Origin: Burkholderiaceae bacterium
Lineage (GTDB): Bacteria > Pseudomonadota > Gammaproteobacteria > Burkholderiales > Burkholderiaceae_C
Assembly (NCBI GenBank): GCA_026125795.1
Contig: JAHCKM010000002.1
Coordinates: forward strand, 310,001-374,000
Reading direction: 5' to 3'
Length of the DNA: 64,000 nucleotides
The position numbers and the translations under genes were made by a program. Shown here one piece after another: positions 1 through 64,000 of the stretch. A model generated the notes under the pieces. That model was not told the DNA's origin, did not search any database, and was given only the letters and a program-made list of their open reading frames with translations. Numbering within the stretch: the stretch's first letter is position 1; every line of letters begins with the position of its first letter.

Positions 1-86
1 ACTACGCCAAGAGGATCGACGACTGGATGAGGGCCGGTGGCCGCGAGGCCGTCGCACGCCGGCTCGGCCTGCAGGCCGGCGCCTGA
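1..86 (+). CDS. 3' end of an unidentified gene
   Basis: Only the last 27 codons of a gene entering from the left are present (ending RRLGLQAGA, stop TGA at 84-86). This is too short to assign a family. The stop lies 12 bases before the next start, over a GAGGAGG ribosome-binding site, so the two genes are probably one operon. Since the next gene is ATP-citrate-lyase-like, an ATP-grasp (SucC-like) partner subunit is a reasonable guess, but nothing in these residues shows it. Confidence 0.6.
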   Translation, partial: YAKRIDDWMRAGGREAVARRLGLQAGA

Positions 87-98
87 GGAGGACCCACG

Positions 99-2810
99 AT
101 GAATGCACAAGGCCTGCCCGGCTTCCCCTACTACCTCGGCGTCGACTCGCTGACCGAGCTGGCCAGCCGCGGCGACCGCGTCTGCGTGCTCAACATCCTG
201 GGCGGCGAGTCGCGCCAGGTCACGCCGACCAGCCACGCCTTCTCGGGCGGCAACGTCGTCTTCGGCACCTCGCCGGGCCGCGGCGGCCAGAAGCTCAAGA
301 CCAGCGTCGGCGACATCCCGGTGTTCAACAACGTGCGCGAAGGGCTGAACGCCGGCCATGCCTTCAACACCGGTGTGGTCTACCTGCCACCCTCCGGCGT
401 GCGCGACGGCGTGGCCGAGCTCATCCGCGTCAACCCGGCTCTGAAGAAGATCGTCATCGTGACCGAGAAGATCGCGGTGCACGACGCACGCGAGATCCGC
501 GCGATGGCGCAGGGCGCCGGCGTCGACATCATCGGAGGCAACTGCCTCGGCGTGGCGGATTCGTGGAGCCGGGTGCGCATCGGCGGTGCGCTCGGCGGCG
601 ACCATCCGGAGGAGACCCTGATCCAGGGCACGGTGGCGATCTTCTCCAACTCGGGCGGCTTCACGACGACGATCGCGCAGTATCTGGCCACCGAGGGCTG
701 GGGCACGACGACCCTGGTCTCGTCGGGCAAGGACGTGTACATCCACTACGCCGCACGCGACTTCGCGCATGCACTGCGCAACGACGGCCGCTCGCGCGCC
801 GCGGTGCTGTACTGCGAGCCCGGCGGCTACTACGAGCGCGATGTCGACTGGGCCAAGCCGGTGGTGGCCTGCGTCGTCGGCCGCTGGAAGAGCAAGCTCA
901 CCCGCGCCGTCGGCCACGCCGGCGCGATGGCCGGCAGCGGCGACAGCGCGCAGGACAAGGAGCGCTGGTTCATGCAGGCCTTCGGCGTGGACGCGATCTA
1001 CACGCCCGAGAACCCGGTGGTCTCGAAGAAGGGCGCGGTGGTCACCAACATCGCGCACATTCCGGCCGCGCTGACGGCGGTGCTGGCCGCCGGCGGCGCG
1101 AAGCCCGACTTCGCACCGCGCGGCAGCCTGACGCTCAAGCCGTGGATGGCCAACGACCAGGGCATCGAGCTGCCGGCCCAACTGGCGCGCAAGCCGGTGG
1201 CCGCGCCCGAGCCCTATGCCGCACAGCTGGCCGCGCTCGCGTCGCAGGTCGGCGCGGTGATCGCACGCCAGAACATGAAGGACCGCTCGGGCGCGTCGCA
1301 GATGGACCCGACGACGCAGGTCACCTCGGTGCACGGGCATTCGGTGCTCGAACTCGCGCTGCAGCCGCTGCAGGCCAACTTCGCCTTGCCGCTGGTGCAC
1401 GAAGGCGCCGGCCCGAACGACCGCGCGATGCTCGACATCGCGGTGGCCGCCGAGGTCAACCTGGTCGGCGATCCGGTCCTGGTGGCGGTGGATGCCGCGC
1501 GCCAGGCCGGCAACTCGCCGAACACGGTGATGGCTGCGGCCGCCGCGATCGTCGGGCCGAAGCGTGTGGAGCGGGCCCTGGCGTGCACGCGTGCGCTGAT
1601 CGACCTGTTCGCCGGCTCGGGGCTGCGCGAAGGGCATCACGTCGAGTTCGACCATTCGGGCATCCGCGCCGATGCGGCCACGCGCGCGCTGTTCATGGCG
1701 CGCGACGACGAGTCGGGCGACACCCACCCCGAGGCGATGCTCGAGGCGGTGAAGGCGCGCGGTGCGAAGTCGGTGTTCCTCGACTTCTTGCTGCGGCTCG
1801 ACGGCCGGCTCTCGCGCGACGCGATCCTGGCGGCGATCGCGACGACGATCGCCTGGGGCCCCTTGATGCGCAAGCGCATCAGCCGGCTCACCGCCGAAAC
1901 CCTGCCCTGGTATCTGCGCCTGTACGGCGTGATGGTCGGCGCGACGATTCCCGCCGAGCGCCACCAGTGGGGCATGCTCGCCGGCATCCCCCAGGCCGAA
2001 CGCTACGGCGCGTGGACCATGGCCGACCTGTGCTACCTGGCGATGACGGGCAAGAAGCCGAATGCCGAGCAGGCCCTGCCGCTGCAGATCCTGATCGGCC
2101 TGCTGATCTCCAACGGGCCCGGCTCGATCTCGGCGCAGGGCGCCAAGGGCGCGGTTTCGGCCGACGGCCCGCAGACGCCGCAGCGGGTGCAGATCAACAA
2201 GGCGATGGTCGGCTTTCTCACCCACACCGGCTACAGCCACGGCGGCAACGGCTTCGAGGGCATGGCCTTCCTGCTGCAGCAGTTCAAGGGCACGGGGCTG
2301 AAGGACCCGACCGACCCGAAACACGGCCTGGACCTGAAGGCGATGGCCACCGCGTTCGCCAAGACCTACAAGGCGGACAAGCGTGCGGCCAAGGAAGCCG
2401 GGCAGGAACTGCGCGCGCTGCCGGGCGTGCATCACCCGGTGTTCAAGGGCAAGCCGGTCAATCACGACCCGCGCGAGCGCTTCATCGCCGAGTTCATGGC
2501 CGAGCGCGACCAGTACAACGTCTTCCACGCGTTCTACCGCGAGCTCGCGCAGGCGCTGTACGAGGTCGGCGCCACGCCCTATGTGTTCTGCGTCAACATC
2601 GACGCGGTGATCGCGGCGCTGCTGCTGGCGCTGCTGTGGGCGGACTATTCGTCCGGCGCGCTGACCGAGCGCGACCTGGAGACGGCCGCCTTCACCGTGT
2701 TCCTCTACGGGCGCATGATCGGCGCTGCCGCGGAGATCGACGACCACCTGAACCGCGGACGCAACATGGACACCCGCACCCCGGAGTCGCAGGTCGCCTT
2801 CGTCGCCTGA
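99..2810 (+). CDS. ATP-citrate-lyase-like fusion: CoA-ligase alpha domain plus citrate-synthase-like domain
   Basis: A 903-residue protein. The N-terminal part resembles the CoA-binding/succinyl-CoA ligase alpha module (FSNSGGFTTT around residue 185). It contains the phospho-histidine loop VGHAGAMAG with His at about 273. The C-terminal third resembles the citrate-synthase-like domain of ATP-citrate lyase: THTGYSHGGNGFEGM near 708, HHPVFKGKPVNHDPRERF near 777 and CVNIDAVIAALLL near 829. It is longer than typical AclA (about 610 residues), with an extra middle region (about 350-640) I cannot assign. The likely reaction is CoA-dependent cleavage or ligation of citrate or a related acid in the cytosol; the true substrate is not readable. 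The start has a GAGGAGG ribosome-binding site 7 bases upstream and is coupled to the upstream gene. Confidence 0.75.
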   Translation: MNAQGLPGFPYYLGVDSLTELASRGDRVCVLNILGGESRQVTPTSHAFSGGNVVFGTSPGRGGQKLKTSVGDIPVFNNVREGLNAGHAFNTGVVYLPPSGVRDGVAELIRVNPALKKIVIVTEKIAVHDAREIRAMAQGAGVDIIGGNCLGVADSWSRVRIGGALGGDHPEETLIQGTVAIFSNSGGFTTTIAQYLATEGWGTTTLVSSGKDVYIHYAARDFAHALRNDGRSRAAVLYCEPGGYYERDVDWAKPVVACVVGRWKSKLTRAVGHAGAMAGSGDSAQDKERWFMQAFGVDAIYTPENPVVSKKGAVVTNIAHIPAALTAVLAAGGAKPDFAPRGSLTLKPWMANDQGIELPAQLARKPVAAPEPYAAQLAALASQVGAVIARQNMKDRSGASQMDPTTQVTSVHGHSVLELALQPLQANFALPLVHEGAGPNDRAMLDIAVAAEVNLVGDPVLVAVDAARQAGNSPNTVMAAAAAIVGPKRVERALACTRALIDLFAGSGLREGHHVEFDHSGIRADAATRALFMARDDESGDTHPEAMLEAVKARGAKSVFLDFLLRLDGRLSRDAILAAIATTIAWGPLMRKRISRLTAETLPWYLRLYGVMVGATIPAERHQWGMLAGIPQAERYGAWTMADLCYLAMTGKKPNAEQALPLQILIGLLISNGPGSISAQGAKGAVSADGPQTPQRVQINKAMVGFLTHTGYSHGGNGFEGMAFLLQQFKGTGLKDPTDPKHGLDLKAMATAFAKTYKADKRAAKEAGQELRALPGVHHPVFKGKPVNHDPRERFIAEFMAERDQYNVFHAFYRELAQALYEVGATPYVFCVNIDAVIAALLLALLWADYSSGALTERDLETAAFTVFLYGRMIGAAAEIDDHLNRGRNMDTRTPESQVAFVA

Positions 2811-2947
2811 ACGGACGCAGACCGCGACGGCTTTCTGCGCAGCGCTCCGCGCTGGCTCGCGGCGGTGGCCTTCGGTGCCTGTGCGCTGATCGCTGCGTCG
2901 GACCTCCGTCTAGGGCCGCGAAGCTCCAAGATCACTCTCAGACAGAT
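2811..2947. other. short convergent intergenic region
   Basis: 137 bp between the convergent lyase-like and peroxiredoxin-like genes. A short GC hairpin (CAGCGC-TCC-GCGCTG near 2838-2852) is visible but has no T-run, so I do not call it a terminator. Confidence 0.4.
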
Positions 2948-3517
2948 TCACCGAGCCGCCTTCAGTGGCAAGCGCAAGGACCTCATCGACCATTGATCGT
3001 CGACGTGCACGCCGTAGTGGCAGGCCCGCACACGGCCATCGGCATCGATCAGGAGATCGGCCGGCAGCCCGAGGCGCGTGCTGCGAGTCTCGATCGGCGC
3101 GTACGACGACGGCTGGCGGATCAGCTCGGCGACCGTGTGGCCGACCGCGCGCAGGATCGGCCCCCAGGCGCGCGGGTCGAGCAGCGCACGGGCGCCGGCC
3201 TCGACGCCGAACTCGGCGTACAGGCGCCGCTCGGGGTCCCCGATGACGGAAAAGGGCAGTGCCGCGGCATGCGGTAGCAGCCACGCGGCTGGCGAGTGGA
3301 ACACGACAACTTCGCGCACCAGCGCCGCTTCCAGCTCGGTGATGCGCCGACGAAACGACTGCAGGTGCAGGTTGCACACCGGGCAGCCGGCGAAGCGACG
3401 GAACTGCAGGTGCGTGAGCCAACCCGGCTCGGGCAGCGCCACCGGTCGATCGTGGATGTCGCGCAGCAGGCGCGGCGTGATGCGCGCATCGGGTGCGAGC
3501 TGATTGGCGTACGTCAT
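2948..3517 (-). CDS. peroxiredoxin-like (AhpC/TSA-2 type) thioredoxin-fold protein
   Basis: 189 residues from the ATG at 3517. FAGCPVCNLHL supplies a CxxC pair (Cys45/Cys48) in the position of the peroxidatic cysteine of the AhpC/TSA_2 family. Later family-like segments are VVVFHSPAAWLL, LPFSVIGDPERRLYAEFGV and LPADLLIDADGRVRACHYG. Probably a cytosolic thiol peroxidase or related redox protein. A TTG 36 bases upstream is also in frame, but the ATG start (MTYANQ) fits the family better. The gene is divergent from a TetR regulator across a long inverted repeat, so it is probably the regulator's target. A TTGACA box (3553-3548, minus strand) followed after 17 bases by TACCTT may be its promoter, which would give a nearly leaderless message. 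Confidence 0.8.
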   Translation of the reverse strand: MTYANQLAPDARITPRLLRDIHDRPVALPEPGWLTHLQFRRFAGCPVCNLHLQSFRRRITELEAALVREVVVFHSPAAWLLPHAAALPFSVIGDPERRLYAEFGVEAGARALLDPRAWGPILRAVGHTVAELIRQPSSYAPIETRSTRLGLPADLLIDADGRVRACHYGVHVDDQWSMRSLRLPLKAAR

Positions 3518-3546
3518 ACGCCTAAAGGTAAAGCGTATGGTGTACG
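3508..3546. promoter_or_regulatory. probable TetR-family operator (inverted repeat)
   Basis: Left arm CGTACGTCATACGC (3508-3521) and right arm GCGTATGGTGTACG (3533-3546) are near-perfect inverted repeats separated by 11 bases. The repeat sits between the divergent peroxiredoxin-like and TetR genes and covers the peroxiredoxin start. Reading it as the binding site of the adjacent TetR protein is inference. Confidence 0.65.
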
Positions 3547-3556
3547 CTGTCAAGCC

Positions 3557-4168
3557 ATGCCCCGACCGAAGTCGCTGACCGAAGCCGACCTCGCCGCCGC
3601 CGCGCTGGCAGTGATCGACCGCGACGGCCTGGAAGCGCTGTCGATGCGCACGCTCGCCGACGAGCTGGGCTTCGGCGTGATGTCGCTGTACCGCTATGTC
3701 AGCGACCGCCGGCAGGTCGAGCGCATGGTCGTCGATCGCGTGCTCGCGAAGATTGATTTCACGCCACCGCCGCGCACGTCATGGACGAAGCGCATCATGC
3801 TGTTTGCCGACCGGATGCGAGCGGCGGTCGGTGCGCACCCGGCGGTGGTGCCGCTGCTGATGAGGCACCGCAACGACTGCGCCGGCGTGGCGCGCTGCAT
3901 CGAGGCGTTGCTGGCCGCACTGGCGGACGGCGGTGTCAATGGGCGGCAGCGTGTGGTGGCGGTGCGCGCGCTAGCGGCCTACATCAATGGTGCGTTGATC
4001 GCTCAGGCCGAGGGGCCTCTGCAGGGCGCGGGCACACAAGCATTGGCTGCCTTGGATGCAGCGCAGTTCCCTCTGCTGGTCGAGGCGGCACGCAGCGCGT
4101 CGCGGGTTGCGCCGGAGGACGAGTTTCACGAAGGGCTGGCCTTGCTGCTGCGCGGCTTGGCGGCGTGA
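3557..4168 (+). CDS. TetR/AcrR-family transcriptional regulator
   Basis: 203 residues from the ATG at 3557; the longer upstream reading frame is not needed. The N-terminal helix-turn-helix is clear: AALAVIDRDGLEALSMRTLADELGFGVMSLYRYVSDRRQVERMVVDRVL. The C-terminal ligand domain is alpha-helical, TetR_C type. Probably a repressor that senses a small molecule and controls the divergent peroxiredoxin-like gene through the inverted repeat at 3508-3546. Its last 42 bases overlap the convergent GFA-family gene. Confidence 0.85.
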   Translation: MPRPKSLTEADLAAAALAVIDRDGLEALSMRTLADELGFGVMSLYRYVSDRRQVERMVVDRVLAKIDFTPPPRTSWTKRIMLFADRMRAAVGAHPAVVPLLMRHRNDCAGVARCIEALLAALADGGVNGRQRVVAVRALAAYINGALIAQAEGPLQGAGTQALAALDAAQFPLLVEAARSASRVAPEDEFHEGLALLLRGLAA

Positions 4169-4629
4169 ACCTGGGCACCGGGCCCACGATCGCGATCGCC
4201 TTCGCCGTTTCGCGCGCCTCGCGCCTGCGGACCCAGGTGCGTGAGGATCGCTCGATCACTTCCCCATGCAGGATGGTAAGGACCGCTTCTGGCCGGGTCC
4301 CACACTCGACCGAGCGAGCTGGCCCAACGACCGCATTGCGGCACAGACCGTGAATCCAAGTGCGGTCGTGCCTCCGCCTCGCTGAAGAGCGGCGTGCCGC
4401 AATCAGGGCAGGACCGGCGATGCATTCGATCTCCGCTGTCTGCCACGCTCGAGTAATCGCTCGTCCGTCCACTGATCTTGAACGTCGTGGTGCGAAAGCA
4501 GACCCCCACCGTTGCACTGCCGGCGCCCAGGTATCGGCAATCGCGGCACCAGCACACCCGCGTGGTGATGGGCGGTTCAGCGCTCTCCCAGCGAACCGCA
4601 CCGCAAAGACACCGACCAGACACTGTCAT
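4126..4629 (-). CDS. GFA/CENP-V family protein, C-terminus apparently frameshifted
   Basis: The ATG at 4629 follows TTGGAGAGCGCA, a good ribosome-binding site. The first 90 or so residues are a typical GFA (glutathione-dependent formaldehyde-activating/CENP-V) zinc fold: GRCLCGAVRWE, VCWCRDCR and SCPDCGTPLFSEAEARPH supply the Cys ligands. After EARPH the sequence stops resembling the family and becomes Arg/Ser/Gly-rich (RWASSLGRVWDPARSG), ending inside the convergent TetR gene. I read this as a frameshift or degraded 3' end near 4350. GFA proteins bind glutathione adducts, but a formaldehyde role for this copy is not shown. Confidence 0.6.
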   Translation of the reverse strand: MTVSGRCLCGAVRWESAEPPITTRVCWCRDCRYLGAGSATVGVCFRTTTFKISGRTSDYSSVADSGDRMHRRSCPDCGTPLFSEAEARPHLDSRSVPQCGRWASSLGRVWDPARSGPYHPAWGSDRAILTHLGPQARGARNGEGDRDRGPGAQVHAAKPRSSKASPS

Positions 4630-4768
4630 TGCGCTCTCCAACCTGAGGGCATGCGTGGTCGCCTGGAGCTTCGCTGGCCGTGAGTGAAGGGCGCTGTGTC
4701 AGCGAAAGTCAGCGTGGCGAGCGATGCGGCGACCCGTCGGGAGACCATCGCCGCATCGTGTCGGCGCG

Positions 4769-6211
4769 CTACTTCGGTACGCGGTTGCAGTCGGTGGAGT
4801 TGATGTTGGTGCTCCAGCCGGCAAGCAGGCTGGTGTTGGGCACGTACGAGGCACCCATGTTGATCACGTTGTTGCGCACCGTGACGCCGACGAAGGTGCC
4901 CGAGTAGTTGTAGGCCTGGATGCCCGCAGTCAGGCAGTTCTTCTCCAGCACCGTGTTGCCCGACGAGCCGAACACGCCGGCGGGCACGCCGCCGCTCTGC
5001 CGCACCACGTTGCCCGCCACGTAGTTGTTCGAGCCCGGGTTGCCGTTGGTCGCGTCGCCCATCGTGAAGGCTGCCGCCGACGGCTCGGCCACGCTGATGT
5101 CGATGTCGTTGTTGATCAGCGTGATGTTGGAGCTCTCGAACACGCTCACCGCATCGCTCGCGTAGTTGCTGCCGCGCACGGTGTTGTTCTCGATGCGGCC
5201 GCTGCCCATGTAGTCGTACTCGATCGCGGTGCCGTTGAATTTGGGGCCGTAGAACGTGTCGAAGCGGCTGTTGCGCGTGACGGTTCCGCTGGTGCGATGC
5301 GCCATCACGCCGCGGTTGCCTTGGTGCACGTACACGTGCTCGACGGTGGCGTTGGCACCCTCGATGAAGATGTTGGCGCTGCCGCCGCAGGGGCCGATGT
5401 CGCTGTCGCGGATCACCACCCCGGTCGCGCCGGCCGGCACCGTGATGCACGCGCCGCCCGGGTTCTGGATGCGCACGCCGGAAATCACCTGGCCTGAGCG
5501 CGCCGTGATCGGGCCCGAGGACGTGAAGCTGCTGACGCGCGGGCCCACGGTGCCGCCTGACGGTGCCGGTGCCGGTGCCGGTGCAGGTGCCGGAGCAGGT
5601 GCCGGAGCAGGTGCCGCGGCCGTGGTGGTGGTCGTGCCCACCCAGCAAGTCTTGAGGATGCCCACGGCCGGGTCGCTGCCGAAGGTCTGGCTGTTGCAGA
5701 GCGCGCCGTTGCTGAGCGAGCGCGTCACGTTGTTCTGTTCGGTGCCGTAGCGGACCTGCTTCGTTCCGGAGAACGAGCAGGTCTGGTGCTCGCGCGCGCA
5801 CTGCTGCCACGACGTGGACGGCGCCGGCGCGGGCGCAGGCGCAGGCGCAGGCGCCGCAGTGGTGGTTTCCACCCAGCAGGTCTTGAGGATGCCCACCGCC
5901 GGATCGCTGCCAAAGGTGTGGCTGTTGCACAGCAGGCCGTTCACGCCCGTCTTGGTCACGTTGCTCGACTCGGTGCCGTAGCGCACGCGGCGCGTGCCCT
6001 CGAACGAGCACTGCTGGTGCTCGCGGGCACACTGCGCCCAGCTCGTTCCGGTCACGGCCTGGGCCTCGACGCGGCCATCCGCTGCCTCCTGCGAGCTGGC
6101 GGCGTCGGCGGCACTGTCGCCGCCTCCGCTACCGCCACAGGCGGCAAGCGCCAGAAGAGTGGCCAAGGAAAGTCCATGGCGCCCCGTGCCGAGGCGACTC
6201 AATCGAATCAT
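4769..6211 (-). CDS. lipoprotein with two Cys-rich repeats and a C-terminal beta-helix
   Basis: 480 residues from the ATG at 6211, preceded by TTGGAGTATCAG. The signal peptide ends in a lipobox (LLALAAC-GG), so it is a lipoprotein. Two near-identical domains of about 60 residues follow, each with SW.QCAREHQ.CSF, RVRYG/QVRYG and GILKTCWV. Each is followed by an Ala-Pro linker encoded by GGTGCC-type hexanucleotide tracts (about 5562-5620 and 5820-5850). The C-terminal 250 residues look like a right-handed parallel beta-helix (repeated VVIRDSDI, IENNTVRGS, ITLINNDIDI, GVTVRNNVI), as in pectate or alginate lyases. Probably a surface polysaccharide-binding or -degrading protein; the substrate is unknown. 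Nothing links it to the C1 genes. Confidence 0.7.
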   Translation of the reverse strand: MIRLSRLGTGRHGLSLATLLALAACGGSGGGDSAADAASSQEAADGRVEAQAVTGTSWAQCAREHQQCSFEGTRRVRYGTESSNVTKTGVNGLLCNSHTFGSDPAVGILKTCWVETTTAAPAPAPAPAPAPSTSWQQCAREHQTCSFSGTKQVRYGTEQNNVTRSLSNGALCNSQTFGSDPAVGILKTCWVGTTTTTAAAPAPAPAPAPAPAPAPAPSGGTVGPRVSSFTSSGPITARSGQVISGVRIQNPGGACITVPAGATGVVIRDSDIGPCGGSANIFIEGANATVEHVYVHQGNRGVMAHRTSGTVTRNSRFDTFYGPKFNGTAIEYDYMGSGRIENNTVRGSNYASDAVSVFESSNITLINNDIDISVAEPSAAAFTMGDATNGNPGSNNYVAGNVVRQSGGVPAGVFGSSGNTVLEKNCLTAGIQAYNYSGTFVGVTVRNNVINMGASYVPNTSLLAGWSTNINSTDCNRVPK

Positions 6212-6423
6212 CTGATACTCCAACGACGCTTGTTGATCGCCCGTTACGGGTCTGGGCGCGATGTTGGTCGAGGAGTGCGCCGGAATTGGCGCTTCAGTCG
6301 TTACGAGCGCCCGAGGTTCGTAACCTCACGCGCAAATCCTTGGGCCGAAATGGTACGAAGTGCTTGCAGCGGTCAGCCGTGTTGCCGGATGTCTCCGGCG
6401 TGCACCGCGGCTATGCTGCAGCG
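6212..6423. other. divergent intergenic region
   Basis: About 210 bp between the divergent lipoprotein and DUF167 genes. It should hold both promoters, but I see no convincing -35/-10 pair, operator or RNA. Confidence 0.4.
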
Positions 6424-6669
6424 ATGGCCGATGCCGTGATCCTGCAGGTGCGCGTGAAGCCGCGCTCGCGTGTCAGCTCGCTGCAGCGCGGTGACGGCGG
6501 CGCGTGGGTCGCGCACGTCAAGGCGCCGCCGGTCGATGGCAAGGCCAACGCCGAGGTGATCGCGCTGGTCGCAAGCCATTTCGGCTGCGCCCGCTCGGCG
6601 GTGTCGATCCAGTCGGGTGCGTCGGGTCGCACCAAGCTCGTCCGCGTGCAAGGGCTGCGTCCGGACTAG
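6424..6669 (+). CDS. DUF167 (YggU-family) protein
   Basis: 81 residues from the ATG at 6424, which begins MADAVILQVRVKPRS. DUF167 hallmarks are VKPRSR, VAHVKAPPVDGKANAEVIALVASHF and VSIQSGASGRTKLVRV. Usual family length is 80-110. Cytosolic and of unknown biochemical function, often near YggT/pyrroline-carboxylate reductase genes, which are absent here. It ends 24 bases before the end of the convergent DNA ligase. Confidence 0.85.
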   Translation: MADAVILQVRVKPRSRVSSLQRGDGGAWVAHVKAPPVDGKANAEVIALVASHFGCARSAVSIQSGASGRTKLVRVQGLRPD

Positions 6670-6693
6670 AACGCCGGCGGCGCGAACGCCGGG

Positions 6694-8397
6694 TCAGCGC
6701 GCCGCGTCGATCCACGCGCGCAGCGCATCCAGCGTGTCGGCCTCGTGCAGCGGCTTGTCGTCGCGGATGCGCAGCATGCGCGGAAAGCGCACCGCGATGC
6801 CGCTCTTGTGGCGCTTGCTCGCCTGGATGCCCTCGAAGCCGAGCTCGAACACCAGCGTCGGCTTCACGGTGCGCACGGGGCCAAACTTCTCCAGCGTGGT
6901 TGCGCGGATGATGCGGTCGATGCGCCGGAACTCCTCGTCGGTGAGGCCGGAGTACGCTTTGGCGAACGGCACCAGCGCCAGCGCGTGCGCGTCTACCGGT
7001 GCCCCATCGCGCCGCTCGATCGCGTCCACCACGGCTCGCGCTTCGGCGGCATCGGCCGGCGTGCGGTTCCACACCGCGAAGGTGTAGTCGGTGTACACGC
7101 TGGCGCGCCGGCCGCTGCCGGCCTGCGCGTAGACGAGCACGCCGTCGGCGGTCATCGGGTCGATCTTCCACTTCCACCACAGGCCCTCGGCCTTGGTGCG
7201 GCCGCTGCCGTAGCCCGACGCGCGGTGCTTCAGCATGAAGCCCTCCACGCCGCGCTCGCGCGAGCGCTCGCGCAGCCCGGCATAGGCCGGCCAATCGGCC
7301 GCATCGACCAGCGGCGACACCATGATCGACGTGCCCTGCAGGCGCGCCTCGAGCCGCGCGCGGCGCTCGAGCTGCGGCACGGCGCGCACGTCGAGCCCGC
7401 CGTCTTCGATCAGGTCGTAGGCGACAAAGCGCACCGGCGCCTCGGCGAGCAGCTTGGGGCCCACCGTCTTGCGGTTCAGGCGCTTTTGCAGCACCGCGAA
7501 CGGCGCCGGCTGCGTGGCGCCGTCGGGCCACACCAGCAGCTCGCCGTCGAGCACGGTCCCGTCGGGCAACGCGTCCAGCGGCGCCACGGCATCGGGGAAC
7601 GACTCGCTGACCAGCTCCTCGCCGCGCGACCAGAGCCACACGCGGCCGGCGCGCTTGACCGCCTGCGCACGGATGCCGTCGTACTTCCACTCCACCAGCC
7701 AGTCGCTGGAGGGCCCCAGCCGGTCCGGTGCCGCGTCGAGCTGATGCGCCAGGAAAAACGGATACGGCTGCCCGCCTTCCACGCTGCGTGCCGCATCGGG
7801 CGGCGCCAGCAGCTCGGCATAACGCTCCGGTGTGGGGGCCAAGCGCGCATCGGTGTAGCCCATCATGCGCTGGGCGACCAGCTTGGCGTCGATGCCGGCG
7901 GCCTGCGCCAGCGCGCGCTGCACCAGCAGCTTGCTGACGCCCACGCGAAACGCGCCGCCGATCAGCTTGATCAGCAGGAACGCCTCGTGGTCGTCGAGCT
8001 GCTGCCACCAGCGCTGCAGCGCCTCGGCCTGCGCCGGCACGCTCTGGCCGCGCAGCGGCATCAGGCGCTGCTCGATCCATTCGGCCAGGCCTACGTCGTC
8101 GCGCGGCGTGTCGTCGGTGCGCAGCGGGAGCACGTGCGCGATCGTCTCCGCAAGGTCGCCCACCGCCGCATAACACGCCTCGAACAGCCACGGCTCGATG
8201 CCGGCCATGTCGCATGCGGTGCCCACCATCACCGCGGTGGGCACGGTCTGGCGCGGCTTGCCGCCGGCCAGAAAGTACGCCGCCCACGCGGCGTCGGCCG
8301 GCGGCGCCGACGCGAAGTAGCGCTGCATCGCATCGACCTTGCGCGCCGTCGACGTGCTGGCGTCGATCTCGGCGAACAGCGCGGCAAAGGCTCTCAC
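6694..8397 (-). CDS. ATP-dependent DNA ligase
   Basis: 567 residues starting at a GTG (8397) that overlaps the TGA of the exonuclease gene (GTGA), so the pair is translationally coupled. The adenylation motif is WKYDGIRAQ with the nucleophile Lys at about 238. Other nucleotidyltransferase motifs follow: DGELLVWPDG, VRFVAYDLIEDGG, EGFMLKHRASGYGSGRT and WWKWKID. An N-terminal DNA-binding domain (residues 1-210) and a C-terminal OB-fold (VYAQAGSGRRASVYTDYTFAVWN) complete a LigB/LigC-like architecture. Together with the MBL exonuclease it forms the common bacterial ligase-associated repair pair; the DEXH helicase often found with them is not in view. Confidence 0.9.
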   Translation of the reverse strand: MRAFAALFAEIDASTSTARKVDAMQRYFASAPPADAAWAAYFLAGGKPRQTVPTAVMVGTACDMAGIEPWLFEACYAAVGDLAETIAHVLPLRTDDTPRDDVGLAEWIEQRLMPLRGQSVPAQAEALQRWWQQLDDHEAFLLIKLIGGAFRVGVSKLLVQRALAQAAGIDAKLVAQRMMGYTDARLAPTPERYAELLAPPDAARSVEGGQPYPFFLAHQLDAAPDRLGPSSDWLVEWKYDGIRAQAVKRAGRVWLWSRGEELVSESFPDAVAPLDALPDGTVLDGELLVWPDGATQPAPFAVLQKRLNRKTVGPKLLAEAPVRFVAYDLIEDGGLDVRAVPQLERRARLEARLQGTSIMVSPLVDAADWPAYAGLRERSRERGVEGFMLKHRASGYGSGRTKAEGLWWKWKIDPMTADGVLVYAQAGSGRRASVYTDYTFAVWNRTPADAAEARAVVDAIERRDGAPVDAHALALVPFAKAYSGLTDEEFRRIDRIIRATTLEKFGPVRTVKPTLVFELGFEGIQASKRHKSGIAVRFPRMLRIRDDKPLHEADTLDALRAWIDAAR

Positions 8398-9455
8398 GAC
8401 GGCGCGCCCTCGGTCGTTGCCGCGGCGCCGGCATCGGCCTCGATCGCATCGTCGCCGTACTCGGTGGCGAAGGCTTCGGCCTGCAGGCCTTGCTGCTGGA
8501 GCCAGCGCACCATCACCGCCTCGTAGCCGTGCGTGACGATCACGCGCTCGGCGCCGGTGGCGCGGATCGTGCGCTGCAGGCCGGGCCAGTCGGCGTGGTC
8601 GCTGAGCACAAAGCCGCGGTCGACGCCGCGGCGCCGGCGCGCGCCGCGCAGCCGCATCCAGCCGCTGGCAAAGGCATCGCTCGCGTCCGGTCCAAGGCGG
8701 CGCGCCCACGCGCTGTTCTGCACCGAAGGCGGCGCAAGCACGAGCGCGCGCTGGAGCTCGGCACGCGACAGTTGATCGACGCGTTGCGTCGGCGCCAGCG
8801 CGATGCCGGCGGCACGGTACGCGACATTGACGTTCTCCACCGCGCCGTGCGCCGCGATCGGTCCGATCGACGGATCGAGCCCGGCCAGCAGCCGCTGCGA
8901 CTTGCCGAAGGCGTAGCCCATCAGCAGGCTGGCGCGGCCGGCGTCGGCATTGGCCTGCCACCAGGCGTTGATCTCGCGCTGCACGCTCGCCTGCGCGCGC
9001 CAGCGGTAGATCGGCAGGCCGAAGGTCGATTCGGTGATGAAGCAGTGGCAGCGCAGCGGCTCGAACGGCGCGCAGGTGGGGTTGGCATCGCCTTCGACGC
9101 CGCTGGCAAAGTAGTCGCCCGAGACCACCCACACGCAGCCGCCGTGTTCCAGGCGCACCTGCGCCGAGCCGAGCACGTGGCCCGCGGGGTGCAGGCTGAC
9201 GCGCACGCCGTTGAGCGTCACCGCTTCGCCGTAATCCACACCTTGCAGCGTGATGTCGTCGCCCAGGCGCGCGCGCAGCACGCCTTGGCTGATCGCGGTG
9301 GCGAGGTACGCCGCATGGCCGAGGCGCGCATGGTCGGCGTGCGCATGCGTCAGCACGGCGCGCGCCACCGGTCGCCACGGGTCGATGTGAAAGTCGCCCG
9401 CCGGGCAGTACAGGCCCTCGGGACGCAGCACGATCAGGTCGCCGCGCTCGGTCAT
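8394..9455 (-). CDS. ligase-associated DNA exonuclease (metallo-beta-lactamase fold)
   Basis: 353 residues from the ATG at 9455 (MTERGDLIVLRPEGLYCPAGDFHIDPWRPV, the typical N-terminus of this family). The metal site is seen in VLTHAHADHARLG (HxHxDH) near residue 38, then LHPAGHVLGSAQV and VVSGDYF. The C-terminal SNM1/beta-CASP-like part includes FVLSDHADWPGL and VIVTHG. Predicted to trim DNA ends for the partner ligase. It is the first gene of the two-gene operon and is divergent from the FKBP gene over 54 bp. Confidence 0.88.
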   Translation of the reverse strand: MTERGDLIVLRPEGLYCPAGDFHIDPWRPVARAVLTHAHADHARLGHAAYLATAISQGVLRARLGDDITLQGVDYGEAVTLNGVRVSLHPAGHVLGSAQVRLEHGGCVWVVSGDYFASGVEGDANPTCAPFEPLRCHCFITESTFGLPIYRWRAQASVQREINAWWQANADAGRASLLMGYAFGKSQRLLAGLDPSIGPIAAHGAVENVNVAYRAAGIALAPTQRVDQLSRAELQRALVLAPPSVQNSAWARRLGPDASDAFASGWMRLRGARRRRGVDRGFVLSDHADWPGLQRTIRATGAERVIVTHGYEAVMVRWLQQQGLQAEAFATEYGDDAIEADAGAAATTEGAPS

Positions 9456-9509
9456 CCGGCCGAGTGTGTCGCATGATGGCGGCCTGGACGACGCACAAGG
9501 AGAACACCC

Positions 9510-9875
9510 ATGACCGGCATGATCCGCACCGACAGCGGCCTGCAGTACGAAGACACCGTGGTGGGCGGCGGCGACACCGCGCGCGCCGGCCGCGAGGTCA
9601 CGGTGCACTACACCGGCTGGCTGCACGACCCGGCGGCGCCGAACCAGCGCGGCGCCAAGTTCGATTCCAGCAAGGACCGCAACGAGCCGTTCCGCTTTGA
9701 TCTCGGCGGGCGCATGGTGATCGCGGGCTGGGACGAGGGCGTGTCGGGCATGCAGGTGGGCGGCACGCGCGTGCTGCTGATCCCGCCGCAGCTCGGCTAC
9801 GGCGCGCGCGGCGCCGGCGGCGTGATCCCGCCCAACGCGACACTGGTGTTCGAGGTGGAGCTGCTGGCGGCTTGA
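9510..9875 (+). CDS. FKBP-type peptidyl-prolyl cis-trans isomerase
   Basis: 121 residues with no signal peptide, so cytosolic. A single FKBP domain: [71 protein letters not shown]. The Tyr, Asp, Phe and Trp of the active pocket are in place. The ATG at 9510 follows AAGGAGA. Its stop overlaps a TTG of the next frame, so the downstream gene may be coupled. Confidence 0.93.
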
Positions 9876-9880
9876 AGCGC

Positions 9881-10411
9881 ATGCGCCGCACGAGGCGCGC
9901 AGCGATCGTGTGTGCGCTGCTGTGCGCGGCCGCAGCCGTGCGCGCGGCCGAGCCGTTCACCAAGCACAACGTGGTGCTGCTGCAATCGAGCGCGGTGCTC
10001 GAGGCGCGCGTGGCCAGCATCGATGCGATGGCCGAATACATCCGCGCGGTGGAGGCGGCCGCAAGAGAGGCTGTCATCGCCGCGGGTTCGACGCGGCCGG
10101 CGGCCGGCTTCATCGTCGTGGCCGTGCAGCCCGGCGCGCGCTCCAGGGTGTGGCTTGACTTCGACGCCGCGCCGACCTTCGAGACCGGCCGGCAGCTGAT
10201 GACGCGGATCGGCGCGGTCAGGCCGTTCGAGGCGCGCAACGGCCCGGTGGTGTTTGCGCTCAAGGTCGGGCTGTGGGATGCCTTCGAGTCCAAGCGCGTC
10301 GCGCCTTCGCCCGCGGCGTGGAAGGCCGCGATGCACAAGGCCGGCAAGCCGCTCGAGATCGACGAGTTGATGGAGCTCCTGTGGCGTGAGCCCACCGCGG
10401 GTCAGCGCTGA
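9881..10411 (+). CDS. hypothetical secreted protein
   Basis: 176 residues from the ATG at 9881; a TTG at 9872, overlapping the FKBP stop, is an alternative. The N-terminus (MRRTRRAAIVCALLCAAAAVRAAEP) is a cleavable signal peptide ending ARA-AE, so the product is periplasmic or secreted. The mature part (about 150 residues) is mixed alpha/beta with no motif I recognise; WLDFDAAPTFETGRQLMTRI and VVFALKVGLWD are its most distinctive stretches. It follows the FKBP gene by 5 bases. Confidence 0.6.
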   Translation: MRRTRRAAIVCALLCAAAAVRAAEPFTKHNVVLLQSSAVLEARVASIDAMAEYIRAVEAAAREAVIAAGSTRPAAGFIVVAVQPGARSRVWLDFDAAPTFETGRQLMTRIGAVRPFEARNGPVVFALKVGLWDAFESKRVAPSPAAWKAAMHKAGKPLEIDELMELLWREPTAGQR

Positions 10412-10453
10412 GCGGCGCACGGCCGCGTAAGGCCGCGGCGCCTGCGCCGACCC

Positions 10454-10927
10454 ATGCGCATGAAGAAGCTCGTGCTGGTGCTGTCGCACCTGTTCGCTCT
10501 TGCGCTCGGGTTCGCGCTCGGCGTGTACCTGCTGCCCATCCTGATCGCGCCGGCGGCGCCGTCGGCCAGCGACGTCGCGGCGCAAGGCGCGGGCGCCACG
10601 TACAGCGCCACGTTCCGGCGCGACCTGAAGGACAGCGACGCCTTGCACTGGGGCGAGGGCACCGTCACGATCGGCGCGCGCAGCATCGCGTTCGCCGGCA
10701 AGCTCGCTCCCGGCCCCGACTACAAGCTCTATCTGTCGCCGCAGTTCGTGGAAACCGAGGCCGATTTCCAGCGGCTCAAGGCGTCGATGGTGCGCGTGGG
10801 CGACGTGAAGACGTTTGACAACTTCATCGTGCCGCTGCCGGGCGGCGTGGACCCGGCGCGCTTCGAGGCGGTGATCGTCTGGTGCGAGACCTTCGGCCAG
10901 TTCATCACGGCCGCGAAGTACCGTTGA
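10454..10927 (+). CDS. membrane-anchored DM13-domain protein
   Basis: 157 residues. An N-terminal hydrophobic segment (LVLVLSHLFALALGFALGVYLLPILIAPAAPS) anchors it to the inner membrane. The rest matches a DM13 domain: GEGTVTI..RSIAFAGKLAPGPDYKLYLSPQFV, VGDVKTFDNFIVPLPGGVDPARFEAVIVWCETFGQFITAAKYR, including the single conserved Cys in VIVWCETF. DM13 proteins are thought to act in electron transfer or binding at membranes; no specific role can be read here. The gene ends exactly one base before the end of the convergent zinc-ribbon gene. Confidence 0.75.
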   Translation: MRMKKLVLVLSHLFALALGFALGVYLLPILIAPAAPSASDVAAQGAGATYSATFRRDLKDSDALHWGEGTVTIGARSIAFAGKLAPGPDYKLYLSPQFVETEADFQRLKASMVRVGDVKTFDNFIVPLPGGVDPARFEAVIVWCETFGQFITAAKYR

Positions 10928-11200
10928 TCAATCAAAGATCTCGCTGAGCCACGACTTGCGGCGCCGATGGCCGTAGCCGTGCGAGCCGTAGTCGGAGTCG
11001 ACAAACGGGGGCGGCGCCCCGCGCGCCGGCGCGGCGGCCGGCGCCGCCTGGGCCGGCGCATGGCGCGATGACAACTCCACCAGCTTGTCGAGCTCGCCGC
11101 GGTCGAGCCAGACGCCGCGGCAGTTCGGGCAGTAGTCGATCTCCACGCCCTGGCGTTCCGACATGGCCAGTGTGGATTCAGGGCAAACGGGGCACTTCAA
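10928..11200 (-). CDS. small TFIIB-type zinc-ribbon protein
   Basis: About 90 residues. The start is taken as a TTG at 11200, because AGGAG lies 7 bases upstream and the protein then begins MKCPVCPESTLAMSERQGVEIDYCPNCRGVWLDRGELDKLVE, exactly the zf-TFIIB family start: CPxC and CPNC zinc ligands, then the GVWLDRGEL signature. The C-terminus is Ala/Pro-rich and ends in a charged YGSHGYGHRRRKSWLSEIFD tail. Function unknown. It is divergent from the pterin dehydratase gene. Confidence 0.75.
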   Translation of the reverse strand: MKCPVCPESTLAMSERQGVEIDYCPNCRGVWLDRGELDKLVELSSRHAPAQAAPAAAPARGAPPPFVDSDYGSHGYGHRRRKSWLSEIFD

Positions 11201-11275
11201 GCGCACACTCCTGTTGGGTTCCGGGGTGAGAGCGCCGCGTGCTCGCGGAGTTCCGACCCTGGGCAGGAGCACACG

Positions 11276-11665
11276 ATGACGCAATGGCGCAAGAAGACCG
11301 CTGACGAGGTCTACGGCGCGGCCGAGATCGAGGCCCGCTTGAAGGAAGAGCTGCCCGCCTGGTACCTGGAAGACGGCTGGATACGCCGCAAGTACAAGAC
11401 CAGCGGCTGGAAGTCGACGCTGATGGCGGTCAACACCATCGGACACCTCGCCGAGGCGGCCTGGCATCACCCCGACCTGACGGTTTCTTACGCGTTCGTC
11501 ACCGTCAAGCTGATGAACCATGCCGCCAAGGGCGTGACCGAAAAGGACTTTGCGCTGGCGCGCAAGATCGAAGACGTGCTGATGTGGCAGCCCGCGCGCG
11601 AGCCGGGCTCGGTGCTGGAAGGCACGCCCGACGACCCGCGCTTCAAGTACCTCAAGTACGACTGA
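11276..11665 (+). CDS. 4a-hydroxytetrahydrobiopterin dehydratase (PCD/DCoH family)
   Basis: 129 residues. The family signature is intact: EAAWHHPDLTVSYAFVTVKLMNHAAKGVTEKDFALA (around residues 62-97) supplies the three catalytic histidines and the downstream Asp. Known PCDs dehydrate 4a-hydroxy-pterins. Here the gene sits at the left edge of the H4MPT island, just before beta-RFAP synthase, so a role in methanopterin rather than biopterin metabolism is plausible but inferred. It extends about 25 residues beyond the usual core, ending DDPRFKYLKYD. Confidence 0.82.
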   Translation: MTQWRKKTADEVYGAAEIEARLKEELPAWYLEDGWIRRKYKTSGWKSTLMAVNTIGHLAEAAWHHPDLTVSYAFVTVKLMNHAAKGVTEKDFALARKIEDVLMWQPAREPGSVLEGTPDDPRFKYLKYD

Positions 11666-11690
11666 GGTCGTGATCGCGGCTCGGTTGCGC

Positions 11691-11702
11691 TGACACAGTG
11701 TC
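11691..11702 (+). promoter_or_regulatory. GACACAGTGT motif (copy 1 of 3), proposed activator site
   Basis: TGACACAGTGTC is an imperfect palindrome with one central base. Its core GACACAGTGT (11692-11701) is identical to copies at 27938 and 47709. All three lie 54-56 bases before a sigma-54-type promoter. Proposed as the upstream activating site of the sigma-54 activator at 19469-21469. Confidence 0.5.
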
Positions 11703-11747
11703 CTCAGGCCGGGACAGTCGCAGCGCGGTCAGCGCCGATGGGCGCAG

Positions 11748-11763
11748 GGGAACGGGCCTTGCT
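11748..11763 (+). promoter_or_regulatory. candidate sigma-54 promoter upstream of the beta-RFAP synthase/mtdB/mch genes
   Basis: GGGAAC-N5-TTGCT aligns with TGGCAC-N5-TTGCW, with the GG and GC doublets exactly 10 bases apart. The predicted start of transcription is near 11774, 31 bases before the ATG at 11805. The -24 half is weaker than at the fhc promoter. Confidence 0.5.
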
Positions 11764-11804
11764 TGCAGCGCCGGCATGCTGCCGAATGCCCGGCCCGTGC
11801 CGCC

Positions 11805-12827
11805 ATGTCTGCCGTAGTGCCGCCCGTTGCGCGCGCCGAGGCCAGGGCCGCCGTCGGCGTGTGCGCCGCGGGCCGGCTGCACCTGGGGTTTCTCGATCCA
11901 TCGGGCACCCTGGGGCGGCGCTTCGGCGGCGTCGGCCTGACGGTGGACGGCTTCCAGACCGAGGTCGTGATCGCCTCGTCGGCGCGCGACGAGTGGCACG
12001 CCGACTCGCCCGCCGCGCTGGCGCAGCTCGATCGCGCAGCGGCCCATGTGCAGTGCCTGCGCCAGCGCTGCGGTCGCAGCGCGCCGCTGGCGCTGCGGCT
12101 GCGCAGCGTGCTGCCGGCCCATGCCGGGCTGGGCTCCGGCACGCAGCTGGCGCTGGCGGTCGGCCGCGCGTTCGCGCGCTGGCAGGGCCTGGAGATCGGC
12201 ACGCCCACTTTGGCCGCGTGGCTCGGCCGCGGCCTGCGCTCGGGCATCGGCATCGCCGGCTTCGATCAAGGCGGCCTGCTGGTCGATGGCGGGCCCGGTC
12301 CCGACGGCGTGCCGGCCCCGCTGCTGGCGCGCATTCCGGTGCCGTCGGCGTGGCGCATCGTGGTCGTGCTCGACACGCGGCTGCAGGGCCTGTCGGGCGC
12401 GCGCGAGGTCAAGGCGATCGCCGCGCTGCCGGCGTTGCGGCTGGCGCAGGCGGCCGAGCTGTGCCACCAAGTGCTGATGCGCGTGTTGCCGGGCGTGGCC
12501 GGCGACGAGTTCGCGCCGTTTGCCGCCGGCATCAATCGCATGCAGGAACTGCTCGGTGCGCACTTCGCGCCGGCGCAGGGCGGCGGCGCGTGGACCAGCG
12601 CCGGCGTGGGACGCCTGCTGCAGTGGGTGCGCGACCACGCCGATGACTCCGCCGCGGTGGGCCAGAGCTCGTGGGGCCCCACCGGCTTTGCGATCGTGCC
12701 GTCGGCCGCGGCCGCGCACCGGCTGCTCGACGCCGCGCGTGCCGCCGGCGTGATCGATCCGGCGCTGCAGCTGCGCACCGTGGCACCGCGCAACCGCGGC
12801 GCCACGGTGAACACCGGCGCAGGCTGA
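11805..12827 (+). CDS. beta-ribofuranosylaminobenzene 5'-phosphate (beta-RFAP) synthase, GHMP-kinase fold
   Basis: 340 residues from the ATG at 11805 (MSAVVPPVARAEA). RLHLGFLDPSG and the GHMP-kinase phosphate loop LPAHAGLGSGTQLALAVGRAF (near residues 104-124) are typical of beta-RFAP synthase. This enzyme condenses 4-hydroxybenzoate or p-aminobenzoate with phosphoribosyl pyrophosphate in the first committed step of methanopterin synthesis; it corresponds to orf4 of methylotroph H4MPT clusters. It is the first gene of a tight operon with mtdB, ATP-grasp, mch and RimK-like genes, behind a probable sigma-54 promoter. Confidence 0.88.
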   Translation: MSAVVPPVARAEARAAVGVCAAGRLHLGFLDPSGTLGRRFGGVGLTVDGFQTEVVIASSARDEWHADSPAALAQLDRAAAHVQCLRQRCGRSAPLALRLRSVLPAHAGLGSGTQLALAVGRAFARWQGLEIGTPTLAAWLGRGLRSGIGIAGFDQGGLLVDGGPGPDGVPAPLLARIPVPSAWRIVVVLDTRLQGLSGAREVKAIAALPALRLAQAAELCHQVLMRVLPGVAGDEFAPFAAGINRMQELLGAHFAPAQGGGAWTSAGVGRLLQWVRDHADDSAAVGQSSWGPTGFAIVPSAAAAHRLLDAARAAGVIDPALQLRTVAPRNRGATVNTGAG

Positions 12828-12861
12828 GCCGCCGTCACCCACGCCTGACAACACACACGCG

Positions 12862-13779
12862 ATGGAACGCCCCTACATCCTGCACATGTTCACGCCGGGC
12901 AAGCAGATGAGCCCGTTCGACATCAACATGGCGGCCGATGCCGGCTACCAGATCATCGTGCCGTACGCCGACGCGGGTCTCGACGCGATCACCGGGCTGA
13001 CGCAGGACACCATCTTCTCGCGCGGCCCCAAGGGCGTGACACGCACCGGCATCTTCATCGGCGGGCGCGATGCGCTGCTGGCCGCCGACATGCTCGAGCG
13101 TGCCCGGTCGGCCATGGTCAAGCCGTTCGTCGTCTCGCTGCTGTGCGACCCGAGCGGTGCCTACACCACCGCGGCCGCCATGGTGGCCTGCGTCGAGGCG
13201 GCGCTGCAGCGCACGCACCCGGGCGGCCTGGCCGGCCGGCGCGTGGTGGTGTTCGGCGGCACCGGCCCGGTGGGCCGCATCGCCGCCGTGCTGGCCGCAT
13301 CGGCCGGTGCGCAGGTGCAGGTCTCGAGCCGCAGCGGCGTTGAGGCGGCACAGCGCGCCGCCGACGAAACCGGGCGACGCTTCGGCGTCACGCTGCAAGG
13401 CGCGTCGGGGCGCGACGGCGCGGCGCTGCGCGCATCGCTGGCCGCGGCCGACGTGGCGCTCGGCTGTGCGGCGGCCGGCGTGCAGGTGCTGTCGGCCGAT
13501 GATCTGGCCGCGGCGCCTCGGTTGCTGGTGGCGGCCGACGTCAACGCCGTGCCGCCCGCTGGTATCGCCGGTGTCGGCGTGATGGACGACGCCAAGCCGA
13601 TCGCCGGCTTGTCGGCGCTGGGCATCGGCGCGCTCGCAATCGGCAACGTCAAGTACCAGACGCAGCACCGTCTGCTGCAGCAGATGCGCGCGGCCGAGAA
13701 GGCCGTCGTGCTCGGCTTCGTCGAGGCGCTGGCCACCGCGCGCGCGGTGGTGGCCGAAGCCACGGCCAAGGGCAACTGA
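12862..13779 (+). CDS. mtdB: NAD(P)-dependent methylene-H4MPT dehydrogenase
   Basis: 305 residues. The N-terminus (MERPYILHMFTPGKQMSPFDINMAADAGYQIIVPYA) is characteristic of MtdB, and the Rossmann nucleotide loop is VVVFGGTGPVGRIAAVLAA (near residues 128-146). It oxidises methylene-H4MPT to methenyl-H4MPT in the cytosol, between Fae and Mch. The gene lies 34 bases after the beta-RFAP synthase gene and is followed by an ATP-grasp gene and mch, an order known from other methylotrophs. Confidence 0.95.
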   Translation: MERPYILHMFTPGKQMSPFDINMAADAGYQIIVPYADAGLDAITGLTQDTIFSRGPKGVTRTGIFIGGRDALLAADMLERARSAMVKPFVVSLLCDPSGAYTTAAAMVACVEAALQRTHPGGLAGRRVVVFGGTGPVGRIAAVLAASAGAQVQVSSRSGVEAAQRAADETGRRFGVTLQGASGRDGAALRASLAAADVALGCAAAGVQVLSADDLAAAPRLLVAADVNAVPPAGIAGVGVMDDAKPIAGLSALGIGALAIGNVKYQTQHRLLQQMRAAEKAVVLGFVEALATARAVVAEATAKGN

Positions 13780-13804
13780 CCTCGCGCAACCGATCTCACG
13801 CATC

Positions 13805-14923
13805 GTGCTCGCCGTTGCCGCGCTGTCCGCTCGGGCCCTCGTCGAGAGCGCGGCGCGTGACGGCCTGCGCTGCGTGGCGCTCGACGTGTTTGGCGATGCC
13901 GACACGCGCCGCGCCGCGGCCCATTGGCTGCCGATCGGCGAGCCCGCCGCGCTGCGCATCGACGGCGATCGCCTGCTGCGCGCGCTGCGCACGCTGGCGG
14001 CCGAGCACGACGTCACCGGCTGGATCGCCGGCAGCGGATTCGAGGCCGAGCCCGAGCTGCTGGAAGCCGGCGGCTCCTGCCTGCCGCTGCTGGGCACGGC
14101 GGGCAGCGACGTGCGCCGCGTGCGCGACCCGGTGGCCTTCTTCCACTTTCTGCGCAGCCACGGCATTGCGCACCCGCCGGTGGCTTTCGCGCCGCCGCGC
14201 ACGCCGGGCCCGTGGCTGCACAAGGACAGCGGTGGATGCGGCGGCTGGCACGTGCGGCGCAGCGCCGACGAGCCGCCGGGCCGCGGCGGCTACTGGCAGA
14301 TCGAGCGCGCCGGCGCGCCGATGTCGGCGACCTTCGTCGCCAACGGCCACGATGCGGTGGTGCTGGGCTTCAATCGGCAACTGGTGCGAGCCGTCGGCGC
14401 GCGGCCGTTCGTGTTTGCCGGCGTCATCGGACCGCTGGCGGTCGACGACGCGCTGCAACGCTCGATCGGCGAGGCGGTGCGCCGGCTGGCGCGCGAGTTC
14501 CGCGTGTTCGGCCTGGCCAGCCTCGACTTCGTGCTGCACGGCGACGCGGCCGAGGTGATCGAGCTCAATCCGCGTCCGCCGGCCAGTCTGGCCCTTTACC
14601 CCAGAGTCGGTGGACACGGTGCGCTGCACGCGCACCGGCATGCCTGCGCCCGGGGCGTGCTGCCGCCGCCACCGGCCGCGGCACGCGAGGTGCACGGCCT
14701 GCAGATCGTGTTTGCGCCGCGTGCGCTGCAACTCGATCCCGCGGGCTCGGCGGCGATCGCGCGCTGGCCGGGTGCGCACGACCTGCCGGCCGCCGGCACC
14801 ACGTTCATGCCGGGCGATCCGCTCTGCAGCGTGTCGGCCAGCGGCGCCGATGCGGCGCAGGTGCAGGCGGCATTGGCGCAGGCCCACGACGGATTGCTGC
14901 GATCGCTGGAGGCCTTGGCATGA
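13805..14923 (+). CDS. ATP-grasp protein of the H4MPT/methylofuran cluster
   Basis: 372 residues from a GTG at 13805; no strong ribosome-binding site, so the start is uncertain. ATP-grasp features: LLGTAGSDVRRVRDPVAFFHFLRSHGI, WLHKDSGGCGGWHV (nucleotide-binding Lys/Gly region), FGLASLDFVLHGDAAEVIELNPRPPASL (metal-binding Asp/Glu/Asn). Position between mtdB and mch matches the gene called orfY in methylotroph literature. A ligase step in methylofuran or H4MPT side-chain assembly (for example an MfnD-like tyramine-glutamate ligase) is likely but not proven. The stop overlaps the mch start (ATGA). Confidence 0.8.
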   Translation: MLAVAALSARALVESAARDGLRCVALDVFGDADTRRAAAHWLPIGEPAALRIDGDRLLRALRTLAAEHDVTGWIAGSGFEAEPELLEAGGSCLPLLGTAGSDVRRVRDPVAFFHFLRSHGIAHPPVAFAPPRTPGPWLHKDSGGCGGWHVRRSADEPPGRGGYWQIERAGAPMSATFVANGHDAVVLGFNRQLVRAVGARPFVFAGVIGPLAVDDALQRSIGEAVRRLAREFRVFGLASLDFVLHGDAAEVIELNPRPPASLALYPRVGGHGALHAHRHACARGVLPPPPAAAREVHGLQIVFAPRALQLDPAGSAAIARWPGAHDLPAAGTTFMPGDPLCSVSASGADAAQVQAALAQAHDGLLRSLEALA

Positions 14924-15924
14924 GGCCACACCGGGCGGCCCTCGACGGCTGCCGCCTCAGCGTGAACCAGCACGTGGCGCCGTGGGTCGAGCGGCTGTGC
15001 GCACACGCCGATGCGTTGCGCGTGCACGTGCAGCGCGACGACAGCGGCGTGCGCGTGGTCGATGCCGGCATCGCCGCGCCGGGTGGCGTGGCCGCGGGCC
15101 TGCTGATCGGCGAGATCTGCATGGGCGGCTTCGGCCGCGTGACCCTGCGCAGTGGTGCGAGCGACGGTTGGCCGAGCGGGCTCGGGGTGCACAGCTCGCT
15201 GCCGGTGCTGGCCTGCCTGGCCAGCCAGTACGCCGGCTGGAGCCTCGCGGCCAGCAAGGAAGAGACCGGTGGCAAGAAGTTCTTCGCGCTCGGCTCCGGC
15301 CCGGTGCGTGCGCTCGCCCTCAAGGAGCCGCTGTTCGCCGAGCTGGGCTATCGCGATCACGCCGCGCAAGGTGTGCTGGTGCTCGAGGTCGACCGCGTGC
15401 CGCCGCCGGTGGTGCTGCACAAGGTGCTGCGCGACACCGGCCTGCCGCCCGAGGCACTGACGGTGGTGCTGACGCCGACCACCAGCGCCGCCGGCACCAC
15501 GCAGGTGGTGGCGCGCGTGCTCGAGGTTGCGTTGCACAAGGCGCACGAGCTCGGCTTTGCCCTGGCCGACATCGTCGACGGTGCCGCCAGCGCGCCGCTG
15601 CCGGCGCCAAGCCCCGACGGCGTGCAGGCGATGGGACGCACCAACGACGCGATCCTGTACGGCGGCCGCGTGCACCTGAGCGTGCGCGGCAGCGACGACG
15701 CGGCGCAGCAGCTCGCGGCCAAGCTGCCCTCGATGAACTCGCGCGACTTCGGCCGCTCGTTTGCCTACGTCTTCAAGGACGTGGGATACGACTTCTACAA
15801 GATCGATCCCGCGCTGTTCGCGCCGGCCGAGGTGTGGGTCAGCAACCTCGACAGCGGCCGCACATGGCACGCCGGCATGGTCAACATGGATCTGCTGCGC
15901 GGCCTGTGGTTGGAAGAGGCCTGA
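14920..15924 (+). CDS. mch: methenyl-H4MPT cyclohydrolase
   Basis: 334 residues from the ATG at 14920, which overlaps the previous TGA (ATGA). Family hallmarks: SVNQHVAPWVERLCAHADAL at the N-terminus, GLLIGEICMGGFGRVTL, SSLPVLACLASQYAGWSLA, KKFFALGSGPVRALA, GRTNDAILYGGRVHL and SRDFGRSFAYVFKDVGYDFYKIDPALFAPAEVWVSN. Catalyses reversible hydrolysis of methenyl-H4MPT to formyl-H4MPT in the cytosol, the step between MtdB and the Fhc complex. Confidence 0.96.
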   Translation: MRPHRAALDGCRLSVNQHVAPWVERLCAHADALRVHVQRDDSGVRVVDAGIAAPGGVAAGLLIGEICMGGFGRVTLRSGASDGWPSGLGVHSSLPVLACLASQYAGWSLAASKEETGGKKFFALGSGPVRALALKEPLFAELGYRDHAAQGVLVLEVDRVPPPVVLHKVLRDTGLPPEALTVVLTPTTSAAGTTQVVARVLEVALHKAHELGFALADIVDGAASAPLPAPSPDGVQAMGRTNDAILYGGRVHLSVRGSDDAAQQLAAKLPSMNSRDFGRSFAYVFKDVGYDFYKIDPALFAPAEVWVSNLDSGRTWHAGMVNMDLLRGLWLEEA

Positions 15925-16859
15925 TGTTGCGCATCGCGATCATGGCCGACGAGACGGGCTGGCACACGCGCCAGCTGCAGGCCGCCCTGCGCGTGCGCGG
16001 CACCACGAGCCGTTGCATCGACCTGGCCGATTGCCGCATCGACACCACGGCCGCCAGACACGCGCTGGTGATGCCGGGCTTCGGCCGCGAGCTGCCCGAT
16101 GCGGTGCTGGTGCGCGGCATCGCCGGCGGCACGTTCGAGCAGGTGACGCGCCGGCTCGGCGTGCTGCATGCGCTGCGCGAGTTCGGCGTGCCGGTGTACA
16201 ACGATGCGCGCGCCATCGAGCGCAGCGTGGACAAGTCGATGACCAGCCTGCTGCTGCACGCGGCCGCCATCCCCACGCCGCCCACCTGGGCCATCGAGTC
16301 GGCGGTGGAGGCGCAACGCACGGTGATGCGCGAAAGCGCGGCCGGCCACGCGCTGGTGCTCAAGCCGTTGTTCGGCTCGCAGGGCAAGGGCTTGCAGCGC
16401 GTCGGCTTCGTCGACGGCACGCACCGCCCGTTGCCGCCGCTCGAGGCCGACTACGGCAAGGTGGCGTACCTGCAGCGCTTCGTGCCGCCGGTGACCACAC
16501 CGGGCTTCGATTGGCGCGTACTGGTGGTGGGCGGCCGCGCGCTCACCGCGATGCGCCGCATCAGCGAGCACTGGGTGCACAACGTGGCGCAAGGCGCGCG
16601 CTGCGTGGCGACGCCGCTCGATCCAGCGCTGGCGCGGCTGGCCGAAGACGCCGCGCGGGCGCTCGATCTCGACTACGCCGGCGTCGACATCCTGCCCACG
16701 GCCGACGCCGCGCAACCGATGCAGTTGATCGAGGTCAACGGCATCGCCGCCTGGGCCGGCCTGCAGCGCGTGACCGGCTTCAACATCGCGCGTGCGCTGG
16801 TGGACGATCTGCTCGACCGCAAGGTGGCCTATGCGCGGGATCGAGCACGTTACGCATAG
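15924..16859 (+). CDS. RimK-like ATP-grasp ligase of the H4MPT cluster
   Basis: 311 residues. The ATG (15924) overlaps the mch stop (TGATG). RimK-type ATP-grasp architecture: VLVRGIAGGTFEQVTRRLGVLHALREFGVPVYNDARAIERSVDK, then ALVLKPLFGSQGKGL (nucleotide-binding Lys and Gly-rich loop near residues 145-160), DWRVLVVGGRALTAMRRIS and LIEVNGIAAWAGLQRVTGFNIA. Comparable to the archaeal alpha-L-glutamate ligase MptN/CofF group; the probable role is adding an amino acid or other acid to the pterin cofactor side chain. It corresponds positionally to orf5 of other methylotrophs. Confidence 0.83.
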   Translation: MLRIAIMADETGWHTRQLQAALRVRGTTSRCIDLADCRIDTTAARHALVMPGFGRELPDAVLVRGIAGGTFEQVTRRLGVLHALREFGVPVYNDARAIERSVDKSMTSLLLHAAAIPTPPTWAIESAVEAQRTVMRESAAGHALVLKPLFGSQGKGLQRVGFVDGTHRPLPPLEADYGKVAYLQRFVPPVTTPGFDWRVLVVGGRALTAMRRISEHWVHNVAQGARCVATPLDPALARLAEDAARALDLDYAGVDILPTADAAQPMQLIEVNGIAAWAGLQRVTGFNIARALVDDLLDRKVAYARDRARYA

Positions 16860-16868
16860 AGCGGCGCG

Positions 16869-17238
16869 GCGCGACGGGCGGTACCCGGGGTGGGCTCCTA
16901 CTGGGTCGGTCGGCGCTGCGCGCCGACTTCGCTGCGGTGCTCGCCCAGCAAGGGCGGCTGCGATGCCGCTCGCAGCGGCCCTGAACGGGCCGCGCCTTGC
17001 AGGCCGCGCCGGGCCAACGGGCCCGGCCCCTCGCCAGGCACGAAGAGTCCACTGGACTCTTCGTGTCCGGGCTCGGCTTCATGGCTTCTCGCCGGTCCGT
17101 CGCCTGCGGCGCCGGACTTCCCCTTGCTGTTCTGCGCTCCTCGCCGCCCCACAAGTCGCCCACGCCGGATACCGCCCACCGCGCAGAGACGCTCGTTGTC
17201 TCTGCCGATGCACACCCGGCCGCGGCTTTGCCTCGCTC
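16869..17238 (+). repeat. MITE-like element, copy A (forward)
   Basis: Fills most of the 408-bp gap before the CitG-like gene. Left inverted repeat GGGCGGTACCCGGGGTGGGC (16876-16895) pairs with GCCCACGCCGGATACCGCCC (17158-17177). The conserved tail continues through ACCGCGCAGAGACGCTCGT to a GGCTTTGC end near 17238. Inside is a perfect hairpin centred on AGTCCACTGGACT (17039-17065, 13-bp arms). No credible protein is encoded. Homologous copies: 22214-22584, 35846-36132 (inverted) and 39690-40058. Confidence 0.8.
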
Positions 17239-17267
17239 CATCGTCGCAAGTCCGATCGACCACGCCA

Positions 17268-18116
17268 ATGAACAGCGCGACCACGCCACGCGACTGTTTC
17301 CTGCACGCCTGCGAGCTCGACGTGACGGTGCGCAAGCCGGGCAACGTGAGCGTGGCGTCGCCCGGGCATGGCATGCATGCGCAGCAGTTCATCGCCAGCG
17401 CGCAGGCGGCGGCAACGGCGCTGTTCGAGGCCGGCGCGCCGGTGGGCGAGCGCATCGAGCATGCGGTGGCGGCCACGCAGGCGGCCGTGGCGTGCAACAC
17501 CAACCTGGGCATCGTGTTGCTGATCGCGCCGCTGGCTGCGGCCGCCGAACGGCCCGGTGCGCTGCACGGTGCGACGGCGCTGCGTGAGTCGCTGCAAGCG
17601 GTGCTGGACGCGCTCGATGTCGCTGATGCGCGCGCGGCCTACCGCGCCATCGTGCGGGCCAACCCGGGTGGCCTGAGCCACGCCGATCAGGCCGACGTCC
17701 GCAGCGAGCCGCGGATCGGTCTGCGCGACGCGATGGCGCTGGCCGCACCGCGCGACCTGATCGCACGCCAGTACACCAATGGATTCGCCGATCTGTTCGA
17801 TGCGCTGGTTCGCGACCTGCCATCCGGGTTTGTACTGGCGCGGGCGACTGCAGCGCATGTGCAGCGCGTCTACCTCGGCTGGTTGAGCCGGCACCCCGAT
17901 TCACACATTGTTAGAAAACACGGCGAGGCCGTGGCACACACTGTCATGGCGGCGGCGCAGGGCTGGGCTGCGCATCCGGCACCGGATCGCGCACCGGCTC
18001 TTGCCGAATGGGACGACTCCCTGAAGGCCGCCGGGGTCAACCCGGGGACCAGCGCCGATCTGACCGTGGCCACGCTGTGGACCGCCGGCGTGCTGGCCAC
18101 GTGGCACGGATCGTGA
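17268..18116 (+). CDS. CitG/MdcB-family (triphosphoribosyl-dephospho-CoA synthase-like) protein
   Basis: 282 residues from the ATG at 17268. The CitG-family signature is visible: [22 protein letters not shown] near residue 12, [34 protein letters not shown] near 60-95, and a conserved [22 protein letters not shown] at the C-terminus. In methylotroph H4MPT islands this gene (orf7 position, between the RimK-like gene and fae) is thought to attach a ribosyl-phosphate group during H4MPT synthesis by analogy with CitG. Exact activity is unproven. Confidence 0.82.
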
Positions 18117-18158
18117 TTGCGATCACGGGAGCGCCGGACGCCGGAGCCCGGCGCCTCC
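18112..18158 (+). promoter_or_regulatory. inverted repeats in the fae leader region
   Basis: A perfect CGTGAT-TGCG-ATCACG repeat (18112-18127) overlaps the CitG-like stop codon. Immediately after it, GAGCGCCGG..CCGGCGCCTC (18131-18158) can form a GC-rich stem. Both lie in the 82 bp before fae. They could be an operator and/or a processing or terminator structure separating CitG-like and fae transcripts; no function is demonstrated. Confidence 0.4.
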
Positions 18159-18198
18159 ACACGGTTCTGCGAGAACACAGCAAGGAGATGACACAGCC

Positions 18199-18711
18199 AT
18201 GGCAAAGATCGATCGCATGTTGGTCGGTGAATCGCTGGTCGGTGAAGGCAACGAGGTTGCGCACATCGACCTGATCATCGGCCCGCGCGGGTCACCCGCC
18301 GAAACCGCGTTCGCCAACGCGCTCACCAACAACAAGGATGGTTTCACCTCGTTGTTGGCTGTGGTCGCGCCGAACCTGTTGACCAAGCCCGCCACGGTGA
18401 TGTTCAACAAAGTGACGATCAAGGGTGCGAAGCAGGCCGTGCAGATGTTCGGGCCGGCGCAGCGTGCCGTGGCCATGGCCGTGGCCGACAGCGTCGAAGA
18501 CGGCACGATCCCTGCCGCCGAGGCCGACAACCTGTTCGTCTGCGTCGGCGTGTTCATCCACTGGGAGGCCGCGGACGACAAGAAGATCCAGGACTACAAC
18601 TACCGCGCCACGCGTGAATCGATCCAGCGTGCGGTGAAGGGCGTGCCGACGGCCGCCGAGGTGGTGGCCAAGAAGGGCACCGTCACGCACCCGTTCCAGG
18701 CAGCAGCGTAG
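18199..18711 (+). CDS. fae: formaldehyde-activating enzyme
   Basis: 170 residues, the usual Fae length. [33 protein letters not shown] contains the catalytic His (His22), followed by [39 protein letters not shown] and [31 protein letters not shown]. Condenses formaldehyde with H4MPT to methylene-H4MPT in the cytosol; normally one of the most abundant methylotroph proteins. AAGGAG lies 11 bases before the ATG. A strong terminator follows (18784-18811), so fae can be a monocistronic, highly expressed unit. Confidence 0.98.
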
Positions 18712-18729
18712 CGGGCCATGTGTGTGAGC

Positions 18730-18755
18730 GGCGCACACCGCGGTCGGTGTGCGCC
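18730..18755 (+). other. perfect 11-bp hairpin downstream of fae
   Basis: GGCGCACACCG-CGGT-CGGTGTGCGCC, 18 bases after the fae stop and before the terminator. With no T-run of its own it more likely protects the fae mRNA 3' end than terminates transcription. Confidence 0.6.
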
Positions 18756-18783
18756 GGGTTGGACGGGATGGGCTCCTCGATTT

Positions 18784-18811
18784 TCCGACCGGTGCGCCGG
18801 TCGGATTTCTT
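18784..18811 (+). terminator. rho-independent terminator of fae
   Basis: Stem TCCGACCGG / CCGGTCGGA around a TGCG loop, immediately followed by TTTCTT. On the opposite strand the stem is followed by A residues, so it serves the plus strand. Confidence 0.85.
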
Positions 18812-18833
18812 GCGTCCGCGCCCCGGCAACGGC

Positions 18834-19319
18834 TCAGCGCCTGCCCGGCACCATGCCGCTGCCGATCAGGTGCAGCACGGCCGCACCGCGTTGCGCGCCC
18901 GCGTCGCGCGCCTGGCGCTCGATCTGCACGCCCACGCTGCGCACATTGTCAAACTTGCAAGGCTTGACCACGCGCACACGCGCCCACGCGGCGCCGAACT
19001 CGTCGAGCAGGATGTCGGCGATGGCCTCGGCAAATGCCTCCAGCAGCTGCAGACGGTGCTCGCGCAGCAGCTGCTGAAGCCGCGCGTGTACGTGTGCGTA
19101 ATCAATGGTGTCGGCGATGCAGTCGGTGTCGCAGGCACGCGCTCGCGGCACGCCGGCCTGCAGGTCGATGACCAGCCGCTGCGGCGCATGCAGTTCGTCG
19201 TGGTTGATGCCGATCACGGTCTCGCCAGTGAAGCCCTCGATGAACACCAGGTCCAGCGCGGCGGCCGGCGTGCGATCGTGGGCCGGGTCCGCGTGGGCAA
19301 GCGGTTGGGCAGGGTTCAA
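18834..19319 (-). CDS. FolB-like dihydroneopterin aldolase
   Basis: About 161 residues. No ATG precedes the conserved region; the TTG at 19319 has GGAG 7 bases upstream and is my preferred start. FolB-type features: LDLVFIEGFTGETVIGINHDELHAPQRLVIDLQAGVP, DTIDYAHVHARLQQLL and LLEAFAEAIADILLDEF. FolB cleaves dihydroneopterin to a hydroxymethyl-pterin, the pterin precursor for H4MPT or folate. It is convergent with fae and divergent from the sigma-54 activator. Its position next to fae makes a methanopterin role likely. Confidence 0.83.
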   Translation of the reverse strand: MNPAQPLAHADPAHDRTPAAALDLVFIEGFTGETVIGINHDELHAPQRLVIDLQAGVPRARACDTDCIADTIDYAHVHARLQQLLREHRLQLLEAFAEAIADILLDEFGAAWARVRVVKPCKFDNVRSVGVQIERQARDAGAQRGAAVLHLIGSGMVPGRR

Positions 19320-19468
19320 GGCAGGGCTCCGTTGCGGTTGAGAACCGTCTCAGCCGGTTGCAAATTGCGGACCCAGCGAGTCGGAGTCTCGGCGTTTGAC
19401 CCCATGTCCTGCCCCGTGACGCGATCCCAAAATCGGCGCACCATCCGCATTTGCTGTTGGAGATTGCG
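19320..19468. promoter_or_regulatory. divergent control region, FolB-like gene/sigma-54 activator
   Basis: 149 bp between divergent starts. It contains a small inverted repeat TGAGA-ACCG-TCTCA (19339-19352). No -24/-12 promoter is obvious, so the activator gene is probably transcribed from a weak sigma-70 promoter here. Confidence 0.35.
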
Positions 19469-21469
19469 ATGAGTCTGTCTGTGCGCGACGCCAACCACCA
19501 CGTCGATCGCATCCTGGATCTGGTGCGGCGGGGCCTGAGCGAGCACAACAGCAGCGACGTGGTGGCGCAATCGTGGACGCGCTGCCTCAACAAGTACAGC
19601 CTGCACCCGGCCGAGGCCTACAGCCCGTCGTTCGTGGCGCGTGTCGAGCTCGAGGAGCGCCGCGAGCGCTTGAACGATGTGATCGCCTGTGCGCGCTACG
19701 AGATGGCCACGCTGTATCAGCAGCTCGCCGATACCGAAACCGCGGTCGTGCTCACCGACCCCGACGGCGTGATCGTGCACGTGGTGTCTTCGCCGGAGTT
19801 CGCAGCCGAGGTGGGCCCGCTCGGGCTGCGCGTGGGCGGCATGTGGAGCGAGACCGCGGCGGGCACCAACGGCATGGGCACCTGCCTGGCCGCGGGCGGT
19901 CCGGTGTCGGTGCGGCGCGAAGACCACTTTTACGCGCTGTTCACGCAGCTCACCTGCTCGGCGGTGCCGGTGTACGACCCGTCGGGCGAGATCACCGCGG
20001 TGCTCGATGTCACCAGCCGCTCCAGCCTGATGCAGCAGCACCTGCTGGTGCTGCTGGGCATGACCGCGCGCATGATCGAGAACCGGCTGATCGACATGCG
20101 TTATCGCAATGCGCATCCGCTGCACTTTCACAGCCGCCCCGAGTTCGTGTACACGCTGCACGAGGGCAAGCTGGCGGTCGGCGAAGACGGCCGCGTGCTG
20201 GCGGCCAATCGCAGCGCGCTGTTCCAGCTCGGCCTGCAATCGGTGGCCGACATCCGCGCGCGGCGCATCGAAGACCTGTTCGAGACCTCGCTTGAAGACA
20301 TGCTCCAGCGCAGCACGTCGTCATCGTTCCATCCGGTGGTGACGTACCGCGCCAACGCGACACTGCGCTTCTTTGCCGTCGCGCGCCGGCCGGCCGCCAG
20401 TGCGGTGGCGACCCCGGTGGCAGCTGTCGCGACGGCGCCGCGCGCAACGCTGCGCCTGGTGTCGTCGCGCGGCAGCAGCGACGATGCGATCTTCAAGGAC
20501 CCGCGCCTCGCTGCGCGGCTCGAGACCGCGCGCCGCGTGATCGCGCGGCAGACGCCGGTGCTGTTGTGCGGCGAGACCGGATCGGGCAAGGAGGTGTTCG
20601 CGCGGGCGGTGCATGAGACGAGTCCGCACGCCAGCGGCGCATTCGTGGCGATCAACTGCGCCAGCCTGCCCGAGACGCTGATCGAGTCGGAGCTGTTCGG
20701 TTATCGCGCCGGCGCCTTCACCGGTGCGCAGCGCACCGGCCGGCGCGGCAAGATCCTGCAGGCCGATGGCGGCACGCTGTTTCTCGACGAGATCGCCGAC
20801 ATGCCGCTCGATCTGCAGGCACGCCTGTTGCGCGTGCTCGATGAGCGGCAGGTCACGCCGCTGGGCACCGAAGAGACGCATGCGGTCAACTTCCAGCTGA
20901 TCAGCGCCAGCCACCAGCACCTGCCGGGGCTGGTGCGCGAGGGCCGCTTCCGCGAGGACCTGTACTACCGCCTCGCGGGCATCGAGCTGCAGATCCCGCC
21001 GCTGCGCGAGCGCAGCGATTGCAGCGAGCTGATCGCGAGCGTGCTGGCCGCCGAAGGCGGCCCCAATGCCAAGCTCTCGCCCGAGGCGCAAGCGCTGCTG
21101 ATGGAGCATCCGTGGCCGGGCAACATCCGGCAGCTGCGCCACGTGCTGCGCACCGCCGCGGCGCTGGCCGACGGCAAGCCGATCACGCGTGAACACCTGC
21201 CCACGCTGCAGGCCGTGCTGGCGCCGGTGGCGCAGGCCACGGCAGCCGTGGCCGCCGTGGCGCCGCGCGTGCGGGCCGAGCCCGCGCCCGAGGCCGAGTT
21301 GCCGGTCAAGCTCAATCCGATCCAGGCCAACGAGCGGCAGGTGCTGCTGCGCCTGCTCGAACAACACCGCTGGAACGTGAGCAACGTGGCCAAGGCACTC
21401 GACGTCAGCCGCAACACGCTGTACCGCAAACTGCACAAGCTCCACATTGAAGTCTCCCACCCCGAGTGA
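19469..21469 (+). CDS. AcoR-like sigma-54-dependent transcriptional activator
   Basis: 666 residues from the ATG at 19469. An N-terminal GAF-type sensor region (about 1-210: LADTETAVVLTDPDGVIVHV, GTNGMGTCLAAGGPVSV) is followed by a PAS-like segment. The AAA+ domain has Walker A GETGSGKE near residue 368, the sigma-54-contacting GAFTGA loop near 414-420 and Walker B TLFLDEIADMP. A C-terminal Fis helix-turn-helix follows (NVSNVAKALDVSRNTLYRKLHKL). AcoR/FhlA-like enhancer-binding proteins drive sigma-54 promoters from palindromic upstream sites. Sigma-54 promoter matches precede the beta-RFAP synthase, fhcB and moxR genes, so this is the natural candidate activator of the C1 regulon. Confidence 0.9.
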   Translation: MSLSVRDANHHVDRILDLVRRGLSEHNSSDVVAQSWTRCLNKYSLHPAEAYSPSFVARVELEERRERLNDVIACARYEMATLYQQLADTETAVVLTDPDGVIVHVVSSPEFAAEVGPLGLRVGGMWSETAAGTNGMGTCLAAGGPVSVRREDHFYALFTQLTCSAVPVYDPSGEITAVLDVTSRSSLMQQHLLVLLGMTARMIENRLIDMRYRNAHPLHFHSRPEFVYTLHEGKLAVGEDGRVLAANRSALFQLGLQSVADIRARRIEDLFETSLEDMLQRSTSSSFHPVVTYRANATLRFFAVARRPAASAVATPVAAVATAPRATLRLVSSRGSSDDAIFKDPRLAARLETARRVIARQTPVLLCGETGSGKEVFARAVHETSPHASGAFVAINCASLPETLIESELFGYRAGAFTGAQRTGRRGKILQADGGTLFLDEIADMPLDLQARLLRVLDERQVTPLGTEETHAVNFQLISASHQHLPGLVREGRFREDLYYRLAGIELQIPPLRERSDCSELIASVLAAEGGPNAKLSPEAQALLMEHPWPGNIRQLRHVLRTAAALADGKPITREHLPTLQAVLAPVAQATAAVAAVAPRVRAEPAPEAELPVKLNPIQANERQVLLRLLEQHRWNVSNVAKALDVSRNTLYRKLHKLHIEVSHPE

Positions 21470-21473
21470 AAGC

Positions 21474-21605
21474 GCTACCCCCAGGCGGCGGGACCGTCGC
21501 CACCCTTGCAGGGCGCGTTGGCCGCAAGCGGCCAACCCCTCGCCAGGTGGGAACAGTCCACCGGACTGTTCCCGTCCGGGCTCCGCCCGAAGGCTGGGTC
21601 AACTC
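21474..21605 (+). repeat. detached hairpin module of the MITE-like family (fragment B)
   Basis: GGGAACAGTCC-ACC-GGACTGTTCCC (21549-21573) is flanked by CCTCGCCAGG on the left and GTCCGGGCTC on the right, the same frame that surrounds the central hairpin of full copies A and F. The terminal inverted repeats are missing. It fills the gap between the activator gene and the flavoprotein gene. Confidence 0.7.
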
Positions 21606-21619
21606 GGGAGCGGTCATTC

Positions 21620-22180
21620 ATGACGCAGGAGCGCTCCCGCTTCGCCTGGTGCATCACCGGCTCGGGCCACTATCTTGAGGAAGCGATCGCGCTGGCGGCC
21701 CGGCTGCCGGCGCTCGATCTGTTCTTGTCCGATGCGGCCGAAGAAGTGCTGCCGCTGTACAAGCTGCGGCTCGACGAGCTGAAGCCGCGCTTCGGCCCGG
21801 GCTTCCGGCTGCTGCGCGACAAGACGGCGAGCGCGGTGCCGGTGGGCATGCTGTACGACGACGTCTACCACACGGTGGTGATCGCTCCGGCCACCAGCAA
21901 CACGGTTGCCAAATGCGCGTTCGGCATCAGCGACACGCTGCCGACCAACATGTTCGCGCAAGCCGGCAAGCTCGGCATCCCGAGCATCGTCTTTGCATGC
22001 GACACCGAGCCGACCGTGGTGACGAAGTCGCCGCACGAATGGGTCACGCTGCGGCCGCGGCGCGTGGAGTTCGAGAACGTGGAGCGGCTGCGTGCGATCG
22101 AGTACTGCTCTGTTGTGCGTTCTCCGGAGGAGTTGCAGGCTGCGCTTGACGCGCGAATGGCTGAGCTTTCATTGCGATGA
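21620..22180 (+). CDS. flavoprotein, probable dihydromethanopterin reductase (AfpA/DmrB type)
   Basis: 186 residues. A small FMN-binding flavoprotein fold: FAWCITGSGHYLEEAIALA at the N-terminus, YDDVYHTVVIAPATSNTVAKCAFGISDTLPTNMFAQAGKLGIPSIVFACDTEP in the middle. PATSNTVAK and the following Asn/Met region are typical of archaeal-type flavoproteins that stand in for DmrA in beta- and gammaproteobacterial H4MPT clusters. Predicted to reduce dihydromethanopterin to H4MPT in the last step of cofactor synthesis. The ATG is 20 bases after the repeat module, with GGAG upstream. Confidence 0.8.
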   Translation: MTQERSRFAWCITGSGHYLEEAIALAARLPALDLFLSDAAEEVLPLYKLRLDELKPRFGPGFRLLRDKTASAVPVGMLYDDVYHTVVIAPATSNTVAKCAFGISDTLPTNMFAQAGKLGIPSIVFACDTEPTVVTKSPHEWVTLRPRRVEFENVERLRAIEYCSVVRSPEELQAALDARMAELSLR

Positions 22181-22213
22181 GGCGCTTGCATGCAACTTTT
22201 CGGAGCTCTGGGG

Positions 22214-22584
22214 GGCGCGGCGGGCGGTACCCGGGGTGGGCTCCTACTGTCGCGGTCGGCGCTGCGCGCCGACTTCGCTGGGCCCTGGCGCTTGCAAGCG
22301 CCAGGGCGTTCGCCAGGCGCAGAACAGTCCGCAGGGACTGTCCTGCGTCCGGGCTCACTGCTCCCATCACAAGGGCGGCTGCGATGCCGCTCGCAAGCGG
22401 CCCTGGACGGGCCGCTGCTTCATGGCTTCTCGCCGGTCCGGCGCTCAAAGCGCGCCGGACTCCCCCTTGTGCTGGTCCGCTCCTCGCCGCCCCACAAGTC
22501 GCCCACCCCGGATACCGCCCACCGCGCAGAGATGCTCGTGGTGTGCGTCGTGGAACATCTCGGTTGCGCGGCTTTGCTCGCTCG
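22214..22584 (+). repeat. MITE-like element, copy C (forward)
   Basis: Terminal inverted repeats GGGCGGTACCCGGGGTGGGC (22222-22241) and GCCCACCCCGGATACCGCCC (22501-22520) differ at a single position when reverse-complemented. The conserved tail runs on through ACCGCGCAGAGATGCTCGTGGT to GGCTTTGCTCGCT (22572-22584). Internal hairpin CGCAGAACAGTCC / GGACTGTCCTGCG (22318-22347). It occupies the whole 426-bp gap between the flavoprotein gene and the DHPS-like gene and ends 22 bases before the latter's ATG. Confidence 0.82.
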
Positions 22585-22606
22585 GTCTGCGCACGGTAAC
22601 CCAACG

Positions 22607-23992
22607 ATGGAACACATCGTCTTCCTCACGGGACGCCTTGCGCAGCCGCAGCTCGAACGCGTGCTGGCCAACATCCAGCCCGCGCCGTTCACCTGGGAGG
22701 TGCGCGAGATCGGCCTGCAAGTGGCGGCACTGATGACAGCCGATCTCATCCGCCGCCGTGTGGAGCCACCGGTGCAGGCGCAGCGCATCATCGTGCCTGG
22801 CCGCTGCCGCGGCGACATGGATGCGCTGAGCGCGCACTACGGCATGCCGGTGCAGCGGGGTCCCGAGGAGCTGAAGGATCTGCCGCGCTTCTTCGACCGC
22901 GCCGCGCAACCGATCGACCTGAGCGAACGCGAGGTGGCGATCTTTGCCGAGATTGTCGATGCGCCCCAGTTGTCCGTCGAGGCCATCGTCGAGCGTGCGC
23001 AGGCATACCAGCGTGACGGCGCCGACGTGATCGACCTCGGCTGCCTGCCCGAGACGCCGTTCCATCATCTCGAAGACAGCGTGCATGCGCTGAAAGCAGC
23101 CGGTTTCTCCGTCAGCGTCGACTCGATGGATACGCAGGAGCTGTTGCGCGGCGGCCGGGCCGGTGCCGACTACCTGCTCAGCCTGACGCAGGAAACGCTG
23201 TGGATCGCCGACGAGGTGGCAGCCACGCCGGTGCTGGTGCCGCAGCGCGGCGGCGACGAGGCGTCTTTGTTTGCGGCGATCGAAGCGATGTCGGCGCGCG
23301 GCCGGGCGTTTCTGGCCGATTCGATCCTTGATCCGATCCCGTTCGGCTTCACCGCGTCGATCGTGCGCTACCAGCGGCTGCGCGGGCGCTTTCCAGAGGC
23401 GCCGATCCTGATGGGCGTGGGCAATCTCACCGAGTTGACCGAGGCCGACACCAGCGGCATCAACGCGTTGTTGTTCGGCATCGCCGCCGAGTTGCAGGCG
23501 GCCGCCGTGCTGACCACGCAGGTCAGCCCGCATGCGCGGCGCGCGGTGCGCGAGGCCGACTGGGCGCGCCGCATCATGCACGCCGCGGCACGGCAGCGCA
23601 TGCTGCCCAAGGGCTTGAGCGATGCGCTGCTGACGGTGCATGCCCGGCATCCGTTCCCCGACACGAGCGATGAGATCGCCGCCACGGCGGCGCTGGTGCG
23701 CGACCCGAACTTTCGCGTGCAAGTGTCGGCCTCGGGGCTGCACGTGTACAACCGTGACGGCTTGCGGCTGGGGCAGGGGGCGTTCGAGCTGTGGCCGCAA
23801 CTCGGCCTGGAGGGCGACGCGGCGCATGCGTTCTACATGGGCGTGGAACTTGCAAACGCGGAGATTGCGTGGCGCCTGGGCAAGCGCTATGTGCAGGACC
23901 AGCCGCTCGACTGGGGCTGCGCGGTCGAGCGCCCGATCGAAAACCTCAGTGCCTGGTGCGCACCTGGCACGACGATGACGAAACAGCGATGA
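22607..23992 (+). CDS. dihydropteroate-synthase-like protein of H4MPT biosynthesis (DUF6513 type)
   Basis: 461 residues from the ATG at 22607 (MEHIVFLTGRLAQPQLERVLANI). An N-terminal domain of about 140 residues precedes a TIM-barrel DHPS-like region (ADVIDLGCLPETPFHHLEDSVHALKAAGFSVSVDSMD, FLADSILDPIPFGFTASIVRY, ILMGVGNLTELTEADTSGINALLFGIAAELQA). Predicted to join the pterin moiety to beta-RFAP, the methanopterin counterpart of dihydropteroate synthase. Its stop overlaps the DUF447 start (ATGA). The repeat-filled upstream gap means its promoter must lie in or beyond the MITE-like element. Confidence 0.8.
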   Translation: MEHIVFLTGRLAQPQLERVLANIQPAPFTWEVREIGLQVAALMTADLIRRRVEPPVQAQRIIVPGRCRGDMDALSAHYGMPVQRGPEELKDLPRFFDRAAQPIDLSEREVAIFAEIVDAPQLSVEAIVERAQAYQRDGADVIDLGCLPETPFHHLEDSVHALKAAGFSVSVDSMDTQELLRGGRAGADYLLSLTQETLWIADEVAATPVLVPQRGGDEASLFAAIEAMSARGRAFLADSILDPIPFGFTASIVRYQRLRGRFPEAPILMGVGNLTELTEADTSGINALLFGIAAELQAAAVLTTQVSPHARRAVREADWARRIMHAAARQRMLPKGLSDALLTVHARHPFPDTSDEIAATAALVRDPNFRVQVSASGLHVYNRDGLRLGQGAFELWPQLGLEGDAAHAFYMGVELANAEIAWRLGKRYVQDQPLDWGCAVERPIENLSAWCAPGTTMTKQR

Positions 23993-24564
23993 ACGACCCG
24001 ATCTACGAAACCGTGATCACCACCGTGGCGCCCGAGGGCCGCGTTCACGTGGCGCCGATGGGCGTGCGCTACGTCGGCGAGCAGGTGGTGCTGATGCCGT
24101 TCAAGCCCTCGACCACGCTGGCCAACGTGCTGGCCACGCGCCACGCGGTGCTCAACCTCGTGACCGACACGCGCGTGTTCGCCGGCTGCGTCACCGGCCG
24201 CCGCAACTGGCCAACGGTGGCGGCCGAATGCATCGTCGGCCAGCGCCTGGTGTGCGCGCTCGGCCACGTCGAGCTCGAGCTGGCCGGGCACGTCGACGAC
24301 GCGCAGCGGCCGGTGCTGCGCCTGGCGCGCGTGCACGCCGCGACGCATGCGCCGTTCATCGGGCTCAATCGCGCCCAGGCCGCCGTCGTCGAAGGCGCGG
24401 TGCTGGTGAGCCGGCTGCACATGCTGCCGATGGACAAGATCGAGTCCGAGATGAAGTACCTGCAGATCGCGATCGACAAGACCGCGGCCGCCCCCGAGCA
24501 CGAGGCCTGGGCCTGGCTGTGCGAGGCGGTGCAAGCGCACCGCGCCAAGGCGACCACACCATGA
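23989..24564 (+). CDS. DUF447 flavin-reductase-like protein of the H4MPT cluster
   Basis: 191 residues, coupled to the preceding gene by ATGA. IYETVITTVAPEGRVHVAPMGVRYVGEQVVLMPFKPSTTLANVLATRHAVLNLVTDTRVFAGCVTG and HATTHAPF-type (VHAATHAPFIGLNRAQAAVVEGAVLVSRL) segments are typical of DUF447, a split-barrel flavin-binding family found in methanogens and H4MPT-using bacteria. Its role in cofactor synthesis is unknown; an FMN-dependent step is a reasonable inference. Confidence 0.82.
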   Translation: MNDPIYETVITTVAPEGRVHVAPMGVRYVGEQVVLMPFKPSTTLANVLATRHAVLNLVTDTRVFAGCVTGRRNWPTVAAECIVGQRLVCALGHVELELAGHVDDAQRPVLRLARVHAATHAPFIGLNRAQAAVVEGAVLVSRLHMLPMDKIESEMKYLQIAIDKTAAAPEHEAWAWLCEAVQAHRAKATTP

Positions 24565-25319
24565 TCCGCCTGCTGGTCAGCGTGCGCAGCGGCGCCGAGG
24601 CGCTGGTCGCGGCGCGCGGCGGCGCCGATTTCATCGATGCCAAGGAGCCGTCGCGCGGCGCGCTCGGTGATCTGCCGCCCGCGACCATTCGCGAGATCGT
24701 GGAGCGGCTGCGCGATGCCGGCCTGCAGCAACCGGTGAGCGCCACCATCGGCGACGTGCCGATGCATGCGCGCGCGCAGATCATCGAGCGTGTCGAGGCG
24801 CTCGGGCAGTGCGGGGTCGACTATGTCAAGGTCGGCATCATTTCCGACAGCGACGCGCCCGACGTGCTGGACGTGCTGGCGCATTGCGGCACGCCGGTGG
24901 TACCGGTGTTCATCGCCGACCGCGGCCTCGACCGCGCGCTGGTGGCGCAGGCGCTGGGCTCGGGCTTTGCCGGCGTGATGGCCGACACGGCCGACAAACG
25001 CGCGGGCAGCTTGTTCGAATCCGTGTCGCGCGTGGCACTGGCGCAGTTTGTCGCGCAGGCGCGCGCGGCACGCGTCATGGTCGGCCTGGCCGGCGCGCTG
25101 CGCGTCGAGCACGCGTCGGCGCTGGCCGCGCTGGCGCCCGACTTTGCGGGTTTTCGCAGCGCGGTGTGCGCGGGCGATCGCAGCGCGGCGCTCGATGCCG
25201 TTCGGCTGCGCGCACTGGCCGGCGCGATGCGCGTGGCTCAGGCCTCGTACGGCCGCCCGAAGAGGCCGGATCCCCCTCGAGGGGACGCCAGCGCAGCGAG
25301 CCAGGGGCTTGTTAGCTGA
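24561..25319 (+). CDS. mfnB: (5-formylfuran-3-yl)methyl phosphate synthase, MfnB family
   Basis: 252 residues, ATGA-coupled to DUF447. MIRLLVSVRSGAEALVAARGGADFIDAKEPSRGALGDLP is the family N-terminus; DAKEPSRG and VDYVKVGIISD carry active-site acids and lysines. MfnB converts two triose phosphates into the furan precursor of methanofuran/methylofuran. The last 24 residues (SYGRPKRPDPPRGDASAASQ...) exceed the usual length and are encoded by intergenic-repeat DNA sharing CGGCCGCCCGAAG (25250-25262) with 25922 and 38191. The 3' end overlaps the convergent kinase gene by 8 bases. Confidence 0.88.
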   Translation: MIRLLVSVRSGAEALVAARGGADFIDAKEPSRGALGDLPPATIREIVERLRDAGLQQPVSATIGDVPMHARAQIIERVEALGQCGVDYVKVGIISDSDAPDVLDVLAHCGTPVVPVFIADRGLDRALVAQALGSGFAGVMADTADKRAGSLFESVSRVALAQFVAQARAARVMVGLAGALRVEHASALAALAPDFAGFRSAVCAGDRSAALDAVRLRALAGAMRVAQASYGRPKRPDPPRGDASAASQGLVS

Positions 25320-25911
25320 CGTTGGCCCGCGTCTGGCCGAGCAGCAACCCGCGCATGCGCGCCAGCTCGGCGCGCTGAATCACGTCGATCGGAAACGCCA
25401 CGCCTTGCGCCAGGCCGATGAAACGGCGATCGAGGATGCCGGCCTCCACCAGCCCGGGCAGGCCGGCGGTCGGTTCGATCGCGCACGACTTCACCACCAC
25501 CATGCGCTCGGCGTTGAGCGAGCGCGCCAGATCCAGCGCGATGCTGTCGCCGCTGTTGTCCCAGTTGGCGTCGGGGTCGGCCTGCGTGCGCAGCCAATCA
25601 TTGGGCAGCCACAGCGCGGTGTGGCCGCCGTGCAGGACCTTGCGGATCTCGGCCTCGCTCGTGGCCAGCTGCAGCTTCGGGTTCAAGCCCCACGCCATGT
25701 AGGCCGATTGCGCCATCGCCAGCACGGCCATGTTGTGCGCGGCCAGGTCGTCGAAGCGCCAGCGTGCCTGCGCGCGCCGCACCTCGTCGGCGAACGCGCC
25801 GCCGCCGCACACCAGCGTGACGCGTCCGCCGCCCAGCTGCACCAGCAGGTCGAGCCACTCGGGCAGCAGCGGATCGCTGTTGAGACTGCCGCCGATCTTG
25901 ACGACCCACAT
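25312..25911 (-). CDS. amino-acid-kinase-fold protein of the methylofuran cluster
   Basis: 199 residues. The amino acid kinase fold is shown by MWVVKIGGSLNSDPLL (phosphate-binding KIGGS), GGGRVTLVCGGGAFADEVR and WDNSGDSIALDLARSLNAERMVVVKSC (nucleotide site with Asp and Lys). In methanogens MfnE, a kinase of this fold, phosphorylates aminomethylfuran-methyl phosphate; the neighbouring mfnB and MfnF-like genes make that function likely here. Minus strand, convergent with mfnB, upstream of which lies a repeat fragment. Confidence 0.8.
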   Translation of the reverse strand: MWVVKIGGSLNSDPLLPEWLDLLVQLGGGRVTLVCGGGAFADEVRRAQARWRFDDLAAHNMAVLAMAQSAYMAWGLNPKLQLATSEAEIRKVLHGGHTALWLPNDWLRTQADPDANWDNSGDSIALDLARSLNAERMVVVKSCAIEPTAGLPGLVEAGILDRRFIGLAQGVAFPIDVIQRAELARMRGLLLGQTRANVS

Positions 25912-25921
25912 CAGCGCCGCC

Positions 25922-26060
25922 CGGCCGCCCGAAGGCGCTGATGGCCTTGCAGGCCGCGGTGATCCTTGCGGATCACCCGTTCGCCAGGCGCGGACAGTCC
26001 AATGGACTGTCCGCGTCCGGGCTCACCCCCCTCGGGGGGCAGCGAACGAAGTGAGCGTGG
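25922..26060 (+). repeat. composite repeat (fragment D) between kinase and MfnF-like genes
   Basis: Begins with CGGCCGCCCGAAG (25922-25934), shared with the mfnB 3' end and pqqD 5' end. It continues with the perfect hairpin CGCGGACAGTCCA / TGGACTGTCCGCG (25989-26015) framed by TCGCCAGG and GTCCGGGCTC, and ends in a CCCCCCTCGGGGGG palindrome (26026-26039). No gene is present. Confidence 0.7.
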
Positions 26061-26073
26061 GGGTCGTTTCATC

Positions 26074-27129
26074 CTAGCGCTGCTCCCGCTCGAACAAGGA
26101 GGCAACGGCCACCGCCGGCGCACCCACGCGGGCCCAGGCCGCCACCGTGGGCGACGCGGCCGCGTCGATCGCGGCGACGTCGCGCCCATAGTCCAACACG
26201 CGCCAGCCCGTGGGCACCAGCTCGGGCAGCAGGAAGGCGCCGCAGCCGGCACCGACAGCAATCGACGCCGGCCCCAGCGCGTGCGCCGCAGCCACGCGCG
26301 CGAGCTGCGAGCGCAGCTCGTCGATCTGGCGCGCGCGCCAGTCGCGTGCGAAGGCCAGCCACTCGTCGGCGCCGGCGTCGCGCCCGTCGAGGCCGATCAA
26401 GCGCGCCAGCCTGGCATGCGTGTGCGCCACGTCCTTGGGCGCGTGGTCGGCGCTCGGGTGCTGGTCGTGCGCCGGGTCGAGCTCGCCGGTCAGGCGGTAA
26501 ACGTCGGCGGTGGTGGCGAAGAACTCGTTCATCACGTTCGAGTGGACACCGCGCCAGCGTACGCGCTGCGCCAACGCGCACAGCGGAGTGCGCACCACGC
26601 CCTGGTAGACCAGCTCGCCGCTTTGCAGGCGCTGCGCGTCGCTGCGGCCGTGCGAGTGCACGCGGCCGTGTCCGAACGCGATCAGATCGGTGGTGGTGCT
26701 GCCGATGTCGATCAGCAGGCCGGCGTCGTCGCTGCACACCAGCGCCACGTGGCGCGTGCTGGCCAGCCAGTTGGCCGATGCCACCACGTGCCAATGGCGC
26801 GCCGCCTCGGTGGCCGCAAACCACATCAGCTCACCACCGAAGAAGCGCGGCTCGGGAAGCCGCTGCGCGAGCAGGGACGCCAGCCGCGCCACGCCGTCTT
26901 CGCGGTGCGCGAACAGATCCACCATCTCGCCGGTCATGGTGACGGCGTGCGTGCAGTGCGGCAGATCGGGCCAGCGCGCGCCCGCACTGTCGAGCACCGC
27001 GTCGAGCCGGTCGATGCCCATCCACAGCGGGCAGGGCCACTGCGCGGCGTCGATCACCCGGCCGCGTCGCAGGCGCGCCGCCTTGACGTGTGCGCCGCCG
27101 ATGTCCCAGCCGACCACCTCGGGCATCAT
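26074..27129 (-). CDS. MfnF-like H4MPT-linked C1 transfer protein (hydantoinase/oxoprolinase fold)
   Basis: 351 residues from the first of two tandem ATGs (27129), with AAGGA 8 bases upstream. ASKHA/hydantoinase features: VVGWDIGGAHVKAARL (phosphate 1), AVTMTGEMVDLF, AGLLIDIGSTTTDLIAFGHGRV (phosphate 2) and SIAVGAGCGAFLLPELV. In methanogens MfnF couples aminomethylfuran diphosphate with gamma-glutamyltyramine; the bacterial homologue is expected to act in methylofuran synthesis. Only 27 bp separate its start from the divergent HisA-like gene, so both promoters must overlap coding sequence. Confidence 0.82.
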   Translation of the reverse strand: MMPEVVGWDIGGAHVKAARLRRGRVIDAAQWPCPLWMGIDRLDAVLDSAGARWPDLPHCTHAVTMTGEMVDLFAHREDGVARLASLLAQRLPEPRFFGGELMWFAATEAARHWHVVASANWLASTRHVALVCSDDAGLLIDIGSTTTDLIAFGHGRVHSHGRSDAQRLQSGELVYQGVVRTPLCALAQRVRWRGVHSNVMNEFFATTADVYRLTGELDPAHDQHPSADHAPKDVAHTHARLARLIGLDGRDAGADEWLAFARDWRARQIDELRSQLARVAAAHALGPASIAVGAGCGAFLLPELVPTGWRVLDYGRDVAAIDAAASPTVAAWARVGAPAVAVASLFEREQR

Positions 27130-27156
27130 CGGCACATTCCTTTCGAGGCACCGCCC

Positions 27157-27867
27157 ATGCTGCTGATTCCCGTGATCGACCTGATGCAAGGGCAGGTGGT
27201 GCGTGCCGTGCGCGGCGATCGCCAGTCGTACCGCCCGATCGTCTCCAGGCTGTGTGCCGGCAGCGATCCGGTCGAGGTGGCGCAGGCCTTGTGCCGCCAC
27301 AGCGCATCGAACCGCCTGTACGTGGCCGACCTCGATGCGCTCACCGGCGGCGCGGCGCAGGCCGACGCGCTGCGCAGCCTGCTGCAGGCCTTGCCGGGGC
27401 TGGAGCTGTGGCTCGACGCCGGGTTTGCCGATGCGGCTGCAGCGGCCGCGCTGCGCGGGCGTTTCGGCGCGGCGGCCCGCCGCGTGGTGCCGGTGTTCGC
27501 CAGCGAATCGTTGCGCTCGCTGGGCGCGCTGCAGGAGGCCTTTGCGCCGCCGGCGCGCGGCGTGCTGTCGCTCGATCGCCGCGGCGGGCAGCGGCTCGAC
27601 GCGGCCGGCTGCTGGGACCATCCGGAACTGTGGCCGGCCCGCGTGATCGTGATGACGCTCGAGCGCGTCGGCGCCGACGCGGGCCCCGACCTCGACACGC
27701 TGCGCGCGGTGCGCGCGCGCGCCCCACAGGCCGAGATGGTGGGCGCCGGCGGCATCCGCCACGCCGAGGATCTGCGGCGTGCGCGCGAGGCCGGCGCGTA
27801 TGCCTGGTTGGTGGCCAGCGCGCTGCACGACGGCAAGCTGCCGCCGGCAGGCGATGCGCGAGCGTGA
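27157..27867 (+). CDS. HisA/HisF-like TIM-barrel protein of the H4MPT cluster
   Basis: 236 residues. MLLIPVIDLMQGQVVRAVRGDRQSYRPI is a HisA-like start (IDLxxGxVVR), then RLYVADLDALTGG, VIVMTLERVGADAGPDLDTL and AEMVGAGGIRHAEDLRRAREAGAYAWLVASALHDGKL. The two Asp (strand 1 and mid-barrel) and the GAGG phosphate site are retained. It is not part of a histidine operon, and homologues occur in methylotroph H4MPT islands; the function is unknown but presumably in cofactor synthesis. Followed by the fhc promoter region. Confidence 0.8.
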   Translation: MLLIPVIDLMQGQVVRAVRGDRQSYRPIVSRLCAGSDPVEVAQALCRHSASNRLYVADLDALTGGAAQADALRSLLQALPGLELWLDAGFADAAAAAALRGRFGAAARRVVPVFASESLRSLGALQEAFAPPARGVLSLDRRGGQRLDAAGCWDHPELWPARVIVMTLERVGADAGPDLDTLRAVRARAPQAEMVGAGGIRHAEDLRRAREAGAYAWLVASALHDGKLPPAGDARA

Positions 27868-27937
27868 GCTTTCACGCCCGAGACCGCATCACGTTTCGTG
27901 CCATGGCCCCGGCGGGGGCCGGCACGGCCGGTTTTGC

Positions 27938-27947
27938 GACACAGTGT
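27938..27947 (+). promoter_or_regulatory. GACACAGTGT motif (copy 2 of 3), fhc promoter
   Basis: Identical 10-mer to 11692 and 47709, starting exactly 54 bases before the -24 box at 27992. A second half-palindromic pair TGTC..GACA (27956-27973) lies between. Proposed binding site for the sigma-54 activator. Confidence 0.6.
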
Positions 27948-27991
27948 GGCAATTCTGTCCTGATGACCTGACATTGCGGTTGCGCAGCGCG

Positions 27992-28007
27992 TGGCACATC
28001 GCTTGCG
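27992..28007 (+). promoter_or_regulatory. sigma-54 promoter of the fhc operon
   Basis: TGGCAC-ATCGC-TTGCG matches the -24/-12 consensus TGGCAC-N5-TTGCW at 10 of 11 fixed positions with exact spacing. Transcription would begin near 28018, two bases before the first ATG (28020), which argues for initiation at the next in-frame ATG (28041). Confidence 0.85.
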
Positions 28008-28040
28008 TCCGGCACGCCCATGAACGAGGCATCGCCGTCT

Positions 28041-29294
28041 ATGGCGGGATGGGTCTGTCCTTTCTGCGCGCTGGCCTGCGACCACCTCGCGGTGCGGGTG
28101 GGGCAGGGCGACGAGCCGCTGGTGCTGCAAGGTGGCGACTGCACGCGCGCGCGGCGCGGGCTGGAGCGCTTCACTTCGCGCACCGAGCCGCCAGCGCCGA
28201 CGGTGGATGGCGCCAGCGCCACGCTCGACGAGGCCATCGCCGCGGCCGCGCAGCGGCTGGCGGCGAGCTGCCAGCCGTTGTTTGCCGGGCTGGGCATCGA
28301 CGTGGCCGGTGCGCGCGCGTTGTATCCGCTGGCCTGCGCCTGCGGTGCCATCTGCGATGCCGCGGGCGGCGACGCGCTGATGCACACGCTGCGGGCGCTG
28401 CAGGACCGCGGCCAGTTCACCACCACGCTGTCCGAGGTGCGCACGCGCGCCGACCTGATGGTCTTCATCGGCAGCCTGCCCACCGACGTGGCGCCGCTGC
28501 TGGCGCAGCGCTGCGGCATCGGCGAGGCCCAGGTTCCGGCGCGCCACGTCGTCGTTCTGCATCCGCGCGCCGGCGATGCCGGGATGCTGGCCGCATGGGC
28601 GGGCCACGGCGTGACGGTGGAGTCGATCGAGCCCGAGGGTGACCTGTTCTCGACACTGGCTGCGCTGCACACCGCGCTGGCGCGGCCGGCCGCCAGCGCC
28701 GCGCCGCCGGCGTTGCAGGCGCTGGCCGAACGCCTGCGCCGAGCGCGCTACGCGGTGCTGATCGGCGCGCCGTCGCACCTGCCGGCGCACGGGGCGCTGA
28801 TCGTCGAGTCGGTGCACCGCCTGATCGGCCGGCTCAACGCCGGCACGCGCGCCGCAGCGCTGTGGCTCGACGGCGGCAACGGTGCGGCCACCGCCAACCA
28901 GGTGTTCACCTGGCTGTCGGGCCTGCCGCTGCGTTCGCGCGCCGGCCCGCGCGGGCTGGAGCACGAACCGCTCGTGTTCGGCAGCACGCGGCTGCTCGAG
29001 GGCGCGGCCGTCGATCTGCTGCTGTGGGTCTCATCGTTCGATGCATCCGCGGTGCCGCCGCCGGGCACGCTGCCGCTGGTGCTGCTCGGGCACCCGGCCC
29101 AAGGCCCGGCGGGCGCGCGCCGCGATGCGGTGTTCATCCCGGTGGCCACGCCCGGCATCGGGGTCGACGGCCATGTGTTCCGCACCGACGGCACGGTGCT
29201 GATGCCGCTGGCCGCCGTGCGGCCCGATTCGCTGCCCAACGTGGCCGACGTGGCGCAGCGTTTGTTGCAGGCGCTGCGCGCGCTCGGCACATGA
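28041..29294 (+). CDS. fhcB: formyltransferase/hydrolase complex subunit B (formylmethanofuran dehydrogenase B homologue)
   Basis: 417 residues from the ATG at 28041 (MAGWVCPFCALACDHL); the ATG at 28020 would add MNEASPS but lies at the predicted sigma-54 transcription start. CPFCALAC and the later Cys in GGDCTRARRG resemble the iron-sulfur ligands of FwdB. The loop equivalent to the Mo/W-ligating Cys/Sec of methanogen enzymes reads AAGGDALMH, with no Cys. That agrees with bacterial Fhc being a non-redox formyl hydrolase. First gene of the fhcBADC operon; its stop overlaps fhcA (ATGA). Confidence 0.92.
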   Translation: MAGWVCPFCALACDHLAVRVGQGDEPLVLQGGDCTRARRGLERFTSRTEPPAPTVDGASATLDEAIAAAAQRLAASCQPLFAGLGIDVAGARALYPLACACGAICDAAGGDALMHTLRALQDRGQFTTTLSEVRTRADLMVFIGSLPTDVAPLLAQRCGIGEAQVPARHVVVLHPRAGDAGMLAAWAGHGVTVESIEPEGDLFSTLAALHTALARPAASAAPPALQALAERLRRARYAVLIGAPSHLPAHGALIVESVHRLIGRLNAGTRAAALWLDGGNGAATANQVFTWLSGLPLRSRAGPRGLEHEPLVFGSTRLLEGAAVDLLLWVSSFDASAVPPPGTLPLVLLGHPAQGPAGARRDAVFIPVATPGIGVDGHVFRTDGTVLMPLAAVRPDSLPNVADVAQRLLQALRALGT

Positions 29295-30982
29295 GCAGCC
29301 TGTTGCTGCGCGGCGCGCGCATCGTCGATCCGGCGAACCCCGGCACGTCGCTGCGCGAGCTCGCCGTGCGTGACGGTCATGTCGTTGAAGCCGCGCCGGG
29401 CGACACGTGGGACGAGGTGGTCGACGCCGAGGGCTGCATCGCGATGGCCGGCGGCATCGATCTGCACACCCACATCGGCGGCGGCAAGGTCAACCTTGCG
29501 CGTTTGCTGATGGCCGAGGACCATCGCGACGCAGCCGACCCGTCGCCGCTGCCGATCAACGCGCTGGAACTGCCCTCGTGCGGCCGCTGCACGCCCGGCA
29601 CGCTGGCCACCGGCTATCGCTACATCGAGATGGGCTACACGGCCGCCTTCGAGCCGGCGATGGTGGCGAGCAACGCGCGCCATGCCCACATGGAGATGGG
29701 CGACGTGCCGGTGCTCGACCACGGCGCCTACGTGATGCTGGGCAACGACGAGCTGTTCCTGCAACTGCTGGCCGAAGGCGGCCCCGCAACGCGCAACTTC
29801 GAGCAGCTGCGCGACTGCGTGGCGTGGAGCATCCACGCCAGCAAGGCGATGGGCGTGAAGGTGGTCAACCCGGGCGGCATCTCGGCCTTCAAGTTCAACC
29901 AGCGCAAGCTCGACGTGGACGAGCCGCACGTGCGCTGGCAGGTCACGCCGCGCCAGGTGGTGCACACGCTGGCGCGCGCGTTGCACGAGCTCGGCGTGCC
30001 GCACCCGCTGCACATCCACGGCAGCAACCTCGGCGTGGCCGGCAACATCGAATCCACGCTGCAGACCATCGCCGCGCTCGAGGGGCTGCCGGCACACCTC
30101 ACGCACGTGCAGTTCCACAGCTACGGCACCGAAGGGCCGAAGAGGTTCTCATCGGCCGCGCTGCAGCTCGCCGAGGCGGTGAACGCCAACCCGCAGATCA
30201 GCATCGACGTCGGCCAGATCGTGTTCGGCCAGACCGTCACCGCCTCGGGCGACACGATGCGCCAGCATGCGCAGTCGGGCCTCGGCCACCCGCGCAAATG
30301 GGTGGGCGCCGACATCGAGTGCACGGCCGGATGCGGCGTGGTGCCGTTTCGCTACCGCGAGCAGAGCTACGTCAACGCGCTGCAGTGGGCGATCGGGCTG
30401 GAGATCTTCCTGCTGGTGAAGAACCCGTGGCAGGTGGTGCTGACCACCGACCACCCCAACGGCGGCCCGTTCACCAGCTACCCGCACCTGATCCGCCTGC
30501 TGATGGACCGCTCGTTTCGCGAGGAGCAACTCGCGCGGCTGCATCCTGAGGTGGCGGCCAACAGCGCGCTGCGCTCGATCCCCCGCGAACTCACGCTCGA
30601 CGAGATCGCCGTCATGACGCGCGCCGCGCCGGCGCGATTGCTCGGCCTGCGCGAGCGCGGGCACCTGGGCGTGGGCGCGGCGGCCGACATCGCGCTGTAC
30701 CGCGACCAGCCCGATCGCCAGGCGATGTTCGCGACGCCGGTCCACGTGTTCAAGGACGGCACGCGCGTCGCGCGCGACGGCCGCATCACCGCCACGCCGG
30801 TGGGCGGCACGCACTTCGTCGAGCCGGGCTATGACCGCGCGATCGAAAAGACGCTGCGCCGCCACTGGAGCGAGCACGGCTCGATCGGCTTCGATCGCGT
30901 GGCGATCGGCCGCGACGAGCTGTGCCGGTGCTGCAACGGCGGCCGGCTGCTGCCGGCGGCCTGCTTGGCGGGTGCGTCATGA
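29291..30982 (+). CDS. fhcA: formyltransferase/hydrolase complex subunit A (amidohydrolase)
   Basis: 563 residues, ATGA-coupled on both sides. Amidohydrolase metal site: GGIDLHTHIGGGKVN (HxH), HPLHIHGSNLG, HLTHVQFHSYGTEG and VLTTDHPNGGPFTSYPHLIRLLMD. It resembles FwdA/FmdA and in methylotrophs hydrolyses N-formyl-methylofuran to formate, the last step of H4MPT-linked formaldehyde oxidation. The C-terminus ends in RDELCRCCNGGRLLPA, a Cys-rich tail. Confidence 0.96.
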   Translation: MSSLLLRGARIVDPANPGTSLRELAVRDGHVVEAAPGDTWDEVVDAEGCIAMAGGIDLHTHIGGGKVNLARLLMAEDHRDAADPSPLPINALELPSCGRCTPGTLATGYRYIEMGYTAAFEPAMVASNARHAHMEMGDVPVLDHGAYVMLGNDELFLQLLAEGGPATRNFEQLRDCVAWSIHASKAMGVKVVNPGGISAFKFNQRKLDVDEPHVRWQVTPRQVVHTLARALHELGVPHPLHIHGSNLGVAGNIESTLQTIAALEGLPAHLTHVQFHSYGTEGPKRFSSAALQLAEAVNANPQISIDVGQIVFGQTVTASGDTMRQHAQSGLGHPRKWVGADIECTAGCGVVPFRYREQSYVNALQWAIGLEIFLLVKNPWQVVLTTDHPNGGPFTSYPHLIRLLMDRSFREEQLARLHPEVAANSALRSIPRELTLDEIAVMTRAAPARLLGLRERGHLGVGAAADIALYRDQPDRQAMFATPVHVFKDGTRVARDGRITATPVGGTHFVEPGYDRAIEKTLRRHWSEHGSIGFDRVAIGRDELCRCCNGGRLLPAACLAGAS

Positions 30983-31887
30983 CGCACAACGGCGTGGTCG
31001 TCGACGACACCTTCGCCGAAGCCTTCCCGATGAAGGCGACGCGACTGTTGATCACGGCGCACACGCTCCAGTGGGCACGCCACGCGGCGCTGGCCGCCAC
31101 CGGATTCGCGACCTCGGTGATCGGCTGTGGCTGCGAGGCCGGCATCGAAACCGAGCTGAGTCCCGAGCACACGCCCGATGGCCGGCCCGGCCTCGCGGTG
31201 CTGCTGTTCGCGATGTCGGGCAAGGAGCTGGCCAAGCAGATCGAACGGCGCGTCGGGCAGTGTGTGCTGACGTGTCCCACCACGGCGGTCTTTGCAGGTT
31301 TGGCCGATGGTGAAGCGGTCGCGCTCGGCAAGAACCTGCGCTTCTTTGGCGACGGCTGGCAGATCTCCAAGGCGATCGGCGGCGTGCGCTACTGGCGCGT
31401 GCCGGTGATGGACGGTGAGTTCGTGGCGCAGGAGACCACCGCGGTGGTCAAGGCCGTGGGCGGCGGCAACCTGCTGCTGCTGGCGCGCGACACCGACAGC
31501 GCGCTCGCGGCCGCGAGCGCCGCGGTGGCCGAGATGCAGCGCCTGCCCAACGTGATCCTGCCGTTTCCCGGCGGCGTCGTGCGCTCGGGCTCCAAGGTCG
31601 GCAGCAAGTACGCGTCGCTCGGCGCGTCGACCAACGACGCGTTCTGCCCCGGCCTGTACGGCCTGGTCGAGAGCCGTCTCACGGCCGAGACCCGATGCGT
31701 GCTCGAGATCGTGATCGACGGCTTGACCGAGGCCGATGTCGGTACTGCGATGCGCGCCGGCCTGCGGGCCGGCATCGCGCTCGGCGCGGCCCGCGGCCTG
31801 TTGCGCATCTCGGCCGGCAACTACGGCGGCAAGCTCGGGCCGTATCACTTTCACCTGCACCAGCTGCTCGCCGAGGCCACGCCATGA
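30979..31887 (+). CDS. fhcD: formylmethanofuran:H4MPT formyltransferase
   Basis: 302 residues. Typical Ftr/FhcD sequence: NGVVVDDTFAEAFPMKATRLLITA, GFATSVIGCGCEAGIE, CVLTCPTTAVFAGL, LRFFGDGWQISK, RYWRVPVMDGEFVAQ and VVRSGSKVGSKYASLGASTNDAFCPGL. Transfers the formyl group from formyl-H4MPT to methylofuran within the Fhc complex. Start and stop overlap neighbours by ATGA. Confidence 0.97.
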   Translation: MTHNGVVVDDTFAEAFPMKATRLLITAHTLQWARHAALAATGFATSVIGCGCEAGIETELSPEHTPDGRPGLAVLLFAMSGKELAKQIERRVGQCVLTCPTTAVFAGLADGEAVALGKNLRFFGDGWQISKAIGGVRYWRVPVMDGEFVAQETTAVVKAVGGGNLLLLARDTDSALAAASAAVAEMQRLPNVILPFPGGVVRSGSKVGSKYASLGASTNDAFCPGLYGLVESRLTAETRCVLEIVIDGLTEADVGTAMRAGLRAGIALGAARGLLRISAGNYGGKLGPYHFHLHQLLAEATP

Positions 31888-32693
31888 CCGGCTGGACCTT
31901 GCGGCTGCGGCAGGCGCCGACGCTGCGTGTCGATCTGCGCGGCGTCACGCCGTCGGCGCTCGCGGCGATGCGCACGGCGGCGCTCGAACGCCTGCCGGTC
32001 GGTCACGGCAACCGCCTGCTGCCGCTGGCCGAGTTCTTCGGCGTCGCGCCGCGCAACGACGACAGCCTGGTGCTCGAAGGCGATCTCGCGCGCTGCGACC
32101 GCATCGGCTGGCAGATGGACGGCGGGCGTCTGATCGTCGACGGTGCGGCCGGCGACTACACCGGCGCGTGCATGACCGGCGGCGAGCTCACGGTGTGGGG
32201 CCATGCCGGCGCGCTGGCGGCGTGCGAGATGGCCGGCGGCACGTTGACCATCGAAGGCGATGCCGGCGACTTTGCCGCCGGCACCTTGCCCGGCAGCATG
32301 GACGGCATGCGCGGCGGAACCCTGGTGGTGCGCGGCCGCGCCGGCGCCCGGCTGGGCGACCGCATGCGGCGCGGCACCGTGGTGGTGTTCGGCGATGCCG
32401 GCGACTTCGCCGCGTCGCGGCTGGTGGCCGGCACGATCGCCATCGGCGGGCGTTGCGGCGCGCACGCGGGATACGCGATGCGTCGCGGCAGCGTGGTGTT
32501 CGCCGGCCCGGCGCCCACACCGCCACCGACCTTCGTGCCGGCTTTGGCCGACGCGCCGGTGTTCTGGCAGTTGCTGGCACGCGACCTGGCGCGCCACGGC
32601 GGCCCGTTTGGCGGCCTGCCGGCGCGCCGCATCGATCGGCACCTGGGCGACCTGGCGGTCGACGGCAAAGGCGAGTGGGTCCTGGTGCGCTGA
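31884..32693 (+). CDS. fhcC: formyltransferase/hydrolase complex subunit C
   Basis: 269 residues. GltS/FwdC-like right-handed beta-helix of GxxGxxxGxxMxxGxxxxxG repeats: DGAAGDYTGACMTGGELTVWGHAGALAACEMAGGTLTIEGDAGDFAAG, then three further turns to about residue 205. Structural scaffold of the Fhc complex joining the A/B and D subunits. Last gene of fhcBADC; a GC hairpin (32720-32738) follows before the convergent protease gene. Confidence 0.95.
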   Translation: MTGWTLRLRQAPTLRVDLRGVTPSALAAMRTAALERLPVGHGNRLLPLAEFFGVAPRNDDSLVLEGDLARCDRIGWQMDGGRLIVDGAAGDYTGACMTGGELTVWGHAGALAACEMAGGTLTIEGDAGDFAAGTLPGSMDGMRGGTLVVRGRAGARLGDRMRRGTVVVFGDAGDFAASRLVAGTIAIGGRCGAHAGYAMRRGSVVFAGPAPTPPPTFVPALADAPVFWQLLARDLARHGGPFGGLPARRIDRHLGDLAVDGKGEWVLVR

Positions 32694-32719
32694 GAGCGGC
32701 TGCGGCGGCCGCGGCCCCA

Positions 32720-32738
32720 GCGCGGCTTGACGCCGCGC
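32720..32738. terminator. hairpin between the convergent fhcC and M48 protease genes
   Basis: GCGCGGC-TTGAC-GCCGCGC, a perfect 7-bp stem midway in the 52-bp convergent gap, with only a short TTT some bases downstream. A weak, possibly bidirectional terminator. Confidence 0.45.
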
Positions 32739-32745
32739 GCGAGTT

Positions 32746-33405
32746 TCAGTCGCGGTTGCTCACCGGCTCGGGCGACTCTCCGGCTTCGGCGGCGCGCAGG
32801 GAAGCCAGGCGCTTGCGCGTGGCCGGATGCGTGGCGGTGTCTTGCTGCATGCCCTGATGGCGCAGCGCCGCAAACGCCTCGTCGGCCGTGAGGCCCAGCT
32901 TGCGCAGGGCGTGCAACGCAAACGCATCGGCTTCGAACTCGTGCCGGTGCGCTTGCTGCGATGCGGCACGGCCCAGCGGCCCGGCCACGCGGTCGGTGGC
33001 TTCCTGCACCACCTCACCGGGCACGAATCGTTTGTACAGGTCGCCCACCTGGCGCCAATGGCCTTGCTGCACGTGGCCCAGCTCGTGAGCCAGCACAAAC
33101 AGCCGCACCCCTTCGGGCGCATCGGCGAGCGACTCGTTGGCGACGATCACCCGTCCATCGAGGGTCTCGGCCACCGGCGCGCCGGTGACGACGCGCAGCT
33201 CCACCACGGTGTCGTGGGCCACCATGCCGCGCAGTCGCTCGAAGCTCTCGCGCACCGCCTGGGCCCGCGGCCCGTCGGCCGCCAGCGTCATCGCATCGAG
33301 CCGCCGCTGCGCCGACTGGTGCAGCACGTCGATGATGTCGTTGGCCTGGGCCATCGATGCGGCGGCGCACGCTGCAACCATCACTGTCGTTCGTAGCCAC
33401 CGCAT
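32746..33405 (-). CDS. secreted M48-family metalloprotease
   Basis: 219 residues from the ATG at 33405. Signal peptide MRWLRTTVMVAACAAASMAQA-ND predicts periplasmic location. The zinc motif HELGH (His107-His111) is followed by QQGHW and the third-ligand region HRHEFEADAFALHALRKLG, as in M48/BepA-like peptidases. THPATRKRLASLRA near the end is also typical. Probably cell-envelope protein quality control; nothing ties it to methylotrophy except location. Confidence 0.87.
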   Translation of the reverse strand: MRWLRTTVMVAACAAASMAQANDIIDVLHQSAQRRLDAMTLAADGPRAQAVRESFERLRGMVAHDTVVELRVVTGAPVAETLDGRVIVANESLADAPEGVRLFVLAHELGHVQQGHWRQVGDLYKRFVPGEVVQEATDRVAGPLGRAASQQAHRHEFEADAFALHALRKLGLTADEAFAALRHQGMQQDTATHPATRKRLASLRAAEAGESPEPVSNRD

Positions 33406-33528
33406 TGCGCACCCCCGCTCGTGAAACCCTGCGACAACGGGAGCCAAGCGCCGACCGCCGTCACTCTACGTCTGCACTATCGGCAAGGCGGTTCAGGCGC
33501 GCGCGTGCATAAGCTAGGGATTCATCGT

Positions 33529-34158
33529 CTAAATCTGGATCAGCCCCCACTGCAGCGCCACCAGCGTGAGTTCCGACTGGTTGCTGGCGCCGAGTTTCTG
33601 CTTCACGTGGTACAGGTGGGTGCCCACCGTGCTGGGCGAGAGCTTCAGGTTCTCGGCAATCTGCGCCACGCTCTGACCGCGCGCGAGCTGGATGAAGACC
33701 GAGAACTCGCGCTCGCTCAGGCTCTGGGCCGGGCTGGTGTCGCCCTTGACCTGTGCCATGGCCAGGCGCTGGGCGGTCTGGCTGTCGACATAGGCCTGGT
33801 GCGCCGCGACCGCGCTCACCGCGGCGATCAGCGCATCGGGCGCGCTGCGCTTGGTGAGGTAGCCCAGCGCGCCGGCGCGCAGCACACGCTGCGGATGCGC
33901 GGTGTCTTCGTGCGCCGACAGCGCCAGGATGCGCGCCTTGGGATCCTGCGCCAGCAGCCGGCGCACCGCCTCGAGGCCGCCCATGCCGGGCATCGACAGG
34001 TCCATCACCACCACGTCGGGCTTGACGCGCGCGTATTCGGCGCAGGCCTGCTCGCCGTCGTCGAACTCGGCCACCACGTCGACCTGCGCGTCGGCCAGCA
34101 GCATGCGAAAGCCCATGCGCACCAGCGCATGGTCGTCGACCAGCATCACGCGAATCAC
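33529..34158 (-). CDS. NarL/LuxR-family response regulator
   Basis: 209 residues from a GTG (34158) that has GAAGGA 6 bases upstream; a further GTG at 34188 overlaps the kinase stop. Receiver domain with Asp8/Asp9 and phospho-acceptor Asp53 (VVVMDLSMPGMGG), Lys in YLTKRSA. C-terminal LuxR helix-turn-helix (SLSEREFSVFIQLARGQSVAQIAENLKLSPSTVGTHLYHVKQKL). It forms an operon with the upstream histidine kinase. FlhR/MoxX-type regulators of this class control methanol and formaldehyde genes in other methylotrophs, which suits its place between fhc and pqq. Confidence 0.9.
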   Translation of the reverse strand: MIRVMLVDDHALVRMGFRMLLADAQVDVVAEFDDGEQACAEYARVKPDVVVMDLSMPGMGGLEAVRRLLAQDPKARILALSAHEDTAHPQRVLRAGALGYLTKRSAPDALIAAVSAVAAHQAYVDSQTAQRLAMAQVKGDTSPAQSLSEREFSVFIQLARGQSVAQIAENLKLSPSTVGTHLYHVKQKLGASNQSELTLVALQWGLIQI

Positions 34159-34180
34159 GCGTGTTCCTTCGTCTGGCCGC

Positions 34181-35545
34181 TCATGCACTCACCGCCGGCG
34201 CGGCTGCCAGCGGCACGCTCACGCGCAGGCTCACGCCGCGCGGCGTCGCATTGTGCAGCTGCACGCTGCCGTTCAAGCCTTGCACGCGCTCCTCGAGCCA
34301 GCGCAAGCCGTAGTGGCCGCTGCGCGGCGTGCCGTCGGCCGGCAGGCCGCGGCCGTCGTCGCGCAACTCCAGCTCGACGCGGCCCGCCTGTGTGGCCACG
34401 CTGAGGGCGAGCCGCTGCGCCTGCCCATGGGCCAGCGCATTGGTGATGCCTTCCTGCGCGGCGCGGTACAGCGCCAGCGCGGTCTCGTTGGGCAGCGCAG
34501 CACCGGCCAGATCGATCTTCAGGTCCACCACGACGCCGGAGTGGTTGCGCCGCGTGCGTTCGGCCAGGTCGTCGAGCGCTTCGGCCAGCCCGAAGCTGTC
34601 GAGCACCAGCGGTGTCAGGCGCGGGATGATGCCGTGCATTGCGTCGTACAAGCGCGACGATTCCTCGGCGATCAGGCGCGCCGCCTGCGCGTTGTGCGGA
34701 TCCTTGGACGCGAGCCGCTGGGCGATCGACAGCGCCACGCTGCGCATTGCGATCACCGACTGGCCAAGCTCGTCGTGCAACTCGCGCGCGATCAGGTGCC
34801 GCTCCTGCTCCACATGCTGGTCGATCCAGCGCGACAGCTCGCGGCTGTCGGAGAGCTGGGTCTCGGCGCGCACCGCGCGGCGCTCGGTCTCGATGTGGTT
34901 CTGCAGCTCGCCCACCATGCGGTTGAACGCCGCGCCGATCGCCGCTGCCTCGCGCCCCGGCAACGCCGGCAGCGCGGTGTCGAAGCGGCCGCCTTGCATG
35001 CGGTTGAGCGCGTCGACGATCTGCCCGAACGGCCGCACGGTGCGGCCCACCTGCCAGAACACCAGCGCGCTGACCAGCACCAGCAGCAGCGCCGAGCCCA
35101 CCACGAGCTGCAGCAGGTTGTCCCAGGCGTCGAGCACCGCGCGCGACGCGTTGGCGCGCACCACCAGCTTGCCATCAGGGAACTCGATCGACTGCACCGA
35201 GGCCTGCGGCGAGATCAGCGACTCGAACCACTCGGGCGCGTCGCGGCCCGACTTGTACGGCGAGGGCGGCGAGCGGTACAGCTCCGCGCCGCCGGCATCG
35301 AGCAGCGTGATCTCGTTGGAACGCACCCGGCCCACGCCCTGCAGAAAAGCCTGCATCGCCTGCGTGCCCTGCGCCGCATGCAGCCAGGCGGTGCGGTTGA
35401 GCAACTGCGCGGCCACGCGGTTGGCAGCCACCGTCTCTTCGGCCACCGAGTCGCGCATGTTGGTCAGCTGCAGCGACACGACGGCGGCCACGAACAGCAG
35501 CGTCAACGCGGCGACGATGAGGTTGATCTTGAGTCGCAGGGTCAT
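34181..35545 (-). CDS. membrane sensor histidine kinase (HisKA_3/NarX-UhpB type)
   Basis: 454 residues from the ATG at 35545 (MTLRLKINLIVAALTLLFVAAVVSL). Two membrane segments (residues 8-27 and about 150-172) bracket a periplasmic sensor of about 120 residues. Then come a HAMP domain (VGRTVRPFGQIVDALNRMQ), the phospho-acceptor box ERHLIARELHDELGQSVIAMRSV and an ATPase with N-box (GITNALAHGQ) and G-box (LRDDGRGLPADG). Partner of the NarL-type regulator directly downstream. A stimulus such as methanol, formaldehyde or a metal is plausible from context (FlhS/MoxY-like) but not shown. Confidence 0.9.
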   Translation of the reverse strand: MTLRLKINLIVAALTLLFVAAVVSLQLTNMRDSVAEETVAANRVAAQLLNRTAWLHAAQGTQAMQAFLQGVGRVRSNEITLLDAGGAELYRSPPSPYKSGRDAPEWFESLISPQASVQSIEFPDGKLVVRANASRAVLDAWDNLLQLVVGSALLLVLVSALVFWQVGRTVRPFGQIVDALNRMQGGRFDTALPALPGREAAAIGAAFNRMVGELQNHIETERRAVRAETQLSDSRELSRWIDQHVEQERHLIARELHDELGQSVIAMRSVALSIAQRLASKDPHNAQAARLIAEESSRLYDAMHGIIPRLTPLVLDSFGLAEALDDLAERTRRNHSGVVVDLKIDLAGAALPNETALALYRAAQEGITNALAHGQAQRLALSVATQAGRVELELRDDGRGLPADGTPRSGHYGLRWLEERVQGLNGSVQLHNATPRGVSLRVSVPLAAAPAVSA

Positions 35546-35845
35546 GTCATTGCTGCATTGCGCCTCGCGTGTTCCGCGTCCCATGAGATGCGGTCGAGAC
35601 CGAGCGAGCAAAGCCGCGGCCGGGTGTGCGCCGGCGCTCGGCTGCGGCAGCCCCTCGCTGCGCGAGGGGTCCCCTGCGGTACTCAGACTCACGGCCCGCG
35701 TCGAAACTCCCTCCGCTCACTTCGTTCGCTATGGTCGAACAGTCGACGCGAGTCAGAAGTTGAAGCGCGCGATGCGCGCGCGCGGCCGCGAGTCTTCCGT
35801 TCCTCGGCGCCGCAGATGTCGCTACCGGCGCACACCCGACCCCGG
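35546..35845. other. repeat-rich intergenic DNA upstream of the kinase gene
   Basis: About 300 bp with no gene. It contains small palindromes (CCCCTCG-CTGCG-CGAGGGG near 35651-35668, TCGAACAGTCGA near 35733) and a GGCTTTGC-type end shared with the MITE-like family. The kinase promoter should be here but cannot be picked out. Confidence 0.4.
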
Positions 35846-36132
35846 CTTTGCCGGCACATCGGTGGCATGCATCGACAAAGACCGCGAGCGTCTCTGCGCG
35901 GTGGGCGGTACCCGGGGTGGGCGACTTGTGGGGCGGCGAGGAGCGGACCAGCACAAGGGGGAGTCCGGCGCGCTTTGAGCGCCGGACCGGCGAGAAGCCA
36001 TGAAGCAGCGGCGCGTCCAGCGCCGCTGCGAGCGGCATCGCAGCCGCCCTTGTGATGGGAGCACCGCAGCGCAGTCGGCCTGCAAGGCCGACCGACCCAG
36101 TAGGAGCCCGCCCCGGGTAGCGCCCGCCGCGC
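35846..36132 (-). repeat. MITE-like element, copy E (inverted, shorter)
   Basis: Inverted relative to the other three copies. Terminal repeats GGGCGGTACCCGGGGTGGGC (35903-35922) and GCCCGCCCCGGGTAGCGCCC (36106-36125). It lacks the central AGTCC hairpin module, so the core is 223 bp instead of about 300. It lies between the kinase gene and pqqA, with its GCGCGG-flanked end toward pqqA. Confidence 0.78.
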
Positions 36133-36350
36133 CGCGCAATCGCCTCGAGTGACCCAAACGAGCGTCGGGAGAAACTCATCCGGCGAATGGTATCGATACG
36201 AGTCGGCCGCGAAATCATGAAATTCATGAGGCTCGAATCATGTCGCGGGGGCTTTGCGAACGCCGCGCACTGCGCGAATCTGGGGCCGGGAGTCCTGTTT
36301 CCCCGCGCCTGCCGTCTGGTGGGTGTGTCACTAAGCCAAGGAGACTGTTC
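36133..36350 (+). promoter_or_regulatory. pqqA upstream region
   Basis: About 218 bp of less GC-rich DNA before pqqA, including a TATCGATA palindrome (36191-36198) and TCATGAAATTCATGA (36216-36230), which has an inverted-repeat core. The ribosome-binding site AAGGAGA (36338-36344) precedes pqqA. No -24/-12 site was found, so pqqA expression may be sigma-70 dependent. Confidence 0.4.
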
Positions 36351-36425
36351 ATGGTTTGGCAAACACCAGCCGCGACCGACATCCGCTTCGGTTTCGAGAT
36401 CACCCTGTACGTCGCAGCGCGCTGA
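36351..36425 (+). CDS. pqqA: PQQ precursor peptide PqqA
   Basis: A 24-residue peptide: MVWQTPAATDIRFGFEITLY plus VAAR. The invariant Glu-x3-Tyr pair (EITLY) that is cross-linked to become PQQ is present, and the length is typical. AAGGAGA lies 6 bases before the ATG. It is the first gene of pqqABCDE and is separated from pqqB by 103 bp containing repeat-like DNA, which may allow higher pqqA expression. Confidence 0.97.
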   Translation: MVWQTPAATDIRFGFEITLYVAAR

Positions 36426-36528
36426 TCAAGAGGCCCCCTTGCTCGCTGCGCCCGCTTTCCCCCGAGAGGGAGCAGTCGGCATGGGGCGGCCCGGCACCGA
36501 CTAACGGTCCGGCGCCGCCGACCGCCGA
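36426..36528. other. pqqA-pqqB intergenic spacer
   Basis: 103 bp with the CTCGCTGCG..CCCCCGAGAGGG style of intergenic repeat common in this lineage, and no gene. It could form a partial attenuator between pqqA and pqqB. Confidence 0.4.
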
Positions 36529-37449
36529 ATGCAGATCACCATCCTCGGTTCCGCGGCCGGTGGCGGCTTTCCGCAGTGGAACTGCAACTGCCGCAACTGC
36601 GCTGGCGTGCGCAGCGGCAGCGTGCGGGCCAAGCCGCGCACGCAATCGTCGATCTTTGTGCGCGCTGACGGTCAAGCCGATGGCGTGCTGTTCAATGCCT
36701 CGCCCGACATCCTGCAGCAGATCCGCGCGAACCCGTCTCTGCAGCCCGGACGCGCGGTGCGCGACACGGCGATTGCCGGCGTGGTGCTGATCGACGGGCA
36801 GGTCGATCATGCCACCGGGCTGTTCATGCTGCGCGAGCGCGGCAGCGCGTTGCCGCTGTGGTGCACCGACGCGGTGGCTGAAGACCTGACGCAAGGCAAC
36901 CCGGTGCTGCGCGTGCTGCAACACTACTGTGGCGTGGAGCGCCGGCGCATCGAGCCCGACGGCACGCCGTTCGTGATCCCCGGCGTGGCGGGCATCGAGC
37001 TGCGCGCGTTCGCGCTGGCCAGCAAGGCGGCGCCGTATTCGCCGCACCGTGATGCGCCGACGCCGGGCGACAACATCGGCGTGTTGATCGCCGACCGCGC
37101 GCGCGGTCGCTCGATCTTTTACGCGCCGGGCCTTGGGGAGATGACGCCGGCGCTGTTCGACACGATGTGCGGTGCCGACGCGGTGCTGGTGGACGGCACG
37201 TTCTTCACCGACGACGAGATGCCGCGCCTGGGCCTGTCGCGCAAGAGCGCGCGCGACATCGGCCACCTGCCGCAAAGCGGGCACGGCGGGATGATCGAAT
37301 GGCTCGATCGCCTGCCCGCGCGCACGCGGCGGCTGTTGATCCACGTGAACAACACCAACCCGATCCTCGACGAGGATTCGATCGAACGCGCCACGCTCGC
37401 GCGGCACGCGATCGAGGTCTGCGAGGATGGCATGACGATCGAGCTGTGA
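36529..37449 (+). CDS. pqqB: PQQ biosynthesis protein PqqB
   Basis: 306 residues of the metallo-beta-lactamase superfamily. [31 protein letters not shown] is the PqqB signature; [33 protein letters not shown] and [12 protein letters not shown] follow, and [16 protein letters not shown] closes the site. PqqB is a non-haem iron/zinc enzyme that hydroxylates the Glu-Tyr-derived intermediate in PQQ synthesis. Confidence 0.97.
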
Positions 37450-37465
37450 GCGCGCGCCGGTCCGC

Positions 37466-38182
37466 ATGATGATGACTGCACCCGCCTGGTCGAGAACCGA
37501 GTTCGAAGCGCAGCTGCGCGAGCGCGGCAAGTCGTATCACATCCACCATCCGTTCAACCGGATGCTCAACGGCGGCCAGGCCACGCCAGAGCAGATCCGC
37601 GGCTGGGTGGCCAATCGCTTCTGCTACCAGATCGCGATTCCGGTGAAGGACGCCGCGGTGCTGTCCAACTGCCCCGATCGCGAGGTGCGCCGCGGCTGGG
37701 TGCAGCGCATCCTCGACCACGATGGATTCGAGCTGGGCGGCGTGCGCGACGATGGCGGCATCGAAGCGTGGCTGCGCCTCGCCGTGGCGGTGGGGCTGAC
37801 GCGCAACGAGGTGCTGGACCAGCGCCACGTGATCCCGGCGCTGCGTTTTGCGGTGGATGCCTATGTCAACTTCGCGCGCCGCGCGCCGTGGCAGGAGGCC
37901 GTGTGCTCGTCGCTCACCGAGCTGTTCGCGCCGGAGATCCACAAGCAGCGGCTGGCCAGCTGGCCCGAGCACTACCCGTGGATCGAGCCCGACGGGCTGG
38001 CGTACTTCCGCAACCGCGTCAGCCAGGCGCGGCGCGACGTCGAGCAGGGGCTGCAGATCACGCTCGATCACTTCACCACGCGGCCGCAGCAGGAGCGCGC
38101 GCTCGAGGTGCTGCAGTTCAAGCTCGACATCCTGTGGGCGATGAACGATGCGATGGCGCTGCGTTACGGGGTGACGGCGTGA
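37466..38182 (+). CDS. pqqC: pyrroloquinoline-quinone synthase PqqC
   Basis: 238 residues. Haem-oxygenase-like all-helical fold with family motifs [48 protein letters not shown] and [15 protein letters not shown], plus [33 protein letters not shown]. Carries out the final ring closure and oxidation to PQQ. Its stop overlaps the pqqD GTG start (GTGA). Confidence 0.97.
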
Positions 38183-38532
38183 GCCCCGCCCGGCCGCCCG
38201 AAGGGGCTCAGCCCCCGCTCGGCGGGGAGGCGCGAAGCGCCAGGGGTGCAGATACGAGCGCCGCTCCCAGCCTGGCGAGCCAGCCGCGTGTGGGCAACGG
38301 CTTTCGGCTGCAGTGGGAGCCGACGCAGGATTGCCACGTGCTGCTGTATCCCGAAGGCATGGTCAAGCTCAACGGCAGCGCCGGCGAGATCATGAAACGC
38401 TGCGACGGCCAGCGCAGCGTGGCGGCGATCGTGGCCGACCTCGAGCAGGCGTTTGCGGCCCAAGGGCTCGAATCCGACGTGCTCGGATTCATCGCGATGG
38501 CCGGCGCGCAGCGATGGTTGGTCTGGGAGTGA
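38179..38532 (+). CDS. pqqD: PqqD peptide chaperone with repeat-derived N-terminal extension
   Basis: 117 residues from a GTG overlapping the pqqC stop. The PqqD core runs from about residue 33: [56 protein letters not shown]. It binds PqqA and presents it to PqqE. The first 30 or so residues ([20 protein letters not shown]...) are encoded by intergenic-repeat DNA sharing CGGCCGCCCGAAG with sites at 25250 and 25922. The usual family length is about 90, so this is an added disordered tail unless translation starts later. Confidence 0.9.
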
Positions 38533-38536
38533 CACG

Positions 38537-39670
38537 ATGACAATCGGTCCGCCGCTGTGGCTGTTGGCCGAGGTCACCTACCGCTGCCCGCTGCACTGCG
38601 CGTTCTGCTACAACCCGGTGGACTTTGCGGCGCAGAGCGCCGAGATCGGCACCGACGACTGGCTGCGCGTGCTGCAGCAAGGCCGCGAACTCGGCGCCGT
38701 GCAATGCGGCTTCTCCGGCGGCGAGCCGCTTCAGCGCGACGACCTCGAGCTCCTGGTGGCCGAGGCGCGCCGCCTGGGCTACTACACCAACCTGCTGACT
38801 TCGGGTGTCGGCCTCACGCCGCAGCGTGCGGCCGCCCTGAAGGCGGCCGGCCTCGACCACGTGCAGCTGTCGTTCCAGGACTCCACGCGCGAGGTCAACG
38901 ACTTCCTGTCGCACACCAAGACCTTCGAGCTGAAGAATCGCGTCGCGCGCATGATCAAGGATCAGGGCTGGCCGATGGTGATGAACGTGGTCATCCACCG
39001 TCTCAACATCGACCACATCGATCAGATCATCGGCATGGCTGTCGAACTGGGCGCCGAGTACATCGAGCTGGCCAACACGCAGTACTACTCGTGGGCCTTC
39101 GTCAACCGCGATCACCTGCTGCCCACGCGCGAGCAGCTGCGCCGTGCCGAGGCGGTGACCGACGCCTGGCGCGCCCGGCTCGGCCAGCGCGTGCGCATCT
39201 TCTTCGTGGCACCTGACTACCACGAGGGCACGCCCAAGCGCTGCGTCAACGGCTGGGGCAGCATGTTCATCACCGTGACGCCCGACGGCACCGCGCTGCC
39301 GTGCCACACGGCCCGCATGTTGCCCGGGCTCGCGTTCCCGAACGTGCGCGAGCACAGCCTGCGCGACATCTGGTTCGACTCCGAAGGGTTCAATCGCTAC
39401 CGCGGCACCGGCTGGATGAAAGAGCCGTGCGCGAGCTGCGAGCACAAGGAGCGCGACCTCGGCGGCTGCCGCTGCCAGGCCTATCTGATCGCACACGACC
39501 CGGCGGCGGCCGATCCGGTGTGCAGCAAGAGCCCGCACCACGCGAGCGTGCTGGAGGCTGTGCAGCGCGCCGAGGCATCGACAGCGCCCCGCATCACCGT
39601 ACAGCCGTTGGTGTTTCGGGAGCGTGCCGAGTCGTTGCGCCTTGCGGCTCTTGCTTCTGATGTCGGCTGA
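38537..39670 (+). CDS. pqqE: radical-SAM PQQ biosynthesis protein PqqE
   Basis: 377 residues. The radical-SAM cluster motif is YRCPLHCAFCYNP (Cys17, Cys21, Cys24). CGFSGGEPLQRDDL, NVVIHRLNIDHID and the SPASM-domain cysteines (KRCVNGWGSM, LPCHTARM, EPCASCEHKERDLGGCRCQ, PVCSKSPHH) are intact. Forms the Glu-Tyr carbon-carbon bond in PqqA with PqqD. Last gene of pqqABCDE; a MITE-like element follows. Confidence 0.97.
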   Translation: MTIGPPLWLLAEVTYRCPLHCAFCYNPVDFAAQSAEIGTDDWLRVLQQGRELGAVQCGFSGGEPLQRDDLELLVAEARRLGYYTNLLTSGVGLTPQRAAALKAAGLDHVQLSFQDSTREVNDFLSHTKTFELKNRVARMIKDQGWPMVMNVVIHRLNIDHIDQIIGMAVELGAEYIELANTQYYSWAFVNRDHLLPTREQLRRAEAVTDAWRARLGQRVRIFFVAPDYHEGTPKRCVNGWGSMFITVTPDGTALPCHTARMLPGLAFPNVREHSLRDIWFDSEGFNRYRGTGWMKEPCASCEHKERDLGGCRCQAYLIAHDPAAADPVCSKSPHHASVLEAVQRAEASTAPRITVQPLVFRERAESLRLAALASDVG

Positions 39671-39689
39671 CGCACGCGTGCCGGTGTTG

Positions 39690-40058
39690 GCGCGGCGCGG
39701 CGGGCGGTACCCGGGGCGGGCTCCTACTGGGTCGGTCGGCCTTGCAGGCCGACTGCGCTGCGGTGCTCACTCCGAGAGGGCGGCTGCGATGCCGCTCGCA
39801 GCGGCCCTGAACGGGCCACGCCTTGCAGGCCGCGCCGGGCCAGGGGTCCCGGCCCCTCGCCAGGCACGAACAGTCCACTGGACTGTTCGTGTCCGGGCTC
39901 GGCCTCATGGCTTCTCGCCGGTCCGGTCCCTGCGGGTCCGGACTTCCCCTCTCTGCGTTCCGCTCCTCGCCGCCCCACAAGTCGCCCACCCCGGATACCG
40001 CCCACCGCGCTGAGACGCTCGTGGTGTTCTTCGAGGCATGCCACGGCTTTGCTCGCTT
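39690..40058 (+). repeat. MITE-like element, copy F (forward)
   Basis: Fills the gap between convergent pqqE and the xox operon. Terminal repeats GGGCGGTACCCGGGGCGGGC (39702-39721) and GCCCACCCCGGATACCGCCC (39984-40003); tail ACCGCGCTGAGACGCTCGTGGT to GGCTTTGCTCGCT (40045-40057). Central hairpin CACGAACAGTCCA / TGGACTGTTCGTG (39865-39891) with 13-bp perfect arms. It may act as the transcription end point of both operons. Confidence 0.82.
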
Positions 40059-40076
40059 AGCACTGGCCCGCCACAT

Positions 40077-40604
40077 TTACTGCTGCAACCGCAGGATCTC
40101 CAACTGCTCGGGCACGGTCTCGAACGTGCCCGTGCCGGCCGGCATCTGCATCAGCGGCTTGGCGTGGCCGTCGAACAGCCACACACTGGGGTACACCAGC
40201 AGGCGCTCGCGCTCGTCGCCGATCGAGCGCATGAACTCGACGTAGCGCAGGCTCTTGTCGCCGATGCGGAAGTACAGCTTGTCGGCCGTTACCGACAGGC
40301 TGCTGCGCAGGTCGACCACCAAGTAATCCTTCGCAAAGTGCGGCACCAGCTGGTCGGCATGCCGTTGCAGAAAGGCCTCGTAGCGGCGGCAGTAGGGGCA
40401 GTCGCTGGCGCCGAGGTAGACGTACAGGCGCTTGCGCTCGTGCTGTGCGCGCTGCAGCGCCGGCGTGAGGTCGAACTCATGGCGCTGCGGCACGCCAGCC
40501 GCCTGCACCGGCGTCGGGTGGTAGGCGTCGGGAAACGCGGCGCCCACCGCAACCGGCATGCCGCACAGCCATGCGGCCACCACCAGCGCGCACACGCGGC
40601 GCAT
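40077..40604 (-). CDS. secreted thioredoxin-fold protein of the xox operon (SoxW-like)
   Basis: 175 residues. Signal peptide MRRVCALVVAAWLCGMPVAVG-AA, so periplasmic. Thioredoxin active site GASDCPYCRRYEAFL (Cys69, Cys72), then DYLVVDLRSSL, VYPSVWLFDGHAKPLMQMPAGTG. Thioredoxin-like SoxW proteins keep SoxYZ-type carriers reduced; here it follows two SoxYZ-like genes, suggesting the same job in a quinoprotein-linked relay. Last gene of the xox operon, 2 bases after the previous stop. Confidence 0.83.
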   Translation of the reverse strand: MRRVCALVVAAWLCGMPVAVGAAFPDAYHPTPVQAAGVPQRHEFDLTPALQRAQHERKRLYVYLGASDCPYCRRYEAFLQRHADQLVPHFAKDYLVVDLRSSLSVTADKLYFRIGDKSLRYVEFMRSIGDERERLLVYPSVWLFDGHAKPLMQMPAGTGTFETVPEQLEILRLQQ

Positions 40605-40606
40605 CG

Positions 40607-41473
40607 TCAGCCCAACGCCAAGGTACCGACGTACTGGCCGTCCTTCGAGTCGGTCACCTCGGCGCGCAGCTCGCCGCGGCCGTGCGGCACGAAGTGAAAG
40701 CGCAGCGTCGGGTTCTCGCTCACCGAGAAGTCCAGCTCCGCATCGAACACCTTGCGCTGCGCATAGCTGACGCGGATCGAGCGCACGAAGTGCGGCGGGA
40801 TGAACATCACGGTGACCTGGTTCAGCTCGAAGCCGGTGTCGTTGGGATGCACCACGGTCACGTCGGCCGGCATCGGCTGCCCGATGCGCAGCTCGCCGTT
40901 CACGCGCAGCACGGTCTTGCCGATCAGGTGCAGCGCGTCGCGGTTCGGTGGCGCCGAGCAGCCGCCGCTGGTCTTGACGTAGCGCGAGTCGGTGTGCAGC
41001 TCGCCGTTGGACAACTCGCTCACCACGCGCACGTGGCTGTATTCGTCGACACGCAGCCGGGTCTCGAAATCGGCCTGGCCGACCTCGGTGGTGAGGTCGA
41101 GCACCGCGGCCAGCGGCGACGGGTTCTTGTCGACCACCAGGTAGAGCTTGCGCACGTGCAGATCGGGCCGTTGCGGCAGCTTGGAGGTCACCTTCACGGG
41201 CACCGAGGCGCCGTAGGCCGCGCGCAGCGGTGCGGCGAGCTGCACCACGGCCTGGCCCTGCCGGAGCGCGCGGCCGGCAAACAGCGCGCGGGTCAATCGC
41301 TCCCACTCCGGCGACGACGCATCGTGTTCCGCCGAAGGCAGGCCGCCGGGCGCGGCCCAGGCGGGCACGCCGGCGGTTGCGGCCAGGCCCGCGAGAAATC
41401 GGCGTCGATCCGATGCCATCGTCAGTCTGCGCCGAGCCGCCTCGAAAAAAGAAAGTGAGCGCGGGGCTTTCAT
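40607..41473 (-). CDS. quinoprotein-associated SoxYZ-like carrier protein (second copy)
   Basis: 288 residues; GGGAGGAGAGAC directly precedes the ATG at 41473, which overlaps the previous stop (ATGA). A Tat-type signal is present (SDRRRFLAGLAATAGVPAWA). The body is a fused SoxY-SoxZ-like protein: VVQLAAPLRAAYGASVPVKV, VDKNPSPLAAVLDL, TSGGCSAPPNRDALHLIGK (conserved Cys) and VPHGRGELRAEVTDSKDGQYVG. Paralogue of the product at 42422-43252; the two flank the MBL gene. Periplasmic carrier proposed to work with PQQ dehydrogenases; the bound ligand is unknown. Confidence 0.85.
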   Translation of the reverse strand: MKAPRSLSFFEAARRRLTMASDRRRFLAGLAATAGVPAWAAPGGLPSAEHDASSPEWERLTRALFAGRALRQGQAVVQLAAPLRAAYGASVPVKVTSKLPQRPDLHVRKLYLVVDKNPSPLAAVLDLTTEVGQADFETRLRVDEYSHVRVVSELSNGELHTDSRYVKTSGGCSAPPNRDALHLIGKTVLRVNGELRIGQPMPADVTVVHPNDTGFELNQVTVMFIPPHFVRSIRVSYAQRKVFDAELDFSVSENPTLRFHFVPHGRGELRAEVTDSKDGQYVGTLALG

Positions 41474-42432
41474 GTCTCTCCTCCCTTGAAGAGCAGGTCG
41501 CGCTCGAAGCGCAAGAACGCGATCGACACGTTGCGGCGGTGGATCGTGTCGTACTGGTCCCAGGTGTCGAATTCCGGCAGCTCCACCGCATCGGCCGCAC
41601 CGAGCAGCGAGTCGCCGGCCGCCACCATCGCGCGCACACGCACCTCCAGTTGCTCAAGGTAGCGCTCCACGCCGTCGATGAGTTGCGGCGACGCGCTGGC
41701 CCCGTGGCCGGGCACCACGGTGCGCGGTCCGAGGTCGCGCAGCGCCTGCAGCGCCCGCTTCCATCCCGGCAGGTCGCTGTCCTGGATGTCGGGGATGCGC
41801 CGTGCGTCGAGCAGCCCGCCGGCAAACAGCACGCCGGCGGCCTCGTCGAGCACCGCGATATCGCCCGGACCGCTGGAGTGGCCGAAGTGCAGCACGCGCA
41901 CCGGCCGGCCGATCGCGTCGAGACCGTGCGTCGCGTCGAACACCTCGTCGGCGTCGTACAACGCGGTGCCGCGCATCGGGCCTTCGCCGACGGTGCGGCG
42001 CAGGTCGTCGAGGCAGGTCTTGCAGCGCGAGGCCATCAGGCCGGCGCTGCGGCGGTGCATGCGCACCGGGATGCCGCGCTCGCGGAACGCCGAGCCGCCA
42101 AAGAGGAACTCGGGCCGCACGTGACTGACCAGTGCCACGCGCACCGGTAGATCGGTGACGCGCGCGATCGCGGCCAGCAGCGTCTGGCCGTGTGCGTGGG
42201 AGGTGCCGGTGTCGATCGCCACCACGCCGCGCGGCCCGACGATGAATCCGGCGTTGCCGATGCGGCCGAGGTTGCCGGTGTCGGCCGCACCCGGGCTGCC
42301 GTGCACCGCGTAGACGCCGGGGGCCAGTGCCACAGGCGTGACAGGGTGTGCCGGTTGCGCGGCGGCGCAGCCGCCCAGGACGGCACCCAGCGCGCCCAAC
42401 ACCACCCGGCGCGCGACGGTTTCATCGCGCAC
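41470..42432 (-). CDS. quinoprotein-relay metallo-beta-lactamase-fold protein, degenerate metal site
   Basis: 320 residues with a lipoprotein-like signal (RRVVLGALGAVLGGC). MBL-fold order is kept: GNAGFIVGPRGVVAIDTGTSHAHGQTLL, then VALVSHVRPEFLFGGSAF where the zinc motif HxHxDH should be. It reads HVRPEF, so two histidines and the Asp are changed. VLHFGHSSGPGDIAVLDEAAGVLFAGGLL has GG for the usual GD, while VVPGHG is retained. It probably binds metal differently or has become non-catalytic. Between two SoxYZ-like genes in the xox operon; starts 11 bases inside the preceding gene. Confidence 0.8.
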   Translation of the reverse strand: MRDETVARRVVLGALGAVLGGCAAAQPAHPVTPVALAPGVYAVHGSPGAADTGNLGRIGNAGFIVGPRGVVAIDTGTSHAHGQTLLAAIARVTDLPVRVALVSHVRPEFLFGGSAFRERGIPVRMHRRSAGLMASRCKTCLDDLRRTVGEGPMRGTALYDADEVFDATHGLDAIGRPVRVLHFGHSSGPGDIAVLDEAAGVLFAGGLLDARRIPDIQDSDLPGWKRALQALRDLGPRTVVPGHGASASPQLIDGVERYLEQLEVRVRAMVAAGDSLLGAADAVELPEFDTWDQYDTIHRRNVSIAFLRFERDLLFKGGET

Positions 42433-43252
42433 GGTCGTTCAGCGTCTGCACCGCGGCGAAACGCCGGTCGTGTGAATCGACCACCGTGGCGCGCAGCTCG
42501 CCCGCACCGCGCGGCAAGAAGTAGAAGCGGAAGTTCGGGTTCTCGCTGATCGAAAAATCGACGTCGGCCGCGAACACCGGCTCGCCCCGGTAAGTGACCT
42601 CCACCTTGCGCACGTAGTGCGCCGGCGTGAACTGCCGCGTGGCCTGGTCCATCGCCAGACCGGAATGGTTCGGGTGCTTGATCGCCAGCTGCGCCAGCAC
42701 GGGCAGCGCGCCGTTCAAGTCGCCGTCGACGCGCAAGCTCATCTGTCCGAGCGTGGCTTCGGCGGCGCGCGCGTCGGTGCCGGCGGGCGCCGAGCAGCCG
42801 CCCGAGGCTTTGACGAAGCGCACCACGCCGTAGAGCTGGCCGTCGCTGGTTTCGGCGATGGCGCGCACGAACGAGTAGTCGTCCACGCGCACGCGCGTCT
42901 CCACCTCGGCGCGGCCGCTGCGCGGCGAGAGCTGGAACACCGCCGAGATCGGCGACGGATTGGCGTCGATCAGCAGGTACAGGCGCGACACGTGATGTGC
43001 GCTGCCGGCCGGCAGCCGCGCACGGATCGCCACCGGCACCACGGCGGCATCGGTGGCGCGCGAAGGCACCTCGAGCGTCAGCAGGCCCGCGGGCGCAGCC
43101 TGGACCGGGCGGCCCTCGAACAGGCTGGCCTGCACCTTCTGCCACACCGGGCTGGCCTGCGGATCGTCGGTGGGCTGCTGCGGCGCCGCGCCCGCCACCT
43201 GTGCGGCCGCAACCGCGGCAGCACCGATGAACGCGCGAACGTGCCAGGCCAT
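42422..43252 (-). CDS. quinoprotein-associated SoxYZ-like carrier protein (first copy)
   Basis: 276 residues. Signal peptide MAWHVRAFIGAAAVAAAQVAGA-AP. SoxY-like half with YVNPS-type segment (LYLLIDANPSPISAVFQL), conserved Cys in KASGGCSAPAGTDARAAEATLGQ, and SoxZ-like half (IKHPNHSGLAMD...HYVRKVEVTYRGEPVFAADVDFSISENPNFRFYFLPRGAGELRATVVDSHD). Known family: quinoprotein dehydrogenase-associated SoxYZ-like carrier. Periplasmic; partner of XoxF/XoxG by context. Confidence 0.86.
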   Translation of the reverse strand: MAWHVRAFIGAAAVAAAQVAGAAPQQPTDDPQASPVWQKVQASLFEGRPVQAAPAGLLTLEVPSRATDAAVVPVAIRARLPAGSAHHVSRLYLLIDANPSPISAVFQLSPRSGRAEVETRVRVDDYSFVRAIAETSDGQLYGVVRFVKASGGCSAPAGTDARAAEATLGQMSLRVDGDLNGALPVLAQLAIKHPNHSGLAMDQATRQFTPAHYVRKVEVTYRGEPVFAADVDFSISENPNFRFYFLPRGAGELRATVVDSHDRRFAAVQTLNDRAR

Positions 43253-43253
43253 G

Positions 43254-43610
43254 TCATCTCTGCGTGATGAAGCAGCTCTTGTAGGCCTGCGACTGCAGCT
43301 CGCGGTAGCGCTTGATCTGCGGCTTGAGCGTCTCGTTGTCGCGCAGGTCGTTGCCGCGTTCGCCGCCGATGCTCATCGCGTTGACGATGGTGCTCATCGT
43401 CACGTATTCGTCGTACTTGACTTCGCGCGCCAGCGCATCGAGCGCGCAGGAGCACTTGTTGATCATCTCGTAGTGCGGCCCCGGGTTGTTCTTGACGCAG
43501 TCCTGCACGTAGATCACACGCTGGGCGGTGGGAAAGTCGTTGGCCATGGCCGCGGCGGCGGCACTGGCCAGCAACGCGATGGCGGCGGCGGACAAGGTCT
43601 TGGTCTTCAT
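43254..43610 (-). CDS. small secreted Cys-containing protein of the xox operon
   Basis: 118 residues from the ATG at 43610, overlapping the previous stop (ATGA). Signal peptide MKTKTLSAAAIALLASAAAAAMA-ND. The mature protein has four cysteines (QDCVKNN, NKCSCALDAL, YKSCFI), suggesting two disulfides in a compact helical protein. I do not recognise a family. Periplasmic, and by operon context probably tied to methanol dehydrogenase function or assembly. Confidence 0.7.
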   Translation of the reverse strand: MKTKTLSAAAIALLASAAAAAMANDFPTAQRVIYVQDCVKNNPGPHYEMINKCSCALDALAREVKYDEYVTMSTIVNAMSIGGERGNDLRDNETLKPQIKRYRELQSQAYKSCFITQR

Positions 43611-44293
43611 TGCAGCGTCATCTCTTCGATCCACAGCGGCGGCGCGCCGCCCTCGGCGTCAACCTGGCTTCTCACGGCGTAGACCCCGCCGGGCACGGCG
43701 TCGGACAAGGTGAAGGTGTAGCGCTTGCCGACCAGCTTGGCAAACCGCTCGCGCAGCGGGTCGTCGACATAGGGCGTGATGCTGAACTGCTGCGCGGCCA
43801 CCGGGCTGCCGCGGTACGGCAGCGTCAGCTCGCGCTTCTCGGCGGACCGGTAGATGGCCATCCGGATGCGCTTGCGAAAGTAGTTCTGCTGCCCCTTGGT
43901 GAGGCGGCTCATCTCGCGGATGTCGCGCTCCAGGAAGTACAGCAGCACCGGGTTGCCTTCAGCCGCTTGCACCTCGGGCAGCGCGAGGCGCCGCTCGCCG
44001 CTGAGAAACTCGGCACTCGCGTTGCAGCATTTGCGGTCGTCGCGCGCCGTCAGCTTGAGCGTGACGCGGTCCTGGAACCCCGGCTCCATCGAGCCACCCT
44101 TGACGTAGCGGTAGTGCAGCGCGGCCGGCGGGCGCACGTTGGCGAGGTGGTTGTCCATGAAGATCGCCTGCTCGGCCGGCGAGTAGTCCTTGGCGGCGCC
44201 CAGCGCACAAGGCCACACAAGCGCGCAGGCCAGCGCGGCGCGGCGCAGCCGAACGGGCGGTGCGCCATCAGCGCTGAGACGTTGCGGCCACAT
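43607..44293 (-). CDS. uncharacterised secreted protein of the xox operon
   Basis: 228 residues, starting 26 bases inside xoxJ. Signal-like segment LRRAALACALVWPCALGAA-KD. Distinctive segments are SPAEQAIFMDNHLANVRPPAALHYRYVKGGSMEPGFQDRVTLKL, DDRKCCNASAEFLSGERRLALPEV and NPVLLYFLERDIREMSRLTKGQQNYFRKRIRMAIY. A CysCys pair (KCC) is notable. No family recognised. Periplasmic by prediction; strict operon coupling to xoxJ and the small Cys protein suggests a role with XoxF. Confidence 0.7.
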   Translation of the reverse strand: MWPQRLSADGAPPVRLRRAALACALVWPCALGAAKDYSPAEQAIFMDNHLANVRPPAALHYRYVKGGSMEPGFQDRVTLKLTARDDRKCCNASAEFLSGERRLALPEVQAAEGNPVLLYFLERDIREMSRLTKGQQNYFRKRIRMAIYRSAEKRELTLPYRGSPVAAQQFSITPYVDDPLRERFAKLVGKRYTFTLSDAVPGGVYAVRSQVDAEGGAPPLWIEEMTLQ

Positions 44294-45116
44294 TCTCGAG
44301 CAGCGGCACGCCGTACTCGCGCAAGATGGCGGTGATCGCAGCCTGCTGCGAATCGATCAACGACTCGACCTGCTGCTTCCACTCGCGTTCGCCGTAGCGC
44401 ACGCCCATCGCCATCTGGTAGTCGAAGCGCACGCCGGGTTCGGACGGCAACGGCACCACGGTCATGCGGGGCGTCTGCACGCGCTTGGCGAAATAACCGG
44501 CGATCGGGCCCCAGACGATGGCCGCGTCGAGCTTGCCGCCCGCGAGGTCCTTCTCGATGATCTCGCCCGGGTACTGGGTGGGATCGGCGTTCATGATCTT
44601 GTACGGCACGCCGCTGTCCTCGAGCCCGTGCTTGGAGAGCCACTCCGACGCCGGGCTGCGGTCGTACACGCCGATGCGCAGCTTGGCGAGCTGGCCCCGA
44701 TCGAGCGCCAGGAAGTCGGCGGCGCTGCGCACCTGATCGAGCCCCTGGCCCTGCGCAAACACCAACGCGTATGTCGATCGGTAGTACGGCTTGGTGACCG
44801 AGACCTGGTCAAAACCCACCGGCACGCCCATCACGATGTCGCACGGATAGTCCTGCCCGGGCAGCTTGTAGCGCAGCGTGTTGCGGATGAACGCCAGGCG
44901 CTGCGGAAACGAGTAGTACGTGACCGGCAGGCCGAGCGCCTTGCCGAACACCTCGGCGATGCGGTTCTCGATGCCTTCGCCGCGCGTGTTGGAGAACGGC
45001 AGGTTGTTCGGATCCTGGCACACGCGCAACGCCTTGCGCGGCGCCGCATCTTGCGCGCCGCCGGCGCCGGCGCCCAGCGCGAGGGCGGCTGCAGCGATGA
45101 CGTGGACGAGCTTCAT
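44268..45116 (-). CDS. xoxJ: XoxJ periplasmic binding-like protein
   Basis: 282 residues, ATGA-coupled to xoxG. Signal peptide MKLVHVIAAAALALGAGAGGAQ. Solute-binding-protein fold: ALRVCQDPNNLPFSNTRGEGIENRIAEVFGKALGLPVTYYSFPQRLAFIRNTL, CDIVMGVPVGFDQVSVTKPYYRSTYALVFA, GKLDAAIVWGPIAGYFAK. XoxJ/MxaJ proteins bind apo-methanol dehydrogenase and are thought to help its activation. Gene order xoxF-G-J is canonical. Confidence 0.93.
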   Translation of the reverse strand: MKLVHVIAAAALALGAGAGGAQDAAPRKALRVCQDPNNLPFSNTRGEGIENRIAEVFGKALGLPVTYYSFPQRLAFIRNTLRYKLPGQDYPCDIVMGVPVGFDQVSVTKPYYRSTYALVFAQGQGLDQVRSAADFLALDRGQLAKLRIGVYDRSPASEWLSKHGLEDSGVPYKIMNADPTQYPGEIIEKDLAGGKLDAAIVWGPIAGYFAKRVQTPRMTVVPLPSEPGVRFDYQMAMGVRYGEREWKQQVESLIDSQQAAITAILREYGVPLLENVAATSQR

Positions 45117-45502
45117 GGCATCGGCTGCACCTTGGCACGCGTGATCGCGCCGTCGGAGCGGCCCTTCAGGTACGCGTACAGGTTGTCCATGTTGCTCATC
45201 ACGATCGGGCTGTTGCCGAAGCTCTGCATGCCCTTGTCGAGCCGGCCGTCGCGCACGGTCTTGACGAACTCTTCCTTGGTCAATGTCTTCATCCGCTCCA
45301 GCAGCGACGGGCCGACCAGCCCTTCCTGGTTGGCGCCGTGGCAGCGGTCGCAGGCCGCGGCGCGCCAGGCGCGGAAACCTTCCATCGTCTTGGCGTCGAC
45401 CTTGTAGCCGTCGACCACCTTGTACAGCGGCGCGTCCGCCGCCGCAGGGCATGCTCCTGCGACCAACAGCGCCAGCAGGGACACCTGTCTCTTCACCATC
45501 AT
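45113..45502 (-). CDS. xoxG: cytochrome c XoxG, electron acceptor of XoxF
   Basis: 129 residues from the first of tandem ATGs, with GAGGAAG upstream. Signal peptide to about residue 23. One haem-c motif ACDRCHG (Cys51, Cys54, His55); EGLVGPSLLERM and GMQSFGNSPIVMSNMDNLYAYLKGRSDG supply the distal Met region. Single-haem periplasmic cytochrome that accepts electrons from XoxF. Between xoxF and xoxJ; the 74-bp gap from xoxF holds a G/C hairpin. Confidence 0.94.
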   Translation of the reverse strand: MMVKRQVSLLALLVAGACPAAADAPLYKVVDGYKVDAKTMEGFRAWRAAACDRCHGANQEGLVGPSLLERMKTLTKEEFVKTVRDGRLDKGMQSFGNSPIVMSNMDNLYAYLKGRSDGAITRAKVQPMP

Positions 45503-45576
45503 CGTTGGGACTTCCTCGTAAGAAAAAGGGGGACGGGGCCCGACGGCACCATCCCCCGTTGCTGCTTTCCGGTTCT
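45503..45576 (-). other. xoxF-xoxG intergenic hairpin region
   Basis: Contains ACGGGG..CCCCGT (45526-45552) within a GGGGGA..TCCCCC context that can fold into a GC stem. As in many dehydrogenase operons this could stabilise the xoxF message or partly terminate before xoxG, giving more XoxF than cytochrome. Inference only. Confidence 0.45.
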
Positions 45577-47397
45577 TCAGTTGGGCAACGTGAAGACGGT
45601 CAGCGAGCCACCGAGTTCGGTGTACTGATTCAGCTCGCGATAGCCGCCCACGGCGCCCAGGCCGTCGGTGTCCTTCTCCAGGCCGGCCGCCATGCCGATG
45701 CCGGCCCAGCCGCCGATGCCGGAGAACACGCCGATGTACTGCTTGCCCTTGTGCTCGTACGAGAACACGTTGCCGATGATCCCCGAGGGCGTCTTGAACT
45801 TGAACAGTTCCTTGGTGATGTCCTTCTTGTCCACGCACTTCAGGTAACCCTCGAGCGTGCCGTAGCAGCTCAGGCCGCCCGCTGTGTTGAGCGAGCCGCT
45901 CCACACCGAGAACTTCTCGGGCTTGCTCTGCACGATCTTGCCGGTGCCGGCGTTCCAGGTGATGAAGTTGCCCATGCCGCCGTGGCTTCCCGGCGCCGGG
46001 AACATCGACAGCGTGGCGCCCACGTACGGCTGGCCCGCGGTGTACTCCACCTTGAACGGCTCGTAGTCCATGCAGACGTGGTTGGTCGGCACGTAGAACA
46101 GCTTGGTTTCGGGGTCGTACGACGCCGGCTGCTGGTCCTTGGTGCCCAACGCCGCCGGGCAGACGCCCTTGGTGTTGACGTCAGGACCGTTCTTCGCCGT
46201 GCTGTACTTGGCCACCACCTGCGGCCGGCCGGTCTTCATGTCGACGTGCGTCGCCCAGTTGACCTTGGGGTCGTACTTCTCGGCCACCAGCAGCGCGCCG
46301 GTGACGCGGTCCATTGTGTAGGCGAAGCCGTTGCGGTCAAAGTGCACCAGCGCCTTGGTCGGCTTGCCCTTGACGTCGATGTCGGCCAGGATCATCTCGT
46401 TGACGCCGTCGAAGTCCCACTCGTCGAACGGGGTCATCTGGTACACCCACTTGGCCATGCCGGTGTCGACGTCACGCGCGAAGATGGTCATCGACCACTT
46501 GTTGTCGCCGGGGCGCTGCGCCGGGTTCCAGGTGCTGGGGTTGCCGGTGCCGTAGTACATCAGGTTCAACGCCTTGTCGTAGCTGTACCAGCCCCAGGTG
46601 GTGCCGCCGCCGATCTTCCACTGGTCGCCCTTCCAGGTCTTGAGCGACGAGTCCTTGCCCACCGGCTTCATCGCGCCGTCGGTCCAGGTCATGGTCTTCT
46701 GGGGGTCGATCAGCATCTCGTTGTCGGGGCCGACGCTGTAGCCCTTCCAGGCCAGCTTGCCGTCGGACAGGTTGTACGCCGCGATGAAGCCGCGCACGCC
46801 CCACTCGCCGCCCGAGATGCCGGTGATCACCTTGTCCTTGAAGATATGCGGCGCATTGGTGTTGACGGCACCCAGCTTGGGATCGCCGTTCTTCACGTCC
46901 CAGATCTTCTTGCCGGTCTGCGCGTCGAGCGCCACCAGCATGCTGTCGGCCTGCTGCAGGATCACCTTGCCCTCGGCATAGGCCAGCCCGCGGTTGACGG
47001 TGTCGCAGCACATCTGCGGGATCACCGCCGGATCCTGCTTGGGCTCGTACTTCCACTTGATCTTCTGCGTGTCGAGGTCGATCGCAAAGACCTTGTTGGG
47101 GAACGGCGAGTGCAGGTACATCGTGCCGTCGATCACCAGCGGCGAACCTTCGTGGCCGCGCAGCACGCCGGTGGAGAAGGTCCACGCCACCTGCATCTTG
47201 CCGACGTTGCTCGTGTTGATCTGGTTCAGCTTGCTGTAGCGCTGGTTGTACATGTCGCCAGCCTGCATCGCCCAGTTCTTCTCGTTGGCGACGTTTTTCT
47301 CCACGTCGGCGTTGGCCAGCGCCGCACCGGGCGCCACCACGATGGCCAGCCCCAGGCGCAACCACGCGGGGCTTTGGAAGTGCCTTGAAAGTCGCAT
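45577..47397 (-). CDS. xoxF: lanthanide-dependent methanol dehydrogenase XoxF
   Basis: 606 residues from the ATG at 47397, with AAGGAGACA upstream; signal peptide to [13 protein letters not shown] beta-propeller dehydrogenase with the adjacent Cys pair QMCCDTV (130-131) of methanol dehydrogenases and many W-docking motifs. The active-site segment is [13 protein letters not shown]: catalytic Asp328 followed two residues later by Asp330. MxaF has Ala at that second position; Asp there is the accepted hallmark of lanthanide (XoxF) enzymes. Periplasmic; oxidises methanol and passes electrons to XoxG. First gene of a nine-gene operon. Confidence 0.98.
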
Positions 47398-47708
47398 CGA
47401 TGTCTCCTTGTTGAATGACCGCAGTCCGATCGCGCGGTGACAACCGCACCAAGTGCCTCGCGACCCGGGGCTCGGTGAGGGCCGAACCGCAAGTTCTGCG
47501 CCTGCCGTTGGCGGCATGCCGCGAGCGCCTTCGACGCAAGCTGCGCCGCAGCGACGCGCAGCCCAGTGCGGCGCCGCGTGGCGGCGCTCCGGCTAGGGAT
47601 CGCACGGATAGGGAAAGTACCGGCCGAAAGCCGCTGAGCGGGCCGCTTCTGCCAGCGGCGGCGGCGCCGCTTTGACAAGGTGCGCCGATTCCGTGTCAAT
47701 CACTTCGC

Positions 47709-47718
47709 GACACAGTGT
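47709..47718 (+). promoter_or_regulatory. GACACAGTGT motif (copy 3 of 3), moxR promoter
   Basis: Same 10-mer as at 11692 and 27938; its first base is 54 bases upstream of the -24 box, identical to the fhc arrangement. Confidence 0.6.
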
Positions 47719-47762
47719 TTCACCGCCTCGCGGCGTGGCGGCACGCGGTGACGCGCCCGAAT

Positions 47763-47778
47763 CGGCTCGGCTCTTGCA
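47763..47778 (+). promoter_or_regulatory. sigma-54 promoter of the moxR-mxaSACKL operon
   Basis: CGGCTC-GGCTC-TTGCA: GG and GC doublets are 10 bases apart and the -12 half is perfect. Predicted start near 47789 leaves a 26-base leader with an AGGA site before the moxR ATG (47815). Confidence 0.75.
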
Positions 47779-47814
47779 TGGCGCTGCCGTTGCCGCGAAA
47801 GCATAGGAACGTGG

Positions 47815-48837
47815 ATGGATCGAAACGACGCGCTGCTGGCCGACTGGCGGGTGCGCGCGCTGACGCTGGAGGACGAGGTGGGCAAGGCCGTGGTCGGCCT
47901 GCGCCGCAGCCTGCGGCTGGTCACCGTGGCGGTCTTCGCGCGCGGCCACGTGCTGCTGCAAGGCGATGTCGGCGTCGGCAAGACCACCTTGCTGCGCGCC
48001 TTCGCCCGCGTGCTGGGCGGCGCCTTCGCGCGCATCGAGGGCACGGTCGACCTGATGCCCAACGACTTGATCTACCACACCTACATCAGCGAGGAGGGAC
48101 GTCCGGCGGTGGAGCCCGGCCCGCTGATCGGCCACGGCGAGGCGCTGGCGATCTTCTTCTTCAACGAGATCAACCGGGCCCGGCCGCAGGTGCACGCCTT
48201 GCTGCTGCGCGCCATGGCCGAGCGCTGCGTGTCGGCGTTCAACCGCCAGTTCACCTTTCCGCACCTGCTGGTGTTCGCCGACCGCAACCGCGTCGAGCGC
48301 GAAGAGACCTTCGAGATCTCGGCCGCTGCGCGCGACCGCTTCATGCTGGAGATCGCCATCGACGCGCCGGCCGACGATGCGGCGCGCCGCGCGCTGTTGT
48401 TCGACCCGCGCTTCCACGACACCGAGCGCTTGCTCGGCGACCTGGCGCCGGGGCTGCTGCCGCACCACGAGCTCAACGGCCTGGCCGAGCGCATCCAGCG
48501 CAGCGTGCAGGTGTCGGACACGCTGCAGGCCTACGCGCTGTCGCTGTGGCGTGCCAGCGCGGCACCGCACGAGTTCGGCGTCAAGCTGTCGGATGTCGAC
48601 ACCGCGCAGCTGATGCTGGCCGGGGCCAGCCCGCGCGGCATGAGCCTGCTGCTGCGCGCCGCGCGCACGGCGGCGTGGCTCGAGAACCGGCTCTACGTGA
48701 CGCCGGAAGACGTGCAGTCGGTGTTCGTCGAAGCGATCGCGCACCGCCTGTGCCTGCAGCCGGTGTACGAGCTGCATCGCGCCGCGCTCGTGCCGCGTCT
48801 GATGTCCGGCATCGTGGCCGCGGTGGCGGCGCCTTGA
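47815..48837 (+). CDS. moxR: MoxR-family AAA+ ATPase
   Basis: 340 residues. Walker A QGDVGVGKTTLL (Gly50-Thr57), Walker B AIFFFNEINRARPQVHALLLRAM, sensor-1 LLVFADRNRVEREETFEISAAARDRF. MoxR (MxaR) ATPases act with VWA-domain partners to mature metalloenzymes; in methanol dehydrogenase clusters they are linked to metal insertion. First gene of moxR-mxaS-A-C-K-L. Divergent from xoxF. Confidence 0.93.
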   Translation: MDRNDALLADWRVRALTLEDEVGKAVVGLRRSLRLVTVAVFARGHVLLQGDVGVGKTTLLRAFARVLGGAFARIEGTVDLMPNDLIYHTYISEEGRPAVEPGPLIGHGEALAIFFFNEINRARPQVHALLLRAMAERCVSAFNRQFTFPHLLVFADRNRVEREETFEISAAARDRFMLEIAIDAPADDAARRALLFDPRFHDTERLLGDLAPGLLPHHELNGLAERIQRSVQVSDTLQAYALSLWRASAAPHEFGVKLSDVDTAQLMLAGASPRGMSLLLRAARTAAWLENRLYVTPEDVQSVFVEAIAHRLCLQPVYELHRAALVPRLMSGIVAAVAAP

Positions 48838-48853
48838 GCGTGTGGCACGCACG

Positions 48854-49699
48854 ATGAAGCCGATCCGCGAGGTGCACTACCGCATCGCCGGCGCGGCTGC
48901 CGGCTTGTTCCCCGGCGCGCACCGCAGCCGCAGCGGCGACGGCGGCTTCGAGTTTCGCGGCCACGCCGCGCTGCACGATGCGCCCGACGCGAGGCGCCTC
49001 GACCTGCACGCCAGCCTGCGCGACCCGCTGGGCGGATGGATGGTGCGCCTGTCGAGCGAGCGCCGCTCGATCCCGGTGGCGCTGGTGGCCGACCTGTCGG
49101 CGTCCATGGGCTTCGAGGGCACGCTGCGCAAGCTCGACGTGCTGGCCGATTTCACCGCGAGCCTGGCCTGGTCGGCGGCGCGCAACGGCGACAGCTTTGG
49201 CTTCGTGGGTTGCGACGAGCGCGTGCGCGAGGACCTCCTGCTGCCGCAGACGCGCCGGCGCGGCGCCGGCCTGGCGCTGGCGGCCGCGCTGCGCTCGCTG
49301 CGCTTGAGCGGGCGCTCGGCGCGTGGCCTGCACGATGCGCATCGCCACCTGCCGGCGCGGCGCGCGCTGCTGTTCCTGCTGTCGGACTTTCATCTGCCGC
49401 TGGCCGAGGTGGCGCGCGTGCTGGCCGGCCTGGCTGCGCACGACGTGGTGCCGGTCGTGTTGTGGCAGCCGGAGGAGTTCGCGTTGAGCGCGCCGCACGC
49501 GCTGGCGCAGGTGCAGGAGCCCGAGAGCGGCGAACGCCGCTGGCTGTGGTGGCGCCCGGCGCTGCGCGAGCGCTGGCGCGCGGCCCACGCGGCGCGCCGC
49601 GCGGCGCTGCTGCAGCTGTTTCTGGCGCAGCGGCTGGCGCCGCTGTGGATCGAGGGCGCGTTCGATGCCGACGCGGTGACGCGTCACTTCATGAGATGA
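48854..49699 (+). CDS. mxaS: MxaS-like DUF58 protein
   Basis: 281 residues from the ATG at 48854 (a GTG at 48842 is in frame). DUF58 features: GDGGFEFRGHAALHDAPDARRLDLHASLRDPLGGWMVRLSSERRSIPVALVADLSASMGFEG, an altered MIDAS (DLSASM), then ALLFLLSDFHLPLAEVARVL. MxaS is the usual partner of MoxR in methanol dehydrogenase maturation. Overlaps mxaA by 4 bases. Confidence 0.88.
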   Translation: MKPIREVHYRIAGAAAGLFPGAHRSRSGDGGFEFRGHAALHDAPDARRLDLHASLRDPLGGWMVRLSSERRSIPVALVADLSASMGFEGTLRKLDVLADFTASLAWSAARNGDSFGFVGCDERVREDLLLPQTRRRGAGLALAAALRSLRLSGRSARGLHDAHRHLPARRALLFLLSDFHLPLAEVARVLAGLAAHDVVPVVLWQPEEFALSAPHALAQVQEPESGERRWLWWRPALRERWRAAHAARRAALLQLFLAQRLAPLWIEGAFDADAVTRHFMR

Positions 49700-50691
49700 A
49701 GCCCCCACGCTCGCTGGCGGTTGCTGCACTCGGTGCCGTCTTGGCGTTGGCGCACGGCCAGGACGCGCGTACCCCCGGGGTCCGCGTGGAGGCCGGCGAG
49801 CCGCGCGCCTTCGGCTACCAGATCGGCGACGCCGTGGAGCGCCACGTCACCGTGCATGCGAGCGCGGGCTGGCAGCTCGACGAGAGCTCGCTGCCGCGGG
49901 CCGGCGCACGCGGCGGCGCGCTGGAACTGCGCCGCGTGATCGCGAGCTCGCACGCCGAAGACGACGGGCGGCGCCACGAGCTTCACTTGCGGTACCAGGT
50001 GTTCATCTCGCCGACGTCGGTGCGCACCTTCGAGACACCGACGTTTCGCCTGCGCTTCATCGGACCGCAGCGCAGCGAAGAGCTGCGGGTCGAAGGCTGG
50101 CCGGTCACCGTGGCGCCGTTGCTGCCGGAAGCGGTGTCGCCGCGCCGCGGTCTCGGCGATCTGCGGCCGGACCGCGCGCCGCCGTTGATCGACGACCGCG
50201 CACCGCGACTGCGCCTGCTGGCCTGCGCGGTGGCGGCGCTGGTGTTGTTGGGCGCGTTGGCTCTGGTGCATTTCGGCGCGCCCTGGCGCGCCGCGCGCCA
50301 CCAGCCCTTTGGGCGCGCATGGCGGCAACTGCGACGCCTGCCGCCGGACGGCAGCGCCGCGCAGTGGCGAGCGGCGTGCAAGACCGTGCACGATGCGCTG
50401 AACCGCTGCGCCGGCGAGGTGCTGTTCGAGTCCGGCCTGGATCGCTTCGTGGCTGCGCGTCCGGCCTTTGCGACACTGCGCGAGGACCTCGCGCAGTTTC
50501 TGCAGGTCTCGCGCGAGGAGTTCTTTGCCAGGTCTGCACAGGAGGCGCGCAACCTGCCTTGGCTGGTGGCGCTGTGCCGGCGCTGCGCGGATGCCGAGCG
50601 CGGCTTTGCGCCGCGCCGCGCCGAGCGCGGCTTTTCCCAGAGCCGCGCCGAGCGCGGCTTTGCCGTGCCGCACGAAAGTCGCCTGCGATGA
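49696..50691 (+). CDS. mxaA: MxaA-like membrane protein with 9-residue C-terminal repeats
   Basis: 331 residues. Signal peptide (MKPPRSLAVAALGAVLALAHGQ), a periplasmic beta-rich domain, one membrane segment (LRLLACAVAALVLLGALALVHF, about 178-199) and a cytoplasmic C-terminal domain (RQLRRLPPDGSAAQWRAACKTVHDALNRC). MxaA is required for methanol dehydrogenase metal assembly in other methylotrophs. The last 30 residues are three tandem 9-residue units (AERGFAPRR, AERGFSQSR, AERGFAVPH) that look recently acquired. Coupled to mxaS and mxaC. Confidence 0.85.
   Translation: MKPPRSLAVAALGAVLALAHGQDARTPGVRVEAGEPRAFGYQIGDAVERHVTVHASAGWQLDESSLPRAGARGGALELRRVIASSHAEDDGRRHELHLRYQVFISPTSVRTFETPTFRLRFIGPQRSEELRVEGWPVTVAPLLPEAVSPRRGLGDLRPDRAPPLIDDRAPRLRLLACAVAALVLLGALALVHFGAPWRAARHQPFGRAWRQLRRLPPDGSAAQWRAACKTVHDALNRCAGEVLFESGLDRFVAARPAFATLREDLAQFLQVSREEFFARSAQEARNLPWLVALCRRCADAERGFAPRRAERGFSQSRAERGFAVPHESRLR
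50593..50673 (+). repeat. 27-bp tandem repeat at the mxaA 3' end
   Basis: GCCGAGCGCGGCTTT recurs at 50593, 50620 and 50647, giving three in-frame 27-bp units at the extreme C-terminus of MxaA. The unit resembles short dispersed repeats between genes in this window (GAGCGAGCAAAGCCGCGG near 35600). Confidence 0.8.
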
Positions 50692-51725
50692 GCTTCGACG
50701 ATCCGTGGCTGCTGTGGCTGCTGCCGTTGGCCGCCTTGCCGTTGCTGGGCTCGTCGGGCCCGGCGCTGTCCAACGGCTGGCTGGCCCAGGCGCCGCGCGA
50801 CACCGCGTCGAGCGCGGTGGGCTGGGTGCTGCGCGTGGCGGCGGCGTTGGCGTTGGCGCTGTTGTTGTGGGCGCTGGCCGGGCCGCACCGGCCCGAGACC
50901 ACGGTGGAGCGCATCGGGCAGGGCGCCGAGATCGTGCTGGTGCTCGATCGCAGCCGCAGCATGGACCAGAGCTTTGCCGCCAACCGTCCGGCACCGGCGG
51001 CCGCGCGCGGCACCGGACCCGAGGCACTGGATTACTACATGACGCAGATCCGGTCGCGCGAGTCCAAGGGGCAGGCGGCGCGCCGCCTGATGGCCGAGTT
51101 CACGCGGCAGCGACCCGACGACCGGTTCGCGCTGGTGGTGTTCAGCACGCTGCCGATGCGGGTGCTCGATTTCACGCAGCGGCCCGAGGCGGTGCAGGCG
51201 GCCATCGCCGCGGGCAACGTGGGGCGCGGCTTGTCGGAGACCCACATCGGGCGCGCGCTCGATGCCGCGCTCGATCCGTTCGAGGACCGGCCGTACACCG
51301 GCTCGCGCATCGTGATGCTGGTGTCCGACGGCGGCGACCGCCTCGACCCCGACACGCGCGAGCGGCTGACGCACCGCCTGCGCAAGCTGCGCGTCAGCGT
51401 GTACTGGCTCTACCTGCGCTCGCCCAACGCCGCGGGCCTGACGCCGGCGGCCGCCGACAGCGCCGCGGCCGCCGAATCGGTGCCCGAGATGATGCTGCAC
51501 CGCTGGTTCCAGGGGCTGCCCACGCCGTACCGCGCCTACGAGGCGGCCGACGTGCAGGCGCTGCAGCACGCCATCGACGACGTGAACCGCCTCGAGAAGC
51601 TGCCGATCGCGCACGACGAGCTGATCCCGCGGCGCGAGCTCGCACCATGGGGCCACGGCGCCGCGCTGCTGGCGGTGTTGCTGCTGCTGGCCGCGCGCTG
51701 CCTGGAGATCCGGCGGTGGCAGTGA
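50688..51725 (+). CDS. mxaC: MxaC-like von Willebrand factor A membrane protein
   Basis: 345 residues, ATGA-coupled to mxaA. N-terminal membrane segments (PWLLWLLPLAALPLLG and VLRVAAALALALLLWALAG) flank a BatA-like start. The VWA MIDAS is intact: VLVLDRSRSMD (Asp87, Ser89, Ser91) with LSETHIGRAL and MLVSDGGDRLD. A C-terminal membrane segment (HGAALLAVLLLLAARCLE) follows. Thought to act with MoxR in metal-cofactor insertion into methanol dehydrogenase. Confidence 0.88.
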   Translation: MSFDDPWLLWLLPLAALPLLGSSGPALSNGWLAQAPRDTASSAVGWVLRVAAALALALLLWALAGPHRPETTVERIGQGAEIVLVLDRSRSMDQSFAANRPAPAAARGTGPEALDYYMTQIRSRESKGQAARRLMAEFTRQRPDDRFALVVFSTLPMRVLDFTQRPEAVQAAIAAGNVGRGLSETHIGRALDAALDPFEDRPYTGSRIVMLVSDGGDRLDPDTRERLTHRLRKLRVSVYWLYLRSPNAAGLTPAAADSAAAAESVPEMMLHRWFQGLPTPYRAYEAADVQALQHAIDDVNRLEKLPIAHDELIPRRELAPWGHGAALLAVLLLLAARCLEIRRWQ

Positions 51726-52264
51726 GCCGTATCTCGGCACAACGCTGGACGGCGGCTGCGCTCGTGCTGCTGGCGGCACTGGCGCTGCACGATGCGTGGC
51801 GGCTGCGACAGATATCGCGCACCAACGCACTCATCGCCGCCGGCACGCCACCGCCCACAGACGATGCCGGCGCGCCGCGCGAGTTGCGCTTTGCGCAGGC
51901 CTACGCACGCGCCGCCAGCGGCGCCGGCGAGGCCGCGCTCAACCGCTACGCGGCGCTGCACGCCGACGATGCGATCGGCCGCGCCGCGCGCTACAACAGC
52001 GCCAACCTGCTGCTGCGCCAGGCCATCGGGCTGCGGGCCTCCACCGAGCCCGGGCAGGCGCTGGCGCTGATCGAGCTGGCCAAGGAGAACTACCGCCAGG
52101 TCCTGCGCAGCGCTGCCGATGACTGGGACGCGCGCTACAACCTCGAACGCGCGCAACGCCTGGTGCCCGAGCCGGAGCCGTCCGACGAGGAGCCGCCCGA
52201 CCTGCAGCGCAACGCCGAGCGCGCGGCGACGACGATGCGCGCCTATTCGCCCGGATTGCCCTGA
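51722..52264 (+). CDS. mxaK: MxaK-like protein
   Basis: 180 residues from a GTG overlapping the mxaC stop (GTGA). N-terminal membrane anchor (WTAAALVLLAALALHDAW), then a TPR-like helical periplasmic region (RFAQAYARAASGAGEAALNRYAAL, RAARYNSANLLLRQAIGL, LIELAKENYRQVLRSAADDWDARYNLERAQRLV). Length and position between mxaC and mxaL match MxaK of other methylotrophs. Confidence 0.83.
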   Translation: MSRISAQRWTAAALVLLAALALHDAWRLRQISRTNALIAAGTPPPTDDAGAPRELRFAQAYARAASGAGEAALNRYAALHADDAIGRAARYNSANLLLRQAIGLRASTEPGQALALIELAKENYRQVLRSAADDWDARYNLERAQRLVPEPEPSDEEPPDLQRNAERAATTMRAYSPGLP

Positions 52265-53259
52265 TGGATTGGCGCCACCTGCTTTCCGATTGGCGCACCG
52301 ACCGCCGCCGCGGGGTTTTGCTGCTGGCCGCGCTGGCGCTGGCCGCCACGTTCTTGCAGCCCACGGTGAACCTGCCGCGGCGGCTGTTCGAGCACGTGGT
52401 GGTGATCGACGTCACGCAGAGCATGAACGTCACCGATCAGCGCATCGGCGGCGCCGCGGTCTCGCGCCTGGCCGCTGCCAAACACGCGCTTCGAGCGGCA
52501 CTGGACGAACTGCCCTGCGGATCGAAGCTCGGCTGGGCGGTGTTCACCGAGCACCGCAGCTACCTGTTGCTCACGCCGCTGGAGGTTTGCGCCAACCGCG
52601 CCGAGCTGCGCGCCACGCTGGCCCACATCGACGGCCGCATGGCCTGGTCGGGCGGCAGCGAGGTGGCCAAGGCCTTGCACGGCGGCATCGTCATCGCCAA
52701 GGAACTCGCCGGTCGGCCGTCGCTGGTGTTCGTGACCGACGGCCACGAGGCGCCGCCGTTGAACGCGCGGCTGCGGCCGTCGTTTGACGACAAGCCGGGC
52801 GAGGTGGCGGGCCTGATCGTGGGCGTGGGCGAGCGCAACCCCTCGCCGATCCCCAAGTTCGATCCGAGCGGCCGGCCGCTGGGCTGGTGGTCGGCCGACG
52901 AGGTGATGCAGACCGACCTGCACAGCCAGGGGCGCGGCGGCAGCGTGTTGGGCGAGCGCCTGATCGACGACGCGGCGCCCACGGCGATTGCGCCCAACCT
53001 GGGTGCCACGCCGGGACGCGAGCACCTGTCGGGGCTGCGCGAGGACTACCTGCGGCTGCTCGCGCAGGAGAACGGCCTGGCGTACCTGCGCCTGCGCGAG
53101 CCGCGCGAGCTGGCCGCCGCGTTGCGCGCGCGTGCGCTGGCGCGGCCCGTGGTGGCGCCGGTGGATGGGCGCATTGCGCTGGCGGCCCTCGCGTTGGCGC
53201 TGCTGCTCGGGCTGCAGCTGGCGCCGTGGTGGGCGGCGTGGACGCGAGGCCGGCGTTGA
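52264..53259 (+). CDS. mxaL: MxaL-like von Willebrand factor A protein
   Basis: 331 residues, ATGA-coupled to mxaK. N-terminal membrane segment (GVLLLAALALAATFLQPTV). VWA MIDAS VVVIDVTQSMNVTD (Asp49, Thr51, Ser53), MAWSGGSEVAKAL and LVFVTDGHEAPP. C-terminal membrane segment (IALAALALALLLGLQLAPWWAA). Second BatA/BatB-like VWA partner of the MoxR system. Last recognised mxa gene; mxaF and mxaI are not in the window. Confidence 0.87.
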   Translation: MDWRHLLSDWRTDRRRGVLLLAALALAATFLQPTVNLPRRLFEHVVVIDVTQSMNVTDQRIGGAAVSRLAAAKHALRAALDELPCGSKLGWAVFTEHRSYLLLTPLEVCANRAELRATLAHIDGRMAWSGGSEVAKALHGGIVIAKELAGRPSLVFVTDGHEAPPLNARLRPSFDDKPGEVAGLIVGVGERNPSPIPKFDPSGRPLGWWSADEVMQTDLHSQGRGGSVLGERLIDDAAPTAIAPNLGATPGREHLSGLREDYLRLLAQENGLAYLRLREPRELAAALRARALARPVVAPVDGRIALAALALALLLGLQLAPWWAAWTRGRR

Positions 53260-53759
53260 AGGGGCGCACCATCTTGCGCGCGCCGCTGCCGGGCGACCGG
53301 CGCGAGTTCGTGCGCGCCGCGCTCGACAGCCGCGCGTTGCACGGCCGCTGGGTGCGCGCGCCGGACACGCCGCGCGCGTTCAACGCCTACCTGCGGCGCA
53401 TGGCTGAACCGGGCAGCCACGCGTTCCTGGTGTGCCGCCGCGACAGCGGCGCGATCGTGGGCGTGGTGAACCTCACCCACATCGTGATGGGGCTGTTTTG
53501 CAGCGCCTACCTCGGCTACTACGCGTTCGCCGGCCACGAGCGGCAGGGCCTGATGCGCGAAGGGCTGCAGGCAGTGGTGCGCCACGCGTTCAAGACGCTC
53601 AAGCTGCACCGGCTCGAGGCCAACATCCAGCCCGGCAATGCGGCGTCGATCGCGTTGGCGAAGGCCTGCGGCTTCCGCAAGGAAGGGTATTCGCCGCGTT
53701 ACCTCAAGATCGGCGGGCGCTGGCGCGACCACGAGCGCTGGGCCATCGTGGCCCCGTAG
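53256..53759 (+). CDS. RimJ/RimL-type GNAT acetyltransferase
   Basis: About 167 residues. The start is uncertain: a TTG at 53256 overlapping the mxaL stop fits the family N-terminus (MKGRTILRAPLPGDRREFV), but GTGs at 53238 and 53226 are also in frame. GNAT motifs: SGAIVGVVNLTHIV, LGYYAFAGHERQGLMREGLQAVVRHAFKTLKLHRLEANIQPGNAASIALAKACGFRKEGY. Probably acetylates an N-terminal amine of a ribosomal or other protein. Translationally linked to mxaL but functionally unrelated as far as can be seen. Confidence 0.85.
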   Translation: MKGRTILRAPLPGDRREFVRAALDSRALHGRWVRAPDTPRAFNAYLRRMAEPGSHAFLVCRRDSGAIVGVVNLTHIVMGLFCSAYLGYYAFAGHERQGLMREGLQAVVRHAFKTLKLHRLEANIQPGNAASIALAKACGFRKEGYSPRYLKIGGRWRDHERWAIVAP

Positions 53760-53826
53760 CGGCGGCTGAACCGCGAGCCGCACGAGCGACCGCCGGCATC
53801 GCGGGGCCTCGGTAGACTGCGCAGCC

Positions 53827-54246
53827 ATGTTGACGCCCGAACACTTCAACCAGCGCGGCGCGGGCCACCTGCCCGGGTACCTGGGCATCGTGATCACGCA
53901 CATGGGCGCGCGCGAGGTGCGCTCCGAGCTGGCGGTGCGCAAGGCCTTGATGGCGCCCAACGGCTACCTGCACGCCGGCACCGTGGTGACGCTGGCCGAC
54001 ACCTCGTGCGGCTATGGCTGCGTGGCCCACCTGCCGGCCGGCGCCACCGGCTTCACGACCGTGGAGCTGAAGTCCAACCACCTCGGCACCGCGCTCGACG
54101 GCACGATCGAGTGCGTGGCCACGGCGGTGCACCTGGGCAAGACCACGCAGGTGTGGGATGCGCTGGTCAAGCACCGCGAAAGCGGCAAGGCCCTGGCGCT
54201 GTTCCGCTGCACGCAGATGGTGTTGTACGCCAAGCCGAACCCCTGA
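53827..54246 (+). CDS. PaaI-family hotdog thioesterase
   Basis: 139 residues. Hotdog-fold thioesterase signature: ALMAPNGYLHAGTVVTLADTSCGYGCVAHLPAGATGFTTVELKSNHLGTALDGTIECVATAVHLGKTTQVWDALVKH. The catalytic Asn/His/Asp region (N46-GYLHAG) matches PaaI/YbgC-like proteins. Hydrolyses an acyl- or phenylacyl-CoA; substrate unknown. 67 bases after the acetyltransferase gene. Confidence 0.87.
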   Translation: MLTPEHFNQRGAGHLPGYLGIVITHMGAREVRSELAVRKALMAPNGYLHAGTVVTLADTSCGYGCVAHLPAGATGFTTVELKSNHLGTALDGTIECVATAVHLGKTTQVWDALVKHRESGKALALFRCTQMVLYAKPNP

Positions 54247-54274
54247 TCCCCCACTCATCACGCTCCGCCACGCA

Positions 54275-55777
54275 ATGACCCGAGTTTTGATCGCCGGCTA
54301 CCAACACGAAACCAACACCTTCGCTCCCAGCCTCGCCGATTGGGCCGCGTTCACCCGCGGCGACTCGTTTCCCGCGTTTGTGCGCGGGCCGGCCATGGTG
54401 GACCAGCTGCGCGACGTGAACATCCCGGTGGCCGGCGTGATCGACGCGGCGCGCACGCACGGCTGGCAGCTGGTGCCGAGCTGCTGGGCCGGCGCGATCC
54501 CGTCGTCGTACGTGACGCGCGATGCATTCGAGCGCATCGCCGAGGCGGTGCTGCACGACATCCGCGCGGCGCAGGCGAGCAGCGCCGGGCTCGACGCGGT
54601 GTACCTCGACCTGCACGGCGCCGCCGTGGCCGAACACGCCGACGACAGCGAGGGCGAGCTGCTGGCGCGCGTGCGCGAGGCGATCGGACCCCAGCTGCCG
54701 CTGGTGGCGAGCCTGGACCTGCACGCCAACGTGACGGCGCGCATGCTGCACGAGGCCGATGCGCTGGTGAGCTACCGCACCTACCCGCACGTGGACATGG
54801 CCGACACCGGCGTGCTGGCCGCCGAGCTGCTGGCGCGGCGCCTGAAGCTCGGCCACAAGGAGGCGCAGCACGCGCGGCGCTTTCCGTTTCTGATTCCGAT
54901 CAACGCGCAGAGCACGTGGCAGGAACCGGCCAAGAGCCTGTACGAGGAGCTGGCCGCGCTGGACCGCCAGCACGGCACAGTGAGCAGCTTTTGCATGGGC
55001 TTTCCGGCATCGGACTTTGCCGAGTGCGGCCCGGTGATCTGGAGCCACGGCGAACGCGCGGCACGCGTGGCCGATGCGCTGTACGCGCGCGCCAGCGAGC
55101 CCACGCAATGGCACGAGGAGCTGCTGGCGCCGCGCGATGCCGCCGCGCAGGCGATAACGCTGGCGCGCAACGCCGACCAGCCGGTGGTGATCGCCGACAC
55201 GCAGGACAACCCGGGTGCCGGCGGCGACAGCAACACCACCGGCATGCTGCACGCGCTGGTGGCGCAGGGCGCGGGCCGGCACTACCCCGGCCAGGTGGCG
55301 CTCGGCATGATGTTCGACCCCGCGGCGGCCAAGGCCGCGCACGAAGCGGGCGAGGGCGCCGAGTTCCGGATCGCGCTCGGCACCTCGGTACCCACCTTTG
55401 CCGGCATGAGCGATGCGCCGCTGGCCGGCCGCTACAAGGTGGTCCGCTTGAGCGACGGCGTGTGCACGCTCAAGGGCCCGATGATGACCGGCCTCACCGT
55501 GCGCCTGGGCCCGAGCGCGTGCCTGGAGATCGACGGCGTGCGCGTGGCCGTGGTCAGCGGCAAGAAGCAGCTGCTGGATCGCGCGCTGCTGCGCATGGTG
55601 GGCATCCACCACGAGCAGATGCGCATCGTGGTGGTGAAGAGCTCCAACCACTTCCGGGCCGACTTCCAGCCGCACGCAAGCCACGTGCTGGTGGCCAAGG
55701 CCCCCGGCCCGATGGCCGCCGACCCGGCGGACCTGCCGTGGAGAAAGCTGCCGAGCACGATGCGGCGGCATCCGTGA
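54275..55777 (+). CDS. M81-family metallopeptidase (MlrC-like)
   Basis: 500 residues from the ATG at 54275. M81/MlrC features: RVLIAGYQHETNTFAPSLADW at the N-terminus (HET), YLDLHGAAVAEHADDSEGELLARVREAIG, VASLDLHANVTARML (DLHAN), YRTYPHVDMADTG, VVIADTQDNPGAGGDSNTTGML and SSNHFRADFQPHA near the C-terminus. Related proteins degrade linearised microcystin or other small peptides. Last chromosomal-style gene before the integron array. Confidence 0.88.
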   Translation: MTRVLIAGYQHETNTFAPSLADWAAFTRGDSFPAFVRGPAMVDQLRDVNIPVAGVIDAARTHGWQLVPSCWAGAIPSSYVTRDAFERIAEAVLHDIRAAQASSAGLDAVYLDLHGAAVAEHADDSEGELLARVREAIGPQLPLVASLDLHANVTARMLHEADALVSYRTYPHVDMADTGVLAAELLARRLKLGHKEAQHARRFPFLIPINAQSTWQEPAKSLYEELAALDRQHGTVSSFCMGFPASDFAECGPVIWSHGERAARVADALYARASEPTQWHEELLAPRDAAAQAITLARNADQPVVIADTQDNPGAGGDSNTTGMLHALVAQGAGRHYPGQVALGMMFDPAAAKAAHEAGEGAEFRIALGTSVPTFAGMSDAPLAGRYKVVRLSDGVCTLKGPMMTGLTVRLGPSACLEIDGVRVAVVSGKKQLLDRALLRMVGIHHEQMRIVVVKSSNHFRADFQPHASHVLVAKAPGPMAADPADLPWRKLPSTMRRHP

Positions 55778-56000
55778 GGGAAACGCGGTTCGATCAATGG
55801 AGCAGCCCACAGTACCATCGAGCGCCGCGGCATGGCTGACGCCGCGGATGCACCGCCCCCGCCGTCACAAAGAAAATAGGCGGCCTATTGCACCGCCGGA
55901 CGCGGCCTAAAGAACTCGGGAGGTCAGTTGAATCAAGCACTTGCAATCAAAGTTGGGCGATTAGGCGGAACCGAGTCCTGCATCTCTGGCGTCGACCGGA
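55778..56000. other. junction between chromosome backbone and cassette array
   Basis: About 220 bp with no gene. Base composition becomes visibly less GC-rich. It contains an attC-like outer pair GCCTAA (55907) and TTAGGC (55967) with no recognisable inner stem, and a TAGGCGGCCTA palindrome near 55877. No integrase fragment could be recognised on either strand. Confidence 0.4.
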
Positions 56001-56022
56001 TTCGGGCAAATTGACGTTAGGC
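56001..56022 (+). other. left end of cassette array, attI-like core
   Basis: GTTAGGC (56016-56022) is a cassette-boundary core site not preceded by an attC. The preceding TTCGGGCAAATTGAC has the spacing of the inverse simple site in attI elements. By definition the first cassette joins attI here, but with no intI in view this could also be a truncated array. Confidence 0.45.
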
Positions 56023-56027
56023 AGCTC

Positions 56028-56318
56028 ATGAAGATTCCGCCCGTTCCACTCGTGCCCTCACCGGAAACGCCGGAGGCCAAAGCCGCTGTTGGCTTCCAGT
56101 GGGCCGGTGAGCCGATCGGTCGCCGTCATCGCATCGGCGGTGATCCAGAGTGGATTCAGTCACCCGAAGTCCCGAGCTGTTCGTGTGGCAAGCACATGTC
56201 GTTCTATGCGCAGCTTGATTCGCTTGGCGATGCGCACGTGCTCGGTGATTGCGGAATGATCTATGTGTTTGTCTGCTCGGAGTGCTTGGAGACAAAGAGT
56301 GTCCTGCAATCGTATTAG
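56028..56318 (+). CDS. cassette 1: small zinc-binding-like protein (DUF1963-like C-terminus)
   Basis: 96 residues from the ATG 6 bases after the cassette boundary. Cys pairs SCSCGKHM and VCSECLETK, with FYAQLDSLGDAHVLGDCGMIYVFVCSECLETKSVLQSY, resemble the C-terminal metal-binding end of DUF1963/YwqG-like proteins. Function unknown. Unlike cassettes 2-17, the cassette ends are complementary only over the 7-bp core, so the 5' end may derive from attI or a rearrangement. Confidence 0.6.
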   Translation: MKIPPVPLVPSPETPEAKAAVGFQWAGEPIGRRHRIGGDPEWIQSPEVPSCSCGKHMSFYAQLDSLGDAHVLGDCGMIYVFVCSECLETKSVLQSY

Positions 56319-56327
56319 CTGGTCGCA

Positions 56328-56405
56328 GCCTAACCCTTCGTTGCACCCGACGGCCTACAGCGGGCTTCGCCCGCTTCCGTCCGCGGGTGAACTCAAACGT
56401 TAGGC
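56328..56405 (+). repeat. attC 1 (78 nt)
   Basis: GCCTAAC..GTTAGGC outer cores, inner CACCCG/CGGGTG stem, variable pentamers CGGCC/GTCCG (one mismatch), and an apical GCGGG-CTTCG-CCCGC stem-loop. Orientation puts the integron platform to the left. Confidence 0.95.
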
Positions 56406-56410
56406 GTCAC

Positions 56411-56902
56411 GTGAACATTCGCGCACTCGCAGCGGCCGATGCCATGCACATAGCGGAGCTCTGGCACGCCGGCGCACTGGAGAGCGCAGCCGCGGACCAA
56501 GCCTTCCGTCCTCGTGTCACCTTGGCCGAGTACGGTGCTTCGCTTCAGATCGAGCTCAACACTGGGGCAGTTTTCGGTTGGGGTGCCTTCTCGGCAGAAG
56601 GCACGCTGCACGGTTATCTCACGGCGAAGGTTGTGCCGCCGAGTCCGGACTTTGAGCAAGCGGAGTCTCTTTACTTGCTTGATCTCGACGTTCGGCCACA
56701 CATGCGGCGTCAAGGTATCGCCACAGCGCTGGTCCGCTCCGCCCAGCGCTACGCGCATATGAACGGCATCACGTCACTCGAGGTTGGCTGGCTCGCCACG
56801 GATGCGCGGTCTACTGCGTTTTGGCGCAAGCAAGGTTGTGTTCCGTACTTCACGCGTGCTCGCCTCAGCCCTTCCGTCGTACAGTCGGCTGGTGACGCCT
56901 AA
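56411..56902 (+). CDS. cassette 2: GNAT acetyltransferase
   Basis: 163 residues from a GTG 5 bases after the cassette boundary. GNAT motifs: AADAMHIAELWHAGALES, then YLLDLDVRPHMRRQGIATALVRSAQRYAHMNGITSLEVGWLATDARSTAFWRKQGCVPYF (acetyl-CoA loop RRQGIA). The substrate is unknown; cassette GNATs often acetylate aminoglycosides or other small molecules, but this is not readable here. The stop codon TAA is supplied by the attC core (GCCTAAC). Confidence 0.85.
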   Translation: MNIRALAAADAMHIAELWHAGALESAAADQAFRPRVTLAEYGASLQIELNTGAVFGWGAFSAEGTLHGYLTAKVVPPSPDFEQAESLYLLDLDVRPHMRRQGIATALVRSAQRYAHMNGITSLEVGWLATDARSTAFWRKQGCVPYFTRARLSPSVVQSAGDA

Positions 56903-56974
56903 CCCTTCGTTGCACCCGAAGTGCTACAGCGGGCTTCGCCCGCTTGCGCACTCGGGTGAACTCAAACGTTAGGC
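56897..56974 (+). repeat. attC 2 (78 nt)
   Basis: GCCTAAC..GTTAGGC; variable stem pentamers AGTGC/GCACT, fully complementary. Confidence 0.95.
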
Positions 56975-56978
56975 CTCT

Positions 56979-57569
56979 GTGGACCATCTTGACCACGCCG
57001 AGATCGTCCGCCTCATACGTGAGGCGCGGCAGCGAGACCGCGGCTACGCCAGCTTCTTCGGATGGAGTATCGATCGCGACCTCGAGGAACTGGGGCCTGC
57101 GAAGGAGCTTGCGGCAGCCCTCGCCGCGGCCGGTGCACCTGCGCTCAACGACGTTCGCGTTCGCGGGCGCGGGAAAGATCCGCCGGACTTGGAGGCCGTC
57201 GATGCGACTGGACGTAGGATCGCCATCGAGGTCACCGAGCTTGTTGATGAGGGCGCAATACGCGCCTACAAGGCAGGGAATCGCTACGTCTTCGCTGAAT
57301 GGGACAAGAGCAAGTTTCTGGCGAAGCTGCGAGGCCTCATCTCTGCGAAGGCCGCGCGCCACTCCAAGCTGAAGGACGGTCCCTATCCCGGTGGCTATGT
57401 CATCCTGGTCTTCTCCGACGAACCAATACTCCAAGCAGATGCTGTGCGCACTTATCTCACTGGCGCAGTCTTTGAGGAGCTTGGGGACGAACACCGTGCG
57501 TATCTACTCTTGTCCTACTCACCAGCAATCAAAGGCTACCCGTATTTCGCCCTACACCGAGAGGCCTAA
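56979..57569 (+). CDS. cassette 3: possible PD-(D/E)xK-like nuclease
   Basis: 196 residues from a GTG at the cassette start. RGRGKDPPDLEAVDATGRRIAIEVTELVDEGAIRAYKAGNRYVFAEWDKSKFLAKLRGLI looks like the core of a restriction-endonuclease-like fold: an Asp in PPDLEA, then a strand with Glu-x-Thr (IEVTEL) where ExK is usual. YVILVFSDEP provides another core strand. No helix-turn-helix or partner gene is present. Could be a stand-alone defence or toxin-type nuclease; other alpha/beta folds are possible. Stop codon lies in attC 3. Confidence 0.5.
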   Translation: MDHLDHAEIVRLIREARQRDRGYASFFGWSIDRDLEELGPAKELAAALAAAGAPALNDVRVRGRGKDPPDLEAVDATGRRIAIEVTELVDEGAIRAYKAGNRYVFAEWDKSKFLAKLRGLISAKAARHSKLKDGPYPGGYVILVFSDEPILQADAVRTYLTGAVFEELGDEHRAYLLLSYSPAIKGYPYFALHREA

Positions 57570-57641
57570 CCCTTCGTTGCACCCGACTCGCTACAGCGGG
57601 CTTCGCCCGCTTCCGCGAGCGGGTGAACTCAAACGTTAGGC
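57564..57641 (+). repeat. attC 3 (78 nt)
   Basis: GCCTAAC..GTTAGGC; variable pentamers CTCGC/GCGAG, fully complementary. Confidence 0.95.
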
Positions 57642-57652
57642 ATCACATCACG

Positions 57653-58192
57653 ATGAACGCAGCCCTCGAAGAGCTCCGAAAGCTTCAGTACGCGCGTGGC
57701 GAAAAGTCACCGTTCCCGTCGCAACTCGAGTTCCTCAAGTGGGCGGACCAAGTGAAGCCACGCCTCGGCTTCGCGCCGCGCCTGGCAACTGCCTTCCAAA
57801 ACGCGGTCGCTATGGTTGACTCGCAGCGCGCCCTCAAGCTGCCCATGGATGCAGCGATCAATGAAGCCATTGGGATAGTCAACCAAGCAGTACTAGAGCT
57901 TGAACTTAGAGTTGCCGCGGAGCAATCAGCGGCGGCCAGAACCGCCAAGCTCGAAGCCCCTAAGCAACTCACGCTGAAGTGGATCTGGGAGAACGCTCAC
58001 TGGCAGGTGTACGCAACTGCTGGCGGAGCGCTTGTGGCAGCGTTCACGCTAGGGGCGTGGTTTGTAGAGTTCCGCGGCTCCCTCCAAGCTGCGCAAACCA
58101 AAGTACCCGCGTCGTCGCTGGCGCCCACGGCATCCGCAGTAGTCTCAGTGCCTTCAAGTGCAAGGCCACCTGCGTCGGCTGCGTCGAAGTGA
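57653..58192 (+). CDS. cassette 4: single-pass membrane protein of unknown function
   Basis: 179 residues. An N-terminal helical cytoplasmic region (about 1-120, MNAALEELRKLQYARGEKSPFPSQLEFLKWADQVKP..) leads into one membrane segment (VYATAGGALVAAFTLGAWFVEF, about 125-146). A low-complexity Ala/Ser/Pro tail follows (ASSLAPTASAVVSVPSSARPPASAASK). No family recognised. Confidence 0.6.
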   Translation: MNAALEELRKLQYARGEKSPFPSQLEFLKWADQVKPRLGFAPRLATAFQNAVAMVDSQRALKLPMDAAINEAIGIVNQAVLELELRVAAEQSAAARTAKLEAPKQLTLKWIWENAHWQVYATAGGALVAAFTLGAWFVEFRGSLQAAQTKVPASSLAPTASAVVSVPSSARPPASAASK

Positions 58193-58193
58193 T

Positions 58194-58271
58194 GCCTAAC
58201 CCTTCGCTGCACCCGAAGTGCAACAGCTGGCTTCGCCAGCTGTCGCCCTCGGGTGAGCTCAAACGTTAGGC
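58194..58271 (+). repeat. attC 4 (78 nt)
   Basis: GCCTAAC..GTTAGGC; pentamers AGTGC/GCCCT with one mismatch; apical stem variant AGCTGG-CTTCG-CCAGCT. Confidence 0.93.
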
Positions 58272-58274
58272 AGC

Positions 58275-58589
58275 ATGTCCACCCTTTCGCGGTTGCAGTC
58301 CTGGTACACACGCCAATGCGATGGCACGTGGGAACACACAGCAGGCGTTGTCATTGAGAGTTGCGACAACCCAGGCTGGTGGGTCAAGATCACACTGCTC
58401 GGCACGCCGTTGCAGTCATGCCAGTTCACCGAGCTGGCGGAGGGTGTTGATGAGCAGCGCTTTCCCGTTGGCCCGCGCTGGCTCAGCTGCCGCGTCGAAG
58501 GAAGCACATGGCATGGGGCGGGGGATGAAACCCAGCTTGAGCGCATTCTCGAAGTCTTCCTCGCCTGGGCAGAAGCGCATGCTGCCTAA
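58275..58589 (+). CDS. cassette 5: Imm53-family immunity protein
   Basis: 104 residues. LSRLQSWYTRQCDGTWEHTAGVVIESCDNPGWWVKITLLGTPLQ and RWLSCRVEGSTWHGAGDETQLERILEVFLAWAEAHA closely fit the Imm53 family (LQxWYxxQCDGxWEH..I.T.DNPGW.V.I). Imm53 proteins are immunity partners of polymorphic toxins, acting in the cytosol. No toxin gene accompanies it, so it may protect against toxins of other strains. Start 3 bases after the boundary; stop within attC 5. Confidence 0.82.
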   Translation: MSTLSRLQSWYTRQCDGTWEHTAGVVIESCDNPGWWVKITLLGTPLQSCQFTELAEGVDEQRFPVGPRWLSCRVEGSTWHGAGDETQLERILEVFLAWAEAHAA

Positions 58590-58661
58590 CCCTTCGTTGC
58601 ACCCGAAGTGCTACAGCGGGCTTCGCCCGCTTGCGCACTCGGGTGAACTCAAACGTTAGCC
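58584..58661 (+). repeat. attC 5 (78 nt)
   Basis: Left core GCCTAAC but right core GTTAGCC, the latter belonging to cassette 6; pentamers AGTGC/GCACT. Confidence 0.95.
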
Positions 58662-58675
58662 CGCACCGCCGAGTC

Positions 58676-59050
58676 ATGGGGTTCCTCATCGTTTTCGGCT
58701 TCGGCATCTTGGCTCAGCTTGCGCTCGTCAGCTTCGCGGCCATCGTCATCTCATCGTTTCGCTGCGCACGCATCCCGCTCTATTGGATCCTTGCGCTGTG
58801 CACCGCGTTGACAATGGCGCTGTTTCTCGACAAGCCGCTGAGAGCTTCGGCATCGCCCAACTATTTCTGGCTCGATGCATTGCTTGCCACCGCCATTTCG
58901 TGGTGGAGCGTTGCCATCTTTCTCGGTAGTCTTGTCACGCTCGGATTGGCTCTTACCAAGGCTGACTGGCTGCGCTCATTGTCCGGGGCGAGTTGGGGTT
59001 TCGGTGTACTGCTGGCTGTCCGTTGCGCCAGGGTTCTTAGTGCGGGCTAA
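58676..59050 (+). CDS. cassette 6: small integral membrane protein
   Basis: 124 residues. Four likely membrane segments: LIVFGFGILAQLALVSFAAIVIS, IPLYWILALCTALTMALFL, FWLDALLATAISWWSVAIFLGSLVTLGLAL and WGFGVLLAVRCARVL. No family recognised. Confidence 0.6.
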   Translation: MGFLIVFGFGILAQLALVSFAAIVISSFRCARIPLYWILALCTALTMALFLDKPLRASASPNYFWLDALLATAISWWSVAIFLGSLVTLGLALTKADWLRSLSGASWGFGVLLAVRCARVLSAG

Positions 59051-59122
59051 CCCTTCGTTGCACCCGAAGTGCTACAGCGGGCTTCGCCCGCCTGCGCACT
59101 CGGGTGAACTCAAACGTTAGGC
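59045..59122 (+). repeat. attC 6 (78 nt)
   Basis: Left core GGCTAAC matches cassette 6's own start (GTTAGCC); right core GTTAGGC belongs to cassette 7. Pentamers AGTGC/GCACT. Confidence 0.95.
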
Positions 59123-59129
59123 CGATCTC

Positions 59130-59442
59130 ATGCCACGTTCGCTCGAGCGCTTGTTGACGTGGTGTTGCCTGAGCCTCTTGGCAATCGTGGCGCTTGTGGT
59201 GTCCGGTACCGTTCTGAGCGCCATCTTTCTTGGCAATCGTGGCGCTTGTGGTGTCCGGTACCGTTCTGAGCGCCATCTTTAGCGGCAGCATTCCGACCTT
59301 CGCCAAGTACAGCTCACGTGTCATCTCAATGGCTGCTGATCCTGTCGCTTTCTGGGTTGCTGCTGCTTTACACGTCTTTGTCGCAGTTCTGGCGTGGGCT
59401 GCACTGGTGGTTGCTTGGCGGCGCACGTCATCCCAGCGGTGA
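59130..59442 (+). pseudogene. cassette 7: membrane protein gene broken by a 52-bp tandem duplication
   Basis: The reading frame from the ATG at 59130 (MPRSLERLLTWCCLSLLAIVALVVSG...) runs into a 52-bp exact direct repeat (59176-59227, 59228-59279). Because 52 is not a multiple of 3, it shifts frame and stops after 50 residues (TAG 59280-59282). Removing one copy restores an approximately 87-residue two-segment membrane protein continuing SGSIPTFAKYSSRVISMAADPVAFWVAAALHVFVAVLAWAALVVAWRRTSSQR. A recent slippage or recombination event; reversible in principle. Confidence 0.85.
59176..59279 (+). repeat. 52-bp perfect tandem duplication
   Basis: Two adjacent identical 52-bp units, each beginning TCTTGGCAATCGTGGCGC and ending GAGCGCCATCTT. 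It disrupts the cassette 7 gene. Confidence 0.92.
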
Positions 59443-59449
59443 AAGATCG

Positions 59450-59527
59450 GCCTAACCCTTCGTTGCACCCGAATCGCTACAGCGGGCTTCGCCCGCTTCC
59501 GCGATCGGGTGAACTCAAACGTTAAGC
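59450..59527 (+). repeat. attC 7 (78 nt)
   Basis: GCCTAAC..GTTAAGC, an unusual right core from cassette 8; pentamers ATCGC/GCGAT, fully complementary. Confidence 0.95.
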
Positions 59528-59791
59528 CGAATGGCCCTTCCATTGGCCATCGCTCTGCACGGCCGGGACGCTCGTTGTTCGCGGTTTGCATCGAGCAAGG
59601 CCGCCGTCGAGCCTTGCCTGTCCGGCTGTCTCCCGCGGTTTGCACCCGATGGCGCAGCACGGTAGCCTTGCTGGCATGCTTCCATTGCCAATGCGGGCCA
59701 CTCGGCCTAACGTCGGCCTTGCGGGCCAGGCGTATGTCCTTTCACGAAGGCTTGCCTCGCGGCCGAGTCCTCTGCCTGCGCGGCCCACTCG
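59528..59791 (+). other. cassette 8: no credible ORF; related to cassette 16
   Basis: 264 bp without a convincing gene on the plus strand. It opens CGAATGGCCCTTCCA and contains an internal GGGCCACTCGGCCTAACGT, an inverted copy of its own 5' end including the core site. The same arrangement recurs in cassette 16 (63095-63408). The minus-strand open frames here are Arg-rich and run through attC, so I do not call them. Confidence 0.65.
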
Positions 59792-59869
59792 GCCTAACCC
59801 GTCGTTCCAGCCGAATTGCTACAGCGGGCTTCGCCCGCTTCCGCAATCGGCTGAACTCCAACGTTAGGC
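59792..59869 (+). repeat. attC 8 (78 nt, subtype B)
   Basis: CCCGTCGTT after the left core and AACTCCAACG before the right core, differing from the common CCCTTCGTT/AACTCAAACG form; pentamers ATTGC/GCAAT. Confidence 0.95.
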
Positions 59870-59877
59870 CGCACAGA

Positions 59878-60261
59878 ATGCCCCGCCGACAACTTGCGTT
59901 GCTCGCTGTCCTTGCACTCGGGTTCGCGCTCTTCGTTGCCTTCGCGGCCACCAGCGAGCACTGGTCGCTTGGTGACGTCGTGGGCCTTGCAGCAGTCGGC
60001 ATCGTCTTCGTCGTGTTCGCCTTCGTGCTCCTGGCAACTCGGGGCCGACAGCCAGTGGATGGTCATCGCGGTATGCCCAGGTGGTATTGGGTTCTGTTTG
60101 CATCTTTTGCCGCCGCCTTCGCCTTGTCCATGTTGCTTTCCGTGCTGGCAATGCCGTTTGTCGGGTACCGCGGGTTCGATCTCTTCTTCGGTTCGGAGCG
60201 TTGGCTGCTCCTCGTGCTTGCCGCCGCCGTCTATCCGTTCGTACGAAAGCGTCTCCAATGA
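59878..60261 (+). CDS. cassette 9: small integral membrane protein
   Basis: 127 residues, about four membrane segments (LALLAVLALGFALFVAFAA, VVGLAAVGIVFVVFAFVLLA, WYWVLFASFAAAFALSMLLSVLAM, RWLLLVLAAAVYPFV). No family recognised. Confidence 0.6.
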   Translation: MPRRQLALLAVLALGFALFVAFAATSEHWSLGDVVGLAAVGIVFVVFAFVLLATRGRQPVDGHRGMPRWYWVLFASFAAAFALSMLLSVLAMPFVGYRGFDLFFGSERWLLLVLAAAVYPFVRKRLQ

Positions 60262-60289
60262 CCGCACCGTTCTTCCCGGTTGCTGTGCG

Positions 60290-60367
60290 GCCTAACCCTT
60301 CGTTGCACCCGAAAGCCTACAGCGGGCTTCGCCCGCTTCCGGCTTCGGGTGAACTCAAACGTTAGGC
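60290..60367 (+). repeat. attC 9 (78 nt)
   Basis: GCCTAAC..GTTAGGC; pentamers AAGCC/GGCTT, fully complementary. Confidence 0.95.
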
Positions 60368-60369
60368 GT

Positions 60370-60687
60370 ATGTCTCGCCGCCTCGATCCGCCGTGGAGAA
60401 AGTGGTTCCTGCTCTATCTGGGCACCGCAGTTCTTGGCTCGTTCGCCGTTCTTGGCAGGCTCCTCCCGGTGCAGTGGCTCGATGGCTGGCTGTGGTGGCA
60501 ACGCTTACTGCTCGTGCTGCTCGGCAGCCCTGTCGTCATCGCAGCCTATCTGGGCTGCGAGGCCATCGTTGAGGGGTTGCTCCGTGTCGCTGGAAACGCA
60601 CTCAGGGAGCGGCCGCTTCCTGTAGTCGTCGGGCTACTGGCACTTGCGTCGCTTCTCTATGCATTCGTGCACCTGTTTCCCTTCTGA
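60370..60687 (+). CDS. cassette 10: small integral membrane protein
   Basis: 105 residues from an ATG 3 bases after the boundary. About three membrane segments (WFLLYLGTAVLGSFAVLGRLL, WQRLLLVLLGSPVVIAAYLG, PVVVGLLALASLLYAFVHLF). No family recognised. Confidence 0.6.
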   Translation: MSRRLDPPWRKWFLLYLGTAVLGSFAVLGRLLPVQWLDGWLWWQRLLLVLLGSPVVIAAYLGCEAIVEGLLRVAGNALRERPLPVVVGLLALASLLYAFVHLFPF

Positions 60688-60700
60688 AGAAGATGCATAC

Positions 60701-60778
60701 GCCTAACCCTTCGTTGCACCCGAATCGCTACAGCGGGCTTCGCCCGCTTTCGCGATCGGGTGAACTCAAACGTTAGGC
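60701..60778 (+). repeat. attC 10 (78 nt)
   Basis: GCCTAAC..GTTAGGC; pentamers ATCGC/GCGAT. Confidence 0.95.
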
Positions 60779-60786
60779 CCCCGCAA

Positions 60787-61080
60787 ATGCGACCACTTGC
60801 CACGGCACTGCTCATCGGCGCGGCGTTGGAGACCGTGTTCGCGAGCATGTTCGCGGCCGCCGACTTCGGCCCTTGCGGCCCGAACAATCCGTTGGGGTTC
60901 ATCGGCTACCTTACCCATCTGTTCCCTGGAATCGTGGTGCTTGAATCACTTGGTGAGGGTGGTCGCTCGTCCATCGCTGTCGCGGTATCCACAATCGTCA
61001 CAGCCCAAGTTCTCTTCTGGTCTGTTCTTGCCTATGCTGTCCTCAAGCTGCGCTCGGCCAAGGATTCTGCGGGGGCCTAA
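60787..61080 (+). CDS. cassette 11: small integral membrane protein
   Basis: 97 residues. Three hydrophobic segments (LATALLIGAALETVFASMFAAA, FIGYLTHLFPGIVVLESL, IAVAVSTIVTAQVLFWSVLAYAVLKL). No family recognised. The stop codon is the TAA of attC 11's left core. Confidence 0.6.
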   Translation: MRPLATALLIGAALETVFASMFAAADFGPCGPNNPLGFIGYLTHLFPGIVVLESLGEGGRSSIAVAVSTIVTAQVLFWSVLAYAVLKLRSAKDSAGA

Positions 61081-61152
61081 CCCTTCGTTGCACCCGAAGT
61101 GCTACAGCGGGCTTCGCCCGCTTGCGCACTCGGGTGAACTCAAACGTTAGGC
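61075..61152 (+). repeat. attC 11 (78 nt)
   Basis: GCCTAAC..GTTAGGC; pentamers AGTGC/GCACT. Confidence 0.95.
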
Positions 61153-61161
61153 GGCTCAATC

Positions 61162-61713
61162 GTGTTGAGCGCTTCACCTCCGCTACTTCTTCCAGGCTCG
61201 CCCGAGCGGAAGCAACAGAGCCGAGATGCACAGAAGGTCCTTCGGCTTTTAGCGCATCGACTGAAGGGCCTTGGGTTCGCGCGGGCGAAGCCTTCGTTCT
61301 TCATTCGACCGAGACCATGGGTTGTCGAGTTCGTGCACCTTCACAAGTTCACATACGGCCCTTGCTTCCGCGTGCATCTGGGAATTCGCGTTCGCTGCGA
61401 TGACTGGTCCGCCCTAGCTCTCAATGGTCCGACGTCCACTCTCAAAGGAAGCGAGGCTGAAGGCTGGTCTCACCGCTTTGAGTTCACTTCAGATCCGGAT
61501 TCCATGCGAGAGTGTGCCGATCGCCTCGCTGAGTATGTGTCTTCGGAAGGCCTCAGTTGGTTTAGGTCTGTGGAGGACCCACAGTTTCTACTCGCTGACA
61601 CTCAGTCTCCCTTGCATGCGCAAGAGAAGGGCGTACTGGCCAAGGCACTTCGCGAGCAAGACGAGTGGTGTACCTCGGCAGCCACTCGAAAGGCGCTCAA
61701 TGTCGCCGCCTAA
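61162..61713 (+). CDS. cassette 12: DUF4304-like protein
   Basis: About 183 residues from a GTG (61162; a TTG follows at once). KVLRLLAHRLKGLGFARAKPSFFIRPRPWVVEFVHLHKFTYGPCFRVHLGIRVRCDD resembles DUF4304 (a helix, Lys/Arg-rich turn, then beta-strands ending in an IxxGI strand). DUF4304 proteins are of unknown function and often sit among toxin-immunity genes. Stop codon is in attC 12. Confidence 0.6.
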   Translation: MLSASPPLLLPGSPERKQQSRDAQKVLRLLAHRLKGLGFARAKPSFFIRPRPWVVEFVHLHKFTYGPCFRVHLGIRVRCDDWSALALNGPTSTLKGSEAEGWSHRFEFTSDPDSMRECADRLAEYVSSEGLSWFRSVEDPQFLLADTQSPLHAQEKGVLAKALREQDEWCTSAATRKALNVAA

Positions 61714-61785
61714 CCCTTCGTTGCACCCGACCTGCTACAGCGGGCTTCGCCCGCTTCCGCAGGCGGGTGAACTCAAACGTTAGCC
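61708..61785 (+). repeat. attC 12 (78 nt)
   Basis: GCCTAAC with right core GTTAGCC from cassette 13; pentamers CCTGC/GCAGG, fully complementary. Confidence 0.95.
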
Positions 61786-61788
61786 CGC

Positions 61789-62298
61789 ATGCAAATCCAA
61801 GCTGCTACTGCGGAAGACTGTCGTGCCGTCGCTGAAGTGCACGTTGAGTCATGGCAGCATGCCTACCGCGGCATCCTGCCGGAGCAGTACCTTGCTTCGT
61901 TGTCGGTGGCCGAGCGTGAGGGCATGTGGCGTCGCATGGTCGAGCGGCAAGGGTCGCATCTGCTGGTGGCTCGCGCTGCTGGCCAGGTTGTCGGGTTCAT
62001 CGCATTCGGCGCATCGCGCGACGAGGGTGCGCCAAAGGATCGGGCAGAAATCTGGGCCATCTATGTCAAGGCCGAATCTTGGTCCACTGGAGCCGGCCGT
62101 CTGTTGTGGCTCGAGGCACTGCGGCGCATCGGGGCCGAGGCGTACAAGTCGGTCAGTCTTTGGGTCATCGCGGGCAACCAGCGCGCGGTACGGTTCTATG
62201 AACGTGCAGGCTTTGTTGTCGAGCCGGAGTCGCGCAAGTCCTTTGAGCTTGGTGGCACTACGCTGGAAGAACTACGCTATGTCCGGCACGCGGGCTAA
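61789..62298 (+). CDS. cassette 13: GNAT acetyltransferase
   Basis: 169 residues. Clear GNAT: MQIQAATAEDCRAVAEVHVESWQHAYRGILPEQYL at the N-terminus, LVARAAGQVVGFIAFGASRDE, EIWAIYVKAESWSTGAGRLLWLEAL (acetyl-CoA site) and VSLWVIAGNQRAVRFYERAGFVVE. Similar to small cytosolic N-acetyltransferases; substrate unknown. ATG 4 bases after the boundary. Confidence 0.88.
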   Translation: MQIQAATAEDCRAVAEVHVESWQHAYRGILPEQYLASLSVAEREGMWRRMVERQGSHLLVARAAGQVVGFIAFGASRDEGAPKDRAEIWAIYVKAESWSTGAGRLLWLEALRRIGAEAYKSVSLWVIAGNQRAVRFYERAGFVVEPESRKSFELGGTTLEELRYVRHAG

Positions 62299-62370
62299 CC
62301 CTTCGTTGCACCCGAAGTGCTACAGCGGGCTTCGCCCGCTTCCGCCCTCGGGTGAACTCAAACGTTAGCC
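62293..62370 (+). repeat. attC 13 (78 nt)
   Basis: GGCTAAC..GTTAGCC; pentamers AGTGC/GCCCT, one mismatch. Confidence 0.93.
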
Positions 62371-62602
62371 CGAAGCCGGGAATGCAAGCCAGTGCTCCAC
62401 CAACACGGCGCGTGAAGCACAGAGCTTCTTGCCAGGTCGAGCACGCGCCTAGCGCATTCGAAGCAACACCGAGCCTTACCACGGTTCCTGCGCTGCGCGA
62501 CCGTCCGCGCCGTCGGCGGTTGCTCTTGAGCCACCGCGTCTGGCAGAGTCCGCCCATGCTTCGAAGCACCGAGCGGCCCGCCAAAAGTCCTGCCCGGCCT
62601 CG
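62371..62602 (+). other. cassette 14: no credible ORF
   Basis: 232 bp. A frame from the ATG at 62381 stays open but is Arg/Pro-rich and runs through attC 14, so I do not call it. The two cassette ends are near-perfect inverted repeats over 17 bases: GTTAGCCCGAAGCCGGG at the start and CCCGGCCTCGGGCTAAC at the end. Confidence 0.6.
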
Positions 62603-62680
62603 GGCTAACCCGTCGTTGCACCCGACGGCCTACGGCTGGCTTCGCCAGCCTCCGTCCGCGGGTGAACTCCAACGTTAGGC
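62603..62680 (+). repeat. attC 14 (78 nt, subtype B)
   Basis: CCCGTCGTT and AACTCCAACG subtype with apical GGCTGG-CTTCG-CCAGCC; pentamers CGGCC/GTCCG, one mismatch. Confidence 0.94.
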
Positions 62681-62711
62681 GTCACCGAACGAGCAATGAG
62701 GAGAGTCACCA

Positions 62712-62924
62712 ATGGCTGGAATGCTGCAGATCATCACGTACCTGCTTGCCTTTTACCTTGTCGTCAAAGGCGTCGAGATTCTCCAAATTGGCCTTGCATC
62801 CAATCGGGAGAAGCGCATTGGTGTCATCGTCATTGGTGTAGTCACTTTGCTTCTTTGCATTGGTGCCGCCTTTGTCTTCACCACAATGCAGGATCAGCAA
62901 GCCCGTTCAATAAGCTCAAGGTAG
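62712..62924 (+). CDS. cassette 15: two-segment small membrane protein
   Basis: 70 residues; GAGGAGAG lies 7 bases before the ATG. Two hydrophobic segments (MLQIITYLLAFYLVVKGVEIL and IGVIVIGVVTLLLCIGAAFVF) separated by a short basic loop (ASNREKR), with a charged tail. No family recognised. About 90 bp of non-coding DNA follow before attC 15. Confidence 0.62.
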   Translation: MAGMLQIITYLLAFYLVVKGVEILQIGLASNREKRIGVIVIGVVTLLLCIGAAFVFTTMQDQQARSISSR

Positions 62925-63016
62925 CTACGGCCTGTTCTCGGCTCATTCAGCTGACGCCTGTTCAACCTGGACCGTGTACTTGAAAGGCATCCACGCCATG
63001 GCAGGCGCGCTGTGAC

Positions 63017-63094
63017 GCCTAACCCTTCGTTGCACCCGAATCGCTACAGCGGGCTTCGCCCGCTTCCGCCCTCGGGTGAACTCAAACGTTAGAC
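63017..63094 (+). repeat. attC 15 (78 nt)
   Basis: GCCTAAC with right core GTTAGAC from cassette 16; pentamers ATCGC/GCCCT with two mismatches, the least complementary site in the array. Confidence 0.92.
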
Positions 63095-63408
63095 CGAATG
63101 GCCCTTCCACTGGCCAACGCTCAGCAAGGCCGCACTGCTCGCTGTCGGCGCTTGGCACCGAGCACGTCCACCAACGCGCGGGGCTACATCCCAGGGCGTC
63201 TTCTCGGAGCGCTGAAGAGCGCGCTTGCCGCGGGCCTGTCCGGCGGCCTTCTTGGTTTGCCGCGGTCTGCGCAGAGTGGCAGCATCGGCGGCATGCGAGC
63301 ATCGCCAATGCGGGCCATTCGGCCTAACGTGGGCCTCGGGACCGCAGGCTCAGTTTTGCGTGGCGTTTGGTTTGGGCGGCCGCTGTCGTGGTGTTCGCGG
63401 CCCACACG
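63095..63408 (+). other. cassette 16: no credible ORF; related to cassette 8
   Basis: 314 bp. Opens CGAATGGCCCTTCCACTGGC and holds an internal GGGCCATTCGGCCTAACGT, the inverse of its own 5' end, as in cassette 8. Between these conserved parts the two cassettes diverge, so they are old relatives rather than a recent duplication. Confidence 0.65.
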
Positions 63409-63486
63409 GCCTAACCCGTCGTTGGACCCGAATTGCTACAGCTGGCTTCGCCAGCCTCCGCAATCGGGTCAACTCCAACGTTAGCC
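63409..63486 (+). repeat. attC 16 (78 nt, subtype B)
   Basis: CCCGTCGTT and AACTCCAACG subtype, apical GCTGG-CTTCG-CCAGC; right core GTTAGCC from cassette 17; pentamers ATTGC/GCAAT. Confidence 0.94.
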
Positions 63487-63499
63487 GGCGCATCCCGCG

Positions 63500-63889
63500 A
63501 TGGAGCTGCTTTTCTACGTTTTCGGGCCCATAGCTGTGCTTGGTGCCATCGCAGTTGCCATGGTCCCGTTCATCGTGGCTGGTGCTGCGCTTGCGACCGG
63601 TCGACCCATTGCGGCAGCGCTCGTCACTGCTTCCGCAGCTGGCTTTCTTGCGATCATGGTTCCTGTGGAGGTTGAGCAGTCTGGCAAGAGCGTCTTCTGG
63701 CCATGGCCACTCGCGATCGCGGTATTCCTCGGACGCGTCAGCTACTCAAACTGGGCTCAGGTCTATCAGTGGCTGCTCGTTGGCGGAGCCGCCGCTCTGG
63801 TTCTCGGCTTCGTAGGAGCGTTCATCGCAACGCGTGTGTTTGGAGTTGGGCGGTCATCGGCCAACAAGTCATCCCTTAGGCAGCGGTAG
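63500..63889 (+). CDS. cassette 17: small integral membrane protein
   Basis: 129 residues with about four membrane segments (LLFYVFGPIAVLGAIAVAMVPFIVAGAAL, AAALVTASAAGFLAIMVPV, WPWPLAIAVFLGRV, WLLVGGAAALVLGFVGAFIATRVFG) and a basic tail. No family recognised. Confidence 0.6.
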   Translation: MELLFYVFGPIAVLGAIAVAMVPFIVAGAALATGRPIAAALVTASAAGFLAIMVPVEVEQSGKSVFWPWPLAIAVFLGRVSYSNWAQVYQWLLVGGAAALVLGFVGAFIATRVFGVGRSSANKSSLRQR

Positions 63890-63899
63890 TGCGCGCGCC

Positions 63900-63977
63900 G
63901 GCTAACCCTTCGTTGCACCCGAAGTGCTACAGCGGGCTTCGCCCGCTTCCGCACTCGGGTGAACTCAAACGTTAGGC
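63900..63977 (+). repeat. attC 17 (78 nt)
   Basis: GGCTAAC (cassette 17) with right core GTTAGGC (cassette 18); pentamers AGTGC/GCACT. Confidence 0.95.
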
Positions 63978-63982
63978 CCCAC

Positions 63983-64000
63983 ATGAACCGCCGCGTCCTT
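63983..64000 (+). CDS. cassette 18: start of a gene cut by the window edge
   Basis: ATG at 63983, 5 bases after the cassette boundary; only MNRRVL is visible. The array continues beyond the window. Confidence 0.4.

Follow-up and report, generated by a model that had tools for sequence, protein, structure and literature searches.

A probable conserved sigma-54 regulon for one-carbon metabolism and its candidate AcoR/DhaR-type activator

Layout of the one-carbon island

The window, a 64,000-nucleotide stretch of a Burkholderiaceae genome analysed here as a whole, carries the beta-RFAP synthase, fhcBADC and moxR-mxa operons, each preceded by a palindromic site and a sigma-54-like element, together with the gene for a candidate enhancer-binding protein (bEBP):

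11692-11702, forward: putative enhancer palindrome GACACAGTGTC before the beta-RFAP synthase operon (matrix score 18.3), kept in relatives
11713-11716, forward: second half-site GACA, 21 bp from the first, from the offset count in beta-RFAP sites
11748-11762, forward: sigma-54 -24/-12 element GGGAACGGGCCTTGC of the GGAAC-N5-TTGC type, predicted start near 11774
11805-18711, forward: co-directional H4MPT run, named from family searches and gene order
17935-17945, forward: palindrome lying 264 bp upstream of fae, inside the citG-like gene at its 3′ end (matrix score 17.6)
18102-18117, forward: TGGCACGGATCGTGAT, sigma-54-like with a non-canonical -12, before fae; motif conserved across loci
18834-19319, reverse: folB, between fae and the activator gene
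19469-21469, forward: candidate activator (bEBP) with GAF, DhaR-like second module, AAA+ with GAFTGA, and Fis-type HTH
27888-27903, reverse: reverse-oriented TGGCACGAAACGTGAT element adjoining the putative fhcB enhancer, present in 14 of 44 loci
27938-27948, forward: putative enhancer palindrome GACACAGTGTG before fhcBADC (matrix score 18.4)
27992-28006, forward: perfect sigma-54 element TGGCACATCGCTTGC, predicted start near 28018
28020-32693, forward: fhcB, fhcA, fhcD and fhcC, the last named by position and a GXGXG match
45577-47397, reverse: xoxF, lanthanide-type methanol dehydrogenase (best PDB matches 6dam and 6oc5, XoxF)
47489-47503, reverse: sigma-54-like element AGGCGCAGAACTTGC before xoxF, a conserved element in xoxF regions
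47709-47719, forward: putative enhancer palindrome GACACAGTGTT between the divergent xoxF and moxR (matrix score 20.2)
47763-47777, forward: sigma-54-like element CGGCTCGGCTCTTGC before moxR, predicted start near 47789
47815-48837, forward: moxR, which opens the moxR-mxa run (AAA_3 and AAA lid domains)

The H4MPT run comprises, in order, beta-RFAP synthase, mtdB, an ATP-grasp protein, mch, mptN-like, citG-like and fae, an order similar to that in Azoarcus sp. KH32C; the family match of mtdB is weak here, and its name rests on gene order and the Azoarcus annotation. The start of xoxF was re-read to 47397, where AAGGAG precedes it, and an in-frame ATG at 28041 is the likelier start of fhcB. The gene next after moxR encodes a DUF58 protein. 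An Rfam search of the window gave no matches at gathering scores.

A palindromic site phased to predicted sigma-54 promoters

A sequence-only reading of this DNA had placed three copies of the 10-mer GACACAGTGT at 11692, 27938 and 47709, at 56, 54 and 54 bases from -24 elements at 11748, 27992 and 47763 ahead of three C1 operons, and had judged the arrangement not to be chance. Positions and distances were confirmed: all three copies lie on the forward strand, and a search of both strands found no other in the window. Across 100 dinucleotide shuffles of the window the mean was 0.07 copies, and no shuffle held three. A scan of the whole genome (6,568,748 bases in 6 contigs) gave four copies, the three of the window and one that lies elsewhere. 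That fourth copy, and the choice of the 10-mer after the fact, are what can be said for three copies having fallen near C1 genes by chance, a reading that we consider negligible: it is contradicted by the shuffles, the genome counts, the phasing, the conservation in relatives (with low reversed controls) and the background, since a matrix scan of 400 kb from beyond the window in this genome found three sites scoring at least 11, none scoring at least 16 and no site-promoter pair.

Two further parts of that reading had to be revised. An identical 10-mer was rejected as the binding unit, as relatives show a degenerate palindrome, GACA-N3-TGTC, of which GACACAGTGT is one form; the selection rule itself partly dictates the consensus letters of this palindrome and of TTGC. 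Training of the site matrix used the fhcB and beta-RFAP sites of 79 loci, where its scores are partly circular, and moxR, xoxF, fae, the 400-kb background and other families lie outside its training. The constant spacing was also rejected, since site-promoter distances in relatives differ, lying mostly between 43 and 116 bp and clustering in steps of about 11 bp. A phase test gave R = 0.75 (n = 37), with none of 5000 jittered sets as strong; the 37 are the distinct gene-genus-spacing values left from 46 points once four outside 20-130 bp had been removed, and two of 30 fhcB regions were skipped in the spacing analysis for want of upstream sequence. To judge by these distances, the pattern is one of face-of-helix phasing. 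In the window the site is centred about 75 bp upstream of the predicted start, towards the near limit of the range seen in relatives (about -64 to -137).

With GG and GC held invariant, 10 bases apart, in TGGCAC-N5-TTGC, the element at 27992 is perfect, and those at 11748 and 47763 keep GG, GC and TTGC with two mismatches. Because matches with two mismatches are near chance level in the window (119 against about 101 expected), these two are unconvincing alone; the first is backed by conservation in relatives, and the second in part. Conservation at orthologous promoters is high upstream of fhcB and beta-RFAP synthase and low upstream of moxR. The element occurs with at most two mismatches in 69 of 72 fhcB regions (shuffle mean 2) and with at most one in 64 of the 72 (shuffles 0.7); for beta-RFAP synthase it is found at the former level in 77 of 93 upstream regions (shuffle mean 2) and is absent from the other 16. 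These figures bear on the suggestion that the palindrome serves an ordinary sigma-70 regulator as its operator, with the -24/-12 matches arising by coincidence. Two of the three window elements do carry a number of mismatches common by chance, and C1 control could also lie with a MoxYX-like two-component pair (33529-35692); yet the elements in relatives stand far above shuffles, and coincidence cannot give phasing to the site, which makes this reading very unlikely.

The pairing of site and promoter is also specific. Among 34 whole fhcB-bearing genomes, 20 of 22 palindrome-plus-promoter matches precede fhcB or beta-RFAP synthase and the remaining two precede moxR and xoxF; the reversed pattern gives three. 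In the 79 bEBP loci the pair stands before beta-RFAP synthase in 47 of 64 and before fhcB in 35 of 44 (reversed sequence, none), and 21 further pairs lie elsewhere, in 16 loci. The exact 10-mer with a loose promoter occurs at 22 places in 299 family genomes, three of them in the window; of the other 19, six are at fhcB or beta-RFAP synthase, and the remaining 13 (part inspected) are about at the reversed-control level of nine. The list of relatives (the best 80 of 145) includes Variovorax (with V. paradoxus), Rubrivivax (with R. gelatinosus), Rhizobacter and Piscinibacter; the relatives do not count as independent cases, some genomes belong to both sets, and the cut-offs were chosen in the course of the analysis.

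Beyond the palindrome, a GACA at +21 accompanies 21 of 61 distinct beta-RFAP promoter sites, with no other offset above two, the site itself aside. Ahead of fae a palindrome scores at least 11 in 58 of 65 loci, and TGGCA[CT]-N5-GTG[AT]T precedes the gene in 54 of 61; there are 73 copies of this motif in the 79 loci and none in the reversed control, and fae may use this odd promoter.

Between xoxF and moxR, GACACAGTGTT lies 54 bp from the moxR element and 216 bp from the xoxF element. In xoxF regions the element is found with at most two mismatches in 17 of 30, the window included, in the same interval (shuffle mean 0.35), and the divergent xoxF is probably also in the regulon. For moxR-mxa, site and element are both present in the window; the element is weak and the site poorly conserved. 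The element has at most two mismatches in five of 30 moxR regions and at most three in 12 of 30 (shuffles 1.75 at the latter level). The site is absent or displaced in most relatives, where other geometries are seen, and a conserved moxR site with the geometry of the window was rejected on this comparison. A second element, TGGCGCTGCCGTTGC at 47779, is a better match and lies 70 bases from the site; both its position on the helix and the form that relatives show speak for the one at 47763. Seven of 30 moxR regions have a palindrome on the downstream side of the element, at 54-66 bp, and four of these palindromes score low.

The candidate activator and its co-inheritance

The sequence-only reading had pointed to an AcoR-like sigma-54 activator at 19469-21469, and both its domains and its inheritance fit. 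The protein has an AAA+ sigma-54 domain (PF00158, 212 bits) with GAFTGA and the Walker A motif GETGSGKE, a Fis-type HTH (PF02954) and a sensor GAF domain (PF01590), the architecture of a bEBP. Modelled with a mean pLDDT of 87.7, the sensor half has a DhaR-like fold; the model indicated no ligand, and a look at conserved cysteines and histidines singled out none.

An ortholog is present in 31 of 299 family genomes, 30 of which also carry fhcB; one genome (G074) has the bEBP with no fhcB found. Conversely, G005 has fhcB and no ortholog, and neither sites nor promoters were found in it, and the fragmented G101 has site and promoter at fhcB with no bEBP found. Outside the family, a sigma-54 element precedes fhcB in nine of 11 genomes with the ortholog versus one of 22 without, the line between ortholog and paralog having been set at an E-value gap (1e-168 to 1e-141) after the gap was seen; G468 was left out of this comparison (contig edge), and split ortholog copies in G465 and G355 were scored as present. 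G378 and G328 have the ortholog and no recognisable sigma-54 element. In G415 the gene lies near the contig start and listed positions are offset, with spacing unaffected.

It could be that sites and promoters are real and a paralogue elsewhere binds the palindrome, the island protein regulating something else. Paralogues at 33-47% identity do exist in many genomes, this one included; however, it is the island protein that is co-inherited with sites and promoters, and among those window proteins that were scanned no other enhancer-binding protein was recognised. We regard this as improbable, and the island protein as the stronger candidate. Autoregulation of the activator by read-through from the beta-RFAP operon was dropped because the opposite-strand folB intervenes and a site ahead of the activator gene was seen in only six of 77 loci.

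A proposed switch and known systems

We judge it highly likely that a single activator of the AcoR/DhaR type governs a conserved sigma-54 regulon of C1 genes; the earlier proposal of such a regulon with a shared activator site thus gains computational support from conservation, genome-wide specificity and co-inheritance. Related genera have retained the switch along with a single activator gene, so a genuine regulon is probable, and it appears not to have been described before. Computed support covers the sites, promoters, conservation, phasing, co-inheritance and domain architecture; from these we infer the island protein as the palindrome's binder, RpoN as the operons' transcriber, and a C1 signal. 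In the proposed mechanism, the GAF-sensing protein would bind GACA-N3-TGTC (here GACACAGTGT) as a dimer, using a second half-site 21 bp away at the H4MPT operon, and would contact sigma-54 polymerase waiting 54-56 bp downstream at a -24/-12 promoter, always from the same side of the helix. Its GAFTGA loop would then open the promoter by ATP hydrolysis once a C1 signal, possibly methanol or formaldehyde, is read by the sensor.

Among the proposed targets, the H4MPT operon from beta-RFAP synthase to fae and fhcBADC are firm, xoxF is likely, and moxR-mxa is probable in this genome. More tentatively, and with the balance against it, one activator might run the whole methanol-to-CO2 module (xoxF, mox, H4MPT, fhc and fae) through phased short-range enhancers, fae being served by a second-class sigma-54-type promoter with a non-canonical -12 (TGGCAY-N5-GTGAT) and an enhancer inside the coding end of the preceding gene.

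To our knowledge, how the tetrahydromethanopterin route of formaldehyde oxidation is switched on in bacteria is poorly understood. The analysis offers a candidate activator, a putative binding site, promoters with predicted starts and a phasing rule of about 11 bp, and the four genera named above include cultured strains. If the proposal is true, lanthanide methanol dehydrogenase and formaldehyde oxidation would come under a single sigma-54 switch, with a candidate sensor protein for C1 compounds.

AcoR and BmoR have the GAF/AAA+/Fis architecture, and the island activator is likened to them by architecture alone; AcoR acts on acetoin genes. The known targets of the pair, acetoin or alkane/alcohol genes, differ from those of the island system. 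BmoR is reported to respond to alcohols and to act on a sigma-54 promoter (PMC6366067). DhaR, the activator of dihydroxyacetone kinase genes, provides the best PDB match of the sensor model (DhaR(N), 4lrx/4lry/4lrz; E 1e-14 to 1e-15, identity 17-18%), and the DhaR profile (NF008485) aligns to residues 30-669; at 269 bits the protein falls below the equivalog cut-off of 551, and its identification as a DhaR was therefore rejected. Another related case is control of sMMO by MmoR and sigma-54, where a sigma-54 activator gene likewise lies in a C1 cluster with -24/-12 promoters, and the MmoR proteins of Methylocella and Methyloferula contain a GAF domain (PMC5874634). Compared by description only, the two systems differ in that MmoR targets sMMO in methanotrophs, whereas the targets here are H4MPT, fhc and methanol dehydrogenase genes.

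Gene content of the island and its candidate sites

Domain and family searches of the window's proteins outline an island of H4MPT and methylotrophy genes, which comprises:

beta-RFAP synthase, mtdB, ATP-grasp protein, mch, mptN-like, citG-like and fae (H4MPT genes)
folB (minus strand)
activator; AfpA/DmrB-like flavoprotein; DUF6513 protein; DUF447 protein
4-HFC-P synthase; MfnE-like kinase; fhcBADC; MoxYX-like pair
pqqBCE; SoxYZ-like carriers; MoxJ-like protein; XoxF
moxR, with von Willebrand-type genes behind

The mtdB gene has only a weak NCBIfam match and is called from gene order; its Azoarcus counterpart is annotated as a methylene-H4MPT dehydrogenase. The best structure matches of the methanol dehydrogenase are XoxF. 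The longest xoxF frame (45577-47517) probably starts 40 codons too early, and a start at 47397 is preceded by AAGGAG and fits the known length better. Directly 3' of fae lies an inverted repeat spotted by eye (GGCGCACACC...GGTGTGCGCC, 18730-18755), a possible terminator or processing hairpin. Seventeen imperfect 101-nt repeats with small ORFs between them (56310-63982) resemble the cassette (attC) array of a chromosomal integron; this candidate array contains a perfect 52-nt tandem duplication (59176-59279).

The 10-mer GACACAGTGT, one form of the palindrome GACA-N3-TGTC, is found where the sequence-only reading had placed it, before beta-RFAP synthase (11692), fhcBADC (27938) and moxR-mxa (47709; xoxF divergent), these being its only copies in the window against 0.07 expected. 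The accompanying sigma-54 -24/-12 elements (TGGCAC-N5-TTGC) are likewise present, one perfect and two with two mismatches. Three of the four GACACAGTGT copies in the whole genome (6,568,748 bases) are these C1 sites, and the fourth (C2:1205069) has no GG-N9-TGC 35-60 bases behind it. Loosening the site to ACACNGTGT, again followed by GG-N9-TGC at 35-60 bases, gives 15 genome matches (reversed control, 4), but an A at the centre occurs only in the three window sites. Paired with a loosely defined promoter, the exact 10-mer occurs in 22 places across 299 family genomes (reversed control, 9): three in the window, six at fhcB or beta-RFAP synthase of relatives, and 13 others, partly inspected. It is a less specific and less clean test than the palindrome pattern ACACWGTGT-N44..74-GG-N8-TTGC, which has 22 matches in 34 whole genomes (reversed, 3), 20 of them at fhcB or beta-RFAP synthase; the remaining two lie at moxR of the window genome and at xoxF of one relative (G275; within ~365 bp upstream, out of phase). 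A site matrix, trained on the fhcB and beta-RFAP sites of the activator loci, found three sites of at least 11 bits, none of at least 16 bits and no site-promoter pairs in 400 kb of the same genome outside the window (20 stretches); the window holds four of at least 16 bits, namely the three GACACAGTGT sites and one before fae.

Conservation and helical phase

fhcB occurs in 34 of the 299 family genomes. With strand corrected, TGGCAC-N5-TTGC with at most one mismatch precedes 26 of 30 fhcB loci (two of the four failing loci have no upstream sequence), and a GACACnGTGTC-like palindrome accompanies most of these elements. Most beta-RFAP loci share a consistent promoter variant, GGAAC-N5-TTGC, with the palindrome as at fhcB. 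Scanning named records for the activator protein gave at least 79 loci, including some in Piscinibacter, Rhizobacter, Rubrivivax, Variovorax, Leptothrix, Sphaerotilus, Azohydromonas, Ideonella, Ramlibacter, and Advenella. Among these, palindrome and promoter precede beta-RFAP synthase in 47/64 loci and fhcB in 35/44, with 21 further pairs elsewhere and none in the reversed sequence (1.6 Mb). When the family genomes and the named-record loci, which share some species, are pooled, 69/72 fhcB and 77/93 beta-RFAP regions among the loci listed have a sigma-54 element with at most two mismatches (shuffle mean, 2 for each of the two groups of regions).

The constant site-promoter spacing first proposed does not hold in relatives: palindrome-to--24 distances cluster at 54-56, 64-69, 75-80, 86-89, 98-102, and 107-111 bp, with stragglers at 33, 39, 43, 62, 116, 124 and longer. 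Phase concentration R is 0.75 at 11.35 bp and 0.73 at 11.0 (37 distinct gene-genus-spacing values), and none of 5000 jittered sets reached 0.75 (maximum, 0.56). The two promoters of one genome often differ by roughly whole turns (78 and 54 in G201, 56 and 87 in G060). Short-range contact of a bound activator with polymerase would demand such phasing. Of 61 distinct beta-RFAP sites, 21 have another GACA half-site at a distance of 21 bp, as does the window (11713).

The candidate activator and its co-inheritance with the sites

The AcoR-like sigma-54 activator noticed in the island (19469-21469) indeed carries GAF, AAA+ and Fis-type HTH domains with GAFTGA and Walker A motifs, and the structure predicted for residues 1-344 (mean pLDDT 87.7) is closest to the DhaR sensor. 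Full-length orthologs are 62-82% identical to it, paralogs at most 47%. An ortholog is present in 31/299 family genomes, and all but one of these 31 also have fhcB (30 genomes); two further fhcB genomes (G133, G104) carry split or partial copies. There are three exceptions. In G074 (400 contigs) the activator was found without fhcB; G101 has fhcB with site and promoter, and no activator was found in its assembly (420 contigs, 93% complete). G005 (estimated 100% complete) has fhcB, its best activator relative is only 40% identical, and both of its promoters lack a sigma-54 element, with best site scores of -1.6 and -2.3.

In other families of the order, the element precedes fhcB in 9/11 genomes with an ortholog versus 1/22 without (Fisher p ~1e-5, relatives not being independent), and sites of at least 11 bits occur in 5/11 versus 0/22. 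The one genome with the element but no ortholog, G370 (87% complete), shares its genus with G324, where an ortholog accompanies a nearly identical element. Gene order is similar on a plasmid island of Azoarcus sp. KH32C, whose beta-RFAP synthase has a 23.9-bit site 67 bp ahead of a TGGCCCGGAGCTTGC element and whose xoxF is preceded by a perfect sigma-54 element. There the beta-RFAP operon and a formate dehydrogenase operon diverge from the region that holds this 23.9-bit site (L287, 8142-8456), which might serve both. A 70%-identical activator occurs in a MAG labelled Desulfovibrionaceae (L197, WRJY01000338.1), perhaps misbinned.

Further candidate targets and the extent of the proposed regulon

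Upstream of fae, 58 of the 65 loci listed have a palindrome within the 3' coding end of the citG-like gene, 258-341 bp away among the rows listed. Twenty-four different peptides span it across 50 loci, so it is retained even though the encoded protein differs; these 50 were picked by motif, which forces constancy of the palindrome letters, and 58/65 is the informative number. About 90 bp before fae, TGGCA[CT]-N5-GTG[AT]T occurs in 54 of the 61 loci listed; the at least 79 loci hold 73 copies, 19 of them elsewhere (none in reversed sequence, two in the 400-kb background). In reverse orientation it adjoins the fhcB enhancer at 14 of the 44 loci listed; in 12 of the 14 its distance to the palindrome is 54-55, 65-66, 77 or 99 bp, and in the window it is 45 bp. 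This element may act as a sigma-54 promoter whose -12 is unusual, or as some other operator. The window's TGGCAY-N5-GTGAT elements are:

18102-18117, before fae
27888-27903, reversed, beside the fhcB enhancer

Of 30 regions upstream of moxR, 12 contain an element with at most three mismatches (shuffles, 1.75) and eight a site of at least 11 bits (reversed control, 0). The site precedes the element by 54 bp (window), 76 bp or 44 bp, and lies downstream of it in seven regions, four of which have low-scoring sites. For divergent xoxF, 17/30 regions have an element at -135 to -85 (shuffles, 0.35) and 11/30 a site of at least 11 bits (reversed control, 0). In ten of the 11 the site lies 128-268 bp upstream of the element and in the remaining region 44 bp upstream; no phase is evident among them. 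From these counts and distances, the site at 47709 probably acts over a long range on xoxF and over a short range on moxR.

Conservation at fhcB and beta-RFAP synthase, phasing and activator co-inheritance bear out in silico the predicted sigma-54 C1 regulon. Of the three operons originally assigned to it, sequence comparison firmly supports H4MPT and fhc as conserved targets, but moxR is only a probable member in the window genome, its geometry varying in relatives; xoxF likely belongs as well. We infer binding of the sites, RpoN dependence and the signal.

Among the literature matches listed, mostly open-access papers, none reports that sigma-54 controls H4MPT or fhc genes, an absence that is weak evidence. 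The sources include a Methyloversatilis expression study (PMC5023235), a formaldehyde review (PMC8879981), and a paper on sMMO and MmoR (PMC5874634). In Paraburkholderia phymatum, two fhc genes are up in nodules (PMC5748707), and a Methylosinus sporium start-site study places an RpoN motif at nitrogen genes (PMC12403871).
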